From NCBI GenBank assembly GCA_020444165.1, contig JAHLLK010000007.1, positions 62,001 through 126,000 on the forward strand: a stretch of 64,000 bases of DNA, given 5' to 3'. The DNA comes from Deltaproteobacteria bacterium (GTDB lineage: Bacteria; Desulfobacterota; Desulfarculia; Desulfarculales; Desulfarculaceae). Made by a program: the position numbers and the translations under genes. Below, piece after piece: positions 1 to 64,000 of the stretch; the stretch's first letter is position 1; each line of letters begins with the position of its first letter. The notes beneath the pieces are model-generated. The model worked only from the letters and a program-made list of their open reading frames with translations, was not told the origin of the DNA and ran no database searches.

Positions 1-495
1 GGCAAAGTCCAACAAGCCCATCTGGGCCAGCCAGCCGCCCTTGGCCCAGACCCAGTGGCACAGGGGATCATAGACCAGGGTGGCCCAGGCGATGGCGAAG
101 AGGAGGAACGACTTGAAGCGCACCCGCTCCACAAAGGCCCCGGTGATCAGGGCCGGGGTGATCACCGCGAACATCATCTGGAAGGAGGCGAATAGCTCGG
201 CCGGGATGGTGGGGCCATAGTTGGGGTTGGGCGCCGCGCCCACGCCCACCAGGCCCACGTGGGCCAGGGAGCCGATGATACCGCCGATATCCGGTCCGAA
301 GGCCAGGGTGTAGCCATAGAGCACCCACTGCACTCCGATGAGAGCCATGAAGATGTAGGAGAGGGTCAGGGTGGAGAGGATGTTTTTCTTCCGGACCATG
401 CCCCCGTAGAAGAAGGCCAGGGCTGGCGTCATCAGCAATACCAGGGAGCAGCAGACCAAGACCCAGGCGGTGTTGCCGGTGTCAATGGCGGACAT
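1..495 (-). CDS. amtB: Ammonium transporter AmtB (3' part lost at window edge)
   Basis: This is the first 165 codons of an Amt/Rh-family ammonium channel, an inner-membrane protein that lets ammonium/ammonia into the cell. The minus-strand translation begins MSAIDTGNTAWVLVCCSLVL and continues with the family signature FFYGGMVRKKN, then hydrophobic segments and LYDPLCHWVW-like sequence typical of AmtB helices 1-4. The start is the ATG at 493-495, preceded by an AAGGAGG ribosome binding site. The C-terminal two thirds lie beyond position 1. A GlnK gene often accompanies amtB and may lie outside the window. Family assignment is secure; the physiological link to the amine and glutamate genes further right is only suggestive. 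Confidence 0.9.
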   Translation of the reverse strand, partial: MSAIDTGNTAWVLVCCSLVLLMTPALAFFYGGMVRKKNILSTLTLSYIFMALIGVQWVLYGYTLAFGPDIGGIIGSLAHVGLVGVGAAPNPNYGPTIPAELFASFQMMFAVITPALITGAFVERVRFKSFLLFAIAWATLVYDPLCHWVWAKGGWLAQMGLLDFA

Positions 496-1452
496 GTAAC
501 CTCCTTGTGGCGCTCCGGCGGTGTGGCCGGGGGCGGACTTTGGCTGGCGAAGGGGTGCTCTACAATATTGTCGAAATAGATCGATTTCAGGGCGGCATCT
601 TAGAACTGATCTACAATTTTGAACAAGAAAAAAAATGCGCCCGTAACAAAGAGGCGCCACACAACAAGTCAAAATAACTTCCCTGCCATATTGTGGCCAG
701 TTTATAAGTTTAACTTAAGGACTCGGCGCGGTATTCCGGCCGGCAAACCGGTAAATACCGCGTATTGGAGTGGCATTACTACCAGGCGGTAGCCACGGCC
801 GAGAGACTCGGGCCCGGCCTGCCTTGCGGCCGACCGGCCGCGCGGCCTCGGGAGCCACGGGGCTCCGGCCTCGGAGCGACGGGCTGGCCCGCCCCGACCC
901 GTCGGAGGCTCCTCTGTCGCAAGATGTTATTATGGTTGGTAAAGTGGAGACAAGAAACCGGAATGAGCCGCGCGGCGGTCCGGGGAGGTGGCCTGCTTCC
1001 GCGGTTCGGACGCGGAGCCCGCTTCCCCCGAAGAGCCAGCCCGCAGGGGGCGGAGACCCGGCGGGACCCCGGGCGGGGAGCCAGCCTGGGACCCGGCCTG
1101 CCCGCCAAACTCCGCGCATTTCAACCTACGCGGGAGAACTTTTTCGTCCTACCTACGGGTAGCTTTGCCTGAAGTTTGGCGCTCCGGCCTAACTCTTAGG
1201 CCGGCGCTTGACGCCCCTGGGACAGGTTTTCCGCCGGGGGTTTTTGCCCTCTTCCACACCCTAAAAAGACCGGACCAAGAAGCCGGTGCGACGTTGGGGG
1301 CCGGCTGCGAGTTGGCCGCTCAATCCGAGGTTTTTCGCCAAAATCAGGCCGTCTAATCGGCAAAACGGACCGTGCACCGGGCCGAATTGCGCTCCCCCGC
1401 CCCCAGGAAACCTGGCGGAGCGATTTCTCCGAAAGGCTCCGGGTTAAACCTC
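496..1452. other. Long non-coding, hairpin-rich intergenic region
   Basis: No convincing gene is seen. Open frames here lack ribosome binding sites and have Arg/Pro/Gly-rich compositions typical of GC-rich shadow frames. The part near 560-720 is AT-rich and probably holds the amtB promoter; TGCCATATTGTGGCCA at 684-699 has, on the minus strand, the GG-N10-GC spacing of a sigma-54 promoter but matches the consensus weakly. From about 725 on there are strong inverted repeats: CGCGGTATT/AATACCGCG (727-735 with 754-762), GGAGCC/GGCTCC near 848-863, and CGACGGG/CCCGTCG near 877-904. Confidence 0.5.
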
Positions 1453-1547
1453 TAAAGTTTTTTTGGGGGAGGGGGGTGTGGGGGGAGGCCCCCTATTTTT
1501 CAAAAAAAGGGCCTCCCCCCACATCTTCCACATTCTCCACCCTCCCC
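1453..1547 (-). repeat. Operon-end hairpin repeat, copy A
   Basis: Member of the nine-copy family described in the findings. It begins with AAAGTTTTTTTGGGGGA and folds into a long stem of the type GGGGGGAGGCCC...GGGCCTCCCCCC with T/A tracts at the tip. It abuts the stop codon of the molybdopterin oxidoreductase gene on the minus strand, so it may act as a transcription terminator or mRNA 3' end stabiliser. Confidence 0.8.
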
Positions 1548-3569
1548 CTAAGCAGCCGACGCCACCTCCACCAGGCTGCAGTGGAAGGCGCAGGTTTCGC
1601 CCTGGTCGGTGAGCCGCTGGCTGGTGAGTTGGTTGATGCCCTGGCCCCCGGGCATGAAGCGGGGCCAGTGGATGCCCTCGGCCACCAGCAGGCCGGCCGG
1701 GGTGTCGGTGGTCAGCTCGGCGTAGAGGCGGCACTCGCCCCGGTCGTTGAACACCCGCACCAAGTCTCCTTGGCCCAGGCCGCGCGTGGCCGCGTCGTGG
1801 GGGTTGATGAGCACCTTGGGCGGACCGGCCAGCTCCCGCAAGGCGGCGATCTCGCCAAAGGCCGAGTTCAGGAACAGGTGGTGGGGCGGGGTGATCAGCT
1901 CCAGGGGGTACTTGCCGGCGCCTTCCGGGTCCCGCCACGGTTCGCCCGCCGGCAGGGGGTCCTGACCGCGGGCCTGCCAGGCGGCGGAGAAGAACTCCAC
2001 CTTGCCCGAGGGGGTGTTGAAGCCCGCGGCATAGGGGTTGGCCGGGATGTTCAGGCGCACCGCCTCGCCCCGCCCCAGGGCCGCGTGGTCCACTCCGGCC
2101 AGGAAGGGGTGCTCTGCGGCCAGGAAGCCCCGGATCAGCTCCTCCTCGTCCAGATGGAACACCTCCTCGGTGTAACCCAGCCGCCGGGCCAGCTCCTGGA
2201 ACACGGCCAGATTGCTCCGGCACTGGCCCACGGGGGGGATCACCGGCCGGGCCAGGCGGAGGTAGTTGTGGCCATAGGAGCGGTAGAGGTCGGTCACCTC
2301 CAGGAAACAGGCGCTGGGCAGGATGAGGTCGGCCCACAGGGCGGTGTCGGTAAGGAACAGCTCGGAGGACACCGTGAACAGGTCTTCCCGGGCCAGGCCC
2401 TGGCGCACCCGGGCCGCCTGGGGCGCCACGGCGGCCGGATTGCTCATGTAGTTGTAGAGGAGCTTCACCGGCGGATCGTCCAACCGGGTGAGGGCGTCGC
2501 CCAGCTCCACCATGTTCACCACCCGGGTGCCCGGGGGGCAGAGGTCGGGCCGGGTCAGGCGCGAGAGATCGGCCGGCGCGCCGCCCACGGTGCGGGTGAT
2601 GCCGCCGCCGGGTTTGGTGAAAGCCCCCACCAGGGCCGGCAGGCAGGCGATGGTGCGCAGGGCCATGGCCCCCCGGAGCTGGCGGGCCGGCCCCCAGCCG
2701 GTGCGGAGGTAGGGCGCCCGGGCCTGGCCGTAGGCCCGGGCCAAGCTCACGATGTCCGCGGCCGGCACCCCGGTGAGCTCCGCGGCCCGGGCTGGCGGGT
2801 ACTCCGCGGCCCGGGCGGCCAGCTCGGCATAGCCCAGGGCGTGCTGGTCCACATAGGCCCGGTCCACCAGGCCTTCCGTGATGAGCACCTGCATCAGGCC
2901 CAGGGCCAGGGCCGCGTCGGTGCCGGGCCGGGGGCGGAGATGCAGGTCCGCCTGCTTGGCGGTGCGGTTGGCGTAGGGGTCGATCACCACCAGCCGCGCC
3001 CCCTGGTCCCGGGCCTTTTTGAAGAAGGGCCAGGCGTGGACATTGGTGGTGAGGGTGTTGCTGCCCCAAATGAGGATGAAGTCGGACTCCGCCGCGGCCT
3101 CGATATCCGTGCTGGGCCCGGGGCCCAGGGTGGCGGCAAAGCCGGCCGAAGCGGCGGGGCCGCAGATGGTGGGCAAGAGCCGGCTGGCTCCCAGCTTATG
3201 GAAAAAGGCCTCGCCGGCGTTGCGCTGGATCAGCCCCATGTGCCCGGCGTAGTGATAGGGCAGGATGGCTTCCGGGCCATGGGCGGCAGCCACTTCCTGG
3301 AACTTGGCCGCCACCAAAGCCAGGGCCTCGTCCCAGGACACCGGCCGGAAACGCCCCTCCCCCTTGGGCCCCGTGCGGGCCAGCGGGGTGAGGACCCGCT
3401 CCGGGTGGTGCACGTGCTGGGGAAAGTAGCCGGCCTTTTGGCAGATGAAACCCCGGGTGAAGGGATGGGCGGGATCGCCTTTCACCTTGGTGATCCGGCC
3501 GTCTTCCACCTGGCACAACAGCCCGCAGGTGTCCGGGCAGTCCTTGGCGCAAACGCTTGGCTTCCACAT
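1548..3569 (-). CDS. Molybdopterin oxidoreductase (DMSO-reductase family)
   Basis: A 673-residue catalytic subunit of the Mo/W-bis-MGD oxidoreductase superfamily. Cys7, Cys11, Cys15 and Cys43 form an N-terminal [4Fe-4S] motif, followed by the molybdopterin core (for example WGSNTLTTNVH, VVIDPYANRTA) and a C-terminal molydopterin-dinucleotide-binding domain around KYPLELITPPHHLFLNSAF. No Tat signal is visible, so it is probably cytoplasmic. The start ATG at 3567-3569 has a GGGAGG ribosome binding site; the longer frame upstream lacks one. No electron-transfer partner subunit lies beside it. Substrate unknown; anaerobic dehydrogenase or reductase members of the family act on formate, thiosulfate, nitrate and many organic compounds. 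Confidence 0.85.
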   Translation of the reverse strand: MWKPSVCAKDCPDTCGLLCQVEDGRITKVKGDPAHPFTRGFICQKAGYFPQHVHHPERVLTPLARTGPKGEGRFRPVSWDEALALVAAKFQEVAAAHGPEAILPYHYAGHMGLIQRNAGEAFFHKLGASRLLPTICGPAASAGFAATLGPGPSTDIEAAAESDFILIWGSNTLTTNVHAWPFFKKARDQGARLVVIDPYANRTAKQADLHLRPRPGTDAALALGLMQVLITEGLVDRAYVDQHALGYAELAARAAEYPPARAAELTGVPAADIVSLARAYGQARAPYLRTGWGPARQLRGAMALRTIACLPALVGAFTKPGGGITRTVGGAPADLSRLTRPDLCPPGTRVVNMVELGDALTRLDDPPVKLLYNYMSNPAAVAPQAARVRQGLAREDLFTVSSELFLTDTALWADLILPSACFLEVTDLYRSYGHNYLRLARPVIPPVGQCRSNLAVFQELARRLGYTEEVFHLDEEELIRGFLAAEHPFLAGVDHAALGRGEAVRLNIPANPYAAGFNTPSGKVEFFSAAWQARGQDPLPAGEPWRDPEGAGKYPLELITPPHHLFLNSAFGEIAALRELAGPPKVLINPHDAATRGLGQGDLVRVFNDRGECRLYAELTTDTPAGLLVAEGIHWPRFMPGGQGINQLTSQRLTDQGETCAFHCSLVEVASAA

Positions 3570-3722
3570 GAGCGTTATCCTCCCGGGGCGCCGGCCGGGT
3601 GATTCCCGGACCTGGTTCCAAGATACCATCCGCGGCGCGGGGCCGGAAGCGTGGGCAGGGCCCGGGGACGGGAGGCGGGCCGCGCCCGGCGGGGTGGGGT
3701 CTGGGGGGAAAAGGGGACGGGG

Positions 3723-5501
3723 CTAGGGCAGCAGTTCCTTGATGCGCGCGAGCAGCTCGGCCTGGCGCACGGGCTTGAAGACCAGCCCGGCCGCCCCCAG
3801 GGAGGTCAGTCTGTCGGTGAATTCGTACTGGGTGTAGCCGGTGACCACCAGCACCTTCGCCCGGGGGTTCCGGCGCTGGATCTCGGCCAGGCAGGCCTCG
3901 CCCCCCATGCCGGGCATGCCCAAGTCCAGCATAACGAGATCAATGGTATCTTGATTGGCGGCGTAAATGTCCAGGGCCTCCTCGCCGCTCTGGGCCTGCC
4001 GGACCCGATAACCCCGGCGGCGGAGCATGCGGCCGGTGATCTCCCGCACGTCGTCCTCGTCATCCACCACCAGAATGGCGCCGCGGCCCGCCGGGCTCTC
4101 GTCCCCTGCCCCGGCCGCGGGGCTGGCCGCCGCCTGGGCCGCGCCGGCCGCGGGCAAATAGATCAGGAATTGGGCGCCCTCGCCCGGCCGGCTCTGGCAG
4201 CAGATGTGACCCCCCGCGCCTCCCACGCTGCCGTACACCGTGGCCAGCCCCAGACCTGTCCCCTGGCCCACCCCCTTGGTGGTGAAGAACGGCTCGAAGA
4301 TCTTCTCCCGCACCTCCGGGCTCATGCCCGGCCCCTGGTCCCGCACCGTGAGCAAAACCTGGGGGCCCACCAACCTCTCCGCGCAGCCGGCGCACCTCTG
4401 CTCCCGGCCGGGCAGGCCGCGGGTGGCTAGGTAAATGGTCCCGCCGCCCTCCAGGGCGTCGGCGGCGTTGGTGGCCAAGTTGAAAATCACCTGCTCCATC
4501 TGCTGGGGATCGGCCTGGACCAGGGGGAGGTCCTCGGCCAGGTCCAGCTCGAGGCTAACCATCTTGGGCAGGGTGCGGGAGAGCATGGCGCAGGTCTCGG
4601 CCACCACCTGATTCAGGGACAGGGGCAGGCTCCGGACTTCCATCTCGCGGCTGAAGGTCAGGATCTGGCGCACCAGATTCCGGGCCTTGGTGGCGGAGTT
4701 GGTGATGGCCGCCAGGTGCTGGCGGGCCGAGGCGACCGGGGTGGGGTCACCCGGCGCCAGCCCCGCTCGCGCCGGATCGTCCTGGGCCGGCTCGCCTCGG
4801 ACCAAATCGTCCTGGGCCAGCTCGGCAAAGCCCATGATGGCCGCCAGGAGGTTGTTGAAGTCGTGGGCGATGCCTCCGGCCAGGGTGCCGATGGCCTCCA
4901 TTTTCTGCCCCCGCTGGAGCCGCTTCTCCAGCTCGGCGCGCTCCTGCTCCGCCTGCCGCTGCCGGATGGCCAGGGACACCAGGCTGCATAACAGTTCCAG
5001 ATAGGGGGCTTCCGGCAGGGGGCCCGGCCGGCGCCGGAGGAGAGTCAAGCCGCCGTAGGGCTGTCCCTCCAGGGCGAAACCCACCACGTAGCAAGCATCC
5101 ACCCCCAACAGGCGCTGGGCGGCCTGGCACACCGGCCGCGGCAAACGCCGGGCCAACAGCTCATGGACTCCCCCGGGCACCCGCTCCAGCCGCCCGCTGC
5201 AAAAGCGGGCCGTTTCGGCGGGGGTCATCTCCGCCACCTTGATCGCCATGCGGCGGGGATCCTGGCCCAGGATCTTCAGAACCTGCTCGGGTGTGGTGCC
5301 CAACCCGTGGTATTTACGGATGGTTATGGCGTGGAGCTTGGGGTCGTACAAGGAGATGACCACCAAGTCGTCGGGCAGCAACTCGGCGCAAAACCCGGCG
5401 ACCATGTCGCACAGGTCAGACACGGTGGTGCAGCTTCTGAGCCTTTCCACCAGGAGCCCGGAGAAACGGCTCAGGACATCCTCACGGACGGGTTCCGGCA
5501 T
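3723..5501 (-). CDS. Hybrid sensor histidine kinase with C-terminal receiver
   Basis: A 592-residue soluble signalling protein. An N-terminal sensory region (about residues 1-185, GAF-like in layout, unassigned) leads through a coiled coil (185-200) to a HisKA domain with the phospho-acceptor His at about residue 213 ([14 protein letters not shown]). The HATPase domain shows N-box [10 protein letters not shown] and G-box DQGPGMS...FFTTK...[11 protein letters not shown], and the receiver domain shows VDDEDD and the phospho-Asp motif [12 protein letters not shown]. No transmembrane segments. The ATG at 5499-5501 has an AAGGAGT site 5-6 bases upstream; the GTG 24 bases further up is less likely. 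No dedicated response-regulator gene lies alongside, so the target is unknown. Confidence 0.9.
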
Positions 5502-6130
5502 CGGGACTCCTTGTTGTGGTTTCACAGGCGGCAGCCGGGTTTTTTCACCGCGATTCGTTCTCTTTATCGTTTTATATATCGTATTTTGAGATGGTTCACC
5601 AACTGCTGCTTGATAACTGAATAAATCCTTGCCGCCGGGGACGGGGCCTGGGCCCGGGGGCGCGGGAACCCAGGCCGGGCGCGCGGCCGGCGCTTCCCGC
5701 CCGGGTGACCGGTCCGCCCGGGCAGGTCTTGCCCGATGGCCGGCGCCTGCTCACCTTCCGCGGTAGCTTCCAGGAGTTCCAGGACAGGGTGGGGCAGAGA
5801 GACGCCTGGTTCCCGCGGGCGCACTCTCTGCCGCCCGATCCGGCCTAGCTGCCCCTGTTTCCTCTTAATATCAATGATGGCAACCAGGAAGCGCCCGAAC
5901 TGTGGCAGGCGGTCCGCGAGATCAGCCCCGAGGCCAAGGCCACCGGGCAGCCCAGCCCCCTTAGCCCTCTCCCCGTTGGGCGGCGCGCCAGGCTCGCCCG
6001 TCTCCCCGCCGCACGCGGCCCTAACCGTCGCGGGCCGCACGGTGAAACGGGCCTTGATTTCTTCATGGACAAACCGCGCCGCTTGGCCTAGTCTGGGCCA
6101 TCTCGAACAACTTTTTCAGGGGGTTAGGCC
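5502..6130. other. Intergenic region with a possible degraded gene
   Basis: An AT-rich stretch (about 5535-5625) holds the upstream region of the histidine kinase gene. The rest is GC-rich and has no intact gene. One plus-strand frame from a GTG at 5705 to the TAG at 5846-5848 reads smoothly (LLTFRGSFQEFQDRVGQRDA), and the same frame continues after the stop with LPLFPLNINDGNQEAPELWQ. This may be the relic of a coding sequence, but I recognise no family. Confidence 0.3.
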
Positions 6131-6673
6131 ATGAAAACCACTTGGAGCGCCATAATTTCAATCGCGCTGTTGTCCTTCGCTCTGGCCGGCCCCGCTTTGG
6201 CCTGGGACGAGGCCAAACTCAAGGGCGAAGTAAGGGACCTCCTGGCCCAGGCCTCCGAGGGCTTCATGAAAAAGGACGTGGCCGCGGTTTTGGCCACCGC
6301 CGGGCCCGGGGCCACGGTGAAGTACCGAGATGGCCGCACCCTCACCATGGACCAGTGGGCCCAGGGGGTGCGCCGGGAGATGGCCGACTGGCAGGAGGTG
6401 AGCACCAAGTTCACGGTGGAGCAGGTGTGGCCCAAGGGCCAGGACCAGGCCGGCGCGGTGTACCGCGAAGAGCACAGCTTCACCCGCCAAAACGATCCCG
6501 GCCATAAGTACGCCATCGTCGGGCGTTACCGGGCCCGGCTGACCAAGACCCCCGCGGGCTGGCGCTTCAGCGAGTTCACCGACCTGGGCACCCGGTTCCT
6601 GCGGGACGGCCAGCCCTACACGCCCCCGGCTCCCCCGGCCGAGAAGGCCAAACCGGCCCCCAGCCAGAGTTAG
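6131..6673 (+). CDS. Small secreted SnoaL/NTF2-like protein
   Basis: 180 residues with a clear N-terminal signal peptide (basic start, hydrophobic core to about residue 24, cleavage after ALA). The mature part, about residues 25-160, has the alternating pattern of an NTF2-like alpha/beta cone fold (SEGFMKKDVAAVLATAGPGATVKYRDGRTLT at its front, beta strands ending in GWRFSEFTDLGTRFL), followed by a Pro/Ala/Lys-rich tail. Such proteins (DUF4440/SnoaL-like) bind small ligands or act as isomerase-like enzymes, but the active residues are not conserved enough to say which. Likely periplasmic. The start follows a CAGGGGGT sequence. Confidence 0.6.
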   Translation: MKTTWSAIISIALLSFALAGPALAWDEAKLKGEVRDLLAQASEGFMKKDVAAVLATAGPGATVKYRDGRTLTMDQWAQGVRREMADWQEVSTKFTVEQVWPKGQDQAGAVYREEHSFTRQNDPGHKYAIVGRYRARLTKTPAGWRFSEFTDLGTRFLRDGQPYTPPAPPAEKAKPAPSQS

Positions 6674-6918
6674 CGATCACCCCAGACCAAGACCGGACCG
6701 GTGCGGGCTCCCCGCGCCGGTCCGCCGCTTTTTGCCGCCTTCCAAAGTGCTCTCCGTAGCCGCGGGACTGGTGCTATAATACGCCAGCCACCGCAAATGC
6801 CTCGTAAATCCCTGCCACGCCGGCCGCCCAAAGGGGGGTGCGCCGGGGTGGAAACCTCAGGAGCAATACGGCCTTGGCAAGCCTTGCTGCCTTATCCCCG
6901 TCAGAAAGTGAGCATCCC

Positions 6919-8787
6919 ATGCGCAAACATCTTGGCACCTTGACGGCTTTTCTCCTGGGAGCCGCCCTGGCCCTCGCCGGGCCGGCCGCCGCGGGGCAGT
7001 ACAACCAATTCGTCGTGTTCGGCGACAGCACCCTGGACACCGGGTATTTCCGCTACCACACCACGGGCGACGCCCTGGTGGACGAAGCGGTGCGCATCGC
7101 CATCTCCCGCGGGGCCAAGGGGGGCTGGGCCGGGAACGGGGAGATGAACACCACCATTTTGGCCGGAAAATTCGGCCTTAACGCCGACACGGTGGAAATC
7201 GGCGGGACCAACTACGCCAACGGCGGCGCCACCTCCGTCCCCAACGACAAACCGATCATGCCCGCCAACGTGGCCACGGTGCAGCAGATCGCCAACTATC
7301 TCGACGCGGTGGGCGGCAGGGCCGATTCCCAGGCCCTGTATTTGATCAAGTCCGGCGACAACGACGCCACCTATTACACCAACCAGGGCGCGGCCTGGCG
7401 GGCGGCGCACCCCAACTATCTGGCCGAGGGGGCAGCCGCCCTGGCCGAGGCGGTGGCCCGCCTGCAGGCGGCCGGCGCGCGCACCATCGTGGTGCGCAAT
7501 TCCTATGACGCGGCGATTTTCGCCGGTGTGGGCGGCGATATCGCCCCCGAGAACGCGGAGGCCTACGGGCGCTCCGTGGGGTTGTGGCGAAGCGAATGGA
7601 CGAACCTGACCGCGCGGGGGGTGCGCTTCATCCCGGCGGACAACGACAGCCTGTTCTCCTACATCGTGCACAATCCCACCAAGTTCGGCTTCACCGCCGA
7701 GACCGTGCTGGCCGCCAACGCCCCCTCCCCGGTCAGCGCCCTGGTTTCCATCCTCACCCCGGAACAGCAGCGGGGTTATCTGTTCATCGACGGGGTGCAC
7801 GTGACCACCGCCGGCCAGACCATCGAGGCGGATTACGTCTACAACCTGCTGGTGGCGCCCAGCCAGATCTCGCTGATCGCCGAAAGCGCCGTGCACAGCG
7901 TATGGGCCCGCACGGCCACCATCCAGGAGCAAATAGAGCTTTCCGGGCAGCACCGCGGGCCGAACGGGGTCAACGTCTGGACCAGCGCCGGGGTGAGCCG
8001 CCTGAAATTGGATAATGAGTCCGGCTTGCCCGACGCCAGCGGCACCCCCTTCGGCGGCACGGTGGGGGTGGACTATCAGACCGGGTTCGGACTCCTGTTG
8101 GGCGCGGCGTTCTCGGCCGGCGGCCAACGGCAGGACTTCTCCGACGGCGGCAACTACGGCCAGGAGGAGGAGGCTCTGAGCGTCTATGCCGCCTACAGGC
8201 TCGGGCCGGTGTGGGGCAACGCGCTGGCGTCCTTTGGCCAGATCCAGAACACCCTCAGCCGCGACGCGGCGCTCGGCATCCTCACCGATGAAAACCAGGG
8301 CGACACCAACGGCCAGTCCCAGGCCCTGGCGCTCCGGGTTGGCGGCGATATCCACCTGGGCCCCGTCACCACCGGCCCGGTGGTGGGCATGGTGCTGCAG
8401 CAGGTGTATCTGAACGGCTTCACCGAATCCGGGGGCACCGGCCTCACCGCGCTCGCCTTTGGCGGCCAGACCAGGGATTCGGTGATCAGCCAGCTCGGCT
8501 GGCGGGTGGCCGTGGATGTGGGCGACTGGCAGCCGTTCGCGGAAGCCAAATGGAACCACGAGTTCGCCGATACCGACCGCACCGTGACCGCCATGCTCAC
8601 CACCACCGACGCCCCCTCCTACGAGGTGGACGCCGCGCCGGTGGGCGAGGACTGGGCCACCGCCTCCCTGGGCGCCTCTTACCGGCTCAACTCCTGGGTG
8701 ACCCTCCTGGGCTCGCTTTCAGCCATGCTCGGCAACTCGGACGCGGAGAGCTACGGCGGCGAGGTGGGCGTGAATTTCAGTTTCTAG
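6919..8787 (+). CDS. Autotransporter GDSL esterase/lipase
   Basis: A 622-residue type Va autotransporter of the EstA kind. A signal peptide (1-26) is followed by a GDSL/SGNH hydrolase passenger: block I FVVFGDSTLDTG with nucleophile Ser37, a block III-like SGDNDA, and block V DGVHVTTAGQ with the catalytic Asp/His. The last 270 or so residues form an autotransporter beta-barrel (GVDYQTGFGLLLGAAFS, repeated aromatic-ended strands) ending in NFSF, the C-terminal Phe signal for BAM-mediated insertion. The enzyme should sit on the outer membrane surface hydrolysing esters or lipids. The ATG at 6919 directly precedes the signal peptide; the longer upstream frame does not encode one. Confidence 0.92.
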   Translation: MRKHLGTLTAFLLGAALALAGPAAAGQYNQFVVFGDSTLDTGYFRYHTTGDALVDEAVRIAISRGAKGGWAGNGEMNTTILAGKFGLNADTVEIGGTNYANGGATSVPNDKPIMPANVATVQQIANYLDAVGGRADSQALYLIKSGDNDATYYTNQGAAWRAAHPNYLAEGAAALAEAVARLQAAGARTIVVRNSYDAAIFAGVGGDIAPENAEAYGRSVGLWRSEWTNLTARGVRFIPADNDSLFSYIVHNPTKFGFTAETVLAANAPSPVSALVSILTPEQQRGYLFIDGVHVTTAGQTIEADYVYNLLVAPSQISLIAESAVHSVWARTATIQEQIELSGQHRGPNGVNVWTSAGVSRLKLDNESGLPDASGTPFGGTVGVDYQTGFGLLLGAAFSAGGQRQDFSDGGNYGQEEEALSVYAAYRLGPVWGNALASFGQIQNTLSRDAALGILTDENQGDTNGQSQALALRVGGDIHLGPVTTGPVVGMVLQQVYLNGFTESGGTGLTALAFGGQTRDSVISQLGWRVAVDVGDWQPFAEAKWNHEFADTDRTVTAMLTTTDAPSYEVDAAPVGEDWATASLGASYRLNSWVTLLGSLSAMLGNSDAESYGGEVGVNFSF

Positions 8788-8788
8788 G

Positions 8789-8882
8789 ATAATTTTTGAA
8801 GAAATGGGAAGGTGTGGGGGGAAGGACCCTTTTTTGAAAAAAAGGGTCCTTCCCCCCACACCCCCCATCCCCCAAAAAACTT
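8789..8882 (+). repeat. Operon-end hairpin repeat, copy B
   Basis: Cleanest copy of the family: a 24-base-pair stem, 8812-8835 with 8837-8861, starting GTGTGGGGGGAAGGACCC, followed by CCCCAAAAAACTT. It begins directly after the esterase stop codon. Confidence 0.85.
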
Positions 8883-8935
8883 GGTTATGGATGGATTTTT
8901 TCAACATCCTGCCAAGGTAGCCCCTGAGCTAATCC

Positions 8936-9715
8936 ATGAAAATCAAGCCAAATGAAGGAATTCGTGCCTTGGACATCCCCCGTATCTTCAACATCACCGA
9001 AAGCGCTCACCGCATCCATAACCCGTTCACCCCGGAAAAGCTGGCCACCCTCGGCCGAGCGTTGCGCCTGGAGGCGGGGACTCGGGTGCTCGACCTCGGC
9101 AGCGGTTCGGGCGAGATGCTTTGCACCTGGGCCCGCGATCATGGAATCTCCGGCGTCGGCGTCGACCTGAGCCAGTTGTTCACCGCGCAGGCGAAACTCC
9201 GCGCGGCCGAACTCGGCGTCGCCGAGCAGGTAGAGTTCATCCACGACGACGCCGCCGGCTACGTGGCCGACGAAAAGGTCGGGGTGGCGGCCTGTCTCGG
9301 GGCCACCTGGATCGGAGGGGGAGTCGCCGGCACCCTCGAGCTCCTGGCGAAGAGTCTCCGCTCCGAAGGTATCATCCTCATCGGCGAGCCCTACTGGCGG
9401 CAGTTGCCCCCCACGGAAGACGTGGCCAAGGGATGCTCTGCCAATTCCCTCTCCGACTTTCTCATCCTCCCAGAACTTCTCGGGTCTTTCGGCGACCTCG
9501 CTTACGACGTGGTGGAAATGGTTCTGGCTGACCAAGATGGCTGGGACAGGTACGAAGCGGCCAAGTGGCTCACCATGCGCCGCTGGCTCAAAGCGAATCC
9601 CGACGACGACTTGGCGCCAGAGGTCAGGGCCAAACTGACCTCGGAGCCAAAACGCTACGCCGCCTACACGCGTGAATACCTTGGCTGGGGCGTGTTCGCG
9701 CTGCTGGCGCGGTGA
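8936..9715 (+). CDS. Class I SAM-dependent methyltransferase
   Basis: 259 residues with a Rossmann-like methyltransferase domain. Motif I is RVLDLGSGSGEML (about residues 49-61), the acidic end of strand 2 is GVGVDLS, and a motif II/III region VACLGATWIGGG and LIGEPYW follows. It resembles small-molecule methyltransferases of the UbiE/methyltransferase-11 group. No predicted substrate. The Shine-Dalgarno signal is weak. It is alone between two repeat elements, so it is probably monocistronic. Confidence 0.8.
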   Translation: MKIKPNEGIRALDIPRIFNITESAHRIHNPFTPEKLATLGRALRLEAGTRVLDLGSGSGEMLCTWARDHGISGVGVDLSQLFTAQAKLRAAELGVAEQVEFIHDDAAGYVADEKVGVAACLGATWIGGGVAGTLELLAKSLRSEGIILIGEPYWRQLPPTEDVAKGCSANSLSDFLILPELLGSFGDLAYDVVEMVLADQDGWDRYEAAKWLTMRRWLKANPDDDLAPEVRAKLTSEPKRYAAYTREYLGWGVFALLAR

Positions 9716-9794
9716 GGCGAGGCAGCTGGGATTGGGCGACGGCTGGTTGCCGCGGATACGGGGGCCCCTCTCCCGCGCCACAAATTCGAGAGCG

Positions 9795-10043
9795 ATGCGC
9801 GGCGCGTCCTGCGCCGTGCATCTTGGAGTGTTGGCAAAAGCGTGGTTTTGCCAACACTCACAAATAACTAGCCTTTCAGGCTCGTTATTTGGCGGGCCAT
9901 CCCCGGGGTCCCCAAGCTAGCCTTGCTAGCTTGGGGTGAATCCATGGCCCGCATGAGGCCGATTGCATACAATAGCCACTGAAATGTGGCGTAAACCGCG
10001 TTTTAAACCAAAATATATTCGTAAACACCGTGCATCGGCCTCA
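9795..10043. repeat. Four-hairpin dispersed element, copy 1
   Basis: Four consecutive hairpins: 9795-9821 (GCGCGGCGCGTCCTGCGCC type), 9826-9859 (GAGTGTTGGCAAAA/TTTTGCCAACACTC), 9862-9890 (AAATAAC...GTTATTT) and 9891-9952 (GGCGGGCCAT/ATGGCCCGC). A segment bounded by the inverted pair TGAGGCCGATTGCA and TGCATCGGCCTCA follows, to 10043. A small extra hairpin (9907-9943) sits in the loop of the fourth. Confidence 0.8.
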
Positions 10044-10049
10044 ATTTAC

Positions 10050-10078
10050 TTGACCCCAAAAATACCGCTCGGTATATT
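10050..10078 (+). promoter_or_regulatory. Promoter with TetR operator
   Basis: A -35 box TTGACC (10050-10055), 17-base spacer and -10 box TATATT (10073-10078). The perfect palindrome ATACCGCTCGGTAT (10062-10075) covers the end of the spacer and the -10 box. The regulator's ATG lies only 7 bases after the -10 box, implying a leaderless transcript and autorepression. Confidence 0.7.
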
Positions 10079-10084
10079 TTGGCC

Positions 10085-10690
10085 ATGAAGCCCCCCCCCG
10101 ACAGCAAGGCCCAGCGCACCACCCAGCACATCCTGGAGAAGGCGGCCCCGGTGTTCAACAAGCGGGGTTTCGCCGGCACCACCCTCGCCGACATCACCGC
10201 GGCCACCGGGCTCACCAAAGGCGGCATCTACGGCAACTTCCAGAACAAGGACGAACTGGCCTGCCGGGCCTTTGACCACAACCTGCAGCGGGTGGTGAGC
10301 TTCATCTGGCGGGAGATGCACGGCGAGACCACCGTGGTGGGGCAGCTCATGGCCTACCCCCGGGCCTACCGCAAGATCTTCCGCGAGCTGAGCGACCTGG
10401 GCGGCTGCCCCATCCTGAACACCGCGGTGGACGCCGACGACACCCACCCGGAGCTGCACCGCCTGGCCCTGGCGGCCATTGACCGCTGGCGGAACGGCCT
10501 CATGAACCTGGTGCGGCGCGGCCAGGCCAACGGGGAGATCCGGGCCGAGGTCGAGCCGGCCCGGGTGGCCGAGACCATCATCAGCCTGGTGGAGGGCGGC
10601 AGCGCCATGGCCAAGGCCACGGGCCGGGTCAGCTTCATGATGCACGCGCTGGACCAGATCGAGAGCCTGATCTCGGCCAGCAGGGCGTAA
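10085..10690 (+). CDS. TetR-family transcriptional regulator
   Basis: 201 residues. The N-terminal helix-turn-helix (about residues 12-58) has the family pattern ILEKAAPVFNKRGFAGTTLADI then GLTKGGIYGNFQNKDEL, and the C-terminal ligand-binding half resembles the AcrR/TetR_C group (YRKIFRELSDLGGCPILN). The same 14-base palindrome occurs at its own promoter and at that of the following operon, so it most likely represses itself and the molybdopterin oxidoreductase/OYE/Fe-S operon until a ligand, perhaps a substrate of those enzymes, binds. The ATG at 10085 is used rather than the TTG two codons upstream. Confidence 0.9.
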   Translation: MKPPPDSKAQRTTQHILEKAAPVFNKRGFAGTTLADITAATGLTKGGIYGNFQNKDELACRAFDHNLQRVVSFIWREMHGETTVVGQLMAYPRAYRKIFRELSDLGGCPILNTAVDADDTHPELHRLALAAIDRWRNGLMNLVRRGQANGEIRAEVEPARVAETIISLVEGGSAMAKATGRVSFMMHALDQIESLISASRA

Positions 10691-10696
10691 TTTTTT

Positions 10697-10725
10697 TTGG
10701 CCTCAAATATACCAAACGGTATTTT
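10697..10725 (+). promoter_or_regulatory. Second TetR-type operator and promoter
   Basis: ATACCAAACGGTAT (10709-10722) matches the operator at 10062 with one mismatch in the half-site. It lies at the same offset between a TTGGCC (10697-10702) and a TATTTT (10720-10725) as in the regulator's own promoter. It would control the operon starting at 10786. Confidence 0.65.
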
Positions 10726-10785
10726 TTGCGAACTATAGCCGCCCGACTCGGGCTTGGCCCCGGGCCGGATTCAGGGGAGCGAAAC

Positions 10786-13023
10786 ATGGGCATTTGGCAC
10801 AAGACGGGGTGCGTGCTCTGCGCGCAAAACTGCGGCCTGGAGATCCTGGTGGAGGACGGCCGCATGACCCGGGTGCGGCCGGACAAGGACAACCCCCGCA
10901 GCCTGGGGTACGCCTGCCGCAAGGGCCTGAACGTGCTGTATTACCAGTACAACAAGGAGCGCCTGACCACCCCGCTGAAGCGGGTGGATGGCGGGTTCCA
11001 GCCCATCGGCTGGGACCAGGCCCTGGACGAGATCGCGGCCAAGCTGGGCGGGCTGGTGGCCGAGCACGGCCCCCGCTGCCTGGCCTATCTGGGCGGCGCG
11101 GCCCAGGGGGGCCAGATGGAGGCCGCCTTCGGCCTGACCCTGATTCGCGGCCTCGGCTCCCAGTACTACTATTCCTCGGCCGGCCAGGAGTTCAGCGGCC
11201 ACTGGTGGGTCACCGGCCGGGTCATCGGCAAGCAGTACAACATCGCCATCCCCGACGAGCACGCCACCGAGGTTTTGGTGGCCTGGGGCTGGAACGGCAT
11301 GATGAGCCACCAGATGCCCCGGGCCCGCAAGGTGCTCACCGAGTTCAGCAAGGACCCGGCGCGGATGCTGGTGGTGATCGACCCCCGCCGGAGCGAGACC
11401 GCGGCCATCGCCAACCTGCATGTGCCGGTGCGCCCCGGCGCCGACGCGCTCCTCATGAAGGCCATGCTGGCCCTCATCCTGGCCGAGGGCTGGGAGAACA
11501 CCGCCTACCTGGCCGCCCACGTGGCGGGCTGGGACCAAGTGAGCCCCTGGTTCCGGGCTTTCGACGTGGCCGCCGCCCTGGAGGTCTGCGGCCTGGCCTA
11601 TGACCAGGTGCGGAAGTTGTGCCGCATCCTCACCACCCGGCGCTGGTGCGTGCACCCGGATCTGGGCATCTACATGGGCCGCAAGAGCACCCTCTCCTCC
11701 TATTTGCTGCACCTCCTGCTCGCGGCCTGCGGGGCCATCGGGGTGCGGGGCGGCAACGTGGTGCCCGGCTTCCTGGTGCCCATGGGCTTTCACGCCGACG
11801 AGCGGAACCCCCAAGTCTGGCGCACCGTGGCCACGGGTTTGCCCCCGGCCGCGGCCGGCTCCTTCCCCCCGGCCGCCCTGCCCGAGGAGATCCTGAGCGA
11901 TCACCCCGAGCGGCTTCGGGCCGTGTTGGTCAGCGCCAGCAACCCGCTGCGGGCCTACCCTGACACCACGGCCTATGAGGAGGCCTTCGGCCGCCTGGAC
12001 CTCCTGGTGGTCTCGGACATCGCCCTTTCCGAGACCGCCCGCCTGGCCCATTACGTGCTCCCTTCCCGCTCCTTCTACGAGTCCTGGGACGGCAGCTTCT
12101 TCCCCAACACCTACCCCGGGGTGTACTTCCAACTGCGGCGGCCCCTGGTGGAGCCGGCGCCGTTGTGCAAGGAGCCGGCCCAGATGCACACCATGCTGGC
12201 CGAGCGCCTGGGCCTGATCCCGGAAATCCCCGCCCCCCTGGTGGAAGCGGCCCAGGGCAACCGCCTGGCCTTTGGCGCGGCGCTCATGGGCTGGGCCGGC
12301 ACGGAGCCCCGGGCGGCCCGGGCCATGCCCTTTGTCCTGGCCCAGACCCTGGGCCGGGCCTGGGACAGCGCGGCCCAGGCCATGGCCTGGGGCATCCTCA
12401 TGACCGGTCCCCGGGCGCTCCGGGAAAACGCGGCCCGGGCCGGTTTCGCCCCGGGCCTGGATCAGGGCGACCGCATTTTCCAGGCCCTGTTGGACCACCC
12501 CGAGGGCGTGTGGGTGGGCCAAGCCGACGCCGCCAACCCCCTGGCCGGCGTCTCGACCCCCTCGGGCAAGCTGGAGGTGCATATCCCCGAACTGGCCGCC
12601 GAGGCCGCGGCCCTGGACGCGGCCTCCGAGGCCCGGGCCCTCCGCCTGCCGGAGGAGTTTCCCCTGATCCTTAACGCCGGCCGGCATATGGACTACAATG
12701 CCAATACCAACATGCGCGACCCGGCCTGGAACCAGGGCAAGCGGGCCTGCACCGTGGCGCTCTCCCCGGACGACGCCGCCCGGCTGGGCCTGACCGACGG
12801 CCAGCGGGTGCAGGTCTCCACCGCGGCGGGCCAGGGAGAGGGCGAGTTGCAGGTCACCGACCAGGTGCGCCCCGGCACGGTGCTGATCCCCCACGGCTTC
12901 GGCCTGATCCACGACGGCCAGGTCTACGGCCTCAACGTGAACCGGCTGACCAAGGGCAGCCACCGCGACCCCCTGGGCACCCCGCTGCACCGCTACGTGC
13001 CCTGCCGGGTGGAGGCGGCGTGA
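10786..13023 (+). CDS. Molybdopterin oxidoreductase, catalytic subunit
   Basis: A 745-residue DMSO-reductase-superfamily enzyme. Cys9, Cys12, Cys16 and Cys44 form a [4Fe-4S] motif, followed by the molybdopterin domain and the C-terminal dinucleotide-binding domain (FPLILNAGRHMDYNANTN, then a beta-barrel to HRYVPCRV). No Tat signal. It is the first gene of a three-gene operon with an OYE-family flavoenzyme and a QueG-like Fe-S protein under apparent TetR control, so it probably acts on an unsaturated or aromatic compound sensed by TetR, but the substrate cannot be read from sequence. It differs clearly from the other molybdopterin enzyme at 1548. The start ATG at 10786 has an AGGGGAG site. Confidence 0.85.
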   Translation: MGIWHKTGCVLCAQNCGLEILVEDGRMTRVRPDKDNPRSLGYACRKGLNVLYYQYNKERLTTPLKRVDGGFQPIGWDQALDEIAAKLGGLVAEHGPRCLAYLGGAAQGGQMEAAFGLTLIRGLGSQYYYSSAGQEFSGHWWVTGRVIGKQYNIAIPDEHATEVLVAWGWNGMMSHQMPRARKVLTEFSKDPARMLVVIDPRRSETAAIANLHVPVRPGADALLMKAMLALILAEGWENTAYLAAHVAGWDQVSPWFRAFDVAAALEVCGLAYDQVRKLCRILTTRRWCVHPDLGIYMGRKSTLSSYLLHLLLAACGAIGVRGGNVVPGFLVPMGFHADERNPQVWRTVATGLPPAAAGSFPPAALPEEILSDHPERLRAVLVSASNPLRAYPDTTAYEEAFGRLDLLVVSDIALSETARLAHYVLPSRSFYESWDGSFFPNTYPGVYFQLRRPLVEPAPLCKEPAQMHTMLAERLGLIPEIPAPLVEAAQGNRLAFGAALMGWAGTEPRAARAMPFVLAQTLGRAWDSAAQAMAWGILMTGPRALRENAARAGFAPGLDQGDRIFQALLDHPEGVWVGQADAANPLAGVSTPSGKLEVHIPELAAEAAALDAASEARALRLPEEFPLILNAGRHMDYNANTNMRDPAWNQGKRACTVALSPDDAARLGLTDGQRVQVSTAAGQGEGELQVTDQVRPGTVLIPHGFGLIHDGQVYGLNVNRLTKGSHRDPLGTPLHRYVPCRVEAA

Positions 13024-13078
13024 GCCGGTTGGCGCGGGAAACCTCAACCAGGGGGCGCGGCCCCCAGGGAGCAAGAAA

Positions 13079-14170
13079 ATGATCGATCTCTTCACCCCGG
13101 TCCGTCTGGGTAATATGAGCCTGGCCAACCGTTTTGTGCGCTCGGCCACCTGGTTGGGCCTGGCCACCGAGGAAGGCGAGGTCACCGCGCGGCTGATCGA
13201 CACCATGGTGGCCCTGGCCCAAGGCCAGGTGGGACTCATCATCTCCGGCCACGCCTACGTGGTGCCCGAGGGCCGGGCCAGCTTCCAGCAGGTGGGGGTG
13301 TACCAGGACTCCCTGATCCCGGGCCTCACCCAAATGGTCCAGGCGGTGCACGCGGCCGGCGGCAAGTTTGTGTTGCAGTTGGCCCACGCCGGCTGCTTCG
13401 GCCGGGTGGCGCCGCCCCTGGTGGTCTCGGACTTCCCCCAGCTCTCCGACAAGCCCCGCCAGGAGATGAGCGCGGCCTACCTCGCCTCCCTGCCCGCGGC
13501 CTACGCCGCCGCGGCCCGGCGGGCCCGGGCGGCCGGCTGCGACGGGGTGCAGATCCATGCGGCCCACGGCTACCTCCTGAGCCAGTTCCTCTCGCCGTGG
13601 TTCAACCGGCGCACCGATGAGTACGGCGGCGCGGTGGCCAACCGTTGCCGGCCGCACCTGGAGGTGCTGAGGGCCGTCCGGGCCGAGGTGGGTCCCGATT
13701 ACCCCGTGCTCATGAAAATCAACGGCCGGGATTACATCGAAGGCGGCCTGGAGCTGGCCGACACCCTGGAAGCCCTGAAAATCCTGGCCCCGGCGGGGCT
13801 CACCGCCGTGGAGCTGAGCGGCGGCCTCCTGACCCAACCCAAAACCTCGCCCTCCCGCTTCGGGGTCAAGCGGCCGGACCAGGAGGCCTACTTCCGGGCC
13901 GAGGCCAAGAAGGTAAAGGAGACCATCGATCTGCCGCTGATCCTGGTGGGCGGCATGCGTACGTTGGAAGTGGCCCAGGAGATGGTGGACAGCGGCACCG
14001 CTGATTTCATCTCCCTGTGCCGGCCCCTGATCCGGGAGCCCGGCCTGGTGGCCCGCTGGGCCAGCGGCGACCGCCGCCCGGCCACCTGCCTGTCGGACAA
14101 CCAGTGCTTTGCCCCGGGCATGGCCGGCAAGGGCGTGTACTGCGTGGTGGAGCATCCGGACCAGGAATGA
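13079..14170 (+). CDS. Old-Yellow-Enzyme-family NADH:flavin oxidoreductase
   Basis: A 363-residue FMN-dependent TIM barrel. It begins DLFTPVRLGNMSLANRFVRSAT, shows the FMN/substrate motif GVQIHAAHGYLLSQFLSPWFNRRTDEYGG (first 20 residues: GVQIHAAHGYLLSQFLSPWF) with the catalytic His pair region, then LVGGMRTL and DFISLCRPLIREP. The C-terminus has CLSDNQCF, reminiscent of the Fe-S cysteines of 2,4-dienoyl-CoA-reductase-type OYEs, but it stops after the barrel, so the FAD/NAD module is absent. It reduces activated C=C bonds or related groups. It shares the operon with the preceding molybdopterin enzyme (55 bases apart). Confidence 0.88.
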   Translation: MIDLFTPVRLGNMSLANRFVRSATWLGLATEEGEVTARLIDTMVALAQGQVGLIISGHAYVVPEGRASFQQVGVYQDSLIPGLTQMVQAVHAAGGKFVLQLAHAGCFGRVAPPLVVSDFPQLSDKPRQEMSAAYLASLPAAYAAAARRARAAGCDGVQIHAAHGYLLSQFLSPWFNRRTDEYGGAVANRCRPHLEVLRAVRAEVGPDYPVLMKINGRDYIEGGLELADTLEALKILAPAGLTAVELSGGLLTQPKTSPSRFGVKRPDQEAYFRAEAKKVKETIDLPLILVGGMRTLEVAQEMVDSGTADFISLCRPLIREPGLVARWASGDRRPATCLSDNQCFAPGMAGKGVYCVVEHPDQE

Positions 14171-14230
14171 TAACTTCGCCGCTCCGCCGGCAACCCGGCG
14201 GGGCGGCGCCCCCCCCCAAGTGAGGCGCAC

Positions 14231-15211
14231 ATGCCCGCAGAAGCCCAGCTAGAGGAGACCACCCCCTACCCCGCGGCGGAGATCAAGGCGATCTGCCGCG
14301 AGGCCGGGGCCGACGACGTGGGCCTGGTGGATCTTGGCCGCGCGGCCCTGGACCGGGACCGGGAGGGGATTCTCCACGTGTATCCCCTGACCCGGACCAT
14401 CATCTCCCTGGTGGTGACCAACAACCGCGAGAACCTCCAGAGTCCGGCCCGCTACGTGGCCAACGAGGAGTATCACCACACCGGCGACCGCATCTCCCAC
14501 CTTGCCCGGGAGATCCTGCGCCGCCTGAACCGGCGGGGCATCCGGGGGGTGGTGGTGAACAAGTCCTGGCCCATGGCCGTCAACCGCATGCCCGGCAAGA
14601 TCTGGGACGTGGGCCACAAGACCATGGCCGTGGAGGCCGGCCTGGGGCAGATGGGCCTGAACCGCCTGGTGCTGCACCCCGGGTTCGGCGCGGCCATCCA
14701 GTTGGACAGCATCCTCATCAACGCCGCCGTGGACGTCTACGACCAACCCCTGGCCGAGAATCCCTGCTTCAACTGCAACCTCTGCGCCGCGGTCTGCCCC
14801 ACCGGGGCCATCAGCCCGGACCGGCCCTTTGACTTCCTGGCCTGCCTCACCCACACCTACCGGGACAACTACATCGGCTTCGCCAACTGGGTGGAGGCCC
14901 TGGTCACGGCCCAGAATATCGATGAATACCATCAGGAGTTCGACCCGCGGGAGACCGCCCAGATGTGGCAGTCCCTCATGTTCCGCCTGAACTACCGCTG
15001 CTCCTACTGCATGGCCGTGTGCCCGGCCGGCGAGGAAGTGAAGCCCGGGTACCTGCGGAACAAAAAGCAGCACCTAGACACCATCCTCCGCCCCCTCAAG
15101 GACCGCCAAGAGCCGGTCTACGTCACCGCCGGCTCCCCCGCCGCCGAACGGGCCGCCAAAAACCCGGCCAAAGAAGTGCGGGTGGTCAAGGGCATGGCCA
15201 GGAAAGCCTAG
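14231..15211 (+). CDS. QueG-like 4Fe-4S protein
   Basis: 326 residues related to epoxyqueuosine reductase QueG and the Fe-S part of reductive dehalogenases. Cys179, Cys182, Cys185 and Cys189 form a ferredoxin-type cluster site, and Cys257, Cys260 and Cys264 plus an upstream Cys supply a second. The N-terminal half corresponds to the cobalamin-binding region in QueG, though I cannot confirm corrinoid binding. The position as third gene behind a molybdopterin enzyme and an OYE suggests a reductase or electron-transfer role in that pathway rather than tRNA modification. The start follows GTGAGGCGCAC. Confidence 0.7.
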   Translation: MPAEAQLEETTPYPAAEIKAICREAGADDVGLVDLGRAALDRDREGILHVYPLTRTIISLVVTNNRENLQSPARYVANEEYHHTGDRISHLAREILRRLNRRGIRGVVVNKSWPMAVNRMPGKIWDVGHKTMAVEAGLGQMGLNRLVLHPGFGAAIQLDSILINAAVDVYDQPLAENPCFNCNLCAAVCPTGAISPDRPFDFLACLTHTYRDNYIGFANWVEALVTAQNIDEYHQEFDPRETAQMWQSLMFRLNYRCSYCMAVCPAGEEVKPGYLRNKKQHLDTILRPLKDRQEPVYVTAGSPAAERAAKNPAKEVRVVKGMARKA

Positions 15212-15327
15212 GAATTGTGGGGGGAAGGACCTTTTTTTGAAAAAAAGGGTCCCTTGCACCCCAGAAAGGCTGCGCCTTTCTGGGGACCCCGCTCCCTCCC
15301 CCCACACCCCCCTTCCCCCAAAAAACT
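15212..15327 (+). repeat. Operon-end hairpin repeat, copy C, with nested hairpin
   Basis: Starts at the stop codon of the QueG-like gene. The right arm is interrupted by a second hairpin, CCCCAGAAAGG/CCTTTCTGGGG (about 15257-15287), which other copies lack; the arm then resumes with CTCCCTCCCCCCACACC and CCCCAAAAAACTT. Confidence 0.8.
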
Positions 15328-15512
15328 TCCTATGGTTCCTGGGGTCGGGAAGGAGATATCTACGAGAAGGAATTCCGGTTGGCAATGCGGGTCAGCGACA
15401 ATCGCAGTCCGGCCCGCCGCGGCCCGGGATTTGACGGGAGGCGGGGCCTTGGCTATGCTTCTGTTTCGGTAGCCTGGAAATTTGCTATTTCAGAGAAGAG
15501 GTTAAAGCCACC

Positions 15513-16142
15513 GTGCGGGAGATCGACCGGCTGCATGTCCTGACCGACACCGAGCTGCAAAGCCGCTATTCCCACGAGGAACTGGCCGAGCTGGCCAGCG
15601 CCGGCGGGGCCGGACTGATCCAGTTCCGCCAGAAGCAGGGCTCCACCCGCGTCCTGATCGAAACGGCCCGCCAGATGCAAATCATCTGCCGCCGCCGGGG
15701 GGTGCGGTTCATCGTCAACGACCGCCTGGACGTGGCCCTGGCCGCCGAGGCCGACGGCGTGCACCTGGGCCAAGACGACTTCCCCCTGGCCCTGGCCCGG
15801 GAAATCCTGGGGCCGGGCAAGATCATCGGCGGCTCGGCCTCCAATCTGGCAGAGGCCAAGCTCTGCCGGGCCAGCGGGGTGGACTACATCGGCCTGGGCC
15901 CGGTGTACCCCACCGGCTCCAAGGCCGACGCCGCCCCGGCTCACGGCCTGGACCTGGTGGGCCGGGTGGCCCGGGAGCTGGGCCGGCCCATCATCGCCAT
16001 CGGGGGCATCGACGCCGCCCGGGCCGGCGCGGTGCTCCGGGCCGGGGCCCACGGCATCGCGGTGATCTCGGCCGTGTGCTGCCAGGCCGACCCCACCCAG
16101 GCCGCGGCCCGGCTCCGGGCCGTGGTGCAGGGCCTCCTCTGA
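15513..16142 (+). CDS. thiE: Thiamine-phosphate synthase
   Basis: A 209-residue TIM-barrel enzyme that joins HMP-PP and HET-P to thiamine phosphate. Seen motifs: GAGLIQFRQK, VNDRLDVALAAEADGVHLGQDD (strand 4-5 phosphate/Mg site), GSASNLAEA, DYIGLGPVYPTGSK and IAIGGID. A GTG start at 15513 follows AGAAGAGGTT. It is followed after 55 bases by thiM, forming a salvage pair. I looked for a TPP riboswitch in the leader and saw none of its conserved sequences. Confidence 0.92.
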   Translation: MREIDRLHVLTDTELQSRYSHEELAELASAGGAGLIQFRQKQGSTRVLIETARQMQIICRRRGVRFIVNDRLDVALAAEADGVHLGQDDFPLALAREILGPGKIIGGSASNLAEAKLCRASGVDYIGLGPVYPTGSKADAAPAHGLDLVGRVARELGRPIIAIGGIDAARAGAVLRAGAHGIAVISAVCCQADPTQAAARLRAVVQGLL

Positions 16143-16197
16143 AACTCACCCCGCCCGCTCCCTGGACGCGGGCCACCCAACCCCGGAGAGGACCACC

Positions 16198-17001
16198 ATG
16201 GAGAATCTGGCCCGCCAGGCCGCGGAAAACTTGGCCAAGATCCGCGAAAAACAACCGCTGATCCACAACATCACCAACTTCGTGGTCATGAACTCCACGG
16301 CCAACGCGCTCTTGGCCTGCGGCGCTTCGCCGGTGATGGCCCATGCGGCCGAAGAGGTGGAGGAGATGGTCTCCTTTGCCGGGGCCCTGGTGCTGAACAT
16401 CGGCACCCTGACCCCGGTGTGGCTGGAGGCCATGCTCCTGGCCGCCAAGAAGGCCCGCGCCTTGGGGGTGCCCAGCCTGCTGGACCCGGTGGGCTCCGGC
16501 GCCACCCTGCTGCGCACCCGGGCCAGCCGGCGCATCCTGGCCGAGGCCGGGGTCAACGTGGTGCGGGGCAATGCCTCGGAGGTGCTGTCGCTGACCGACC
16601 AGGCCGGACGGACCAAGGGGGTGGACGCGGCCCACACCGTGGACCAGGCGGCGGCCGCCGGGCAGAACCTGGCCCTGGCCATCGCCACCCCGGTGGCCAT
16701 CACCGGCCCGGTGGACCTGATCACCGACGGCCGGCGCACCCTTCGGGTGGCCAACGGCCACGCCCTGATGGCCAAGGTCACCGGCACCGGCTGCCTGGCC
16801 AGCGCCATCATCGGCGCCTTCCTGGCCGTGGAGCCCGACCCCCTCTTGGCCACCGCCGGGGCGCTGGCCTACGTGGGGCTGGCCGGAGAAAGGGCCGCGG
16901 CCGTGTCCCCCGGCCCGGGCAGCCTGGCCATGCACATGCTGGACGCCCTTTACACCCTGACGCCCGAGGAGCTGGCCCGGGGGGCCCAGATCACGGCCTA
17001 A
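16198..17001 (+). CDS. thiM: Hydroxyethylthiazole kinase
   Basis: 267 residues, a ribokinase-fold ThiM that phosphorylates hydroxyethylthiazole in thiamine salvage. Diagnostic stretches are PLIHNITNFVVMNSTANALLAC (first 20: PLIHNITNFVVMNSTANALL), GASPVMAHA, LLDPVGSGAT, VRGNASEV and the catalytic GTGCLASA near residue 197. It overlaps functionally with thiE just upstream and is co-transcribed with it. Length is normal for the family. Confidence 0.95.
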   Translation: MENLARQAAENLAKIREKQPLIHNITNFVVMNSTANALLACGASPVMAHAAEEVEEMVSFAGALVLNIGTLTPVWLEAMLLAAKKARALGVPSLLDPVGSGATLLRTRASRRILAEAGVNVVRGNASEVLSLTDQAGRTKGVDAAHTVDQAAAAGQNLALAIATPVAITGPVDLITDGRRTLRVANGHALMAKVTGTGCLASAIIGAFLAVEPDPLLATAGALAYVGLAGERAAAVSPGPGSLAMHMLDALYTLTPEELARGAQITA

Positions 17002-17002
17002 G

Positions 17003-17102
17003 GGCTTTTCGAAAATTTGGGAAGATGTGGGGGAAGGGCTCTCTTCGGGGGAAAAAAGGATCCTTCCCCCCCTCCCCCTTTCCTCAAAAAACCTCACAAA
17101 TT
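17003..17102 (+). repeat. Operon-end hairpin repeat, copy D
   Basis: A more diverged copy with GATGTGGGGGAAGG on the left, GGATCCTTCCCCCC on the right and CTCAAAAAACCT at the distal end, placed just after thiM. Confidence 0.7.
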
Positions 17103-17308
17103 TGATGGGGAAGAGCAGTAGCCGACATTACGGCCTGAAAACTGCCAGACCAGATGCCGCCCCCCCGAACCGCGACTTCCTCCAAGCCGCACCGCTCGGT
17201 GTTCTCCGTTGGACGGCCATATCTGGCAGTTTTTGCGCTATTTGTGTCATTGCTGCCAGCAGGCAATTGCCGTAGGCTGAGGCCATCACCCCGGCAAGGT
17301 TGGGCGGC

Positions 17309-18295
17309 ATGCACCGTTTGGTAGAGTTCGTGATATTTCCCGACGCCCTGGGCCTGGACCTCACCGGGCCCCTGGAGGTGTTCCACACCGCCACCGCCTT
17401 CCTGGCCCATGAAGGGCAGGCGGACCTGGGCTATACCTGCCGCTTCGTGTCCCTGGCCCCGAGCCCGGTGCGGCTCAGCTCCGGCCTGGCCGTGGTCGCC
17501 GAGCCGCCGCCGCCCCTGCCCCCGGTCCCGGACCTGTTGGTGTCCCCGGGCGGCCCCGGGGCGCGCGCGGCGGAGCAGGACCCGGAACTGGTGGCGTTCT
17601 TCCGGGCCCGGGCCCGGCAAGCCCGGCGAGTGGTCTCGGTGTGCAACGGGGCTTTTATCCTGGCCGCGGCCGGGCTGTTGGACGGCCGCCAAGCCACCAC
17701 CCACTGGCGCTCCAGCGAAGAACTGGCCGCCCGCTACCCCCGGGTGCGCCTCACCCCCGACGCCATCTACACCCGGGACGGGCGCATCTACACCAGCGCC
17801 GGGGTGACCGCGGGCATCGACCTGGCCCTGGCCATCGTGGAGGAGGACTTCGGCCTGTCCCTGGCCGTGGAGGTGGCCCGGCTCCTGGTCTTGTATTTGC
17901 GCCGGCCCGGAGGGCAGTCCCAGTTCAGCGCCCCCCTTGCGGCCCAGGCCGCAGCGGGCCGGCGCTTCGCCGGCCTGCACGCCTGGCTCCTGGCCCATCT
18001 GGACCAGCCCACCTCCGTGGCCCAGATGGCCGAGCGCGCCGCCATGAGCCCCCGCAACTTCGCCCGGGTCTTCAAGAGCGAGACCGGCCTGACCCCCAAC
18101 AAGTACCTGGAAACCCTGCGCCTGGACCGCGCCCGGGAGATCATCGCCGCGGGAGGGGACTCCCTGGAAAACATCGCCCAGGCCTGCGGCTTCGGCCGCG
18201 AAGAACAACTCCGGCGCTCCTTCCTGCGCCGCTTCGCCGTGACGCCCTCGCAATACCGCCTGCATTTTCTTCAGCCCCCGGCCGGGAGCATGTAG
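17309..18295 (+). CDS. GlxA-type AraC-family regulator with DJ-1/PfpI domain
   Basis: A 328-residue two-domain regulator. Residues 1-190 form a DJ-1/PfpI (class I amidotransferase-like) sensory domain with the nucleophile-elbow region VVSVCNGAFILAAAGLLDG, and residues 220-320 form an AraC DNA-binding domain (SVAQMAERAAMSPRNFARVF, then IAQACGFGREEQLRRSFLRRF). Members regulate amine, carnitine, glycine-betaine or arginine genes in several bacteria, so a link with the amine-related genes in this window is possible but unproven. The ATG at 17309 is preferred over the TTG three codons earlier. The gene is isolated between two hairpin repeats. Confidence 0.9.
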   Translation: MHRLVEFVIFPDALGLDLTGPLEVFHTATAFLAHEGQADLGYTCRFVSLAPSPVRLSSGLAVVAEPPPPLPPVPDLLVSPGGPGARAAEQDPELVAFFRARARQARRVVSVCNGAFILAAAGLLDGRQATTHWRSSEELAARYPRVRLTPDAIYTRDGRIYTSAGVTAGIDLALAIVEEDFGLSLAVEVARLLVLYLRRPGGQSQFSAPLAAQAAAGRRFAGLHAWLLAHLDQPTSVAQMAERAAMSPRNFARVFKSETGLTPNKYLETLRLDRAREIIAAGGDSLENIAQACGFGREEQLRRSFLRRFAVTPSQYRLHFLQPPAGSM

Positions 18296-18296
18296 G

Positions 18297-18379
18297 AGAG
18301 TTGGGAAAATGTGGGGGGAAACCCCTTTTTTTGGAAAAAAGGGGGTTTCCCCCCACACCCCCCTTCCCCCAAAAAACTT
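18297..18379 (+). repeat. Operon-end hairpin repeat, copy E
   Basis: Stem GTGGGGGGAAACCCC with T7/A6 tip and GGGGGTTTCCCCCCAC (18311-18355), followed by CCCCCAAAAAACTTC. It lies four bases after the GlxA-type gene. Confidence 0.85.
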
Positions 18380-18510
18380 CATAGTCTTAAGGGGGTATGA
18401 GGTAAGCCGGCATCGCCCGGCAGTTCCGGTCAAACGTGGGGGAACGGCTGAAGGCAGCCCGGTAAGGATACTTCAACAGTCTTTTAGGCTATGAGGAGGA
18501 GGAAAAAACC

Positions 18511-19167
18511 ATGGATCAATCCGCCGCGCCGCGCACCCTGGGCGCCGTGATCTACCCCAATTTCGAGCCCTTGGACCTGTACGGCCCCCTGGAGATGTTC
18601 GGGATGGTGGAGCCCCGGCTCCGCCTGGTCATGGTGGCCGCGGCGCCGGGGCCGGTGGCCTCCACCCCCGGTCCCCAGACCGTGGCGGAGTTCGGCTTCG
18701 CGGACTGCCCGCCTTTGGACCTCCTCTTGGTGCCGGGCGGCATCGGCACCCGGAGCGAGGTGGCCAACCAGACCCTGCTCAGTTTCCTGGCCGCCCGGGT
18801 CCCCGCGACCCGGCTCACCCTGTCCGTGTGCACCGGGTCCTGGCTGCTGGCGCGGGCCGGGTGCCTGGACGGCCGCCGCGCCACCTCCAACAAGGCCGTG
18901 TTCCGTCTGGCCGAGGTGCAGAGCGCCGCGGTGACCTGGGTGCCCCAGGCCCGCTGGGTGCAGGACGGACCCTTTTACACCGCCTCCGGGGTGTCGGCCG
19001 GCCTGGACATGTCCCTGGCCGTGATCGCCGCCCTGTACGGCGAGGCCGAAGCCGCGCGCATCGCCCAGCGCACCGAGTATGTCTGGCAGCGCGACCCGGA
19101 CCAGGACCCCTTTTACCCCTACCTTAACAGCCTGGTGCCCCCGGACCCGGCCGGCGTAGCGCGCTGA
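18511..19167 (+). CDS. DJ-1/PfpI family protein
   Basis: 218 residues forming a single DJ-1/PfpI-like domain without the AraC DNA-binding part of its neighbour. The nucleophile elbow is LTLSVCTGSWLLARAGCLDG and the end of the domain is ASGVSAGLDMSLAVIAALYG. These proteins include isonitrile hydratases, glyoxalase-III-like enzymes and chaperones; the sequence resembles the isonitrile-hydratase-like group but I cannot fix the activity. The start has an excellent AGGAGGAGG site. It probably forms an operon with the downstream MBL-fold gene (23 bases). Confidence 0.85.
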   Translation: MDQSAAPRTLGAVIYPNFEPLDLYGPLEMFGMVEPRLRLVMVAAAPGPVASTPGPQTVAEFGFADCPPLDLLLVPGGIGTRSEVANQTLLSFLAARVPATRLTLSVCTGSWLLARAGCLDGRRATSNKAVFRLAEVQSAAVTWVPQARWVQDGPFYTASGVSAGLDMSLAVIAALYGEAEAARIAQRTEYVWQRDPDQDPFYPYLNSLVPPDPAGVAR

Positions 19168-19190
19168 CCGGTTGAGCTAAGGAGAACCCC

Positions 19191-19943
19191 ATGGAATTGC
19201 AGCTGATACGGAACGCCACCCTGCGCCTGGCCTATGCCGGCCGCACCATCCTCACCGACCCCATGCTCTCGCCGGTTGGGACCATCCGCTCCTTTGCCGG
19301 CCTCGCCCCCAACCCCACGGTGGAGCTGCCGCTCCCGGTGAGCGAGATCGTGGCGGGCCTGGACGCGGTGGTGGTCTCCCATTTGCACCCGGACCACTTT
19401 GACGAGGCCGCGGCCGCGGCCCTGCCCAAGGATCTGCCCGTGTTCTGCCAGCCCGGTGATGAGGGCGGCCTGACCCAGGCCGGGTTCACCGACATCCGGC
19501 CGGTGGCCCCCACGCTCACCTGGGAGGGGATCACTTTCACCCGGGTGGGCGGGCGGCACGGCAGCGGGCCCATTTTGGAGCGCATGGGCCCGGTGTCGGG
19601 CTTCGTGCTGGCCGCCCCAGGCGAGCCCACGTTGTACTGGGCCGGGGACACCATCTGGTGTGACGAGGTGGCCGAGGCCTTGGCCGCGCACCGGCCCGGG
19701 GTGATGATCCTGCACGCCGGCGGGGCCACCATCCCCGGCTTCGCGCCGATTCTCATGCGGGGGGATGAAGTGCTGCAAGTGCTGGCCGCCGCACCTCAGG
19801 CGGTGGTGGTGGCGGTGCATTTGGAGGCCCTGGACCACTGCACGGTGACCCGGGCGGCGCTGCGGGAAGCGGCGGAACAGGCGGGTGTGCCCGCCGCGCG
19901 GCTCATCATTCCGGGGGATGGGGAGAAGGTGAGCCTGGGTTAA
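19191..19943 (+). CDS. MBL-fold metal-dependent hydrolase (UlaG-like)
   Basis: 250 residues with the metallo-beta-lactamase fold. The metal-binding motif HLHPDHFD (residues 64-71) gives the HxHxDH ligands, and further ligands are likely in GRHGSGP, YWAGDTIW (the bridging Asp) and AVHLEALDH. It resembles UlaG/beta-lactamase-superfamily-3 hydrolases acting on lactones or phosphodiesters; the substrate is unknown. CTAAGGAG precedes the ATG. Confidence 0.85.
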   Translation: MELQLIRNATLRLAYAGRTILTDPMLSPVGTIRSFAGLAPNPTVELPLPVSEIVAGLDAVVVSHLHPDHFDEAAAAALPKDLPVFCQPGDEGGLTQAGFTDIRPVAPTLTWEGITFTRVGGRHGSGPILERMGPVSGFVLAAPGEPTLYWAGDTIWCDEVAEALAAHRPGVMILHAGGATIPGFAPILMRGDEVLQVLAAAPQAVVVAVHLEALDHCTVTRAALREAAEQAGVPAARLIIPGDGEKVSLG

Positions 19944-20007
19944 GAGCTGGGACGGGGGCCAGCCTTGGGGGTTTGCCGGTGTTTTTCCTAGATCCGATGA
20001 AATATAT

Positions 20008-20097
20008 GAAGTTTTTTGGGGGATGGGGGGGGGAAGGACCTTTTTTTTCAAAAAAAGGTCCTTCCCCCCACATCTTCCTCTTTCTCCCGTAAAACTC
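20008..20097 (-). repeat. Operon-end hairpin repeat, copy F
   Basis: AAGTTTTTTGGGGGATGG end on the left, then a GGGGAAGGACC/GGTCCTTCCCC stem with a T8/A7 tip. It lies directly 3' of the minus-strand YbdK-type gene, in the same orientation relative to the gene as the other copies. Confidence 0.85.
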
Positions 20098-21285
20098 CTA
20101 AACGCAGGAAAGCTCGTCCTCGTACACCCCTTCCACGGTCTCGGCGGCCAAGCGGTCCACCACCGCTTTCAGGGCCTCTTCCGGGGAGGCCCCGTCGGCC
20201 AGGGCCGAGCGGTGCACGGCCAATTGCCGGTCCGCGCTGGTGCCGTGGTCCAGGATGTGGCGCACGTAATCGATCTCGGCCAGGCAGCCAAGTTCCTTGG
20301 CGTTTTCCAGGTCCTTGGCCAGGCCGCCCAGCATGATGTCCCGGGTGGGGATCAGGGCCTTCTTGCCGAAGTCGATCATGCGGTCCTCGATGCCGTAGCG
20401 CATGGCCCGCCACTTGTTCTCCACGATGTGGTGCCGCCGGTAGGCCCGCCAACTCTGGTTCTGCTGATACAGCTTCAACAGCCGCACCACCACCACCATG
20501 ATCAGGGCCACCACGGCCCCCACCTCGTCCACCCGGGTGCAGGCGTCGGGGATGCGCACCTCCAGGGTCTCGTACTTGGGGTTGAAGCGGAGGTCCCACC
20601 AGATCATGGTGGCGTCGGGCCGGCCCTCGGCGTCCAGACCGATGGAGCCCACCTGGCCCAGGAGGTTCACCAGGGCCTGGTACTCGGAATAGGAGCGGAA
20701 GGCGCTGGGGATGCCGGTGCGGGGCACCATCTCCAGGATCACGTTGCGGTAGGATTTGAGGCCCGTGTCGCGGCCCTGCCAAAAGGGGCTCGAAGTGGAC
20801 AGGGCCAGGATGTGGGGCAGGAAGTAGCGGAGCTGGCTGCCGATTTCGAAGAGGAGGTCCTTGGCCTCGTCGTCGTGGCCAAAGCCGATGTGCACGTGCA
20901 GGCCAAAGGTGAGGAGCTGGCTGGCCACCCCGGCCATGTCGCTCAAGAAGCGCCGGAAGCGCTCCCCGGCGGTGAAGGACTGGTTGTCCCAGGAGGCAAA
21001 GGGGTGGGTGCCGGCCGAGCAGATGACCAGCCCGTTCTTGCGGGCCAGATCGCTGACCAGCCGCCGCATCCGGATGACCTCGGAGCGGATCTCGGCCACG
21101 CTGGTGCAGACGTTGCTGCCGGCCTCGATCTGGCTCTCCATCAGCTCCGGCCGGATGGTGTCCGGGGGGAGGACCTGCCGCCCTTGCTCCAGGAACTGGG
21201 TCACATAGGAGTAGAGGTCGCGGGTGTCGGGGCAGACGATCTGGTATTCCTCTTCCACCCCTACGGTCAGATCCACGCCATACAT
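20098..21285 (-). CDS. YbdK-type carboxylate-amine ligase (GCS2 family)
   Basis: A 395-residue protein of the glutamate-cysteine ligase 2 family. It opens with LTVGVEEEYQIV, the acidic Mg-binding motif, then AGTHPFASW, LHVHIGF and ATMIWWDLRFNPKYETLEVRIPD (first 20: ATMIWWDLRFNPKYETLEVR). Family members couple glutamate to an amine at the gamma-carboxyl using ATP. The ATG at 21283-21285 follows GAGGAG. It is next to a gamma-glutamyl hydrolase and near glutamate dehydrogenase, so gamma-glutamylation of an amine or thiol is the likely job. Its acceptor substrate is unknown. Confidence 0.85.
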   Translation of the reverse strand: MYGVDLTVGVEEEYQIVCPDTRDLYSYVTQFLEQGRQVLPPDTIRPELMESQIEAGSNVCTSVAEIRSEVIRMRRLVSDLARKNGLVICSAGTHPFASWDNQSFTAGERFRRFLSDMAGVASQLLTFGLHVHIGFGHDDEAKDLLFEIGSQLRYFLPHILALSTSSPFWQGRDTGLKSYRNVILEMVPRTGIPSAFRSYSEYQALVNLLGQVGSIGLDAEGRPDATMIWWDLRFNPKYETLEVRIPDACTRVDEVGAVVALIMVVVVRLLKLYQQNQSWRAYRRHHIVENKWRAMRYGIEDRMIDFGKKALIPTRDIMLGGLAKDLENAKELGCLAEIDYVRHILDHGTSADRQLAVHRSALADGASPEEALKAVVDRLAAETVEGVYEDELSCV

Positions 21286-21329
21286 GGCGGCGCTCCTCAG
21301 TATTGGGTCGACCGGCGCGGCAGGCGGGC

Positions 21330-22082
21330 TCACCCCGCGGCCGCGGCCTCCACCAGGGCTTGCATCAGGCGAAAAGCCGGTTCGTCACCGGCCAAAGCGA
21401 TGCTCTCCGGGTGCCATTGCACGCTCAGCAGGAACCGTTTGCCCGGGTGCTCCAGGGCCTCGATGACCCCGTCCGCGGCGCGGGCCGTGACCACGAAGTC
21501 CGGGGGAGGGTCCTTGACTGCCTGGTGGTGGTGGCTGTTCACCCACAATTCCCCGGTCCCCTCGATGGCGTGCAGCCGGGAACCGGGGCTGATCCGGACC
21601 AGGTGGGACCAGACATCGGGCTGGCACTTCTGGAAATGGTCCAGGCAGTTCTCCCACTGGCGGGGCAGATCCTGGATCAGGGTGCCCCCAAAGGCCACGC
21701 CGATCAGCTGGTGCCCCCGGCAGATGCCCAGGAGCGGCTTGTCCACCTCGGCCGCGCGTTGGGCCAGCTGGATCTGCAGCAGGTCCATATGGTAGTCCAT
21801 TTCCCCGATGCCCACCAGGGGCTCCTCGCCGTAAAAACGGGGATGCACGTCCATGCCGCCGGCCAGGATCAAGCCGTCCAGGTGCTCCACCAGGTCCGGC
21901 ACGGTCTCCGGGGAGCCGAAGCCGGGAATCCCCACCGGCACGCCACCGGCCCGCTCCACCACTTGGCAGTAGTCCCGGATGATGGCCTCGATGAGCTGGG
22001 GCCGGCTGTTGGGGGTCCAGGCCGGGGTGGTGGTGGTGACCCCGGTGATGCCGATGAGGGGTTTGGACCGTTTTGCTGACAT
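21330..22082 (-). CDS. puuD: PuuD-like gamma-glutamyl hydrolase (peptidase C26)
   Basis: A 250-residue class I glutamine-amidotransferase fold. The catalytic Cys is in LLGICRGHQLIG (about residue 122) and the His/Glu pair in SVQWHPES. E. coli PuuD cleaves gamma-glutamyl-GABA in putrescine breakdown; this relative should split a gamma-glutamyl amide or peptide. It sits 44 bases upstream of the YbdK-type ligase, pairing a gamma-glutamyl-forming and a gamma-glutamyl-cleaving enzyme. The ATG at 22080-22082 is favoured over the TTG two codons earlier. Confidence 0.82.
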   Translation of the reverse strand: MSAKRSKPLIGITGVTTTTPAWTPNSRPQLIEAIIRDYCQVVERAGGVPVGIPGFGSPETVPDLVEHLDGLILAGGMDVHPRFYGEEPLVGIGEMDYHMDLLQIQLAQRAAEVDKPLLGICRGHQLIGVAFGGTLIQDLPRQWENCLDHFQKCQPDVWSHLVRISPGSRLHAIEGTGELWVNSHHHQAVKDPPPDFVVTARAADGVIEALEHPGKRFLLSVQWHPESIALAGDEPAFRLMQALVEAAAAG

Positions 22083-22172
22083 GGGCAAGTTTCCCGGATT
22101 GCGGACACGCTGGGCGCCCGGGCGCGGGGCACAGCGACCAACGCCGCCGCCCCGGCCGGGCGCGGATTAAAC

Positions 22173-22262
22173 TCTAAAGTTTTTTGGGGGATGGGGGGGA
22201 TACCCCTTTTTGTTCACAAAAAGGGGTTTCTCCCCACACCTTCCTCTTCCCCCCAAAATCTC
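22173..22262 (-). repeat. Operon-end hairpin repeat, copy G
   Basis: AAAGTTTTTTGGGGGATGGGG followed by the hairpin TACCCCTTTTTG/CAAAAAGGGGT. It ends at the stop codon of ridA on the minus strand. The tip TTGTTCACAA is shared with copy I. Confidence 0.8.
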
Positions 22263-22676
22263 TTACCGGCTGGTCATGTAGGTGCCGATGATGGCTTCAG
22301 CTTCCATCTCCACCAAATGGGCCGGCCGCGCCAGGGCGCTCACCTCGGCCAGCATGGTCACCGGCTTGACCGTTTTGAACACCTCGGAGTAGGCGCGCAT
22401 GATCTCGCCGGTCAGTTTGATGTCGGTGACGTAGATGCGCACCCGGACCACGTCGGCCGGGGTGGCTCCGGCCCGGCCCAGGGCGTCCACGATCTTGGCG
22501 CAGATGATGCGGGCCTGCTCATAGGGATCGCCCTCGGCCTCCACCACGCCCTGGGGGTTGGTGGTGGTGGTGCCGCCCACGTAGACCAGGTTGCCGACCT
22601 TCACTGCCCGGCTGTAGCCCACCTTTTCTTCCAGGGGCGCGCCAGAGGCAAAATTCTCTCTTCTCAAAAGCTCCAT
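22263..22676 (-). CDS. ridA: RidA/YjgF family enamine/imine deaminase
   Basis: 137 residues with the RidA fold: GYSRAVKVGNLVYVGGTTTTN at the front, ADVVRVRIYVTDI, and near the end MLAEVSALARPAHLVEMEAEAI, which resembles the conserved Arg-containing pocket. RidA proteins hydrolyse reactive enamine/imine intermediates, such as 2-aminoacrylate or imines from amino acid oxidases, to ketones and ammonia. It directly follows the PEP/pyruvate-binding gene and glutamate dehydrogenase, and so is probably co-transcribed with them. An imine-clearing role beside amine/amino acid oxidation is reasonable. Confidence 0.88.
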   Translation of the reverse strand: MELLRRENFASGAPLEEKVGYSRAVKVGNLVYVGGTTTTNPQGVVEAEGDPYEQARIICAKIVDALGRAGATPADVVRVRIYVTDIKLTGEIMRAYSEVFKTVKPVTMLAEVSALARPAHLVEMEAEAIIGTYMTSR

Positions 22677-22679
22677 GAC

Positions 22680-25016
22680 TCACCTTGTTTCTGCGGAATC
22701 AGCTAAGAATCCCATGGCCAGCGGCTCATCGCCGTCCAGCAGCAGTTGCAGCTTTTTCCCGCCGGTCAGGGCGGGCACCTCGAACAGTTTCACGCAGTCG
22801 GCCAGGCCGGCGAACTGGGCCGGCCAGGGCGGCGGCGGCGTGGTTTGGGCGAAGAACTCCTGATTGAACGCCCCGGGCTCCTCGTCGGGATACACCGGGA
22901 AGGTGACGATGTTGCTCTCCACCAAGTCGTGGAAAAAATGGGTGCCATAGGAGGCCTGGGGCACCGCGCCGTCCTGTTTCCAGGCCAGTTCGATGAGCGC
23001 CCGGGTGTGGTTCAACTCGGCGTAGCCCACCTTAACCCCCAGCTCGGGGTTGTTGGTGCCCCAGCGCCCCGGCCCCATGATGATCAGGCGCCGGTTGGCC
23101 AGCCAGCCGTTCAGCCAGCCCACGGCCCGGCCCACCATCAGCCGCTCGGTCATGGTGGGCAGGGCGTCGTAGGCCGCGGCGTCCACGTAGACGATGAAAT
23201 CGATGTCCCGCACCACGGCCGAGGTGAAGGCGTGGCGCGAGGTGAACAGCACCCGGGAAGGCGGCAGGTCCCGGGGGATGCTCACCTGCTCCACCTCGGC
23301 CAGGGAGGCCAGGCTGCGGCACTGCAAGAGATGGATCACCCCGTCCTGATAGGCGAACTCCAGCTCCACCGGCCGTCCCATCCCCGCAGCCAAAAGCCGG
23401 ACCACCTTCTGCATGCGGCTCATGAAAGCCTTTTCCCGGAGGAGGCCGTCGAAGGTGAGGCAAGGCCGCCCCTGCCCGGCCCGGAGCCCGCCCAGGGGCG
23501 GGGTGAACATCCCGTCCTTTTCCAGCGCCGCCACCTGGCCCAGGCTCTGGGGGTCCAGGAGCCGGAGCGCCGTCTCCATGGGCAGGCTCTCCTCTTGGCC
23601 GGTTTTGAGGTTCAGGACGTCCACCTCGCGCTGGGAATAACGCAGGATCTGGGCCGCGGTGCTCTCGGGGCGCAAGAGGGGCTCGGACAGGGGCACCAGG
23701 CGGGCGTAGTCCGAACCCACCCGGTTCACCGCCCGGGTGCCCAGGCCCATGACCATGCGCAACAGGCCGTCCTCGCGGCGAATGCGCGGCGACCAGGCGT
23801 AGGAGTTCACCGAGGTGGCCACCCCCGCGGCCAGGGGGAAGAAATAGTCGCCCCGCTGGGCGCCCACCACCTCCTGCACCAGGATGCACATCTGCTCGTT
23901 GTAGTCCAACAGGCCCCGCTCGCGGCGGTAGATCAGGGCGTCGGGCGAGAGCGTGCTGGCGTAGACCCGGCGGGCCGCGTCCAAAAAGGCTTCCAGTCGC
24001 TGGGCCAGGGCGCCCTGGTTGGTCAGGAACACGCTCTCGTACTTGCCCGAAAAGGCGAAACCGCTCGAATCCTCCAGATAGCTGGAGGAGCGCACGATGA
24101 TGGGCCTGGGCCCGATCTGCTGCAACATGGCCCGGAAACGGCGTTTCAAAGGAGCCGGGAACTCCATGCGGTCGATGGCCAGGCAGACCTGGGGGAACTC
24201 CACCTCGATCTCCGCGGCGTCCTTGTACTTCTGGTGGAGGAACGGCTCCATGCACTGGGGGTTGGCCGCCATGAAGCTGTCCAGGGTGTCGGAGCGCACG
24301 AAGTAGGACCGGGGCATGACCACACTGCCCACCAGGTCCGGGTCGCCGGCCTCCAAGTCGGGATGCAGGATGGCCATGGCCAGCAAGAGCCCGGCCGCCT
24401 TGCCGCCGATGCGCCCGTAGCCGCTTTCGGCCCCGATCATGCGCTCACCCAGCCCGCAGATGCCCCGGATGGTGAGATGGTGCTTGGCCACCCCGATGAA
24501 AGGCAGGTGACCGGAGATGAAGTTTTCGATGAGCGCCGCCCGGAGGGACAACAGCTCCGAGGGGTCGATGCGTTTGTCCCCCAGGGGCAGCTCGCAGAAC
24601 TGGCTCAGCCGCCGCCAGATCTCCCGGGGCGAGGCCTTGGCCTTCAAGAGCACCAGCTTCAGGTCCAACACGCGCTGACGCTTGCGGGCCAGGTTGATGA
24701 ACTCGGCGATCTCCTCGGGCGATAGGTGCTGGGCGGCCAGGGCATCCAGGAGAGCATCACGGTAAATGACCAGGAGGTCCTCGCGGCGGAAAAGCCGGAG
24801 TCCCTCCTGGCCGTCGCTGTCCACCGCGGCGGTCAGGCGGCGGGCCTCGGCCTCCAGATGCGCCGGATCGGCCAGCCCCCGCCGGGTCAGCTCCTCCAGG
24901 ATATCCTCCCGCACCTGGGCGGCCACCTGGGGAAAGTTGGCCAGCTTGAGGCTGACCACGCCCGCGGGCGCCACTGCCGTATCGGGGCCGGGCAGGGCCT
25001 GCTCCGGCTCGCTCAC
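22680..25016 (-). CDS. PEP/pyruvate-binding (PPDK N-terminal) ATP-grasp protein
   Basis: 778 residues whose central part matches the nucleotide-binding domain of PEP synthase and pyruvate phosphate dikinase: [35 protein letters not shown] and [23 protein letters not shown] sequence near the end of that domain. The swivelling phospho-His domain and the PEP-binding TIM barrel are absent, so it is not a complete PEP synthase. The C-terminal part ([20 protein letters not shown]) is typical of these stand-alone proteins, whose function is unknown. A GTG start at 25016 overlaps the glutamate dehydrogenase stop (GTGA), which argues for translational coupling; the frame continues upstream inside gdhA but that part reads as a shadow. 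Confidence 0.8.
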
Positions 25017-26263
25017 ACCCAGCCCCGGATGCGCATAGCCTGGGCCACCCGGGCCACCGCCACCAGATAGGCCGCCGCCCGCATGTCCACCTTGTGCTCG
25101 GCGCATTCCTGGTGCACCGCCAGGAATGCCGTGGTCATGGAATGCTTGAGGCGCTGGTGCACCTCGGGCTCGGTCCAATAAAAGTTGGCCCCGTTTTGCA
25201 CCATCTCGAAGTAGGAAACCGTGACCCCGCCAGCGTTGGCCAGGAAATCGGGCAGCACATACACGCGGCGGTCATAAAGGATCTCGTCCGCCGCGGGGGT
25301 GGTGGGGCCGTTGGCCAGCTCGCAGATGATGCTGGCTTCGATACGGGGGGCATTGGCCTCGGTGATGACGTTCTCCAGGGCCGCAGGGAACAACACGGTG
25401 ACCGGCAGCTCCAGGAGATCCTCGTTGGAGATCGGCTCGGAGCCGGGGAAATCGCCCACCTGGCCGGTGGAGAGCTTGTGCTGCACCAGGGCGTGGGCCG
25501 ACAAGCCCTGGGGATTGTACACCCCGCCCCGGGAGTCCGAGGCGGCCACCAGGGTGAGGCCCAACAGCTCCTCGCCCAACAGCGCCGCGTGCTGGCCGGC
25601 GTTGCCAAAGCCCTGCACGGCCATGGTGCCCTGGGCCAGGTCCACCGACAGCATCTGGGAGGCCGCTTGCACCGCGTAAATCCCGCCCCGGCTGGTGGCG
25701 TCGCCGCGCCCGGGCGAGCCGCCCAGGGCCAGGGGCTTGCCGGTGATAACCCCGGGGTGGCGCTGACGCACGATGACCTCGTACTCGTCCATCATCCAGG
25801 CCATGATCTGGGGGTTGGTGTACACGTCCGGGGCCGGCACGTCCTGGTTGAGGCCCAGGTCGTTGGCCAAAGCCCGGATGTAGGCCCGGGCCAGGCGTTG
25901 CTGCTCGCTGGGGGTCAGTTCCTTGGGGTTGCAGATGATGCCGCCCTTGGCCCCGCCCAGGGGCACGTCGGCCACCGCGGTCTTCCAGGTCATCCAGGCG
26001 GCCAGGGCTCGTACGGTATCAATGGTCTCATCGGGATGCCAGCGGATGCCGCCCTTCATGGGTCCCCGGGCCCAGTTGTACTGCACCCGGAAGCCGGTGA
26101 AGATGCGTATGTGGCCATCGTCCATGGCCACCGGCAGCCGCAGCCAGATTTCCCTTTGCGGCCAGCGGAGAAATTCGCGGGTGGGGTCGTCCAGCCCCAG
26201 GCGTTCACAGGCGCCGTCCAGCTGGGTTTGCGCGATCTCGAACGGGTTCGGCTTGCTCACCAT
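25013..26263 (-). CDS. gdhA: Glutamate dehydrogenase
   Basis: A 416-residue hexameric-type NAD(P)-dependent glutamate dehydrogenase interconverting glutamate and 2-oxoglutarate plus ammonia. Motifs: [19 protein letters not shown] (substrate lysines), PLGGAKGGI (catalytic Lys), [19 protein letters not shown], and the nucleotide-binding [12 protein letters not shown]. It is the first gene of the run gdhA, PPDK-like, ridA, then puuD-like and ybdK-like. In context it could recycle glutamate consumed or released by the microcompartment pathway to the right. Confidence 0.95.
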
Positions 26264-26629
26264 TTTCCCCCTGACAGGATGTGGGAAAAAACCCTGTCAC
26301 GCGGGCCAGGGATTCACCCCCGCAAGCAAAGTTGCCAGGGGCCTCCTCAGGTTGGCCCGCCAATATGCACAGTTCGGGAAACAAGCAAATTGACCTGCTT
26401 GGCCAAGCCCGGGGTTCCCGGCAGGCCCTGCCGGCCGGGGTGGTGTCGCGCTTGGGCCAAGGTGGGGTTGCCGCAGGCCGAAAGGGCCTTATTCAACAAC
26501 CGGTTAAAGATTTTGCCGGCCGGCCGCCCCGCTGGATAAAGGGGCGGCGTCACGCACCTGGCCGGACACTGGGTGTTTGGAGGGGTCAATGGCGGCCACC
26601 CAGGCCGCCATTGACCATGGCATGACTCT
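26264..26629. other. Intergenic region with nested repeat and hairpins
   Basis: 366 bases without a gene. 26301-26358 is bounded by GCGGGCCA and TGGCCCGC and encloses the small GGATTCACCCC...GGGGCC module (26310-26343) also found in the four-hairpin elements. A GCCGCCCC/GGGGCGGC hairpin lies at about 26521-26548. The segment also holds the 5' region of gdhA. Confidence 0.6.
26584..26616 (-). terminator. Strong hairpin 3' of the outer-membrane protein gene
   Basis: GGTCAATGGCGGCC and GGCCGCCATTGACC form a perfect 14-base-pair stem with a 5-base loop, 13 bases beyond the stop codon at 26630. No clear U-tract follows, so intrinsic termination is likely but not certain. Confidence 0.65.
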
Positions 26630-27481
26630 TTAGAACACGAACACGGCGCGCATGTAGACCCAGTTGCCCTTGGTGTGGTTTTCCACGTCAAAGTCGTTCA
26701 ACCAGCGGGCGCTCAGGATGAGATAGTCGGTGAGGGGATACATGACGTTCAGACCGGCGGCGTAGCGATGCCCCTTGGTGTCGTCAACCTCGGTGCCGTC
26801 CACCTTCAGTTCGTCCAGGTCCCACCAGAAGGAGCCCATCACGCCGGCGGTGAGACCGAAGTCAAAGGTCCAGTGCAGGATCAGGTCGGTCTCGAGGGCG
26901 TCCTGATAGTCAATGTTCAGCTCGTTGGACTCCTCGCGCATCCAGTAGTTGAAGGTCCAGTCCACGCCAAAGGGGGCGGGGTACCAGCCCAAGGCCAACT
27001 GATGCTGGAACTGCCAGGCGTCCAGGCTGGGCGAGGTGTTGGGGCTGTTCTCATTGTAGTAGCCCGTGGGCGTATAGATGAACTCCCAGAAGGAGACGTA
27101 CAGGGCCGACTTCTCGTTTTCATAAAGGAAAATGAAGGGGCTGATGACCATGTCGCCCAGACCCGCCTGGGTTTCCTCGCCGGCCGCCTCGATCCGGGCC
27201 ACGGGAATAACCGCGTTCAAGCCCCAGCTCACCTTGCCGGCGATCTTGGGGCCGAACCAGATGGGCCGCAGGAGAACCGCCAGGACATCGGCGTCCAGGG
27301 TGGTGGTTTCCCCGTTGGTGTCGTAGTCCGGCCAGTCCTGATAAGAGAAATAGGTGCCCAGGGCGAAGGTCCCCGGGGGTGAGGCAATGTTGTCAAATGG
27401 ATCCAAAATGTCCGCCGAGGCCACGGCCGAGAAAGCCAGGACCAGGGCGAACGCCACGGCCAACCAACCAGCTTTTTTCAT
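26630..27481 (-). CDS. Outer-membrane beta-barrel (phenol-degradation MetA-like)
   Basis: 283 residues with a signal peptide (1-23, cleavage after ASA). The mature protein is a run of amphipathic beta strands ending in YMRAVFVF, a C-terminal Phe outer-membrane signal. The overall pattern (GLNAVIPVARIEA, GLGDMVISPFIFLY, YIYTPTGYY-like) matches the MetA-pathway family of putative outer-membrane channels found beside aromatic or hydrophobic-substrate genes. It could admit the substrate of the adjacent BMC pathway to the periplasm, which is inference only. It lies 85 bases downstream of the aldehyde dehydrogenase gene, on the same strand. Confidence 0.75.
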   Translation of the reverse strand: MKKAGWLAVAFALVLAFSAVASADILDPFDNIASPPGTFALGTYFSYQDWPDYDTNGETTTLDADVLAVLLRPIWFGPKIAGKVSWGLNAVIPVARIEAAGEETQAGLGDMVISPFIFLYENEKSALYVSFWEFIYTPTGYYNENSPNTSPSLDAWQFQHQLALGWYPAPFGVDWTFNYWMREESNELNIDYQDALETDLILHWTFDFGLTAGVMGSFWWDLDELKVDGTEVDDTKGHRYAAGLNVMYPLTDYLILSARWLNDFDVENHTKGNWVYMRAVFVF

Positions 27482-27566
27482 CTTTTTCTCCCCTTTTCTT
27501 TGCTCTCAAACTCGAGGTACCAAACACCCTATAAGGTGTAACCGCGGATCGAGCGGCATCGCCGCC

Positions 27567-29024
27567 TCACGCCGCCCCGTAGCGATAGCGGAATTCGTCG
27601 GTGAGTATGCAGCGTCTGATCAGCGTGTAATTGCGGGGTCTGGCGTGACCCTCTCCGCCGGTTACGATATGCATGGATTGATAACCCTCGCCATGCACTC
27701 CAATACCCGCCGTGGAAGGGCCGTTCTTCACGAACTCGCAAACATCGGCCTTGCTGGCCATCTTGGCCAGGTTGTCCACGTTCTTGGAGTGCATCACCAG
27801 GGTGTGGCGGAAGCCCTGCTCGGCGGCCACCGCCCGGTCAATGGCCTCGTCGGCATTGCGGCAGCGCACAATGGGCACCACCGACATGATCTGCTCGGTC
27901 CACACCAAGGGGTGCAGGTTGTCGGTTTCCAAAATGGCGATCCGCGCCTCGGGACCGGGGTCCACCCCGATGGCGTTCAAAATGAAGGAGATGGGCTTGC
28001 CGATGTAATCCATGTTGATCACGCTGGCCGTGCCCGGCTCCTTGATCTCCTTGAAAATGTGGGGGAGGAGTTCCTGCCCCTGCTCGGCGGTCAAGAGAAA
28101 CGCGCCGTTTTTCCTCATCTCGGCGATGAGCTGATCGGCCACCGACTCCACCACGAACACCTCCTTCTCGCAGGCGCAGGGGGTGCCGTAGGCAAAGTAG
28201 TTGCCGTCAGTGATGTTTTTCGCGGCCTTGGGGATATCGGCAGTTTCGTCCACCACCACCGGGGTGTTGCCCGGCCCGCCGGCCAGGCACCGCTTGCCGG
28301 TCTTGGTGGCGAAGTTGATCACCCCCTGCCCGCCCATGACCGCGATCATCCTGACCTTGGGATGGGTCATGAGGAACTGGGCCGAGGCCACGGTGGGCTG
28401 GCTCATCATGCACACCAGGTTGGGCGGCCCACCGACCCCCACCACGGCCTGGTTGATGTCCCGGACCGCCATGGCCGAGACCGGGACGGTTTTGGGATGG
28501 GGATTGTGCACCACGGCGTTGCCGCCGGCCAGGATCATGATGGAGTTCATGTAGATGGCCCCGGCCGCGATGGTCACCGGGTTGATGGAGGCCACCACCC
28601 CCACCGGCAGGCGCTCGATGATGGTCACGCCCTTGTCCCCCACGAAGACCTCGGGAGCCAAGTCTTCCAGGCCCGGGGAACTCACGGCGCAGCCCATTTT
28701 GAGGAGGGTCCCCTCGACCGAGCCCAGCTGGGCCCCTTCCAGCTCCAGCTCGGCATAGGTCTGGGAGTTCTGGGCCCCCACCTCGCGGATGGCTTGGATG
28801 GCGGCCCGGCGGATCGCCAAGGGCATGGCCATGAAGGTCTTTTGCGCGGCCGCAGCCGCGGCGATGGCCTCCTCGGTTTCCTCGAAAACCCCGTCGACCA
28901 CTCCGCTGACCACCGCCGCGGGCCCGCTGGCACTTTCCGGCGCGGGGGCCGGTGGGGCGGATGCCTTGAGCTTTTGCAGCACCCCTTTGACTATCTGCTC
29001 TATCTGGGCCTCACTAAGATCCAT
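27567..29024 (-). CDS. CoA-acylating aldehyde dehydrogenase, BMC-targeted
   Basis: 485 residues of the EutE/PduP family, oxidising an aldehyde with NAD+ and CoA to acyl-CoA. Residues 3-19, LSEAQIEQIVKGVLQKL, form an amphipathic encapsulation peptide, followed by an Ala/Pro linker (20-40) and the catalytic domain. The nucleophile is Cys283 in FAYGTPCACEKEV, equivalent to the LPCIAEK motif of EutE/PduP. INPVT and GGQGVINFATKTGK match the NAD/CoA region. It should work inside the shell on the aldehyde made by the amine dehydrogenase encoded in the same locus. Formaldehyde is an unlikely substrate for this family, arguing for a C2 or longer amine. GGAGAGG precedes the ATG. Confidence 0.93.
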   Translation of the reverse strand: MDLSEAQIEQIVKGVLQKLKASAPPAPAPESASGPAAVVSGVVDGVFEETEEAIAAAAAAQKTFMAMPLAIRRAAIQAIREVGAQNSQTYAELELEGAQLGSVEGTLLKMGCAVSSPGLEDLAPEVFVGDKGVTIIERLPVGVVASINPVTIAAGAIYMNSIMILAGGNAVVHNPHPKTVPVSAMAVRDINQAVVGVGGPPNLVCMMSQPTVASAQFLMTHPKVRMIAVMGGQGVINFATKTGKRCLAGGPGNTPVVVDETADIPKAAKNITDGNYFAYGTPCACEKEVFVVESVADQLIAEMRKNGAFLLTAEQGQELLPHIFKEIKEPGTASVINMDYIGKPISFILNAIGVDPGPEARIAILETDNLHPLVWTEQIMSVVPIVRCRNADEAIDRAVAAEQGFRHTLVMHSKNVDNLAKMASKADVCEFVKNGPSTAGIGVHGEGYQSMHIVTGGEGHARPRNYTLIRRCILTDEFRYRYGAA

Positions 29025-29070
29025 GGTGCCTCTCCGAATTAATACATATCTAAAAGGGTTAAAGCCGGGC

Positions 29071-30063
29071 TCACTTGCAAAGGGACAGGGAATAAACCGC
29101 GCCCCCGGCCTTCATTTCCTTGACCTTCTTACCCGATGCGATGTCCCACATGGTCACCAGGCCAGAGTCGTCACCCGTGAATAAACTCTTGCCGTCCTCG
29201 GAAAAGACAATGGCGTTGACCGTCACGCTGTCCGGGTCGGGGATGTTCTTGGTTTCCTTGCCGCTGGCCACATCCCACACCCGGATGGTGCGGTCGCTGC
29301 CCGCGCTGGCCAGCTCCTTGCCGTCCGGCGAAAAGGCCACCGCGTAGACCGAGGAGGAGTGCCCCTTGAAGTCCTTGATCTCTTCCAGGGTGGCGGCGTT
29401 CCAAAGCTTTACGGTCTTGTCGTTGCTGCAGGTGGCCACCGTCTTGTCGTCCGGCGAGAAGACCAGGGTGTTGATGGCCGCGTAGTGCCCCTTGACCATC
29501 TTCATCATCTCCATGGTGCCCAGGTCCCAAAGCCGCAGATGGGTGCCGGCGCCGGCGGAGATCAGATGCTTGCCGTCCGGGCTGAAGGCCATGGCGTAGA
29601 TGGCGCTGTTATGCCCTTCCAGGGTCTTGACCAACTCCAGCTGGTCGCCGTTGATCTTCCACAGCTTGATGGTGTGGTCCTTGCTGGCGGTGGCGAAGTT
29701 GAAATCCGTGGTGCCGGGAGGGGCCAGGACCAGGGCCCGCACCGAGGTGGGATGCCCTTTGGTCGAGCACTCCACGGCCTTTTCCGTGATGCGGCACACC
29801 GCGACGCCGCCGTCGTTGGCCCCGGTGAACACCAGGGAGTCCTTGCAGTCATAGGCCAGGGCCTTGATGGCCCGGGGGTGCACCTTGGTGAGCTTGGCGA
29901 CCTCGGTGCCGGCCGGGAACTCCCAGATGATAAGGTTGCCGCCCGCGTCGCCGGCGGCCACCCGGGAAGCCTGGGCTTCCAGGGGCAGCATATAAAGAAG
30001 GCAGGTGGCCGCTACGATAACCGCCAGCCAGGTAGGTCTGCGTGGTTTCTTCGATTTCATCAT
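29071..30063 (-). CDS. Exported WD40 beta-propeller protein
   Basis: 330 residues. A cleavable signal peptide (about 1-32, MLPLEAQA end) precedes seven WD40 repeats, for example GHNSAIYAMAFSPDGKHLIS, VKLWNAATLEEIKDFKGHSS and IRVWDVASGKETK. WD40 propellers are protein-interaction platforms, and this one should be periplasmic. The start is the ATG-ATG at 30058-30063 behind GGGGAG; the longer open frame upstream codes no plausible protein. It sits between the BMC aldehyde dehydrogenase and an unknown gene on the same strand. An exported propeller in a compartment locus is unexpected; it may sense or scaffold at the membrane. Confidence 0.85.
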   Translation of the reverse strand: MMKSKKPRRPTWLAVIVAATCLLYMLPLEAQASRVAAGDAGGNLIIWEFPAGTEVAKLTKVHPRAIKALAYDCKDSLVFTGANDGGVAVCRITEKAVECSTKGHPTSVRALVLAPPGTTDFNFATASKDHTIKLWKINGDQLELVKTLEGHNSAIYAMAFSPDGKHLISAGAGTHLRLWDLGTMEMMKMVKGHYAAINTLVFSPDDKTVATCSNDKTVKLWNAATLEEIKDFKGHSSSVYAVAFSPDGKELASAGSDRTIRVWDVASGKETKNIPDPDSVTVNAIVFSEDGKSLFTGDDSGLVTMWDIASGKKVKEMKAGGAVYSLSLCK

Positions 30064-30122
30064 TTCTCCCCTTGGCTGTATCGCCAGTGAAAGGTGAGGC
30101 CCGCCGGCCCGGACCCGGTGGG

Positions 30123-30695
30123 TCAGGCAGCCTGGGCGATGCAGAGGGCGATCCGGTCCATCGCTTTCACCATGTACTGGTCGTGCCCCTCGGGCAGCTT
30201 CACCCGGTAACGTATGGGGGGGAGGGCCACCCAAATAAAGGATCCTCCCAGGGGGCGGGCCAGGGCCCGCCAGCGCTCCAGATCTCCGTCCCAAAAGATT
30301 TTCAGATATTCCAAGTCCTGCTTCGCCAAGAGATCCAAGAGCTCTTGGTCCTGGTTGAGCCGGGCGGCCAAACCCTCGGGTCCGCCTCCCCGGGCGGTCT
30401 TGAAAACCGGCCGGCCCTTCCGGAGCGATCCCTGATAGGTGAGCCTGAGTTTGCCCGGGGCCCCCTGATCTCCCGCTGGCGCCTTGATGCGCGCCTCGCA
30501 GACCAGGGCGTAGATACGGCCCAGGAACTTCTTGTCCACCTCATGGTAAAGGCGGATGTCGTCCACCCGGGGATTGCGGCCCTGGAACACGTAGCTGAGG
30601 CCTTCCATCTCGGGCTCGCCCAAAAGGCGGCTCACCCCGGGCAGGACTGCTTTCAGGCCTTGATGGGCCAGAAAATCTCCCTTGGTCTTAAACAT
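30123..30695 (-). CDS. Conserved-looking protein of unknown function
   Basis: 190 residues without signal peptide, membrane helix or recognised motif. It appears alpha/beta, with KLRLTYQGSLRKGRPVFKTA, an amphipathic DQELLDLLAKQDLEYLKIFW and a C-terminal FIWVALPPIRYRVKLPEGHD. It lies between the APC permease and the WD40 gene with 60-90 base gaps on the same strand, so it belongs to the same transcription unit. Normal codon bias and an orderly sequence argue that it is a real gene. I cannot assign a function; the SPFH- or lipid-binding-like hydrophobic stretch near the end is not diagnostic. Confidence 0.65.
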   Translation of the reverse strand: MFKTKGDFLAHQGLKAVLPGVSRLLGEPEMEGLSYVFQGRNPRVDDIRLYHEVDKKFLGRIYALVCEARIKAPAGDQGAPGKLRLTYQGSLRKGRPVFKTARGGGPEGLAARLNQDQELLDLLAKQDLEYLKIFWDGDLERWRALARPLGGSFIWVALPPIRYRVKLPEGHDQYMVKAMDRIALCIAQAA

Positions 30696-30784
30696 TGCGT
30701 TTGTCCGCCATGGGCCGATCCACTCTCCGGGTCAAGGCGCCGCGGCCGGGGACGCGGACGCGTCCCCGGCTGAGCGGCGGGTAG

Positions 30785-32152
30785 TTACTCTTCCATGGCC
30801 TGTTCCAAAGTGATGGGAGTGAAGTAACCGGTCTTCATCTTCAGCTTGATCCAGATCAGGCCGTAGATGATGGAGGCCAGGAGGAAGTAGCCGCCCACCG
30901 TCACGATCTGCAGCTTGACCACCGGATCGGGATAAATGTCATACATCACGTAGGCAAAGCCCAGGATGCCCAGGATCTGCGGAATGGGGTACAGGGGGCT
31001 CACATAGGGCCGGTCCGCCTTGGGGTAGCGGCTGCGGATGATCATCAAGTCGATGTGACCGATGATGTAGCACAGCATCCAGGTCCAGGCCGCGGCCAGG
31101 AGGTACACCAGCACCTGCTCCGTACCGGCCAGACCGGAGATCAGGACCAGGAACATGGCGATGGCGAAGCCGATGATGCCCCACCAGGGGGTGGCGAACT
31201 TGGGGTGCACCCACTTGAAGATGGCCGGCAGCTCACCGGAGTGGGCCATGCCATAGAACAGGCGGGGCACCGCGGCCAACAGGGTGTTCACCGAGCTGGC
31301 CGTGGCGGTGATGCCAATGAGGCCAACCCAGATCGCGCCGGGCTCGCCCAGCATGGCCCGGGCCGCGTCCACGTGCGGCGTGGCCGATTCGGCCAGCTTG
31401 TCCAGGGGGATGAACTTGATCATGGAGAAGCCGAAAACGACCTTGATGATCAGGATGACCACCAAACCCACGAACATGGACCAGGGAATGTTCCTGCCGG
31501 GGTTGATGGTTTCCTCAGCCATGGGGGTTACGAACTCGATGCCAATGAACAGCCAGATGCCCAGGGCCACCAAGGCGAACACCCCCCAGCCCATGGGGTT
31601 GAATTCGGGCGCCGCCGCGATGTTGGGCGCCGTGGTCCCCAGCTCCATCAGGCCGGCGAGGCCCAGGAGAAAGAGGGAGCCCATCATGAACAAGGTAAGT
31701 AATAGCTGGGCCTTGGCGAAGATGTCCACGCCCACCAGGTTGAGGATGGTGAGGAGCACCAACAGCGCGATGCTGAAGGCCATGGGGGGGCACCAACTGG
31801 CCAGGGTGTCGGTGAAGGTCAGACCGGAGACGTAAAGCTCCACCGGTCCGGCCAGCACGTTGACCACCATGTAGCCGCAGAAGGTGGCCACGATGGCCGG
31901 CAGGGGGCCCAGGGCCACCAGGGTGTAGGTGCTGATGCCGCCGGCCCGGGGGAGCATGGTGCCCAGCTCCCCGTAAGTCATCGCGGTCACCATCATCAGC
32001 AGCCAGGCGCAGAACATGGCGATAATGAAACCGCCGCCCGCCAAGCCGAAGCCTTGGCCCAGGGACACCAGGGTGCTTGACGCCACCACCAGGCCCACGG
32101 CTACTGCCAGGCATGACCAAAATCCAAGTACTCTTTTGAGATCTTCCGCCAT
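30785..32152 (-). CDS. APC-superfamily amino acid/amine permease
   Basis: 455 residues with about 12 hydrophobic helices. The N-terminus GFWSCLAVAVGLVVASSTLVSLGQG matches the APC unwound-helix-1 substrate/Na+ region, and IWLFIGIEFVTPMAEETINPGRNIP is the conserved helix 6 region with the E/PGRNIP loop (first 20: IWLFIGIEFVTPMAEETINP). Relatives carry amino acids, ethanolamine or other amines across the inner membrane. In a locus for amine breakdown it is the obvious importer. GGGAGGT lies just upstream of the ATG. An 810-base gap precedes it, so it may have its own promoter. Confidence 0.88.
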   Translation of the reverse strand: MAEDLKRVLGFWSCLAVAVGLVVASSTLVSLGQGFGLAGGGFIIAMFCAWLLMMVTAMTYGELGTMLPRAGGISTYTLVALGPLPAIVATFCGYMVVNVLAGPVELYVSGLTFTDTLASWCPPMAFSIALLVLLTILNLVGVDIFAKAQLLLTLFMMGSLFLLGLAGLMELGTTAPNIAAAPEFNPMGWGVFALVALGIWLFIGIEFVTPMAEETINPGRNIPWSMFVGLVVILIIKVVFGFSMIKFIPLDKLAESATPHVDAARAMLGEPGAIWVGLIGITATASSVNTLLAAVPRLFYGMAHSGELPAIFKWVHPKFATPWWGIIGFAIAMFLVLISGLAGTEQVLVYLLAAAWTWMLCYIIGHIDLMIIRSRYPKADRPYVSPLYPIPQILGILGFAYVMYDIYPDPVVKLQIVTVGGYFLLASIIYGLIWIKLKMKTGYFTPITLEQAMEE

Positions 32153-32962
32153 TCTGACCTCCCACCCCGGGATAGGGGCTTTTTGGTTCGGTTGGACCTA
32201 AGACCAGGTATCCCGAAGGCCCAGCCCAAATTGCCTGCCGGCCCGGACCAAGCGGCCCCCCATGGCCCCGGCTTGATCCGCACTTGCTTCCCCAGAAAAC
32301 AATTGGTTCCAGCTAAAAACCTTGGCGCGACCCCTTTCACCTATTGGCCAAGTCCAGGAATATTGGTTCTTTGGTTGCATAGCCCGTTGAACTACCAAAA
32401 TTTTGCGAGGCGCCGCGGCCAAAGGCCGGGACGCAGTGGGGGGAGCGGCCAACCTGGTCCCCCAGCCCGGCCCGCCGCGCTTCGCGGCCTGGCCGGTCGG
32501 GGGAAGGTGGCAGAGCCCCCCAGGGTCAGCGAGAGTGGTTAAAACTGTCCGGCAAACGGCCATGGAAAGCAAAACCGGTGCGGGAAGGCCGAGCCCGGCC
32601 AAAGGCGGCCTCCCTGGCGGAATTAGTCGATCGGCGCAAGGTGGGGCGGGCCGGGAGCCTCCGGGGCGGGGGCAGCCGCTCTGCCGGCTGCCCAGCGAGA
32701 ACGAGGCCCCTTTCCCCTGCCCCGCCCGCTGGGCGGCGGCAGAGTCCGGGAGGACTGGCGGCAAAGTCTGCTTCATGACCAGATCCTCATGGGCGGCTCC
32801 CGATCTTTTGCCCCGGACGGGTTCCAGGCCCCCGCCCTTGATCCGCGAGGAGCGGATTCGGTGATTCGTGCGGTATGAAATCCAATTACAGCCTGTCTCC
32901 GCCTTGGCCGCGGAGACCGCCGCGCCGGCCCAGCCTGGTCCCGGTGCGGCGGGAAAGCGGGT
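32153..32962. other. Long intergenic region upstream of the permease gene
   Basis: No gene is supported. The part next to the permease (about 32280-32400) is AT-richer and probably contains its promoter, including CCAATATT and AAAATTTTG tracts. The remainder (32400-32870) is very GC-rich with short inverted repeats such as GGCAGCCG...CGGCTGCC near 32670-32692 and gives only Arg/Pro/Gly-rich shadow frames. I see no known riboswitch or sRNA signature. Confidence 0.5.
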
Positions 32963-33916
32963 TCACTTCCGTTGTCGGTAGAACTCCACACCCAAGGGTT
33001 CGTCAGTCAGCGTCTGGAGTCCTTTTTGGACGTCGGAATTTTCTTCGCTGTAGAACTCGCGCGCGGCTTTCAAGCCCTTTTCGATGGAGCCCAGACGGTC
33101 CAGGGTGGCCGTCTTGTCCAAGAAGGCGATTTCGTGGATCAGTGCTTCCAGGAAGGTGACCACCGGCGCGAAGGGGTCCACAAAGGACAGACCCACCACG
33201 TCGATTACCGCGTGCAGGTCGGTGCCGGCGATCACCGGGGAGACCAGGGTGTCGCTGATACCAATGGTCTTACAACCGAATTGGCGCGCGAACTTCAGGG
33301 TCTCCAGGATGCGCTGGGAATAGCGGGGAAAGGCGATGGCCACCACCACGATGGAACTGTTGCCCACGGCAATGAGATCATTGGCCTCCCAGGAGCAGGT
33401 GGTGTCGATCAAAACCTTGCCGCGGACCTTTTTGAGCAGATAGCCAAAGAACTGGGCCAGGGAGGCCGCGGCGCGGTAACCCAGCACCACCACCTCCTCG
33501 GCGTCCTTGATGGTGCGGGCCAGGTTATGGAAATCCTGGGCGCTGATGCTGGTCATCAGCTTGCGGCAGCAATCGATGGTGTTCTGGCAGTACCGGAGGA
33601 GGGTGTGCTCTTCCTGGGGCGTAGCGGTCTGGCTGGCCCGGACCATGCGCTCCACGCTGTTCAGCTCGATGTGCAACAAGCCCTTCAAGTACGCCTCGAA
33701 CTCGGCGAAACCCGCGAAGCCCAGATCCATGGCAAAGCGGGTGATGGTGGGTTCGCTCACTCCGCATTCCTGGGCGATCTCTTTGGCGGAGTAGAGGAAT
33801 ATCTTCTTGTAATCGTTGAGAATAAGGTCGGCCACCAGCTTCCGCTTCTTGGGCAGGGTGGGGTAGGCCTGCAAGATGCGGGTGAAAAACTCAGTTCTGG
33901 CGGTCGATTTAGCCAT
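32963..33916 (-). CDS. MurR/RpiR-family regulator with SIS domain
   Basis: 317 residues. The N-terminal HTH_6 domain (about 20-85, KKRKLVADLILNDYKKIFLY, then SAKEIAQECGVSEPTITRFA) is followed by a SIS ligand-binding domain (about 130-270, VVVLGYRAAASLAQFFGYLL and GISDTLVSPVI). RpiR proteins normally sense sugar phosphates, but some control amino acid or BMC loci. It starts 17 bases after a shell-protein stop codon, so it is the last gene of the leftward shell operon and is the best candidate for its regulator. ATG at 33914-33916, with a GTG one codon before as an alternative. Confidence 0.9.
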   Translation of the reverse strand: MAKSTARTEFFTRILQAYPTLPKKRKLVADLILNDYKKIFLYSAKEIAQECGVSEPTITRFAMDLGFAGFAEFEAYLKGLLHIELNSVERMVRASQTATPQEEHTLLRYCQNTIDCCRKLMTSISAQDFHNLARTIKDAEEVVVLGYRAAASLAQFFGYLLKKVRGKVLIDTTCSWEANDLIAVGNSSIVVVAIAFPRYSQRILETLKFARQFGCKTIGISDTLVSPVIAGTDLHAVIDVVGLSFVDPFAPVVTFLEALIHEIAFLDKTATLDRLGSIEKGLKAAREFYSEENSDVQKGLQTLTDEPLGVEFYRQRK

Positions 33917-33933
33917 CACTCATCCCGTGGGGG

Positions 33934-34551
33934 TCAGGCCGACTTTCCGGTTATGGACCCCAGCGCCGCCTCGGCCGCCTCCCGGGCCACCGCCACGTTG
34001 GAGTGGGTGCCCGAGAGGTAGAGGCGTCCGGTGGCGCCGTATACGGTGACGTGCACCAGGGTAACGTCCGCGGCCTTTTCCGCCTCGTTGGCGGCGAAGC
34101 CCGCGTAGCCGGCCGGCTCCATTTCCAGGATGTACAGCGTCTCGTCGGAGAGGCTCATGCTGGAGTTGCGGAACCGGTTGATGATCTGGGTCATATAGGG
34201 ATCAATGCGTTCAATGGTTTCGCTGGCCAGGATCTTGGGGACCGCCCGGTCCTCGATCTTCACGTCCAGGAAATCCAAAATGACCTGGCCGGCCAGCTCC
34301 ACGTCGGCCGGGGAGTCGGCGTGGACCTCCATCATGCCGTAGGTCCGCTCCACCACCAGGGCTCCGGGCCGCACGTTGGCCTGCTTCATCACCGCGTCAC
34401 ACAGGCTGTTGATGGACAGGCCCGGCGCGATTTCCACGAACATGGCCGACTGGCCCGCCACCGGGTAGTAGCCCCGGGCGGTGCTGCCGATAAAGGAGAC
34501 GAACTGCCTTTGCAGGCGGTCGATCAAGGCGAAGGATCTAAGTTCAATCAT
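33934..34551 (-). CDS. BMC-T double-layer trimer shell protein (CcmP/CsoS1D-like), paralogue 1
   Basis: 205 residues made of two fused BMC domains. It aligns along its whole length with the CcmP/CsoS1D type: IELRSFALIDRLQRQFVSFI, FVEIAPGLSINSLCDAVMK, the pore-gate Glu-Arg in VVERTYGMMEVH, and GYAGFAANEAEKAADV. Such trimers stack in two layers and have a large gated pore for bulky metabolites. The second paralogue is at 36944. In this locus they could pass CoA, NAD or the N-alkylglutamate substrate. It lies between the FAD oxidoreductase and the RpiR gene in the operon. Confidence 0.9.
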   Translation of the reverse strand: MIELRSFALIDRLQRQFVSFIGSTARGYYPVAGQSAMFVEIAPGLSINSLCDAVMKQANVRPGALVVERTYGMMEVHADSPADVELAGQVILDFLDVKIEDRAVPKILASETIERIDPYMTQIINRFRNSSMSLSDETLYILEMEPAGYAGFAANEAEKAADVTLVHVTVYGATGRLYLSGTHSNVAVAREAAEAALGSITGKSA

Positions 34552-34602
34552 GGCGTTTTCCAGCCCTTTGCTATACAGCTCACAGCGTCTGTGGCCAGGC
34601 CC

Positions 34603-35808
34603 CTAGCCGGCGTTCACCCGCTGGCGCTTGTTGGGGCACACCGCGAACTGCCCCTGACAGGTGGAGTTGCCCGGGCAGGTGCAGGAGTGCTCCTCCACCC
34701 CCCGGAAGCGCGAGAAACAGAAGTCTTTCAAGGGAATCGAAACCTGGCAGTCCATGATCAGCTCGCACATGAGCTTGCCGATGATGGGACCGATCCCGAA
34801 GCCGTGGCCCGAGAAGCCGGTGCAGAACACAAAGCCCGGCACCTCCTCGGTCAGGCCCAACACCGGGATGCCGTCAGACATCTGGGCGATGATGCCGGAC
34901 CAGGTGCGGATGACGTGCACGTCCTTCAAGGCCGGGAAGAACTCCAGCACCCGGCGGCTGATGGAAGGGCAGACCCCGTAGAACAGGGGCTTGCCGCCGC
35001 GGTAGATGAACTCCTCGGTGCCGGTGAAGCCGCCCCAGAAAAAGGGGCCGTGGGGAACCTGCCGGCCGTAGAAGGTGGACTTGGCCGTGCCCACCATCTG
35101 GGGGAACAGCGGGGGATAGGGCTCGGTGATCAGGGCCTCGGAGAAGATGGGCCGCATGGGCAGATCCAGGCCCACCATATTGGCGATGGCCCGCCCGGCC
35201 ACCCCGGCGGCGTTGACCACCAGATCGGTCTCGATGACCCCCTTGTTGGTGACCACCGCGGCCACCCGCCCCTTCTTGAGGCGGATGTCCTTCACCTCCT
35301 CGTGGGTGCGGAACACCGCGCCCAGTTCCTTGGCCTTGCGCATGAAGCCATAGGTGACCAGGAAGGGGTTGGCGTGACCGTCGGTGGGGCAATAGCTGGC
35401 CCCGATCACCACGTCGGACACGTAGGGGTTGATGTCCTTGACCTGCTTGGCGTCCAACATCTCCAGCTCGAGCCCCATGGCCTTCTGATTGGCCACGGCC
35501 TTGCTCATGTTGGCGATGTCGCCCTCGTCCACGCACAGCCGCAGGTTGCCCTTGCGCACGTATTCCACGCTCATGCCCAGCTCTTCGTGCAACTGGCCAT
35601 AGAGCTGGACGCTGGCCATGGCCAGGGGCAGTTCCTGGGGCTTGCGGGCCGATTGCCGCACCCCGCCGCCGTTGCTGCCCGAAGCCTCGCCGCCGATATC
35701 GGATTTCTCGATGACAACCGCCTTGACGCCCTCCCGGCCCAGGTTGTAGGCCAGGGAACACCCCATGACGCCGCCGCCTATAATTACAACTTCCGCCGTG
35801 TCAGCCAT
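34603..35808 (-). CDS. DAO-family FAD amine dehydrogenase subunit (HcnC/OoxB/SoxB-like)
   Basis: 401 residues of the D-amino-acid-oxidase/sarcosine-oxidase-beta fold. N-terminal dinucleotide motif VVIIGGGVMGCSLAYNLG, FAD contacts EASGSNGGGVRQSARKP, central NAAGVAGRAIANM, and C-terminal GFSGHGFGIGPIIGKL. It is the substrate-oxidising subunit in HcnABC, opine oxidase and hydroxyproline dehydrogenase complexes, which oxidise secondary or primary amines. With the 2Fe-2S, FAD/NAD, BFD and 4Fe-4S subunits in the same locus it should oxidise an N-substituted glutamate to glutamate plus aldehyde. Its last 35 residues add four cysteines (376, 378, 384, 391) that are unusual for the family. Confidence 0.88.
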   Translation of the reverse strand: MADTAEVVIIGGGVMGCSLAYNLGREGVKAVVIEKSDIGGEASGSNGGGVRQSARKPQELPLAMASVQLYGQLHEELGMSVEYVRKGNLRLCVDEGDIANMSKAVANQKAMGLELEMLDAKQVKDINPYVSDVVIGASYCPTDGHANPFLVTYGFMRKAKELGAVFRTHEEVKDIRLKKGRVAAVVTNKGVIETDLVVNAAGVAGRAIANMVGLDLPMRPIFSEALITEPYPPLFPQMVGTAKSTFYGRQVPHGPFFWGGFTGTEEFIYRGGKPLFYGVCPSISRRVLEFFPALKDVHVIRTWSGIIAQMSDGIPVLGLTEEVPGFVFCTGFSGHGFGIGPIIGKLMCELIMDCQVSIPLKDFCFSRFRGVEEHSCTCPGNSTCQGQFAVCPNKRQRVNAG

Positions 35809-35869
35809 GTCAACTCCTGCCCTTTGGCGGCGCGGAAAGAACCGTCTCTCTCCCCGCCATGCTTCCCGC

Positions 35870-36520
35870 TTAACCCTGCGCGAACACAGACATGGGCACC
35901 GGCCGGTTGGGGGCGCGGGCCGTGGTGGGGTCCAGCTCGCCCGGCTTCAGGCCCAGCTCCCGGGCCAGGATGCCGGCCACCAGCCGGCCGCAGGTTTGCC
36001 CCTGGCACAAGCCCATGCCGGCCCGGGTGACGCGCTTGACCCCGTTCAAGGTGGCCAGGCCGTCCTTGATGGCCTGCCGAATCTGGCCCTTGGTGATCTC
36101 TTCGCAGCGGCAGATGATCATGTCGTCGTCCGGCTGCGCGGCCGGGGCCGCGGTCGGGACCGGGACCGGTTCGCCCTTGGCCGCGGCCAGCTTGCCCAAC
36201 ACCCGCTGCATGATGGCCTCCACCTGCTCCTCGCTGAGCTGGCGGTCGCCCGCGGCCGGGGCCGGGGCTGCCGGAGCCGCCTCCGGGGCGGGCGGGGCCG
36301 GGGGAGCCGGCGCGGGCGCCGGCGCGGCCTCAGCCGGCGGGGCCGGCGGCGCGGCGGGTTTTTCCGCCGGCGGCTCGCCATAGGTCACCCGCAGCTTGTA
36401 CTCGCGGACCATATCGGCCGCCTGGGGGGAGAGACGGGCGCCCACGGGCAGCGTGATGATCTTGTCCCCCCGTTCCAGGGCCTGTCTTATTTCCGACGCG
36501 AAAACGTAGCGGTTAGCCAT
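35870..36520 (-). CDS. BFD [2Fe-2S] protein with EutT/EutQ-like module and internal encapsulation peptide
   Basis: 216 residues in four parts. Residues 1-48 resemble the N-terminal module of EutT/EutQ (ITLPVGARLSPQAADMVREY). Residues 49-93 are an Ala/Pro linker. Residues 95-111, LSEEQVEAIMQRVLGKL, are an amphipathic helix with 10 of 17 positions identical to the aldehyde dehydrogenase encapsulation peptide. Residues 130-195 form a BFD-type [2Fe-2S] domain with Cys137, Cys139, Cys172 and Cys177. In HcnB-type enzymes the BFD domain is the C-terminus of the FAD/NAD subunit; here that subunit (at 42692) ends before it, so the domain has been split off and equipped for compartment loading. It is 61 bases upstream of the DAO subunit gene. 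Confidence 0.85.
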   Translation of the reverse strand: MANRYVFASEIRQALERGDKIITLPVGARLSPQAADMVREYKLRVTYGEPPAEKPAAPPAPPAEAAPAPAPAPPAPPAPEAAPAAPAPAAGDRQLSEEQVEAIMQRVLGKLAAAKGEPVPVPTAAPAAQPDDDMIICRCEEITKGQIRQAIKDGLATLNGVKRVTRAGMGLCQGQTCGRLVAGILARELGLKPGELDPTTARAPNRPVPMSVFAQG

Positions 36521-36523
36521 CTC

Positions 36524-36934
36524 TTACCTCGCGGCCCCGGGGGCCTGTTTCTTGGGAGCTGCCTTCTTCCCCCGCTTCTTGGCCTCGGCCGGGGCGGCCG
36601 GTTCCTGGGCCGGAACTGGCGGGGGCGGGGCGGCCGGTGGCTCGGGAGCGGCCGGCGGTTGGGGGATGATGGCCTCGATATCCTTATGGGGCCGGGGGAT
36701 CACGTGGCTGGAAACCAGCTCGCCCACCCGCTGGGCCGCCGCCTGGCCGGCGTCCACCGCCGCCTTGACCGCGCCCACATCCCCGGCCACGCCGATCAGC
36801 ACCAGGCCGGCGCCCACGAACTCGCGGTTCAAGAGCCGCACATTGGCCGCTTTCACCATGGCGTCGGCCGCCTCTATGGCTCCCACCAAACCTCTTGTCT
36901 CGATCAGGCCCAGGGCTTGTTGCATGCTCGCCAT
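36524..36934 (-). CDS. BMC-H shell protein with C-terminal Pro/Ala/Lys tail
   Basis: 136 residues. Residues 5-92 are a PduA/PduJ/CcmK-type BMC hexamer domain ([20 protein letters not shown] ... [14 protein letters not shown] ... [14 protein letters not shown]). The pore loop is E-F-V-G-A-G (38-43), lacking the usual Lys-Ile/Val-Gly-Ser/Gly sequence. A 45-residue low-complexity tail ends in a basic [12 protein letters not shown] patch that could contact cargo or neighbouring facets. It lies 3 bases upstream of the BFD gene's start, inside the shell operon. Confidence 0.93.
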
Positions 36935-36943
36935 CCCTCGGGT

Positions 36944-37564
36944 TTATTTGCCGGCGCGGCCCTCCACCGCCTGCAAGGTCTCCACCACCTTGGACGCGGC
37001 CGCCAACACCTCGGACTCGGTGCCTGCCAAATACAGCTTGCCGCTGGCCCCAAAGAGCCGGGCGTCCACCAACTTGACATTGCAGTATTTCTCGGCCTCA
37101 TTGGCGGCCAGGGCGCAGTAGGCGGCCGGGGTCACCTCCAACAGGTACACGTCGTCGCCGCCCAAAATCAGCATGCCCTTACTGTTGCGGTTGATGATCA
37201 CCGACTGGTAAGGGTCCATCTTGTTGATGATGCTGGTGGCCAGGACCTGGGGTTTGACGCGGTCTTCGGCCACCTGCCCCAGCTCGGCCAGAATGGCGTT
37301 GCCGGCCTGGATAATCTCCTGCTGGTCCTCGTGGTGAATCTCCAGCATGCCGTAACGCCGCTCCACGATCATCTCGCCGGGTTTGGCGTTGGTGGTCTTC
37401 ACCGCGATGTCGGCCAGGCGGTTGATCTCGATGCCCGGCTGCACCTCCACGAACAGGGACGCCATCCCTTCCACGGGCAGGAAGCCACGGCCGATGCTGG
37501 CGAACAGCGAAGCGAACTGGGGCTGCATGCGATCCAGGAAGACGTACGCTCTCAACTCTGCCAT
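36944..37564 (-). CDS. BMC-T double-layer trimer shell protein (CcmP/CsoS1D-like), paralogue 2
   Basis: 206 residues, tandem BMC domains. It is very like CcmP/CsoS1D: AELRAYVFLDRMQPQFASLF, VEVQPGIEINRLADIAVKTT, the gate Glu-Arg in MIVERRYGMLEIHHED, and AYCALAANEAEKYCNVKLVD. It is clearly related to the protein at 33934 but diverged, for example in the pore-proximal and linker regions, so the two probably form distinct pores. Known family function is a gated large-pore facet trimer able to stack in two layers. Confidence 0.92.
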   Translation of the reverse strand: MAELRAYVFLDRMQPQFASLFASIGRGFLPVEGMASLFVEVQPGIEINRLADIAVKTTNAKPGEMIVERRYGMLEIHHEDQQEIIQAGNAILAELGQVAEDRVKPQVLATSIINKMDPYQSVIINRNSKGMLILGGDDVYLLEVTPAAYCALAANEAEKYCNVKLVDARLFGASGKLYLAGTESEVLAAASKVVETLQAVEGRAGK

Positions 37565-37618
37565 AAAGGTTCTCCAACCAAGGGGGTGGCGGGCAAAAAC
37601 AAGCTGTTGCTTGCCCGG

Positions 37619-38422
37619 TTAGGAATTCATTTTGATTTCGATCCCGTTGTCCCGGGCCAAATCCCTGGCCAAGGGCCCCACCAAGCCGCCCGGCTTGACG
37701 CGAAGGAGCTTGCGGCCCTCGTCCGCGGCCCGGCGCACGTCCCGGGCGGAAACGTAGGCCAGGGCCGGCTCCTCCGGCGCGGGGGCCGGGGCCGGCGCGG
37801 CGGGGGCGGGAGCCGGCGCGGCAGGCGCGGCGGGGGCCGGGGGCCGCACCTTGCTCTCGAAAACCTGGGCCAGGCGGGCCACCGGAGCCAGGATCACCCC
37901 CCAGCTCTCCAGGGTGGCCAGGACCTGGGCGATGGACTCTTCCAGGGCCGGCCGCGGCATGACCCCGGCGTGCCGGAAGGCGTCCCGCGCGGCCAGGACC
38001 TGCTTGCCCCGCAGAAGCGCCTCCTGGATGGGGCAATAGTCCACGGCGCCCAGCTGGGCCGCCCGCGCCGCCAGGTTCAGGGGCAGGGTCGGCACCACCA
38101 GCCAGTCGGCCCGGGCCAAGACCCGGTCCAACTCGTCGGGGGTGACGTCGCCCAACAGGCAGCGGGCCCCGGTCTGCTCCCGGACCTCCTCGGAGTCCAT
38201 GCACAGCCGGGCCGCGCCAGACAGGTACACGCTGGACTTGCCGGCCAAGTCCTGGATGGCCGCGATCTGCTCCAGGGCCAAGTTCTGGGCCGGGCTGCCG
38301 CCGTGCACCACGAACAGCACCCGGGGCCCGGCGGGAGCCGGGGGTTTGGGCAAGAGGAGGCCCATCTCCCGCAGCACCTCCCGGAGGGCGGCCCGCACCC
38401 GCGCTTCCAAATCCTGCGCCAT
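37619..38422 (-). CDS. BMC-associated flavoprotein-like protein
   Basis: 267 residues. The N-terminal helix AQDLEARVRAALREVLREMG could itself be a targeting helix. Residues 30-185 look like a Rossmann/flavodoxin-like flavoprotein domain (RVLFVVHGGSPAQNLALEQI, ARADWLVVPTLPLNLAARAA, and a PIQEALLRGKQVLAAR segment), of the kind common in BMC loci. After an Ala/Pro linker (188-220) the C-terminus repeats the EutT/EutQ-like module also seen at the N-terminus of the BFD protein (SARDVRRAADEGRKLLRVKP). ATG at 38420-38422, immediately after the EutJ-like stop. Specific role unknown; flavin handling or electron transfer is plausible. Confidence 0.7.
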   Translation of the reverse strand: MAQDLEARVRAALREVLREMGLLLPKPPAPAGPRVLFVVHGGSPAQNLALEQIAAIQDLAGKSSVYLSGAARLCMDSEEVREQTGARCLLGDVTPDELDRVLARADWLVVPTLPLNLAARAAQLGAVDYCPIQEALLRGKQVLAARDAFRHAGVMPRPALEESIAQVLATLESWGVILAPVARLAQVFESKVRPPAPAAPAAPAPAPAAPAPAPAPEEPALAYVSARDVRRAADEGRKLLRVKPGGLVGPLARDLARDNGIEIKMNS

Positions 38423-38424
38423 GC

Positions 38425-39261
38425 TCACTGCCCTCCCTGCCCGTTCAGGCATGACAAGGCGATGCCCAAGGGGGTGACGATCTGGGAATACTCGGTGCGC
38501 TGGGTCGGCAGGTTCAGGTTGGCCCCCACCACCTGGCAGAGGCCTTCCAGCTCACAAGTGCCGCCCACCATCCACACTTCGTCGATGGCGTGCCCGGCCA
38601 GATGGCGGGCCACGATGCTGGCGATCTTGTCCAACACCGGCCGCACCACCGGCAGGATCTCGGCGTTTTTGCTCTTGTCGGCCTTGAGCGCCTCGGCCTC
38701 TTCCAGGCTGATGCGGTAGCCCCCGGCCAAAACCAGGGAGAGGTGCACCCCGCCGGTGGCTTCGTCGCCGCTGTAGACCACCCGGCCGTCCTGGATCACC
38801 GCCACGCCGGTGGTGCCGCCGCCCACGTCGCAGATGGCCCCGTTGACGATGCCCAAAGCCACGTTGGCCGCGCTCGGCTCGTCCAGGACCTTCAGCACCT
38901 CCAGGCCGGCGCCCTCCAGGATGTAGCGGGTGGTGTTGATGTTGCCCGTCTCGGTGTCCGGGGGAAAGGAAGTGGCGCCTTTCTCGATGGGCAGGGCAGA
39001 CGCTTCCCGCAATTCGCCCACCAGGCCACGCACGATCTCCAGGGCTCCCACGTAGTCCACCACCAGGCCGCTTTTCACCACCTCGGCCGGCTGCAGCCGA
39101 GCCCCCCGGGGCCGCCCCGTCTCGTCCACCACCACGGCCACCACCGTGGCCGTGCCGATGTCCACCCCGCAGAAGAGCTCCCGGGCCCCGCTGAAGTCCC
39201 AGCGCTCGGGCTGGTTCACCAGGCTGCGGAGGGTGGCGATATGGGGCCTCAGATCAGGCAT
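38425..39261 (-). CDS. eutJ: EutJ-like ATPase/chaperone
   Basis: 278 residues of the actin/Hsp70-like ATPase superfamily. Phosphate 1 motif FCGVDIGTATVVAVVVDETG, connecting region LKVLDEPSAANVALGIVNGA, phosphate 2 motif CDVGGGTTGVAVI, and adenosine motif MVGGTCELEGL match EutJ. EutJ is a conserved, poorly understood accessory protein of ethanolamine and related microcompartments, thought to act as a chaperone or reactivase. It overlaps the PduT-like gene's stop by 13 bases, indicating tight co-translation. Confidence 0.9.
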   Translation of the reverse strand: MPDLRPHIATLRSLVNQPERWDFSGARELFCGVDIGTATVVAVVVDETGRPRGARLQPAEVVKSGLVVDYVGALEIVRGLVGELREASALPIEKGATSFPPDTETGNINTTRYILEGAGLEVLKVLDEPSAANVALGIVNGAICDVGGGTTGVAVIQDGRVVYSGDEATGGVHLSLVLAGGYRISLEEAEALKADKSKNAEILPVVRPVLDKIASIVARHLAGHAIDEVWMVGGTCELEGLCQVVGANLNLPTQRTEYSQIVTPLGIALSCLNGQGGQ

Positions 39262-39800
39262 GGCACCAATTCCGGGCTGGGCGCGGCGATGACCACCTGC
39301 GCCAGGACCAGCCCTGTGTCGCGAATGCTGTCCACCCCAGCGTCCACCGCAGCCCGCACCGAGCCCACGTCGCCGGTGAGGGTCAGGTAGGATTTGCCGG
39401 CCAGGCCCGTGGAGCAGCGCACCTCGATGAGCACCACTTCGGCCGCCTTCACCGCGGCGTCGGCCGCCATGATGGCCGAGGCCGCCGTGTAGGTTTCGAT
39501 GACCCCCAGGGAGCCCATGTGCACCAGGGAGGTGGCGGCGGACAGGGCCGGGAACACGGCCGAGTGCACGGCGGGAATCACGAAGCTGTCCACCACCAGG
39601 TCCGCCCCGGTGTCGCGGCCCACGTCCACCGCGCTCTGCACCGCGCCCACGTCGCCGGCGACCATGGCCAAATAGCGCCCCGGGCAGGCCGGCCGGGCCA
39701 TGATCAGTTCCACGTCGGCCGCTTTCAGCATCTCGTCAGCCACCAGGATGCCCTGGGCCACGCTGTTCAGTTCGATCAGTCCAATGGAGCGGAATGCCAT
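39249..39800 (-). CDS. pduT: BMC-T trimer with Fe-S pore cysteine (PduT-like)
   Basis: 183 residues, two tandem BMC domains in single-layer order. It aligns with PduT: GLIELNSVAQGILVADEMLK, then [20 protein letters not shown] where Cys39 corresponds to the PduT cysteine (KTICPGKF) whose three copies hold a [4Fe-4S] cluster in the trimer pore. The end reads GLVLAQVVIAAPSPELV. PduT interacts functionally with PduS, encoded immediately upstream here, so it is expected to pass electrons through the shell. Confidence 0.93.
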   Translation of the reverse strand: MAFRSIGLIELNSVAQGILVADEMLKAADVELIMARPACPGRYLAMVAGDVGAVQSAVDVGRDTGADLVVDSFVIPAVHSAVFPALSAATSLVHMGSLGVIETYTAASAIMAADAAVKAAEVVLIEVRCSTGLAGKSYLTLTGDVGSVRAAVDAGVDSIRDTGLVLAQVVIAAPSPELVPCLI

Positions 39801-39812
39801 GATCAGACTTCC

Positions 39813-41144
39813 TTAGCTCGTGGAAATGGCCACGGCGCCGTCCACCGCGGTCACGGTGCCCGCGATGCTGGCATGCACCCGGGCGCCCAGGGCGCCCGCC
39901 GGGATCTCGCCGATCACCTGGCCCAGGCTCACCCGGTCGCCCTTGGCGACGGTGGCCTGGGCCGGGGCGCCCAAATGCTGTTTCAGGGGAATCCGCACCG
40001 CACCCACCGGCCGAGTGAACTCCACAAAGGGCGGATGCACGTCGTAACGCTTCACCCCCAGCCGCTCCATGAGCCGGCTGGTGGGGATCTTGCGGTAGTC
40101 GCGGAACCCGGAGGGGTGGTACTCCTGCCGGGGCTGGCCCCGTTTGATCCCCGCGGCCATGAGCTGTTTCTTCACGCCGGCGTTGATCTCCCGGGGCGCC
40201 AGGCCCATGGGGCAGGCGAACTTCTCGCAGATGCCGCATTCGCTGCAGATCAGGGCGTCCACTTGGTTCGCCAGCTGGGGACCGCCCTGGGCGGCCAGCT
40301 GGCGCATGATCTTGTGGGGATAGAGACCGTGCCCCAAAAGGTTCCGGGGGCAGAGGTCGCTACAGCGCGAGCACTGGCAGCAGGCGATGCGGGCCAGCCG
40401 GCTCACCTTCGCCAGGTCCTTTTCCTTGTCGGCCACCACGTTGTGCCCCGCGGGCAGGAGGATCACCCCGCTGGTGGTCTTGGTGACCGGCAGGGTGGTG
40501 TCCCCGGCCACCGCCCCCATCATGGGCCCGCCCACCACCACCCGGTAATCGCTCACCGTGGGGCCGCCGGCGTGGTCGATCACTTCCTGCAGGCTCACCC
40601 CCAGGGGCACCCGGGTGACCATGGGCCGGGCCACCTCGCCGCACACGGTCAGGTAGCGGTGGGTGACCGGTTTGCCTTCCACGGCCGCGGCGAGGTTCAA
40701 CAGGGATTCCACGTTGGACACCACCGCGCCCACCATCAGGGGGATGCCGCCCTCGGGCACCACCCGGCCGGTGACTTCGTACACCAACACCTGCTCATCG
40801 CCGGCCGGGTAGAAGTCCTCCAGCTCGAAAAGCGCCAGCCCGTCCTTGATCCGGGCCAGGGCTTCCCGCACCGACTCCATGGCGTGGCCGTGTTTGCCCT
40901 TGAGGCAAACCAGGCCCTGGCCCGCGCCGGTGGCCGCCATGGCCAGCTGAAGCCCGGCCAGGATTTCCGTGGGCCGGGCCTCCATGAGGTAGGGATCGCT
41001 CATCAAAAGGGGCTCACAGGAAGCCCCGTTGGCCAGCACCCGTTCCACCGTGGCGTTCAGCTTCACGTGGGTGGGAAAACCGGCCCCGCCGGCGCCCACC
41101 ACACCCGCCTCCTGGACTTTGCTTATGATCTGGGCTTTGTCCAT
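39813..41144 (-). CDS. pduS: PduS-like RnfC-type Fe-S flavoprotein
   Basis: 443 residues. The N-terminal Complex1-51K/RnfC-like nucleotide and flavin domain shows VVGAGGAGFPTHVKL and YPAGDEQVLVYEVTGR, followed by an SLBB-like region (PLGVSLQEVIDHAGG). Two ferredoxin clusters come next (CCQCSRCSDLCPRN and CSECGICEKFACPMG), then a C-terminal barrel-sandwich domain ending in VDGAVAISTS. PduS of the propanediol compartment reduces cobalamin and shuttles electrons. No B12 enzyme is encoded here, so a role in reoxidising NADH or carrying electrons from the amine dehydrogenase to the PduT-like pore is more likely. Confidence 0.93.
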   Translation of the reverse strand: MDKAQIISKVQEAGVVGAGGAGFPTHVKLNATVERVLANGASCEPLLMSDPYLMEARPTEILAGLQLAMAATGAGQGLVCLKGKHGHAMESVREALARIKDGLALFELEDFYPAGDEQVLVYEVTGRVVPEGGIPLMVGAVVSNVESLLNLAAAVEGKPVTHRYLTVCGEVARPMVTRVPLGVSLQEVIDHAGGPTVSDYRVVVGGPMMGAVAGDTTLPVTKTTSGVILLPAGHNVVADKEKDLAKVSRLARIACCQCSRCSDLCPRNLLGHGLYPHKIMRQLAAQGGPQLANQVDALICSECGICEKFACPMGLAPREINAGVKKQLMAAGIKRGQPRQEYHPSGFRDYRKIPTSRLMERLGVKRYDVHPPFVEFTRPVGAVRIPLKQHLGAPAQATVAKGDRVSLGQVIGEIPAGALGARVHASIAGTVTAVDGAVAISTS

Positions 41145-41185
41145 GTTCTACATTCGCATCCCGGGGTTGGAGTGCTCCAGAGTCC

Positions 41186-41467
41186 CTACTTGACCTCGCC
41201 GAACATCTCGAAGCTGTCGACGATGCCCACCACCACCGCGTCCACCGGCACGGGCGCTTCCCGCTTCAGGGCCTGCATGGCCGGGGCGCCCTGGGTCACG
41301 ATGACCAACTCGTCGTCGCCGGCCCCTATCTCGTCGGCCGCCAGGAGCACATGGCCCACCGGCTGCAGCTTCCGGTCCAGGGGCTGCACGAACAACAGGC
41401 GGAGCGCATGCAGGCTGTCCAGTTTCTTGGTGGACCACACATTGCCTATGACTTTGGCTATCAGCAT
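41186..41467 (-). CDS. eutN: EutN/CcmL-type pentameric BMC vertex protein
   Basis: 93 residues starting MLIAKVIGNVWSTKKLDSLH and continuing LLFVQPLDRKLQPVG, GAGDDELVIVTQGAPAM and VPVDAVVVGIVDSFEMFG, the full BMC-P (EutN_CcmL) signature. Pentamers cap the vertices of the polyhedral shell, and one such gene is enough to close it. The ATG at 41465-41467 is preferred over the TTG four codons upstream. It is 41 bases from the PduS-like gene. Confidence 0.95.
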   Translation of the reverse strand: MLIAKVIGNVWSTKKLDSLHALRLLFVQPLDRKLQPVGHVLLAADEIGAGDDELVIVTQGAPAMQALKREAPVPVDAVVVGIVDSFEMFGEVK

Positions 41468-41484
41468 CCTGCCTCGCAAATCGG

Positions 41485-41787
41485 CTACAAGTGCTCGGCC
41501 TTTTCCACCGCGTCCAAAGCCGCTTTCACCGCGGCGATATCGCCGAAGATCCCGATCATGGTGGTGTGCTGGGGGCAGGTCCCCTTGAGGTCGTACACCT
41601 GCACCGCCGCCGCCTTTTCGGCCACATCGGAAGCGGCGATCATGTCCAACAGGCGCCCCTGCACCAGCCCCACCGCGCTGAAGTCCATGACTTCCAGCGA
41701 TTTTTTGGCCGATCCTCCCATCCGGGACATGAGCATATCGATCACTCCGGGCCCCGGATGGCTTATGAATTGGGTGCTAACGGCCAC
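41485..41787 (-). CDS. Permuted BMC-H shell protein with GTCPQ pore motif (GrpU-like)
   Basis: 100 residues. FISHPGPGVIDMLMSRMG followed by SAVGLVQGRLLDMIAASDVA matches the circularly permuted PduU/EutS layout, with the BMC core ending in IFGDIAAVKAALDAVEKAEH. The loop after the central strand reads LKGTCPQHTT with Cys71; Gly-x-Cys-Pro-Gln is the motif I associate with GrpU, a shell protein shown to bind an Fe-S cluster in its hexamer pore. This is therefore probably the locus's second redox-active shell tile. Confidence 0.85.
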   Translation of the reverse strand: MAVSTQFISHPGPGVIDMLMSRMGGSAKKSLEVMDFSAVGLVQGRLLDMIAASDVAEKAAAVQVYDLKGTCPQHTTMIGIFGDIAAVKAALDAVEKAEHL

Positions 41788-41868
41788 AGCCCTCTCCTGT
41801 CCACGTCCTCAGAACACCTTGCACGGGCGGCCCCTACGGCCGCCCTGCCTGGCCGGACCACTCCCCGC

Positions 41869-42147
41869 CTATTCAGGTTTGGGGATGATGAACTCGATGT
41901 CCGAATGCGGTCTGGGGATCACGTGGACCGAGATCAACTCGCCCACCTTCTGGGCCGCCGCGCCGCCGGCATCCGTGGCCGCCTTCACCGCGCCCACGTC
42001 GCCGCGCACGAAGATCGCCACCAGGCCGCCACCGACCTTCACCTGACCCACCATCTTCACGTTGGCCGCTTTGACCATGGCGTCGGCCGCCTCGATGGCG
42101 CCCACCAGCCCCCGGGTTTCCACCATTCCCAATGCCTGCTCAGCCAT
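41869..42147 (-). CDS. BMC-H shell protein (PduA/CcmK-like)
   Basis: 92 residues, a canonical single BMC domain: [78 protein letters not shown]. The pore loop is Lys-Val-Gly-Gly-Gly (37-41), the common facet-hexamer type. Very short compared with the tailed paralogue at 36524 and likely the most abundant facet tile. A ribosome binding site AGGAGGAAAC precedes the ATG. Confidence 0.96.
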
Positions 42148-42191
42148 CGGATGTTTCCTCCTGCACTAAGTGCTCTACGTGTGAATTAGAG

Positions 42192-42695
42192 TTATCTCTT
42201 CAAACGAAAAGATCGAGCCCGCATGGTCCACGCCTTGGGTATGCTCAGGGTGACCATGGCGGTTTGGTTCATGCGCTTGCTTTTTTGCACCCGCTTGACC
42301 TCGGCCTCGCCCAGCTCCGCGCCGCTGCGGTCCAGGGCCGTGACCTTCTCCCCCTCCGCGGGCAGGGGCAGAAACTCATAGGGCATGGCGATGGTGGCCT
42401 CGTCACCGGGCAGGGACTCGTCCACCACGAAAATGGCCTGCCCCGGGCAGATGGGTACGCAGGTGTAACAACCTATGCACTTGTCCTCGTCCAGGCGGGG
42501 CAGCGCGGTGATGTCCGCGCCCACCGAGATAGCCTCGGTCCGGCAACTGGCCTCGCAGGGGTTGCAAGGGATGGGCTGGATGCACTCGATCACCGCCACC
42601 GGCCCCTTGGCCCGCCGCGCGGCCGAGGGAATGCCCGGTCCGCCCGCCAGCTCGTTGTCGGCTATGATTCCTTCTCTGGCCAGTCCTTTGCTCAT
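42192..42695 (-). CDS. Ferredoxin-like 4Fe-4S subunit of the amine dehydrogenase
   Basis: 167 residues. Cysteines in ECIQPIPCNPCEASCRTEAI and DKCIGCYTCVPICPGQAIFV form two [4Fe-4S] sites. The C-terminal 70 residues form a beta-rich tail (VTALDRSGAELGEAEVKRVQ). Its ATG overlaps the stop of the FAD/NAD subunit (ATGA), a strong sign that they are partners. Proteins of this type accompany HcnAB/opine-oxidase-like modules in anaerobes and probably replace oxygen or quinone as electron outlet. Confidence 0.85.
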   Translation of the reverse strand: MSKGLAREGIIADNELAGGPGIPSAARRAKGPVAVIECIQPIPCNPCEASCRTEAISVGADITALPRLDEDKCIGCYTCVPICPGQAIFVVDESLPGDEATIAMPYEFLPLPAEGEKVTALDRSGAELGEAEVKRVQKSKRMNQTAMVTLSIPKAWTMRARSFRLKR

Positions 42696-43789
42696 CGCCT
42701 CGCCTCTTCCACGCTACGGGCCAACAGCTCCTTGGCGTCGGCCCGCGCCTGTCCAAAGGGGCCGTGCCGGAGACCCCGCATGCTTGCGAGCTGCTCCTGG
42801 TGCAGGCCCGCGAACTTGTCGTCGTCCAGGTAGCCCAGGGCATGGGCCACAGCCAGGCCGGCCACCCGGCCCTGGATGATGGCCGAGCTGGCCTCCTCGA
42901 TGCCCGAGACGTCGCCGGCCACGTAAAAGCCCGGGACCGTGGTCTCCTGGTTCAGGTCGTGGGCCGGCACGTGGCCGCCCAGGGCGGGCACGAACACCGT
43001 CTGGCAATGGGCCATGCGGCAGAGCTGGGTCATGGGGTTCAGCCCCACGGCCAGGCAGATGGTGTCCACCTCCAGGCGCTGCTCCGTGCCGGGCATGGCC
43101 TGCCACTTGTCGTCCACCTGGGCGATGGTGGCCCCTTCCACCTTGTCCTTGCCGTGGGCCAGGACAATGGTGTGGGACATGAGGAAGGGCACACCCTGGC
43201 GGGCCACCTTGGCCGCGTGCACGCCATAGCCGCCGATGGCCGGCGCGGCGTCGATCACCGCCACCACCTGGCAGCCGGCCTGGATCATCTGGTAGCTCAC
43301 CACCAGGCCCACGTTGCCGGCCCCCACCATGAGCAGGCGGTTGCCCGGCCGCACCCCGTGGAGGTTGGCCATGGTCTGGGCCGCCCCGGCCCCGATGACC
43401 CCGGGCAGGGTCCAGCCCGGGAAGGGGACCATGTTCTCCGAGGCGCCGGTGGCGATGAGCAGCTTCTGGCCGAACACCGGGACGATGTCGTCGTCCAGCC
43501 GCACCGCCAGGTTGCCGCCTTCGTAAATGCCCAAGACCGTGGCGTTCAGCACCACTTCCACGCCCAGCTCCCGGGCTTCGTCCAGCATGCTCTGGCCGAT
43601 CTCGAAGCCGCGCTCGCCGGCCCGGTGCTCCCGGGAGCCGAAGAACTTGTGGATCTGTTTGAAGAGCTGCCCGCCGGGCCGCTCGTTTTCGTCAAAGACC
43701 ACCACCTGCGCCCCGGCGCGGGCGGCCTCGATGGCCCCGGCCAGGCCGGCCGGCCCGGCCCCTATAACCACCAATTCGTATCGCCGCAT
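42692..43789 (-). CDS. FAD/NAD(P)-binding subunit (HcnB/OoxA-like), lacking BFD domain
   Basis: 365 residues of the pyridine-nucleotide-disulfide-oxidoreductase fold. FAD motif LVVIGAGPAGLAGAIEAARA with VVVFDENERPGGQLF, NAD motif LLMVGAGNVGLVVSYQMIQA, and FAD closing motif TTVPGFYVAGDVSGIEEASS. HcnB, OoxA and sarcosine-oxidase-alpha relatives continue for about 100 residues with a BFD [2Fe-2S] domain; here the protein ends soon after AHALGYLDDDKF. The missing domain appears as the separate targeted protein at 35870. It lies 2 bases after the 2Fe-2S subunit gene. Confidence 0.9.
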   Translation of the reverse strand: MRRYELVVIGAGPAGLAGAIEAARAGAQVVVFDENERPGGQLFKQIHKFFGSREHRAGERGFEIGQSMLDEARELGVEVVLNATVLGIYEGGNLAVRLDDDIVPVFGQKLLIATGASENMVPFPGWTLPGVIGAGAAQTMANLHGVRPGNRLLMVGAGNVGLVVSYQMIQAGCQVVAVIDAAPAIGGYGVHAAKVARQGVPFLMSHTIVLAHGKDKVEGATIAQVDDKWQAMPGTEQRLEVDTICLAVGLNPMTQLCRMAHCQTVFVPALGGHVPAHDLNQETTVPGFYVAGDVSGIEEASSAIIQGRVAGLAVAHALGYLDDDKFAGLHQEQLASMRGLRHGPFGQARADAKELLARSVEEARR

Positions 43790-43791
43790 GG

Positions 43792-44109
43792 CTAGGCTCG
43801 CTTCGGTTCGGGACCAAGTCCCTGCTGGGTTTCCACGGCCATTCCCGCCCGCAGGGGAGTGACGCAGGTGCGCACATTGGGCCGCCCGTCCACCACCATG
43901 ATGCAGTCGGTGCAGCGGCCGATGGCGCAGAACACGCCCCGCGGGTCGCCGCGTTTGGCCGTGATACGATGGACCAAGACCCCGGCCGCCCGGAGGGCCA
44001 CCGCAATGGGTTCGCCCTCCCGGCCGGTCAGGCTGCGGCCGTCAAAGGTGAACTGCACCTCCGGGCCTTTGGGTATCTGCCCCAGGATGGGGTGATCGTC
44101 AATCCGCAT
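43792..44109 (-). CDS. Small [2Fe-2S] subunit (HcnA/OoxC-like)
   Basis: 105 residues with a plant-type [2Fe-2S] site: Cys in GVFCAIGRCTDCIMVVDGRP and the fourth in NVRTCVTPL (C-x4-C-x2-C-x12-C). VQFTFDGRSLTGREGEPIAV is the usual start of the SoxA/HcnA ferredoxin domain. Together with the next gene it reconstitutes the N-terminal part of sarcosine oxidase alpha or HcnAB. It lies 12 bases from the MgsC-like gene. Confidence 0.9.
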   Translation of the reverse strand: MRIDDHPILGQIPKGPEVQFTFDGRSLTGREGEPIAVALRAAGVLVHRITAKRGDPRGVFCAIGRCTDCIMVVDGRPNVRTCVTPLRAGMAVETQQGLGPEPKRA

Positions 44110-44121
44110 TAGAACCCCCTG

Positions 44122-45447
44122 CTAACAGAATCCGAACCGCTCTCCGAAGGTGAAGTTGGAACCGATCAGAGGTACTCCGGTGATGGCGCAGGCCTCCATG
44201 GTCAGGGAGCGCAGATCCTCGCGTTCCAGGTTGGCCAGTTTGGTCTTGCCCGCCGCCTTGGCCAACAAGCTGGCCTCGATGGTCATGGCCTTGATGTAGT
44301 TGCCCACCCGTTGGGCGGCCAGTTCGATATCCAGCTTGGCCCGCTGGGCCGGGTCCTGGGTGCCGATGCCAAAGGCGCATTTGCCCTCGTGGCAGCGGAG
44401 GCACACCGCGCAGCCCATGGCCACCATGGCTCCAGTGCCGATAGCCACCGCGTCGGCGCCCAGGGCCAGGGCCTTGGCCACGTCCGCGCCGTCCTTGATG
44501 CCGCCGCTGACGATGAGGCTCACCTCCTGCTTCACCCCCATCTCCTCCAGGCCGCGCACCGCCAAGACGATGGCCGCCAGGGTGGGGATGCCCAGGTGGG
44601 TGGTGGCCATGACCGGCGAGGCCCCGGTGCCGCCCTCGGCCCCGTCGATCACCACGCCGTCCACCCCGGCCTTGGCCGCGATCTTGATGTCCTCGCGGAC
44701 CCGGCCGGCGGCCATCTTAAGAAAGATGGGAATCTCGTAGTTGGTCAGGTCGCGGAGCTCCTGAATCTTCAAGACCAGGTCGTCGGCCCCGAAGATGTCG
44801 CCGTGGCGGGGATGGCTGTGCAGGTCCATGCCCGGCGGAAGCTGGCGGAACTTGCCGATCTCCTCGGTGATCTTGGAGCCCATGAGGTGGCCGGCCAGGC
44901 CGGGCTTGGCCCCGATGCCCACGATGATCTCCAGGGCGTCGGCCGCTTCGATATTGCGGAGCGAGAAGCCGATGCGGCTGGGGGTGATCTGCACCACCTG
45001 CTTGTAGGAGTTGCCGCGTTCCTCGGGCAGGAGCCCGCCCTCGCCGTTGTTGATGGAGGTGCCCACGTACTGGGTGGCCTTGGCCAGGGCGGTCTTGGCT
45101 TCCTTGCTGAGCGCGCCGTAGCTCATGCCCGAGATGAGGATCGGCGTCTCCACCACCAGGGGCTTCTTGGCGTAGCGGGCGCCCAACACCGTCTGGGACT
45201 TGCAGTCCTCCCGGTAGGTGTCGATGGGCATGCGGGTGAGCTGCCCGGGCAAGATGGTCAAGTCGTCCAGGGTGGGGAAGTAGCGGGTGGAGCCGCAACC
45301 CCGGATGCGGTGTTTGCCGGTCTGGGCCTTGATCCGAATCTCGGCGATGGTGTCCGCGTTCCAGACCCCATGCTGCACGTCCCGGGGACGCGGCGTCTTG
45401 GTCTCCTCCGGCTTGGTCTGGCCTTCCGGCTGGGGGTTGGTGGACAT
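44122..45447 (-). CDS. mgsC: FMN-binding glutamate-synthase-domain protein (MgsC-like)
   Basis: 441 residues of the central FMN TIM-barrel domain of glutamate synthase. Motifs: KPLVVETPILISGMSYGALS, INNGEGGLLPEE, VDGVVIDGAEGGTGASPVMA, LIVSGGIKDGADVAKALALG and a Cys cluster CLRCHEGKCAFG for a [3Fe-4S]-type centre. In N-methylglutamate synthase (MgsABC) and GlxBCD the three glutamate-synthase domains are separate genes, as here. ATG at 45445-45447 overlaps the upstream stop by one base. In this setting I infer an N-alkylglutamate-forming role; an archaeal-type split glutamate synthase is the alternative. Confidence 0.82.
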   Translation of the reverse strand: MSTNPQPEGQTKPEETKTPRPRDVQHGVWNADTIAEIRIKAQTGKHRIRGCGSTRYFPTLDDLTILPGQLTRMPIDTYREDCKSQTVLGARYAKKPLVVETPILISGMSYGALSKEAKTALAKATQYVGTSINNGEGGLLPEERGNSYKQVVQITPSRIGFSLRNIEAADALEIIVGIGAKPGLAGHLMGSKITEEIGKFRQLPPGMDLHSHPRHGDIFGADDLVLKIQELRDLTNYEIPIFLKMAAGRVREDIKIAAKAGVDGVVIDGAEGGTGASPVMATTHLGIPTLAAIVLAVRGLEEMGVKQEVSLIVSGGIKDGADVAKALALGADAVAIGTGAMVAMGCAVCLRCHEGKCAFGIGTQDPAQRAKLDIELAAQRVGNYIKAMTIEASLLAKAAGKTKLANLEREDLRSLTMEACAITGVPLIGSNFTFGERFGFC

Positions 45448-46145
45448 TAGGCCCTCCCGGTCAAGTGGCTGGGTTTGAACATCACGTAATCGTGACGGCC
45501 GTAGACCTTGGGCACGATGCTCTGCAGCCCGCCCACGTCCTGGGCGATGCCGTACTTCTCGAACAGCCGCGCCACCTCGTCGTGTTCCTCGCTGGTGATG
45601 GGCTTCAGGGTCACGTTGCCGCCCAGGTGGGAATCCACCTCGGGATCGGCCACGTGGATCACCCCGTTGTACATGGACTCGCCGATCTCGGGGCCCACTT
45701 TGCCCAGGAAGATCATGCGGCCGCCCAGGGTCATCTGGCCCGAGCGCATGCCCACGTCGCCGCACACGATGAGGTTGCCGCCTTTCATGCCAAAGGCCGC
45801 CCGGCTGCCGGTGTTGCCCCGCACCAACACGGTGCCGCCCACCTGGGAGGGGGCCAGGTTCATGCCGGTGTTGCGCTCCACGATGATCTCGCCGGCGCCC
45901 ATGTTGTCGCCGGTGTACAGGCCGGTGTTGCCCTCGATGACCATGCTGGGGCCTTGCAGGAAGCCGCCGGTGTAAAAGCCGGTGCTGCCCCGCACCACGA
46001 TGCTGCCGTTGCCCTTGATGCCCGTGGCGAAGTTGTGAATGGAGCCCGGATGGAGAATCTCCACCTCCTGGCCCTCGGCCATCAGCTCCTTGAGCCGGGC
46101 GTTGACCTGGCGGACATTCATGCCGCTGATGTCTAGACTGACCAT
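45447..46145 (-). CDS. mgsB: Glutamate-synthase GXGXG-domain protein (MgsB-like)
   Basis: 232 residues forming a right-handed beta-helix of GXGXG repeats, e.g. FATGIKGNGSIVVRGSTGFY, GDNMGAGEIIVERNTGMNLA, GTVLVRGNTGSRAAFGMKGG and MRSGQMTLGGRMIFLG. It corresponds to the C-terminal domain of GltB and to MgsB/GlxC. The ATG overlaps the MgsA-like gene by 13 bases. Such subunits hold the intersubunit tunnel architecture rather than catalytic residues. Confidence 0.88.
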   Translation of the reverse strand: MVSLDISGMNVRQVNARLKELMAEGQEVEILHPGSIHNFATGIKGNGSIVVRGSTGFYTGGFLQGPSMVIEGNTGLYTGDNMGAGEIIVERNTGMNLAPSQVGGTVLVRGNTGSRAAFGMKGGNLIVCGDVGMRSGQMTLGGRMIFLGKVGPEIGESMYNGVIHVADPEVDSHLGGNVTLKPITSEEHDEVARLFEKYGIAQDVGGLQSIVPKVYGRHDYVMFKPSHLTGRA

Positions 46146-47032
46146 ACCTTCACTCCTCCCGGCTCCATCTCCGTGGCGTAGATGTCGTCGAAGATGGGGG
46201 TCAAGGCGATCTGTTCCGAGCCCAGGAGCACCGTGCCGTCGTCGGCTTCGTAGAAGAGCACCGGTTTGATGCCCAGGCGGTCCCGGAAGGCGCCCATCTG
46301 ATCCGTGGTGGTCGCGATGATGGTGAAGATGCCGTCCATGTCGTCCAGGGCCTTGGTCATGGCCTCTTCCATGGACAGGCCGTTATGGGTCATTTCCCAG
46401 GCCAGGTAATGGGCGGCCATTTCCGAGTCATTGTTGGTCTTGAAACGGATGCCCCGGGTTTCCATGAGGCGGCGCATGTTGAAGTAGTTGGTGAACTGAC
46501 CGTTGTGCACCAGGGCCAAATCGGGCAGCAGGTAGCTGGTGAAGGGGTGCGCGAAGTCGATGTTCTCCACGCTCTCGGTGGCCATGCGCACGTGGCCGAT
46601 GCCGTGGGTGCAGGGTCCGGCCTTGATATGGTGGCGCCGGGCCAGGTCCTCGGCCGAGCCCTCGTCCTTGTAGATGGTCAGGCGGGGGCCCAGGGAATGG
46701 ATGCAGAGGTTGGGATCTGAGTCCACCGCCCAGTTGAGCTCGGCCAGCCGGGCGGGGTCCATGTCCAGCTTGGCTTCGTAGAAGGTGAAAATGCCTTCCC
46801 CGGTGTAGGTGACGGGGTCCACGATCTTGGCGTATCCCGAGATGATCTTCTCCAGATGATCCTCGGAGGCCAAGTTCCGGAGCGAGACCCGGATGGCGAG
46901 GCTATCGCGCAGCTCGTAAAAAGCCACGCCCGTGGCGTCGCGCCCCCGGTGCTCCAGATGCTTGAGCATTTCCACCAGATCCACGGCCAGGGTCTGTGAG
47001 CCCGGGGCAATGATTCCGGCTATACCGCACAT
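46133..47032 (-). CDS. mgsA: Class II glutamine amidotransferase (MgsA-like)
   Basis: 299 residues, starting MCGIAGIIAPG so that Cys2 becomes the N-terminal nucleophile. GHVRMATESVENIDFAHPFT, LALVHNGQFTNYFNMRR and NNDSEMAAHYLAWEM are the classic Ntn-amidotransferase substrate motifs. The length fits MgsA/GlxB. In the known N-methylglutamate pathway this subunit acts on gamma-glutamylmethylamide-like or glutamine-like substrates, releasing the amine into the synthase. It is the second gene of the metabolic part of the locus. Confidence 0.88.
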   Translation of the reverse strand: MCGIAGIIAPGSQTLAVDLVEMLKHLEHRGRDATGVAFYELRDSLAIRVSLRNLASEDHLEKIISGYAKIVDPVTYTGEGIFTFYEAKLDMDPARLAELNWAVDSDPNLCIHSLGPRLTIYKDEGSAEDLARRHHIKAGPCTHGIGHVRMATESVENIDFAHPFTSYLLPDLALVHNGQFTNYFNMRRLMETRGIRFKTNNDSEMAAHYLAWEMTHNGLSMEEAMTKALDDMDGIFTIIATTTDQMGAFRDRLGIKPVLFYEADDGTVLLGSEQIALTPIFDDIYATEMEPGGVKVWSV

Positions 47033-47237
47033 GGCGTCCTCTCTTCCGGCCGCTCCCGCGGGGAGCAGTCGTTATCTCGGTCCTTGGGAGACCTCCGAAA
47101 AAGGTCGTCCTGGCTTTCCTGGGCGCTGCCGGCCCCAAACCCGGTTTGGGGCGGCATCCCCCTTGGCTTGCCTTGGCCAGGTCCGGCCCCCCGGCGGGAC
47201 CTGACGGTCCCGCCCGGCGGGGTGCCTGCCCTCCCGC

Positions 47238-48575
47238 CTAGAGGTGGCGGGAGTATTCGTTCCACTCCCAGTCGGTGACGTAGGTCCGGAACCGTTCCAA
47301 CTCGCCCTCCTTCAGGGCCAGGAAACACTGCACCAGATCCGTACCCATGGCCTCGCACAGCCAGGCGTCCTTTTTCAGCGCGGCCAAGGCGTCGGGCATG
47401 TACTGCGGCACCGTGGGCGTGGTCTCCGGGTCCAGACGGTAGGCGTCACCCAGGAAGGGGTCGCCGGGGTCCATTTTGTTCCTGATGCCGTCCAAGCCGG
47501 CCAGGAGCCCCGCCGCGATCACCAGATAGGGGTTGGCCGAAGCGCCGGGCCCCCGGTTCTCGCAACGGGTGGCCCGCCCCCGCTCTCCGGGCACCCGGAG
47601 GTACACCGTGCGGTTGTCCAGGCCCCACACCAGGAAGTAGGGAGCGAAGCTGTCCAGACAGACCCGGCGATAGGAGTTGATGGTGGACAACATGAAGGGG
47701 GTCATGGACTTGGCGTGGGCCATCTGCCCGGCGATGAAATTCAGGGCCAGTTCGCTGAGCCCGTGCTTGCCCTGGGGATCGTCAAAGAGGTTCCTGGTGC
47801 CCTCCGGGTCGTTCACCGAGAAATGCACGTGGTAGCCGCTGCCGCCGCCCTCGTTCTTGGGCCGGTCCATGAAGGTCAGGTGCAGGCCCTGCTGAGCGGC
47901 GTAGTCCTTGCACACGGTCTTGTAGGTGAAGGACTGGTCGGCCATGGCCAGGGCGTCGTCGTACTTCCAGTTGATCTCGTACTGACCGCTGAAGAACTCG
48001 TGGTTCATGTAGAGCACGTCAAGGCCCATGGCCATGAGAATGTTCTGCAAGTTCCTGAGGATGCCCATCTCATCCACCCGCGGGCCGGTGGTGTAGACGC
48101 TGTCGGGCTGGTTGGCGTAGTAGGGTCCGGACTGGCCGTTCTCCAGGCGGAAAAGGAAAAACTCCAGCTCCGTGGCGGCCATGGGGCGGAGATTCAGGTC
48201 CTTGTACAGGTTCACCACTCTTTTCAGCAGGTTGCGGGGGCAAACCTGGGAAGGCTTGCCGTCGAACATGGGATCGGCCAGCAACCGGGCGGTGCCAGGC
48301 AGGTACGGAATGGGAGTGTAGGTGTCCAGGTCGGGAATCACGGCCATGTCGCGCCAGTCGATCTCATCGGCCACGCCGGTACCGGGAGGGATATTGTTAG
48401 AAAGATCGATGGCATATACGGCCTTGGCAAAGTTGATGCCGTGCTCCGCCACACTGGCCAGCTTCGCGGCCGGCATGGCCTTGGAACGGCAGACGCCGTA
48501 CACATCCGGATACTCGATACGCAGGGTATCGATTTTATCCGCGACTATTCTCTCCTGAACCTCCTGCAAATCCAT
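47238..48575 (-). CDS. gmaS: GmaS-like gamma-glutamylamide synthetase (glutamine-synthetase family)
   Basis: 445 residues of the glutamine synthetase fold. MAATELEFFLFRLENGQSGP holds the metal-binding Glu motif, GSGYHVHFSVNDPEGTRNLF the ammonium/His region, and VYLRVPGERGRATRCENRGP and SANPYLVIAAGLLAG the ATP/glutamate region. Position before mgsABC-like genes parallels gmaS in methylotroph N-methylglutamate clusters, where it makes gamma-glutamylmethylamide from methylamine, glutamate and ATP. The ATG at 48575 is chosen because GGGGAGG lies 9 bases upstream; the ATG 12 codons earlier has no site. An ordinary or ethanolamine-specific glutamine-synthetase homologue is the alternative. Confidence 0.82.
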   Translation of the reverse strand: MDLQEVQERIVADKIDTLRIEYPDVYGVCRSKAMPAAKLASVAEHGINFAKAVYAIDLSNNIPPGTGVADEIDWRDMAVIPDLDTYTPIPYLPGTARLLADPMFDGKPSQVCPRNLLKRVVNLYKDLNLRPMAATELEFFLFRLENGQSGPYYANQPDSVYTTGPRVDEMGILRNLQNILMAMGLDVLYMNHEFFSGQYEINWKYDDALAMADQSFTYKTVCKDYAAQQGLHLTFMDRPKNEGGGSGYHVHFSVNDPEGTRNLFDDPQGKHGLSELALNFIAGQMAHAKSMTPFMLSTINSYRRVCLDSFAPYFLVWGLDNRTVYLRVPGERGRATRCENRGPGASANPYLVIAAGLLAGLDGIRNKMDPGDPFLGDAYRLDPETTPTVPQYMPDALAALKKDAWLCEAMGTDLVQCFLALKEGELERFRTYVTDWEWNEYSRHL

Positions 48576-48677
48576 ACTTGCCAACCTCCCCGCAATATTG
48601 AGTTTTGCCATCAGCTTACTGGAAGCCCAGGGCTGATTGAATGGTCAACGGTTTTGATACTCGCCTTTGACCCGGGG

Positions 48678-48774
48678 ATCGAGCGCCTCACAAATTTGTG
48701 TTTTTTTGCAAACACACGCTCGATAATTTTGTTTAATTCTTTTCAAGTTTCCATGTCAAGTACAAATTCGAGCG
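48678..48774 (-). promoter_or_regulatory. Probable BMC operon promoter and operator cluster
   Basis: On the minus strand a -35 TTGACA (48759-48754) and a -10 TTAAAC (48736-48731) are 17 bases apart, about 155 bases upstream of the gmaS-like start. Copies of an ATCGAGCG-type half-site lie at 48678-48685, 48717-48724 (inverted) and 48768-48774, flanking the promoter. The inner pair could also fold as an RNA hairpin in the leader. Candidate binding site for the RpiR regulator of the locus. Confidence 0.5.
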
Positions 48775-49413
48775 CCCCCAGGGAGAAAGCCTACAGGGGC
48801 CTGATATTTCTTCCATTTATTAACCATTTGTTTTTTTTATATTTTTTTTACCTAGCCTAAAGGGGGGGTTTATGAATCCCATTCATTGCCACTTAGCGAA
48901 CATGTGAACGATACTGATAACTTAGAGGAGGTTTCTCGATGATAAAAAATTCACTAACTGAAAATGAAAGCCCCTTTTAACAAAATTGTTGCCCGGCAAT
49001 TTTCCCGGCAAGAGTGTGACATGGCAGCAGGAAATCCTCGCGGCGCTGGCTGGCTGGGGGGCATCCCGACCTGGGGGTGGCCCAGTCCGAGCCGGGCCGA
49101 TTTTAGCTGAACTTAAAAGCTACCGCCCCACCCCGGGGTCCGGTGGTCGGGACCGCGTCCCATGTTTTTCCTTCTCCGGGAATTTCGCCCGGCGCGCCAG
49201 CGGCCTCCAGAGCGGCAAACCCCAACTAACCTCCCCCCGCGTTTGACTATATTTTCCCGGAATCCAGGTCTGCCGCCCCGGCCGCCAGGACGCCGCCGCC
49301 GGGGGCCGCCAACCGGGACGGCAATTTTGCAGTAGACAAGCACCCAAAAGTGGTCCTAGATTTTTCAGCAGTTACCCGGGGCTTTCACAACGCACTTTCT
49401 GAGGAATGGGGCT
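48775..49413. other. Divergent intergenic region
   Basis: AT-rich (with TTTTTTTATATTTTTTTT near 48832-48850) up to about 48990, then GC-rich. It separates the leftward microcompartment operon and the rightward acyl-CoA synthetase gene, so it probably contains the promoter of the latter. No open frame here has a ribosome binding site and a plausible composition. Confidence 0.5.
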
Positions 49414-51483
49414 ATGGAATTCTTCTTCCAGCCACGGGGCATAGCTGTGATCGGGGCCAGCGACAAGCCCGGCAAGGGCGGTTACGACCTGGTCTATAAC
49501 CTGCTAAACGGTTATGACGGCAAGATATATCCTGTAAATCCCAGCTACCGGGAGATCCAGGGGCTCACCTGCTACCCGGGCCTGGCCGAGGTGCCCGACC
49601 CGGTGGACCTGGCCATCATCATGGTGCCCAACCAACGGGTGCTGGGCGTGGTGGAGGCCTGCGCCGCCCGGGGCATCAAGGGGGCCATGATTCAGGCCGG
49701 CGGCTTTGCCGAGACCGGCGAGGAGGGCCGCGAGGTCCAGGACGCCCTGGCCGCGGCGGCCCGGGAAAAAGGCATCCGCCTGTGGGGCCCCAACTGCATG
49801 GGCCTGGTGGACACCAAGGCCCGGCACGTGTTTTCCTTCGTGGACCGGGCCATTTGGGCCAGCGGCCTGCCCTCCTCAGAGGTGTCGCTCATCGTGCAGT
49901 CCGGCATGCTCTCGGGGGTGTTTCTCATCGACATCGCCTCCCACGGGGAGCAGGGGGTGAGCAAGGTCTGCTCCCTGGGCAACAAGGTCGACGTGGATGA
50001 GTGCGACGTATTGGAGTACCTCCTGGGTGACGACCAGACCCAGGTGATCGGCATGTACCTGGAATCCCTGCCCCGGGGCCGCCGCCTGGTGGAGCTTTGC
50101 CGGGGGGCCGCCAAGCCGCTGGTGATTCTGAAGGGCGGGCAGAGCGCCCAGGGCGCCCGGGCCGCGGCCAGCCACACGGCCAGCCTGGCCGCGGATCACA
50201 GCCTGATCCACAGCCTCTTGGCGCAAGCCGGGGTGTACGAAGCCCACGATTTCAAGCAAATGCTGGACATTTGCCACACCCTGGCCCGCTATCCCGCGCC
50301 GCCCGCCCACCGGCCCGGCCGGGTGGGCATCGCCACCTACACCGGCGCGGCCGGCATCGTCTCCGCGGACTTCATGGACGGCCTGGCCCTGGAGCTGGCC
50401 AAGATTTCCCCGGAGACCGTCACCGCCCTCCAGACCGTCTACCCGGCCTGGATGGCCCCGGACAACCCCTGCGACATCTACCCCGCGGTGATCGCCAGCG
50501 GCGGGGTCCGCACCTACAACGTCACGGTGGAGGCCCTGGCCGCCGATCCCGGGGTGGACGCCATCCTCCTGCACGCTTTTACCGGCGGCTTCGACCTGAA
50601 GCCCGACCTGGCCCAGTTGGCCAAGGCGGCCGACCAGGCCGAGAAACCCCTGGTGATCTGGGTGCAGGGCACCCGCCCGGCCGTGGACGAGTTCCGCCAG
50701 GAATGCCAGGCCCTGGGCCTGCCGGTGTTCCGGGAGCTCTACCGGGCGGTGGAGTGCTTGAACGCCCTGTTCGCCCGGCCGCAGGCCCGCCCGGCCCGTA
50801 GCGACGCCGCCAAGGCGCTGCTCCCGGTGGTGGAGCTGACCAAGGGCCACAAGGGGGTGCTGGACGAGCATCTGGCCAAGCAGGTCTTGGCCGCGGCCGG
50901 GGTGCCGGTGGTGGCCGAGGCCGTGGTCCCCACGGCCGAGAAGGCGGTTTACCAAGCCTTTGAGCTGGGCCTGCCGGTGGTCTTGAAGGGCCTGGACCCG
51001 GGCCTGGTGCACAAGACCGAGGCCGGGCTGGTGAAGCTGGGGCTTTCTTCCGGGGAAATGGTGCAAAAGGCCTTTGCCGATTTGACCGGGCGCATGGGGC
51101 CGGCGGGCCGGGTGCTGGTGCAGCGCCAGGTGCCGGTAGCCCTGGAGCTGATCGTGGGGGCCATCCGGGACGCCAGCTTCGGGCCCACGGTGATGCTGGG
51201 CTACGGCGGGGTGCTGGCCGAGGTGCTGGGCCGGGCCCAGTTCGCCATGGCCCCCCTGAGCCCGGAAGAGGCCACGGATCTCATCGACCGCCTGCCCTCC
51301 CAGCGGCTGTTGAACGGCTTCCGCGGCGCGCCGAAGGTGGACCGGGCGGCCCTGGCCAGGTTGCTGGTGCAGGTGGGCGACCTGATGGCCGCCCACCCCC
51401 GCCTGCAAGAGATCGACATCAACCCCCTGGTGCTCACCCCAGAAGGCCTGCTGGCCGTGGACGCCACCCTGATTTTGTCTTAA
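49414..51483 (+). CDS. ADP-forming acyl-CoA synthetase (acetate-CoA ligase, ADP-forming)
   Basis: A 689-residue fused alpha-beta ACD enzyme: acyl-CoA + ADP + Pi to acid + ATP + CoA, or the reverse. CoA-binding domain at the N-terminus (QPRGIAVIGASDKPGKGGYD), a succinyl-CoA-ligase-like flavodoxin region with the phospho-His helix (ASHTASLAADHSLIHSLLAQ) around residues 250-400, and an ATP-grasp domain at the C-terminus (PVVLKGLDPGLVHKTEAGLV, ending LQEIDINPLVLTPEGLLAVD). It is transcribed divergently from the BMC operon, which lacks PduL and acetate kinase, so this enzyme is a good candidate to harvest ATP from the acyl-CoA the compartment exports. GAGG site before the ATG. Confidence 0.9.
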   Translation: MEFFFQPRGIAVIGASDKPGKGGYDLVYNLLNGYDGKIYPVNPSYREIQGLTCYPGLAEVPDPVDLAIIMVPNQRVLGVVEACAARGIKGAMIQAGGFAETGEEGREVQDALAAAAREKGIRLWGPNCMGLVDTKARHVFSFVDRAIWASGLPSSEVSLIVQSGMLSGVFLIDIASHGEQGVSKVCSLGNKVDVDECDVLEYLLGDDQTQVIGMYLESLPRGRRLVELCRGAAKPLVILKGGQSAQGARAAASHTASLAADHSLIHSLLAQAGVYEAHDFKQMLDICHTLARYPAPPAHRPGRVGIATYTGAAGIVSADFMDGLALELAKISPETVTALQTVYPAWMAPDNPCDIYPAVIASGGVRTYNVTVEALAADPGVDAILLHAFTGGFDLKPDLAQLAKAADQAEKPLVIWVQGTRPAVDEFRQECQALGLPVFRELYRAVECLNALFARPQARPARSDAAKALLPVVELTKGHKGVLDEHLAKQVLAAAGVPVVAEAVVPTAEKAVYQAFELGLPVVLKGLDPGLVHKTEAGLVKLGLSSGEMVQKAFADLTGRMGPAGRVLVQRQVPVALELIVGAIRDASFGPTVMLGYGGVLAEVLGRAQFAMAPLSPEEATDLIDRLPSQRLLNGFRGAPKVDRAALARLLVQVGDLMAAHPRLQEIDINPLVLTPEGLLAVDATLILS

Positions 51484-51567
51484 GAGGGGGCGAAGATGTG
51501 GGGGAAAACCCCTTTTTTTGAAAAAAAGGGGGTTTTCCCCCACACCCCCTTTCCCCAAAAAAACTTT
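51484..51567 (+). repeat. Operon-end hairpin repeat, copy H
   Basis: GTGGGGGAAAACCCC with a T7/A7 tip and GGGGGTTTTCCCCCAC (51498-51543), then CCCCAAAAAAACTTT. It begins at the stop codon of the acyl-CoA synthetase gene. Confidence 0.85.
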
Positions 51568-51760
51568 AGATTTTTATCTGGGGTGTCCCGTCATCAACCG
51601 ACGATTGCCGGTTTTGTAGGTCACGTTGTTTGGCACCCTGGACCGGCCCAGTCCGATGGCGGACGGCAAGGCGACAGACCAGCGACAACCGAGAGGCGTG
51701 GCCAGGCTGTTGACAAACAGCCCCAGGCGGGCGGCTCCGGACTACCCCCCAAGTAAGCCA

Positions 51761-52411
51761 CTAAAAATCCAGGAAAACCCCCTCGACCTTCTTGTAGGCG
51801 GAGCGCTCCGCCGCGTCCCGGGCCCCGGCCGTGGCCATGCCCCGCCACACCAACTGGAACCAGGCCTCGCTCTGCGCGGCCAGGCTGCCCTTCTTGCCGC
51901 GGTAGACCCACATGGTGAAGGCCCGGGCCACCACCCCCCACATCAGGTCCAGGAGCATCAGGGGCGGTACGCCGCGGTCCAGCATCCCGCCCCGCTGCCC
52001 CTGGCCGATGACCTCCAAAAACAAGCGGGCCAGGCGCGCCTGGCGGAAGGAATCGTCGGCCATCCAGGTCTGGCTGGGCAGGGACATGAACACAATTCTC
52101 CCCACCGCGGGCCGGGCGCCGAAGAATTCCAGCTGGGTGGCCAAAAGCCGGCGGATTTTTTCCGGCACTTCGTCCACCCCCTGGAGCGCCGCGGCGCTCG
52201 TTTGGGCCAGTTCGTCCAGCCACCCCTGCACCACGGCGAACAACAGTTTTTCCTTGGAGCCATAGTGCCGGAACAGGGTGGCGTAGCCCACGCCGGCCCG
52301 CTGGGCAATGCCCCGCATGCCCACTTGGTGGTAGTCATGGCTGGGGAAAATCTCCAGCACCGCCGCGGTCAGCCGCTCCCGGATGGAACGTTCGTTCATG
52401 GGGTTCTCCAT
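51761..52411 (-). CDS. TetR-family transcriptional regulator
   Basis: 216 residues. N-terminal HTH (RERLTAAVLEIFPSHDYHQV, then GIAQRAGVGYATLFRHYGSK) is typical TetR/AcrR. The C-terminal half is alpha-helical with WMADDSFRQARLARLFLEVI. ATG at 52409-52411 follows GAGGTGG; an ATG four codons downstream behind GGAG is also possible. It faces the acyl-CoA synthetase convergently and has no obvious target operon next to it. Ligand unknown. Confidence 0.88.
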   Translation of the reverse strand: MENPMNERSIRERLTAAVLEIFPSHDYHQVGMRGIAQRAGVGYATLFRHYGSKEKLLFAVVQGWLDELAQTSAAALQGVDEVPEKIRRLLATQLEFFGARPAVGRIVFMSLPSQTWMADDSFRQARLARLFLEVIGQGQRGGMLDRGVPPLMLLDLMWGVVARAFTMWVYRGKKGSLAAQSEAWFQLVWRGMATAGARDAAERSAYKKVEGVFLDF

Positions 52412-52568
52412 GCTGGCCACCTCGCTACCCTGTCAATATATCAATGGAATTATATTGGACAGCAACCACTGCCCGTATCTGTGATATCACCGATAACACA
52501 AGCGGGACAGCCGCGCCAAGTCTAAATTCGGCCGCAGGGGGGCGGAAAGAAGGGGTCCGCGAACTGGC

Positions 52569-52711
52569 TCAGAGGGCCCGCCCCAGGGCCTCGCGGGTCC
52601 GTGCCGGGGTCTGGCCGGTCCCCATGGGGAAGGCCCGAAAAAAGGAATTGGGGTCCTCGTAGCCCAGGAGAATGGAGATATCCGCCCCGGAGATAGCCGA
52701 GTTGCCCCGGC
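52569..52711 (-). pseudogene. Remnant of an AraC-family regulator C-terminus
   Basis: The minus-strand frame ending at the TGA of 52569-52571 reads ISGADISILLGYEDPNSFFR, then AFPMGTGQTPARTREALG. This matches the last helix-turn-helix of AraC proteins (IA..LGY.DPS.F.RAFRRWTG.TP..YR). Only about 45 residues remain. The rest of the gene is missing: the homology stops where the four-hairpin element copy 2 begins at 52712. The remnant carries substitutions (MGTG for RWTG), in keeping with decay. Confidence 0.75.
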
Positions 52712-52969
52712 GAGGCCATTGCATGGTTAGACACATCTATCTCCTTGATGTTGCCGATAAAATGGTCACAAGACGCGATCAAGGCATGCCCTGGCCGATG
52801 CGGGCCATGGACGGCCCGCCAAATCACAAGCCTGAAAGGCTAGTGATTTGTGCTGGTTGGCAGAAACACGCTTTTACCAACCAGCTTGAAATGCACGGTG
52901 CAGGACGCACCGTGCGGCACTCTCTGTTTAGACTTCAATATATTCAATTCAACCGTGCATCGGCCTCAT
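52712..52969. repeat. Four-hairpin dispersed element, copy 2 (inverted)
   Basis: Same four hairpins as copy 1 in reverse order: 52800-52819 (GCGGGCCATGGACGGCCCGC), 52821-52849 (AAATCAC...GTGATTT), 52852-52885 (GCTGGTTGG...CCAACCAGC) and 52893-52915 (GCACGGTGC...GCACCGTGC). GAGGCCATTGCAT stands at one edge and TGCATCGGCCTCA at the other. Confidence 0.8.
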
Positions 52970-53127
52970 ATCGGCCGGGAACCGGGGGCGCTCCCCGGCC
53001 CCGCCGTGTACCAAGCCCGGACTAGCCTTGCCCCGCGGCCGCCGGACTGACCAATCACGCCAACCCATCATCCCTTCGCGCCAAGAGAGGGCCGGGCCAG
53101 CGGGCGCCGGGCCGTTCCACCGCCGGC

Positions 53128-53158
53128 TTGACACGCCGAGCAATTAATGTATATACAT
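53128..53158 (+). promoter_or_regulatory. Promoter with MarR-type operator
   Basis: -35 TTGACA (53128-53133), 16-base spacer and -10 TATATA (53150-53155). The perfect palindrome ATGTATATACAT (53147-53158) covers the -10 box. The MarR gene's ATG is only 8 bases after the -10 box, suggesting a leaderless autoregulated transcript. Confidence 0.65.
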
Positions 53159-53163
53159 GTTTC

Positions 53164-53607
53164 ATGGCCAATCAATCCCCTCCCAAGCCGGGGAGCACTC
53201 CCTCCCTGCCCTGCCTCTGCGCGGCGGTCCGCAAGGCGGGCCGCCGTCTGACCCGGCATTACGACCGGCGTCTGGAGCCCAGCGGCCTCAAGATCACCCA
53301 GTTCAGCATGCTGGCCAACATCAACCGCAACCCCGGCCTCACCGTTTCGGATTTGGCCGGGCTGTTGGTCATGGACCAGACCACGGTCACCCGCAACCTG
53401 GGGGTGCTGGTACGGGAGGGCTACGTGCGTCTGGAGCCCGCGGAAACCGACCGCCGGGTAAAGCGGGTGTACATCTCCGGGCCGGGCGCGGCCAAGTTGG
53501 CTCAAGCCCGGCCCTGGTGGGACCAGGCGCAGCGCGAGGTGGAGGAGACCCTGGGCCGCCAGGGCGCGGAGGGGCTTTTGGCGATCCTGGGCAAACTGGC
53601 GGAGTGA
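53164..53607 (+). CDS. MarR-family transcriptional regulator
   Basis: 147 residues with the winged helix of MarR: SGLKITQFSMLANINRNPGL, then TVSDLAGLLVMDQTTVTRNL and the wing VREGYVRLEPAETDRRVKRV. Conserved Asp-x-Arg of the wing is present (ETDRR). The palindrome over its own promoter and a similar ATATACAT-containing sequence over the promoter of the next gene suggest that it represses itself and the QueG-like gene. The TTG 12 codons upstream coincides with the -35 box and is not a real start. Confidence 0.9.
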   Translation: MANQSPPKPGSTPSLPCLCAAVRKAGRRLTRHYDRRLEPSGLKITQFSMLANINRNPGLTVSDLAGLLVMDQTTVTRNLGVLVREGYVRLEPAETDRRVKRVYISGPGAAKLAQARPWWDQAQREVEETLGRQGAEGLLAILGKLAE

Positions 53608-53616
53608 GCCGGGCGC

Positions 53617-53650
53617 TTGAATTTTGCCCTTTTATATGCATATACATATT
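53617..53650 (+). promoter_or_regulatory. Promoter of the QueG-like gene with related operator
   Basis: TTGAAT (53617-53622) and TATACA (53641-53646) 18 bases apart. TATATGCATATA (53633-53644) is palindromic and overlaps ATATACAT, shared with the MarR promoter. Confidence 0.5.
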
Positions 53651-53667
53651 TTATGGGAGGAGGCCCT

Positions 53668-54819
53668 ATGTCCTTGACGCAAGATATCAAGGAGTTCGCC
53701 CTGGATCTGGGCTACAGCGGCGTGGGCGTCACCACGGCCGAGGATTTCCTGGACCACCAGGAGGAGGTGCGGTCGCGGGGGGAGATCTATGATTTTTATA
53801 CGGCCGATCCCCGCCGGTTCCTGCCCGGCGCCGCCCCGCGCCGCCACCTGGCCACCGCCCGCTCCGTCATCGCCCTGGCCTGGGACTATTGGCGTACGGA
53901 TTTCCCCCCCGAGCTGGTGGGCCGGGTGGGCCGCATCTACCAGGCCCGCTGCTACGGCGCGCCGCCCCACCGCATCAATGGAGCCCGCCTGCGGCTGTTG
54001 GTGGAGTTCCTGGAAAAGTCCGGCTGTCAGGTGGGCAAGGGCTTCTGGTTGCCGGAGCGGAGGGCGGCCGCCCGGGCAGGGGTGACCACCTTTGGGCGCA
54101 ACAACTTCGCCCATCTCCCCGGCACCGGTTCCTTCATCCTGCTCGCTTCGGTGGTGGTGGACCGGGAATTGGCGTACGACGAGCCCACCCTGCGGGTGAA
54201 ATGCCCCGAGGGATGCACCGCCTGCCTGGACGCCTGCCCCACCCGGGCCATCTACGAGCCGCTAAAGTTGAACCCCCGGCGCTGCCTCGCCTTCAACGCC
54301 TGGTGGACCCAGGACGGCCGTCCTGGCGTCAGCAGCTATATCCCTCCGGAAATACGTGAAAAGATGGGCGTCAGGGTGCACGGCTGCGACGTCTGCCAGG
54401 AGGTTTGCCCCCGCAACGCCGCCAAGCTGAAGGCCAAGTTGCCCCAGGATCCCTTCCTGACCCTGCTGGCCGGCCGTTTCAGCCTGGAACAGATGCTGGC
54501 CATGCCCCCGGACTTCCTGGCCCGGACCGTGCGGCCTCTCATGTACAACTACATCAACGACAAGAAGTACTTCCAGCGCAACGCCGCCATCGCCTTGGGC
54601 AACACCGGCGACCCGGACCACGTGCCCGCCTTGGCCGCGGCCCTGACAGACCCCGAGGACCTGGTGCGCGGCTATGCGGCTTGGGCCCTGGGGAGACTCG
54701 GCGGCCGGCAGGCGCGGGCGGCCCTGGAGGCCGCCTTGCTCCGGGAAGACGCGGCTTTTGCCCGGGCGGAGATCCTGGCCGCCCTGGCTGGCGGCGGGGA
54801 GGCGTCAGCTTCCGCCTGA
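53668..54819 (+). CDS. QueG-like Fe-S protein with HEAT repeats
   Basis: 383 residues. The N-terminal 170 residues match the substrate/cobalamin part of QueG-type proteins (KEFALDLGYSGVGVTTAEDF, GRNNFAHLPGTGSFILLASV). Two [4Fe-4S] sites follow (VKCPEGCTACLDACPTRAIY and HGCDVCQEVCPRN), then C-terminal HEAT-like repeats (NAAIALGNTGDPDHVPALAA, YAAWALGRLGGRQARAALEA). The domain order is that of QueG, but length and divergence, the MarR control and a second paralogue at 14231 suggest a specialised reductase. Substrate unknown. ATG at 53668 with GGGAGGAGG. Confidence 0.8.
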   Translation: MSLTQDIKEFALDLGYSGVGVTTAEDFLDHQEEVRSRGEIYDFYTADPRRFLPGAAPRRHLATARSVIALAWDYWRTDFPPELVGRVGRIYQARCYGAPPHRINGARLRLLVEFLEKSGCQVGKGFWLPERRAAARAGVTTFGRNNFAHLPGTGSFILLASVVVDRELAYDEPTLRVKCPEGCTACLDACPTRAIYEPLKLNPRRCLAFNAWWTQDGRPGVSSYIPPEIREKMGVRVHGCDVCQEVCPRNAAKLKAKLPQDPFLTLLAGRFSLEQMLAMPPDFLARTVRPLMYNYINDKKYFQRNAAIALGNTGDPDHVPALAAALTDPEDLVRGYAAWALGRLGGRQARAALEAALLREDAAFARAEILAALAGGGEASASA

Positions 54820-54898
54820 TGCCAAGGCGCCCCTCCCACGCGGGGGATGTCGCCACAAGGTGGTAATTTTTTCGGGATAACGCTGGCTTACTTGAGAG

Positions 54899-55139
54899 CA
54901 TTGCACGGGGCGTCCTGCCCCGTGCAATGTCGGCTTGGCAAAAACGTGACTCCACCCCAGCAAGCAGAGCTTGCCGGGGGCCCGGGTTTTGCCAAGCCTC
55001 ACAAATTGCAAGCTTTTTGAAGCTTGCAATTTGGCGGGCCATCCTTGGCCCGCATCGGCCATTGCCTGTCGTAATTATGTTTCACAGCCCTTTTGGACAT
55101 AATATCAACACGTTTTATGTGTTTCACCATGCAATGGCC
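54899..55139. repeat. Four-hairpin dispersed element, copy 3
   Basis: 54899-54928 (ATTGCACGGGGC...GCCCCGTGCAAT), 54931-54998 (GGCTTGGCAAAA/TTTTGCCAAGCC, with the small nested module 54948-54983 in its loop), 55003-55032 (AAATTGCAAGCTT.../AAGCTTGCAATTT) and 55033-55053 (GGCGGGCCATCCTTGGCCCGC). It ends with the inverted pair GGCCATTGC (55058) and GCAATGGCC (55131-55139). Confidence 0.8.
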
Positions 55140-55140
55140 T

Positions 55141-56256
55141 CTACTTAGCTTGTTTCGGCTGCCGGGCCTTGAGTTCATCCAGGTGCAACAGCCGCGGCAC
55201 GATCTCCCGGTGGATCTCGCAGGCCACGGACTTGCAGTCCACCCCGCCGGTCAAGAGGATTTTGTCATGGGGGCAGCCGCCCTGGCAGGCCCCGCGGGCC
55301 GCGCACTCCCGGCATTCCTGGGGAATCCCCGGGCGTTGCACCCCGTAGTGGAACCTCTCGCACGAGATGATCTTCAGGGGGTCGGGGTCGAAGATGGCGC
55401 CGGTCTTGAAGGAGTGATCCCGGATGCAGGGCCCCACCGAGCCGTCAGGGAACACCGCGGCCAGGCGCTTGCCGCAGGGATAGGGGGAGTCCTCGGCCTC
55501 CCAGCCCGGGATCAGGGCGTCCAGGAGGAAGGTGGTGTGCACGTCATAGCCCCGGAGGATGTAGTCCTCGAACATATCGCAAAGCTGGTGGTAGGTTTTC
55601 AGCAAGCGGGCGGAATATTCCGCGTCCTTGCCGCGGTAGAGGTCTTTTTGATAGCGCAGGCGGTAGCCCTGCTCGATGCCGAAGCGGGAGACCTCCAGGA
55701 TGCGGGCCAAGTTGTAATCGTCCAGGGTGGCGGTGATGGTCTGGCCGATGGCGTTGGAGCGCTCGGCGATGACCTTCATGCGCCGGGCCAGTTCGTTGAG
55801 GCTGATATCAGTGATATTGGTGGTGATCCACTGGATGTCCAGAAGATCGTCCCAATTCACCGAATCCACCAGGTCGGCGTTGGTGTTCAGGGCCCCCTGC
55901 ATGCCGTCGGTATGGGCGAAAACCGCGTCCATCACCTTTTTGATGCGGTCGGTGAAGAGGAACGGCTCCCCGCCCAAAAACCCGACGTAATTGACCTTGA
56001 TGTTGTTGACTTTCCAGACCTCGGGAATCCACTCCAACAGCCGGGCAAAGGTGCGCTCATCCATCTCGTTCTGGCAGTCAAAACCCACCTGATTGAAGGA
56101 GTAGCAGTACTTGCATTGCCGGGTGCAGTGATAGGACAGGAACAGGATGAACCAGAACTGCGGCAACTTGGACCAGCACCCTTCGCCCTGCACCCGCCCG
56201 TCATCCAGCGTGTACATTTTCTTCAGCCTACGGCTGTGCTCGGTCTCTTTTCTCAC
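55141..56256 (-). CDS. Radical SAM/SPASM-domain protein
   Basis: 371 residues. Cys44, Cys48 and Cys51 form the radical SAM cluster motif CTRQCKYC, followed by YVGFLGGEPFLFTDR (GGEP motif). The C-terminal part has a SPASM-like Cys set (CGKRLAAVFPDGSVGPCIRD, CRECAARGACQGGCP, SVACEIHRE) for auxiliary clusters. Such enzymes mature peptides or proteins (RiPP precursors, sulfatases, quinone cofactors). No small precursor ORF or sulfatase is visible beside it. It stands between repeat elements, and the substrate cannot be named. Confidence 0.88.
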   Translation of the reverse strand: MRKETEHSRRLKKMYTLDDGRVQGEGCWSKLPQFWFILFLSYHCTRQCKYCYSFNQVGFDCQNEMDERTFARLLEWIPEVWKVNNIKVNYVGFLGGEPFLFTDRIKKVMDAVFAHTDGMQGALNTNADLVDSVNWDDLLDIQWITTNITDISLNELARRMKVIAERSNAIGQTITATLDDYNLARILEVSRFGIEQGYRLRYQKDLYRGKDAEYSARLLKTYHQLCDMFEDYILRGYDVHTTFLLDALIPGWEAEDSPYPCGKRLAAVFPDGSVGPCIRDHSFKTGAIFDPDPLKIISCERFHYGVQRPGIPQECRECAARGACQGGCPHDKILLTGGVDCKSVACEIHREIVPRLLHLDELKARQPKQAK

Positions 56257-56305
56257 CGTAACGCTCCGGTTGAACCTAGTTGTTTTTCCCCCTGGTTAAA
56301 ACCAT

Positions 56306-56403
56306 CAAGTTTTTTTGGGGAAAGGGGGTGTGGGGGAAAACCCCTTTTTGTTCACAAAAAGGGGTTTTCCCCCACGTCTTGCTCTTTCTCCAAAAACTTT
56401 ACC
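56306..56403 (-). repeat. Operon-end hairpin repeat, copy I
   Basis: CAAGTTTTTTTGGGGAAAGG on the left, then GTGGGGGAAAACCCCTTTTTG and CAAAAAGGGGTTTTCCCCCAC around the tip TTCA. It lies just 3' of the BamF-like gene on the minus strand, where the bam-like operon ends. Confidence 0.85.
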
Positions 56404-56405
56404 GA

Positions 56406-57233
56406 TCAACCCGCCTCGGCCATGAGGCGTTGTCCGGCGGGGATGGCCGGCGGCACGGGTTGGTTGGCCAGTTTGGTCACGGCGGAGAATTTCGCCGGGC
56501 AGACCTCCAGGCAGGTGCCGCATTTGATGCATATGTCCTGATCGATCACGTGAATGGTTTTCTTGGCCCCTTCGATGGCCCCCACCGGGCAGCGGCGGAG
56601 GCAGGTCCCACAGGCCCGGCATTTCACGGGATCGATGTAGTAGGAAGTGGGCTCGTACAGGAGCTGGTGCACTTCCTCGTCGCTGAACAGGTTTTGGTAC
56701 TCCGCTTCGTTTGCGAAGCGGGAGGCCAGCTTGTCCCGCAGGGCGATCTTGATATAAGGCACCAATTTCATCACCTGGGTCAGCTTTTCCAGCATCTCCT
56801 CCGGGCTCATCTCTTCCGGCAGGCCCAGGGGGCCCAATTCCCGCAGGTTCTTGGTGAAGCGGTCCACCAATTCGGCAAAGCGGTTGCCCTCGCCGGAAGA
56901 CATGAACTCGATGGTCAATCGGCTGGGATCGATCCCGATCTGGGCCAGGATTTTCTTGGCCAGGAGCACCGTGTTCAGCGCACTGTAATTGCCGTGCGTT
57001 ATGTAGTTGCATTCACCCAGATGGCACGCTCCCAGGAACACGCCATCCATGCCGTTCAGGAAGGACCGCAGAATGAACTCCAGGTCCACCCTTCCCGAGC
57101 ACATTACCCTAATCAGCCTGATCTCACTCGAATATTGTAGTCTGGAAACTCCAGCCATGTCGGCAGCGCCGTATGCTCACCAATGGCACAGGAATCCTAC
57201 AATTCGAGGTTTGAATGTGGCGGCTGCGCTCAT
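56406..57233 (-). CDS. bamF: Selenocysteine-containing MvhD/BamF-like subunit
   Basis: 275 residues if the in-frame UGA at 57177-57179 is read as selenocysteine. From the ATG at 57231-57233 (GGAGGGGG upstream) the protein reads MSAAATFKPRIVGFLCHW-U-AYGAADMAGVSRL, the MvhD/FlxC [2Fe-2S] domain with Sec19 in place of the usual Cys. The partner cysteines are in RVMCSGRVD and GACHLGECNYI. Residues 195-240 add two [4Fe-4S] clusters (VKCRACGTCLRRCPVGAI, DICIKCGTCLEVCPAKF). It links HdrA to an electron donor/acceptor. As the last gene of a bam-like operon it corresponds to BamF, for which selenocysteine is known in other anaerobes. Confidence 0.9.
57146..57179 (-). promoter_or_regulatory. UGA recoding site and SECIS-like hairpin in the bamF-like gene
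   Basis: Downstream of the UGA at 57177-57179 the mRNA forms CUGGA-GUU-UCCAG, a 5-base-pair stem with a GUU apical loop 28-30 bases after the UGA. Bacterial SECIS elements sit about 16-37 bases downstream and carry G and U in the apical loop. Confidence 0.75.
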
Positions 57234-57296
57234 GTAACCCCCTCCCTACTTTCCAGTGCCATGACAACTTAGCGAAGGACGCATAATCTAATCCTG

Positions 57297-60200
57297 TCAG
57301 CTGGCCGCCAGGGCGTCTATCTGGCGGTCCAATTCATCATCAGTGAAATGTTTCAAGGTGATGGCGCCGGTGGGGCATTTGGCGTTGCACAGCCCGTCGC
57401 CCTTGCAGATGACCGGGTTGACCACCGCCTTTTGGCCCTGCTTGGTGTTCTGGAACTCGATGGCGCGGTAGGTGCAGGCGTCGATGCAGGCCCCGCAGCC
57501 CATGCACCTTTTCTCCTCCACCTCGCAGATGGAGCCGGAAACCGTGACCTTGTCGTTGGCCAGGAGGGTGAGGACCCGCCCTGCCGCGCCATAGGCCTGG
57601 TTGATGGTCTCCGGGATGAACTTGGGGTAATGCGCCGCGCCGCAGAGGTACACGCCCTGGGTGGCGAACTCCACCGGTCGCAGCTTGACGTGGGCTTCCT
57701 TGAAGAAGTCGTCCGGCCCCAGGGTGGCCTGGAACTGCTGCGCGATTTCCTTGTTGCCTTGGGGCGCGATCACCGCCGCGGCCAGGGCCAGGAAATCCGC
57801 GTCAATGGCCAGCTCCTGGCCCAGGATATAGTCCATCACCGCCACCCGGAGAACCGGCTTGCCCTCGTCCGAGGTGGTGGCTTCCACCTGGGGCGGCGCG
57901 GTGGGCTCATAGCGGATGAAACGCACCCCCTGGGTGGAGGCTTCGCGGTAATAATCCTCCATGAAGCCGTAGGCCCGGATATCCCGGAACAGGATGTAAA
58001 CATCCATATCGGGATTGGCTTCTTTCAGCTTCAGGGCGTTCTTGATCGACTCGCCGCAGCACACCCGGGAGCAGTAGTTGCGGTCCTCATTGCGGCAACC
58101 CACGCACTGGATCATCACGATGTTTTCCGCGCCGGTCACGGCCTCGTCGCCGGCGACGATTCTCTCTTCCAGCTCCAAATGGGTGAGCACCCTTTCGTCC
58201 TGGCCGTAGAGATATTCCGTGGGCTGATACACTTCCGAACCGGTGGCGATGACCGTGGCGCCGTGCTTGATCTCGGTGATGCCACGGTCCGATTTGACCC
58301 GGGTGAGGAAGTTGCCCACATAGCCGCCGGCCTCAATGATCGTGGCCCCCGTGTACACGTGAATGGCCAGGTTTTTATGCACCTGCTGGATCAGATCGTC
58401 CACAAAGGCCTGCACGTCAGTGCCGTCCAGGGTGTGGTGAATCTTCCGGGCCAGGCCGCCCAGGGTGTTCTCTTTTTCGAGCAGGTAAACCTCGTGCCCC
58501 TGCTTGGCGATGGACAAGGCCGCGGTCATGCCCGCGATGCCGCCGCCCACCACCACGGCCCTCTTGTCCACCGGCAGGTCGATCTCCCGCAAGGGCTCCA
58601 GCAGGGCGGCGCGGGCCACGGCCATGCGGATGATGTCCTGGGCCTTGTGGGTGGATTCCTCCCGCTCCTTGGCGTGCACCCAGGAGCAATGCTCGCGGAT
58701 GTTGGCCATCTCGAAGTAGTACTGGTTGAGGCCCGCCTCCCGGAGGGTGTCCCGGAACAGGCTCTCCAGGGTGCGGGGCGAGCAGGCGGCCACCACCACC
58801 CGGTTGAGCTTCATCTCCTTGATCTTGTCGGTGATCTCCTTGGCCGAGTTGGTGGCGCAGGAGAAGAGCTGCTCCTGGGCGTACACCACGTTGGGCAGGG
58901 ACATCGCGTAGTCCACCGTGTTGGGCACATCCACCGCCCGGGAGATGTTGGCCCCGCAGTGGCAGACAAAAACCCCGATGCGGAGTTCGTCCTCCCGTAC
59001 GTCCAACTCCGAGGGATAAACTCTTTCCTTGGTGAGTTTGTTCCGCCGGTAATCGAGAATTTCCCCGCATTGCGCCCCGGCCGCGCTGGCCGTGAACACT
59101 GACTCGGGAATGTCCATGGGCCCCTGGAAAGCTCCGCTGACGTACACGCCGGCCCGGGTGGTTTCCACCGGATTGGTGGTGGCGATCTTGCAGAAGCCGT
59201 GGGGGGTCAGCTCGATGCCCAGTTTCTGGGCCAGTTCCGCGTGGTCCTTGGGCGGGTTAAGGCCCACCGAGAGCACCACCAGGTCGAATTCTTCCTCGAT
59301 GACCCCGTTTTCCTCGGTGTCATAGCGGACGAAGACGTTGTGGGTCACCGGGTCTTCCCGGGCGATGGTGGCGTAGGAGCGGATGAACCGCACGTCGGTA
59401 AGGTTGCTGGTGCGCTGGTAATAGCGCTCGAAATCCTTGCCATAGGCGCGGATATCGTTGTGGAAGATGGTGCACTGGGCCTCGGCGTCGTGCTCCTTGG
59501 CCAGGATCACCTGCTTCTGGGTGTAGGTGCAGCAAACCGCGGAGCAATAGCTGTTGTCGCCCGGGGTGACCCGCCGGGAGCCGATGCACTGGATCCAGGC
59601 GATCTTGTGGGGATGCTTCCGGTCGGAAGCGCGCAGGATCTCGCCTTCGTGCGGCCCGGTGGCGCACAAAAGCCGTTCGAAATCCATGCTGGTCACCACA
59701 TTGGGCAGCTTGCCGTAGCCATAGTTGTCGTTGATCTTGGGATCGAAAACATCGTAGCCCGCGGACAGGATGATGGAGCCCACGGAGATCTCGATCTTTT
59801 CCGCTTTCTGCCGGAGGTCGATGGCCTTGGCCTTGCAGACCCCTTCGCAGATCCGGCACTTCTTTTCCTTCAGGTAAATGCAGCTCTCATCGATGTAGGC
59901 GATGAGGGGAATCGCCTGCGCGAAGTAGATATGCACCGCCTTGTTGTTGGAGATCTCCTGGTTGAATTGGTCAGGATACTCCACGGGGCAGTTTTCCATG
60001 CAGGTGTTGCAACCCGTGCATTTTTCTTCGTCGATGTAGCGGGGTTTCTTGATCAGACTGACCTTGAAATCCCCGACTTCACCCTCGACCCGTTCCACTT
60101 CCGTGAACGACATGACCTCAATATTTGGATGCCGGCCGACCTCGACCAGTTTGGGTGAGAGTATTCACATGGAGCAGTCGTTGGTCGGATACGTCTTGTC

Positions 60201-60380
60201 CAACTGCGCCATGTGGCCACCAATGGCCGGCGCTTTTTCGATCATGTAAACCTTGTAACCGGCCGCGGCCAGGTCCAGGGAGGCCTGGATGGCGCTGATG
60301 CCGCCGCCGACCACCATCACGTCACCGAAGTTCTGCTTGGCCAAGTCTTTATGTAGGAGTTGAAGCTTTTCTTTCAACAT
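57297..60380 (-). CDS. bamE: Selenocysteine-containing HdrA/BamE-like flavoprotein
   Basis: 1027 residues when the in-frame UGA at 60165-60167 (codon 72) is translated as selenocysteine. The frame reads [23 protein letters not shown], exactly the HdrA position where Sec is known. Domain order: N-terminal FAD motif [20 protein letters not shown]; a ferredoxin pair ([33 protein letters not shown]); Cys-rich region (CVCHCG-like [13 protein letters not shown]); a second HdrA-like FAD domain ([20 protein letters not shown]); and a C-terminal ferredoxin pair ([37 protein letters not shown]). A duplicated HdrA like this occurs in BamE. Flavin-based electron bifurcation or confurcation is the expected job. 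ATG at 60378-60380. Confidence 0.92.
60139..60167 (-). promoter_or_regulatory. UGA recoding site and SECIS-like hairpin in the bamE-like gene
   Basis: The mRNA after the UGA at 60165-60167 can fold CUGGUCG-AGGU-CGGCCGG, a 7-base-pair stem (with G-U pairs) whose AGGU loop lies 23-26 bases downstream of the UGA. Confidence 0.65.
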
Positions 60381-60455
60381 GATCGGTATTCCCTTCCGGC
60401 GGTCCCCCCGGCCGTTCGCGGCGAGGAGCCGCAACCCGGTGCCTCACCCGCTGGC

Positions 60456-61607
60456 TCAGATGACTTCCGAGATCACCTCGGTGATATCCTTGATCTCAAT
60501 CTTCTCCACCACGTCCAAGGTCAGCTTGCTGTCCTCGAAGTTGGAGATGCAGTAGGGGCAGGCGGTGACCAGCACCTCCGCGCCCAACCCCAGGGCCTGC
60601 TCCAGGCGGATATCGGAGAAGCGCTCTCCCTTGGGAGTCTCCATCCAGATCCGCCCCCCGCCGCCGCCGCAGCAGAGGCTGTCCTTGCCGTACTCGGGCA
60701 GCTCGCACACTTCCTCGCCCGTGGCCCGGGCCAGCACCTCGCGGGGTTCTTCGTACACCCCGTTGTGCCGGCCCAGATAGCAGGGATCGTGATAGGTAAG
60801 CTTTTTCTCGAACTTGCCGGACAGGGTGAGCCGGCCTTCCGCCAGGAGCTGGGCGAGGAACTGCGACATGTGCACCACTTCGAAGTTCACCATGAACTCG
60901 GGGTACTCGTTCTTGAAGGTGTGATAGCAATGGGGCGAGGACACCAGGATCTTCTTCACGCCATGGTCGATGAAGGCCTTGATGTTCTCCTTGGCCAGCT
61001 TCTTGAAAAGCTCTTCCTCGCCGGTCTTGCGGATGCTCTCGCCGCAGCAGCTCTCCTCTTCCCCCAGGATGCCGAAGGAGACCCCGGCCTTTTTCAGCAC
61101 CTTGACCGTGGCCGCGGCCACCTTCTTGAGCCGGGGGTCATAGCTGAGGTAACAGCCAGGGAAGTAGAGGATTTCCATGTCCTCGGCAAAGGGCTGCACC
61201 CCCAGGCCCTGGGCCCAGGCGGCGCGCTTGCCCCGCTCCTCGGACAGTGGATTGCCCTCGCCCACCAGGCTGGCCCGGATGCCCCGGATGGGTTGCACGT
61301 GGGGCGGGAACACCCCATATTCCGTGGCGATGCGCCTGAGCGCCACCCCGGACTCGATCTGCTTCACGTCCCGGGGGCAGCGCTGGGGACAGCGGCCGCA
61401 GGTGGTGCAGCGCCAGATGTCCTCGCTCTCGATCTCCACCAGGCCGAAGGTGGCTTGGCGAACGATCTTGCGCATGCTGAAGTTGGTCACCCGGTTCCAG
61501 GGACAAACCGTGTCACACAAGCCACATTGAAAGCATAGTTTGAAGGCTTCCCCGCCGCTGTCCTTGATTACCTCAACGATTTCCTTGTAATCGGCTACAT
61601 TTTCCAC
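60456..61607 (-). CDS. bamD: HdrD/BamD-like Fe-S heterodisulfide-reductase-type subunit
   Basis: 383 residues fusing HdrC- and HdrB-like parts. Two N-terminal [4Fe-4S] motifs (KLCFQCGLCDTVCPWNRV, WRCTTCGRCPQRCPRDV) precede two CCG domains (YFPGCYLSYD ... ESCCGES and YHDPCYLGRHNGVYEEPREV ... DSLCCGGGGGRIWME) that hold non-cubane clusters in HdrB. It should pass electrons between the HdrA-like protein and the BamC/BamB part. GTG start at 61607 with a weak site. 75 bases separate it from bamE. Confidence 0.9.
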   Translation of the reverse strand: MENVADYKEIVEVIKDSGGEAFKLCFQCGLCDTVCPWNRVTNFSMRKIVRQATFGLVEIESEDIWRCTTCGRCPQRCPRDVKQIESGVALRRIATEYGVFPPHVQPIRGIRASLVGEGNPLSEERGKRAAWAQGLGVQPFAEDMEILYFPGCYLSYDPRLKKVAAATVKVLKKAGVSFGILGEEESCCGESIRKTGEEELFKKLAKENIKAFIDHGVKKILVSSPHCYHTFKNEYPEFMVNFEVVHMSQFLAQLLAEGRLTLSGKFEKKLTYHDPCYLGRHNGVYEEPREVLARATGEEVCELPEYGKDSLCCGGGGGRIWMETPKGERFSDIRLEQALGLGAEVLVTACPYCISNFEDSKLTLDVVEKIEIKDITEVISEVI

Positions 61608-61642
61608 GGCTTATCCCAACCCCCTCAGACCGCTCGCGCTCA

Positions 61643-62173
61643 TCAGTCCTTTTCGCTCATGCGGGCCAGCGCTTCGACGATCTTGTCCATGCCAAATTTG
61701 TCCGCCAACGCTTCCAGGCCGATGTTCAGCTCTTCCTGGGGCTCGTCCTCCTCGACTTCCTCTTCCCGCTCCTCGTAGGTGAGCACGTCGTTGAGGCACC
61801 ACTCCACGCATTTGGGCGTGTCCTCGCCCTCGCACATGTCGCACTTCAAGGGCAGACCGGTGTCCGGGTCCTTGAACATTTCCCGGGAGGGGCAGGAGGC
61901 CCGGCAAAAGGCGCACTCGTCGTACTCCTTGCCGTCGATGACGTAGGTGTCGCGGCCCATGCACTCGGCCGGGGTGTATTCCCCCGCGAACACCGGCAGC
62001 CAGATGTCCTTCAGGCGGTGGCTGATCACCTGGATGCGGGACTTGGCCGGATTGATGCTCGAGTATTTCGGCGTCGCATGGAAGGCGGAGCAGATGATCT
62101 CGCAGCCCCGGCAGCCATTGCAACGGTCGGCGTCAATCTTAATCCTCTTTACCTTCTTCTTGACCTTCGCCAT
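61643..62173 (-). CDS. bamC: Ferredoxin-like subunit (BamC-like)
   Basis: 176 residues with three or four Fe-S cluster motifs: DADRCNGCRGCEIICSAFHA, DECAFCRASCPSREMF and KCDMCEGEDTPKCVEWCLND. A highly acidic stretch (YEEREEEVEEDEPQEE) lies near residue 140. In class II benzoyl-CoA reductase BamC docks to BamB and carries electrons to its tungsten/Fe-S core. Its start overlaps the end of the bamB-like gene by 35 bases, showing tight coupling. Confidence 0.9.
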   Translation of the reverse strand: MAKVKKKVKRIKIDADRCNGCRGCEIICSAFHATPKYSSINPAKSRIQVISHRLKDIWLPVFAGEYTPAECMGRDTYVIDGKEYDECAFCRASCPSREMFKDPDTGLPLKCDMCEGEDTPKCVEWCLNDVLTYEEREEEVEEDEPQEELNIGLEALADKFGMDKIVEALARMSEKD

Positions 62174-64000
62174 CTTTCAGAATCCCTCTCTTGATCAATT
62201 CCTCGGCAACGTAGTCCAAATCCAGCTCGTGGAGCCGTTCCTTGGTGGGGATGCCGTCGTAGTTCCAGCCCTTGTAGGCGTAGTAGGTGGTGAGCAGCTC
62301 CTCCTCCAGCTCGGGGAAGCGCCGCTTCCAGTGGTCGGCGGGCGGTTTTTCGTCGGCCCGGCTCATGCCCCGGAGGTTGTTGAAGGCCCGGTGCAGGTTC
62401 CGGCTGCGGTTGACGATCTTCTTCAGGCCCTCCTCGTCGAGGTCCATGCCGGTGGCGGCCGAGATCAGCTTGGGATAGTTGTGGATGTGGTAGGGCGGCT
62501 TCAGGCAGAACGAGGCCATGCCGGCGCAGATGCACAAGGCGTCGTCGATGTTGTGCAGCATCTCCATCCAGTCCACGATCTGGGCGGCCATTTCCGGGGT
62601 GGGAAAGTAGGGAATGGATTTCTCGCCCCGGGGCTCCCACTCCAGGAGAATCTCCTTCCAGCTCTCGTCCGGCAGCTGGGGCCAGTCCTTGACGAACCTC
62701 TCGCGCTGCTCCCGGGTGGGGAAGGCGCCCTGGGGCCAGTTGCCCTCGATCTGGGTGATGCTGATCTTCTCGTTGGTGGAGTACATCAAAAAGTACAGGG
62801 GGTCCAGCATGCCCAGCTTGATGGGCAACTGCTCGTGCTTCTTGATGCAGTTGTGGGCGAACTCCTCGGCCCCCTTGCCGATCCGCTTGGCCGCCCAATA
62901 GGTGCCGTCGGCCAGGATGTCGCCGATGCCCTCCCGCCGGACCACCCGGTCCAGCAGCCAGAAGAAGCGGCCCTCGTTGTCCTGGGGGCAGCCCTCGAAG
63001 TCCTTGTCGGTCAGGATGCCGGCTTCATAAAGCTCCACGGCAAAGGCCAGGATCTGCGGGGTGGAGAAGCCGTCCACCCCGTATTCCGAGGCAGCCTGGG
63101 CGATCTTGAAGCCGAAGTCCAGGTTGTCCACGTAGGCCGCCATGGCGTAGGTCAGCTTGGAGAAGCACTTCATCATGTAGCGCGGCACGTTGGGGTAGTT
63201 GATCAGGGCGCCGCAGTGCTGGGGGCAGTTGTAGCAGCTGATGAGCCGCTTGATGGAGTCGGTCTGGCATTTGGACCAGCTGTCGTTGATCTCGTCGGTC
63301 CAGAAGTCGCGCCGCCGTTCGCGGGCGTTGCCCCATACGAAGTTCTCGGTGTGCCACTTCTCGTCGGTGTGCACCATCTCCTGGGGCGAGCCGATGCCCG
63401 AGAGGATGGTCATCACGTCGGGGATGGGGTTCTCGTTACGGTAGTTGATGTAGTCCGTAACCTCCTTGATCACCTCCATGAACGCCATGCCGTCGGCCAG
63501 GTTCACGTCCTTGGTGCCCCGCACCGCGATGGCTTTCACCTTCTTGTCGCCCATGACCGCGCCGCCGCCCAGCCGGCTGGCGCTGGAGCGGGACTGCTCG
63601 ATGGAAGCGCAGAACATGCGGTTCTCGCCGGCCAGGCCGATGGCCGCCACCTGGGCGTTGGGCTGGCCCAGCTCCTCGCGGATCAGGTCCTGGGTCTCCA
63701 GGGCGCCCCGGCCCCGCAGGTGCTCGGCGTCGCGGATCTCCACCTTGTCGTTGTGAATCCAGATGTAGACCAATTTGGGGGATTTGTTTTTCAGGAGCAC
63801 CTTGTCATAGCCGGCGTGTTTCAGCTCCGCCGACCAGAAACCGCCCATCATGGGGTAGGCCAACAGCTCCGATTGGGGCGAAACAAAGGTGACCACCGTG
63901 CGGTTGGCCGAGAAGGCCGGGGTGGCGTTGAGCAAGCCCGAGCTGAAGATCATCAGGTTTTCTTTGTCAAAGGGCTTGACCTCCGGGGGCACCCGGTCCC
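62139..64000 (-). CDS. bamB: Tungsten-dependent BamB-like benzoyl-CoA reductase subunit (5' end outside window)
   Basis: At least 620 residues of the aldehyde:ferredoxin oxidoreductase superfamily. Motifs fit BamB closely: YPMMGGFWSAELKHAGYDKV, SIEQSRSSASRLGGGAVMGD (pterin region), LISCYNCPQHCGALI with the [4Fe-4S] cysteines, GDILADGTYWAAKRIGKGAE, and CAGMASFCLKPPYHIHNYPK. In the class II benzoyl-CoA reductase, BamB holds W-bis-MPT and reduces the aromatic ring without stoichiometric ATP. Roughly 50 N-terminal residues lie past position 64000. With bamCDEF-like genes following it, a benzoyl-CoA reductase is the best call; another AOR-type acyl-CoA or aldehyde enzyme is possible. Confidence 0.9.
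   Translation of the reverse strand, partial: DRVPPEVKPFDKENLMIFSSGLLNATPAFSANRTVVTFVSPQSELLAYPMMGGFWSAELKHAGYDKVLLKNKSPKLVYIWIHNDKVEIRDAEHLRGRGALETQDLIREELGQPNAQVAAIGLAGENRMFCASIEQSRSSASRLGGGAVMGDKKVKAIAVRGTKDVNLADGMAFMEVIKEVTDYINYRNENPIPDVMTILSGIGSPQEMVHTDEKWHTENFVWGNARERRRDFWTDEINDSWSKCQTDSIKRLISCYNCPQHCGALINYPNVPRYMMKCFSKLTYAMAAYVDNLDFGFKIAQAASEYGVDGFSTPQILAFAVELYEAGILTDKDFEGCPQDNEGRFFWLLDRVVRREGIGDILADGTYWAAKRIGKGAEEFAHNCIKKHEQLPIKLGMLDPLYFLMYSTNEKISITQIEGNWPQGAFPTREQRERFVKDWPQLPDESWKEILLEWEPRGEKSIPYFPTPEMAAQIVDWMEMLHNIDDALCICAGMASFCLKPPYHIHNYPKLISAATGMDLDEEGLKKIVNRSRNLHRAFNNLRGMSRADEKPPADHWKRRFPELEEELLTTYYAYKGWNYDGIPTKERLHELDLDYVAEELIKRGILKDGEGQEEGKED

Follow-up and report, generated by a model that had tools for sequence, protein, structure and literature searches.

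A candidate bacterial microcompartment for glutamate-linked amine oxidation in Deltaproteobacteria

The best-known catabolic microcompartments produce their aldehyde by B12-dependent lyases, glycyl radical enzymes or aldolases. In the N-methylglutamate (NMG) pathway (GmaS, MgsABC, MgdABCD), glutamate is the amine carrier, and a ligase, a synthase of three split subunits and a multi-subunit flavin dehydrogenase act together. Annotated NMG clusters (L032, L089) contain no shell genes. The 2021 catalogue of microcompartments (PMC8217296, section 8) describes types MIC2-7 and MUF2-3 that, judged by the main-text description, have an aldehyde dehydrogenase and no obvious signature enzyme, like the locus considered here; this locus type itself is not mentioned in the catalogue's main text as searched. 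Among the literature matches listed, no paper, as far as the matched text goes, joins a microcompartment with a glutamate-linked amine pathway.

We analysed a stretch of 64,000 nt (the window) of Deltaproteobacteria bacterium GCA_020444165.1 (contig JAHLLK010000007.1, 62,001-126,000, forward strand), probably an uncultured lineage related to sulfate reducers. A scan of 30 window proteins with NCBIfam and Pfam delineated a single minus-strand locus at 27,567-48,611, in which BMC shell genes are combined with the three enzyme components of an NMG-like pathway (Table 1). It is transcribed from the ligase (48611) to the CoA-acylating aldehyde dehydrogenase, AldDH (27567). The scan recovered all gene classes named in an earlier note on this DNA, namely shell proteins, EutJ, PduS, AldDH, a glutamine synthetase (GS)-like protein, MgsABC-like and HcnABC-type subunits and a permease. 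The genes for RidA and glutamate dehydrogenase (GDH) fall outside the coordinates given there. An ORF at 32198-32776 (192 aa) has no family match, looks non-coding and was discarded.

Table 1. Features of the locus and its neighbourhood, in window coordinates
Feature	Coordinates	Strand	Evidence and remarks
ADP-forming acyl-CoA ligase-like, divergent neighbour	49414-51483	+	below curated NCBIfam cut-offs; possible acyl-CoA outlet
GS-like, predicted gamma-glutamyl-amide ligase	47238-48611	-	Gln-synt_C 1.1e-98; 445-457 aa by start choice
MgsA-like class II glutamine-amidotransferase subunit	46133-47032	-	GATase_6/7; MCGIAG N-terminus, catalytic Cys
MgsB-like GXGXG subunit	45447-46145	-	GXGXG 1.4e-15
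MgsC-like glutamate-synthase-type subunit	44122-45447	-	Glu_synthase 3.4e-101; Cys motif of 3Fe-4S cluster
HcnA-like [2Fe-2S] subunit	43792-44109	-	Fer2_4 3.8e-30
HcnB-like FAD/NAD-type subunit, without BFD part	42692-43789	-	Pyr_redox_2 1.4e-31; SoxA family
Ferredoxin-like (Fd) 4Fe-4S subunit	42192-42695	-	Fer4
BMC-H, EutM-like (70% identity)	41869-42147	-	BMC 3.6e-27
GrpU-like BMC-H, GxCPQH pore motif (predicted Fe-S)	41485-41787	-	PDB 4olo/4olp match
BMC-P vertex protein	41186-41479	-	EutN_CcmL 5.2e-27
PduS/RnfC-like flavoprotein	39813-41144	-	Complex1_51K, SLBB, Fer4_17, RnfC_N; two CxxCxxC motifs
PduT-type BMC-T, pore Cys (CPGRY)	39249-39800	-	family scan
EutJ-like protein	38425-39261	-	NF011660 314.7 bits, above cut-off
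Predicted FMN-flavoprotein-fold protein	37619-38452	-	encapsulation-like N-terminus; EutQ-like C-terminal module
CcmP-like BMC-T	36944-37564	-	NF053796 239.7 bits, below 340 cut-off
BMC-H with C-terminal tail	36524-36934	-	BMC 1.4e-28
BFD-type [2Fe-2S]/SO_alpha_A3 subunit	35870-36520	-	Fer2_BFD; EutT-like N-terminal module and encapsulation-type helix
HcnC-like FAD (DAO) subunit	34603-35808	-	DAO 1.7e-71; four-Cys C-terminal tail
Second CcmP-like BMC-T	33934-34551	-	NF053796 225.5 bits, below cut-off
RpiR-type regulator	32963-33919	-	HTH_6 and SIS
APC-type amine/amino-acid permease	30785-32152	-	AA_permease_2 5.8e-37
WD40 and DUF3156 genes	29071-30695		inside locus
AldDH (EutE/PduP family)	27567-29024	-	NF011927 481.4 bits, above cut-off
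GDH, possible 2-oxoglutarate regeneration	25013-26263	-	family scan
RidA-type protein	22263-22676	-	67% to RidA of related locus

We propose, with a probability of about 0.7, that the locus encodes a metabolosome oxidising N-alkylglutamate: an amine would be loaded on glutamate in the cytosol, and the aldehyde would be freed within the shell and trapped there by the AldDH. The steps are assigned from protein families and residues. The ligase would convert amine, glutamate and ATP to a gamma-glutamyl-amide. The amidotransferase subunit of the MgsABC-like synthase would free the amine again, and the FMN/3Fe-4S subunit would join it reductively to 2-oxoglutarate, yielding N-alkylglutamate and glutamate. 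N-alkylglutamate would pass into the shell, where a complex of HcnA, HcnB, Fd, BFD and HcnC would convert it to glutamate and free aldehyde, with the imine hydrolysed by RidA, and the AldDH would produce acyl-CoA. Electrons may exit via PduS-PduT and the GrpU-like pore. GDH would restore 2-oxoglutarate, and the acyl-CoA would enter central metabolism or be used by the ADP-forming ligase. Since neither GDH, nor the APC permease, nor the acyl-CoA ligase was seen in 13 related loci (L001-L013, below), their steps may be local.

The shell component is similar to that of the EUT, PDU and GRM metabolosomes in having BMC-H, BMC-T and BMC-P proteins, EutJ, PduS and PduT, GrpU, and a EutE-type AldDH with an encapsulation-type N-terminus. 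It differs from these systems in the aldehyde source: as the earlier note had claimed, the 30 window proteins scanned include neither a B12 lyase nor a glycyl radical enzyme nor an aldolase, and an amine dehydrogenase would take that role. PduL-type phosphotransacylase was found neither in the nine genomes with the locus that were searched nor among the 30 window proteins, and the latter include no alcohol dehydrogenase. The two CxxCxxC motifs of PduS are kept in 13/13 rows, as are the pore motifs C-P/S/A-G-K/R/S-Y/F of PduT and G-X-C-P-Q-N/H of GrpU, both as defined in excerpts of PMC6325248 (section 13 for GrpU). Thus defined, two shell proteins, of the PduT and GrpU types, are predicted to carry Fe-S pore motifs.

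The AldDH (41% to E. coli EutE, with the Cys aligned) has, by sequence, an encapsulation-type N-terminal extension. An HMM derived from these extensions was too narrow, matching at E<0.1 the BFD helix in 1/15 rows, the flavoprotein in 0/13 and shuffled sequences in 0/1205; a profile comparison with ranked sequence windows was used next. Three of the 14 AldDH rows, including that of the window, were missed by the regular expression for the N-terminus and were added to this comparison by hand, and one row of G005 (27219-27806), a Nitro_FeMo-Co protein, was excluded from the BFD profiles. Against the AldDH encapsulation profile the BFD helix ranks first of 4509 windows, which cover 19 other families (z 5.9). 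The N-terminus of the flavoprotein scores z 4.3, with internal stretches of the same protein (4.0) and of EutJ (3.9) barely lower. We infer that the BFD subunit of the dehydrogenase and the AldDH are probably carried into the shell. The AF2 model of the flavoprotein (pLDDT 81.5) has UbiX-type flavoproteins as top PDB matches at query TM of about 0.4-0.5; the comparison of its C-terminal module excluded one of 13 rows, which had no C-terminal match.

The first enzymes of the pathway bear on the strongest alternative, under which the ligase and the synthase form a dedicated ammonia-recapture GS/GOGAT, and the HcnABC-type enzyme oxidises another amino acid or a secondary amine directly to the aldehyde in the shell. 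Both proteins do belong to GS-like and GOGAT-like families. However, Phe occupies the position of Glu327 in 14/14 aligned rows of the ligase clade, whereas Glu is present in all 11 GSI-type rows (two named GlnA and nine homologues from BMC-bearing genomes). The same replacement by Phe is described for the gamma-glutamylethanolamide synthetase GlnA4 (PMC6529630); unlike here, no NMG-synthase partner or shell is mentioned for GlnA4 in the excerpted text. Moreover, further GS homologues occur in 7/8 BMC genomes searched, and another, distant glutamate-synthase homologue in 8/8. On account of the lost Glu327 and these separate homologues we rejected ordinary ammonia assimilation.

The ligase had been described as GmaS-like. 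The lack of the Glu327 of ammonia-dependent GS bears this out, but GmaS proper is ruled out: the protein scores 309.6 bits with the NCBIfam model TIGR03105 against a cut-off of 469.6, forms its own clade in the tree, outside the GmaS/GlnT clade, and has Asn and Phe at the positions of the GmaS residues Asp177 (the base) and Trp300 (excerpts of PMC7948447). Asp177 was located via residue spacing, RhGmaS itself being left out of the alignment. The Asp50 column was discarded, as the sequence alignment conflicts with a structural statement in the excerpts of the same paper. The BMC-clade GS was not found in G009, whose locus as retrieved contains masked bases.

The synthase, like NMG synthase, consists of three split subunits and retains Cys1 of the amidotransferase; the MgsC-like gene starts with the ATG seen at 45447. 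In the tree the MgsC-like subunit, together with one row of G013, joins the NMG-synthase clade (100/99), away from housekeeping glutamate synthases. It lies beside rather than inside the clade of NMG-synthase MgsC, and long branches were flagged. The resemblance to MgsABC noted earlier is thus upheld as to grouping, with the difference that the locus synthase retains the 3Fe-4S cysteines, which are absent from the four aligned NMG synthases. Hence the synthase step is probably reductive. Retention of these cysteines is also what would be seen in an ordinary GOGAT, and excerpts of PMC4575208 list among the HcnABC-type relatives opine, proline and hydroxyproline dehydrogenases and HCN synthase, which oxidise varied amino acids; both points agree with ammonia recapture. 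Given the loss of Glu327, the grouping with NMG synthase, the additional homologues and a shell-less copy that holds ligase, synthase and dehydrogenase as a single unit (below), we regard ammonia recapture as unlikely, and prefer the loading of an amine on glutamate.

The dehydrogenase contains the DAO, Pyr_redox, Fer2 and BFD parts typical of HcnABC, OdhABC and L-proline dehydrogenase. It differs from this family in a separate BFD gene with BMC-type modules, an extra ferredoxin subunit and a four-Cys tail of HcnC, present in 14/14 rows. The HcnABC-type subunits claimed before are therefore present, with HcnB divided into two genes, the FAD/NAD-type and the BFD one. The closest solved structure for HcnC is 1y56_B; the HcnC model (mean pLDDT 50.7) was too poor for active-site inspection and was discarded. 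Characterised HcnABC-type relatives are not generally known to release aldehydes, which counts against the proposed N-alkylglutamate oxidation.

Could the compartment simply enclose the known methylamine pathway and contain formaldehyde? The three-part logic is the same, and the synthases are sister clades. However, the ligase lies outside the GmaS clade, and the folate-binding GCV_T domain, found in both SoxA-like subunits of the NMG pathway scanned (L089, L032), is absent from the locus dehydrogenase subunits in the Pfam and NCBIfam scan, which rules out a dehydrogenase of the MgdABCD type. In addition, the AldDH belongs to the EutE/PduP family, which in known systems acts on C2-C3 aldehydes. 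An encapsulated methylamine pathway is thus improbable. Since the folate domain is missing, the aldehyde should leave the enzyme free. This favours a free aldehyde of C2 or larger over methylamine, in line with the substrate preference expressed in the earlier note.

Relatives of the locus were collected by an HcnC scan of GTDB genome contigs, which yielded 13 loci from deltaproteobacterial records. In 13/13 of them shell genes stand beside HcnC, and BMC domains are present in all 13 genomes; the gene combination, whose recurrence in relatives the earlier note had left to be checked, is thus found again in related genomes. The AldDH was observed in 8/13 loci as retrieved, the copies of G004 and G001 being sited elsewhere. 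The gene order is rearranged in G004 with the content kept, and HcnC is apart from the main gene set in G004 and G009. In a set of 389 genomes from the taxonomic order that includes G002, nine have the MgsC clade, nine the HcnC clade (including G752) and eight both, a coincidence with a Fisher p of 6.7e-15 when relatedness is left uncontrolled. In the two exceptional genomes, G584 and G011, a contig end truncates the locus.

The genome G752 carries a cassette GS-MgsABC-HcnA-HcnB::Fd-BFD-HcnC-RidA (L117), in the same order but with no shell; no BMC domain was found in this genome, the one example in our set, whose completeness is unstated. Here HcnB and Fd form one ORF of 528 aa, the BFD protein has neither the EutT-like module nor the encapsulation-type helix, and HcnC lacks the four-cysteine tail. 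This relative provides a before/after comparison of what encapsulation adds to the pathway. It also shows that the enzyme module occurs by itself, as it might if the operon merely brought together two unrelated functions, a metabolosome of uncharacterised type and a separate amine pathway in the cytosol, but this is the least credible explanation, given the shell genes between HcnA/HcnB and HcnC in the window and in all nine loci with both (L001, L002, L005-L008, L010, L012, L013), the encapsulation-type sequence on a dehydrogenase subunit and the lack of the three usual aldehyde-forming enzymes among the 30 window proteins.

With N-alkylglutamate oxidation preferred, we are inclined to think that glutamate serves as a reusable handle and that the locus represents a new metabolosome class, anaerobic, B12-free and radical-free, with two kinds of Fe-S pores and a shell added to an older cytosolic pathway. 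If so, metabolosomes would have a new aldehyde source in an amine dehydrogenase supplied via a glutamate carrier, and bacteria a new route for containing a toxic intermediate. A function would be assigned to a locus type with no recognised signature enzyme, and it would suggest how sediment anaerobes may use amines for carbon and energy.

TRAP transporters are found beside four loci and hint at anionic substrates, which counts against the proposed amine pathway. The TRAP binding protein has PDB matches of 100 bits at best, and we did not rely on them to infer the substrate. Relatives of the APC permease adjoin other HcnABC-type genes.

All the genes attributed to the locus from the sequence alone were recovered, on a single strand, by an NCBIfam/Pfam scan of the window proteins. 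The extent of the set had been understated, as glutamate dehydrogenase and RidA genes lie beyond the limits proposed in the earlier note. The glutamate dehydrogenase matches at 74% its best-scoring relative with an organism name, from a Desulfarculaceae MAG, which makes an origin in Desulfobacterota likely. No tRNA and no Rfam family at the gathering score were found in the window.

Coordinates of features in the window and, where indicated, in stretches from other genomes
Feature	Position	Orientation	Context
RidA	22263-22676	same strand as locus	continues the set
832-aa ORF with PPDK_N ATP-binding domain	22680-25178		between RidA and glutamate dehydrogenase
Glutamate dehydrogenase	25013-26263	same strand as locus	continues the set
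WD40-repeat and DUF3156 genes	29071-30695		between permease and AldDH; matches not seen in the HcnC-scan loci (L001-L013)
HcnC	34603-35808		
ADP-forming acyl-CoA ligase-like gene	49414-51483	divergent	upstream of locus
Second GS, MgsA, MgsB, MgsC-like set of genome G013	L125, 5327-16547		contig C189
Class III aminotransferase of genome G009	L021, 1869-3179		after BFD gene in shell locus

Scanning an HcnC alignment (A1, 25 rows) against GTDB genome contigs yielded 13 loci, whose source records are titled as Desulfo-named taxa, Deltaproteobacteria or 'proteobacterium Delta 1'. Shell genes adjoin HcnC in all 13, and the combination of MgsABC-like, HcnABC-like and BMC genes noticed in the window recurs in related genomes. 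The usual order in sufficiently long loci is MgsC-HcnA-HcnB-Fd-BMC-H-GrpU-like-BMC-P-PduS-PduT-EutJ-flavoprotein-BMC-T-(BMC-H)-BFD-HcnC-BMC-T-RpiR-AldDH. The third BMC-H is missing from several loci, and L001 has no match to EutJ. AldDH is present in 8 of the 13 locus fragments; L003, L011 and others are truncated by contig ends. Of the 13 source genomes, all but G003 were examined for MgsC, and 11 have it; none was found in G011. The order is shuffled in G004; in G004 and G009 HcnC, BMC-T and RpiR are separate from the main gene set, and G001 carries GS, MgsA, MgsC and two AldDH genes on another contig. The G009 shell locus also contains a class III aminotransferase gene. Two further genomes fit: G060, with HcnC, BFD and BMC-T on the same contig as MgsC, and G584, where the order is kept from GS to PduT, up to the contig end. 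In seven of the related loci the set is followed by RidA, and in four by a TRAP transporter; an incomplete match to DctM lies on the other strand in G004.

The trait is rare among the genomes sampled. HcnC of this clade occurs in 3 and MgsC in 2 of the 395 phylum-sample genomes, one being the centre genome in each case. Among 389 genomes from the order to which G002 belongs, HcnC was found in eight (plus a relative in G752) and MgsC in nine, with an overlap of eight genomes (Fisher p 6.7e-15, relatedness ignored). MgsC occurs in 2 of 86 genomes of the G752 family.

The supposed GmaS-like synthetase is indeed a GS-family ligase, falling outside the GmaS clade in the tree. Phe occupies the Glu327 position in all 14 aligned rows of the ligase clade (the window, seven BMC genomes, and six relatives from the database whose genomic context is unseen; one of these six almost duplicates the G004 row). 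The same column contains Glu in 11/11 GSI-type rows (GlnA of E. coli and B. velezensis, nine homologues from BMC-bearing genomes), Trp in 7/7 GlnT/GmaS-type rows from plasmid NMG-type clusters, and Tyr in PuuA. Phe at this position is common to the locus ligase and GlnA4, a gamma-glutamylethanolamide synthetase according to the accessible text of PMC6529630. At the GmaS base Asp177 (PMC7948447, accessible text) the locus ligase has Asn, the column being placed by residue spacing. The Asp50 column was left unused, because the alignment rows printed have Asp, at odds with the structural assignment of Ala to GmaS in the same text. The ligase scores under the cut-off of every NCBIfam model matched. 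The separate clade, the Asn and these scores rule out GmaS proper. Other GS homologues occur in 7/8 BMC genomes searched, with no second GS found in G010; no GS of the BMC clade was found in G009.

The synthase phylogeny was examined as a test for ordinary ammonia assimilation, and the MgsC-like subunit grouped beside NMG synthase. The MgsC-like subunits form their own clade (11 rows, support 100/100), joined at 100/99 with seven NMG-synthase rows and one G013 row, apart from GltB and housekeeping rows; long branches were flagged elsewhere in the tree. The Cys motif of a 3Fe-4S cluster, lost in 4/4 NMG-synthase rows aligned, is kept in 10/10 window-type subunits. Its retention would point to a reductive amination that draws electrons from an external donor, unlike the NMG-synthase reaction, described as glutamate plus methylamine (PMC5023235, accessible text). 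Other glutamate-synthase homologues are present in 8/8 BMC genomes searched. Besides its BMC locus, G013 contains a second GS/MgsABC-like set, 29-40% to the window proteins, possibly another glutamate-loading pathway.

The best solved relative of HcnC is 1y56_B, deposited as sarcosine oxidase. This chain is the L-proline dehydrogenase beta subunit of Pyrococcus. A folate-binding GCV_T domain is present in the two NMG-pathway subunits scanned, from loci L089 and L032; the domain scan found none on the dehydrogenase subunits of the window. The NMG enzyme is predicted to form methylene-tetrahydrofolate (PMC5023235, accessible text). As the folate domain is absent, the locus dehydrogenase should release free aldehyde, which would be a reason for the shell. 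RidA, which hydrolyses imines, would fit the aldehyde-release step. The HcnC C-terminus has a four-cysteine tail in 14/14 BMC-clade rows, which may form an additional Fe-S or metal site; neither the shell-less copy nor the more remote relatives in the alignment have it.

The PduT pore motif, the GrpU motif GxCPQ(N/H) and both CxxCxxC motifs of PduS are kept in all 13 rows considered (the window and 12 loci). Electrons would presumably be exported through the PduT and GrpU-like pores. PduL was absent from all nine genomes searched. Identity to the window is 54-58% for the ligase and 76-80% for the synthase, and the transporter varies (APC in the window, TRAP in four relatives); thus the amine may differ between species. 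Ethylamine and propylamine are the first candidates, and amino alcohols or amino acids bearing a primary amine may also serve. In its main text, the 2021 BMC catalogue (PMC8217296) does not mention glutam-, amine, sarcosine, Desulfo- or GrpU words, nor pfam00120, pfam01266 or pfam01645. It contains types without an obvious signature enzyme (ACI, FRAG1-7, HO, MIC2-7, MUF2-3); the locus may correspond to one of the MIC or MUF types. The accessible text of the 2014 taxonomy (PMC4207490) has no words beginning glutam-, amine or sarcosine.

A similar cassette without shell genes was found on an 8.4-kb contig of G752, GS-MgsA-MgsB-MgsC-HcnA-HcnB::Fd-BFD-HcnC-RidA, ordered as in the shelled locus; no BMC domain was found in this genome, whose completeness is not given. 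HcnB and ferredoxin form a single 528-aa ORF, which indicates that the ferredoxin is part of the dehydrogenase. The BFD protein starts close to its BFD domain, the N-terminal module and helix being absent, HcnC has no four-cysteine tail, and the ligase again has Phe at the Glu327 position.

In G655 and G540, both of which have BMC domains, the only HcnC-like proteins are distant ones (269 and 230 bits). A single in-frame TAA occurs in each of two HcnC-like matches, L098 (G703) and L101 (G706), and in no other match listed. Five more genomes, with HcnC-like proteins at 345-358 bits, have no BMC domains, and no GS or MgsABC-like genes were found in the stretches fetched from them (L118-L122). 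In all five stretches the HcnABC-type genes lie near genes for a window-related APC permease (43-48%) and MetA-type protein (about 40%). L119, examined in detail, contains OCD/mu-crystallin and RidA genes as well.
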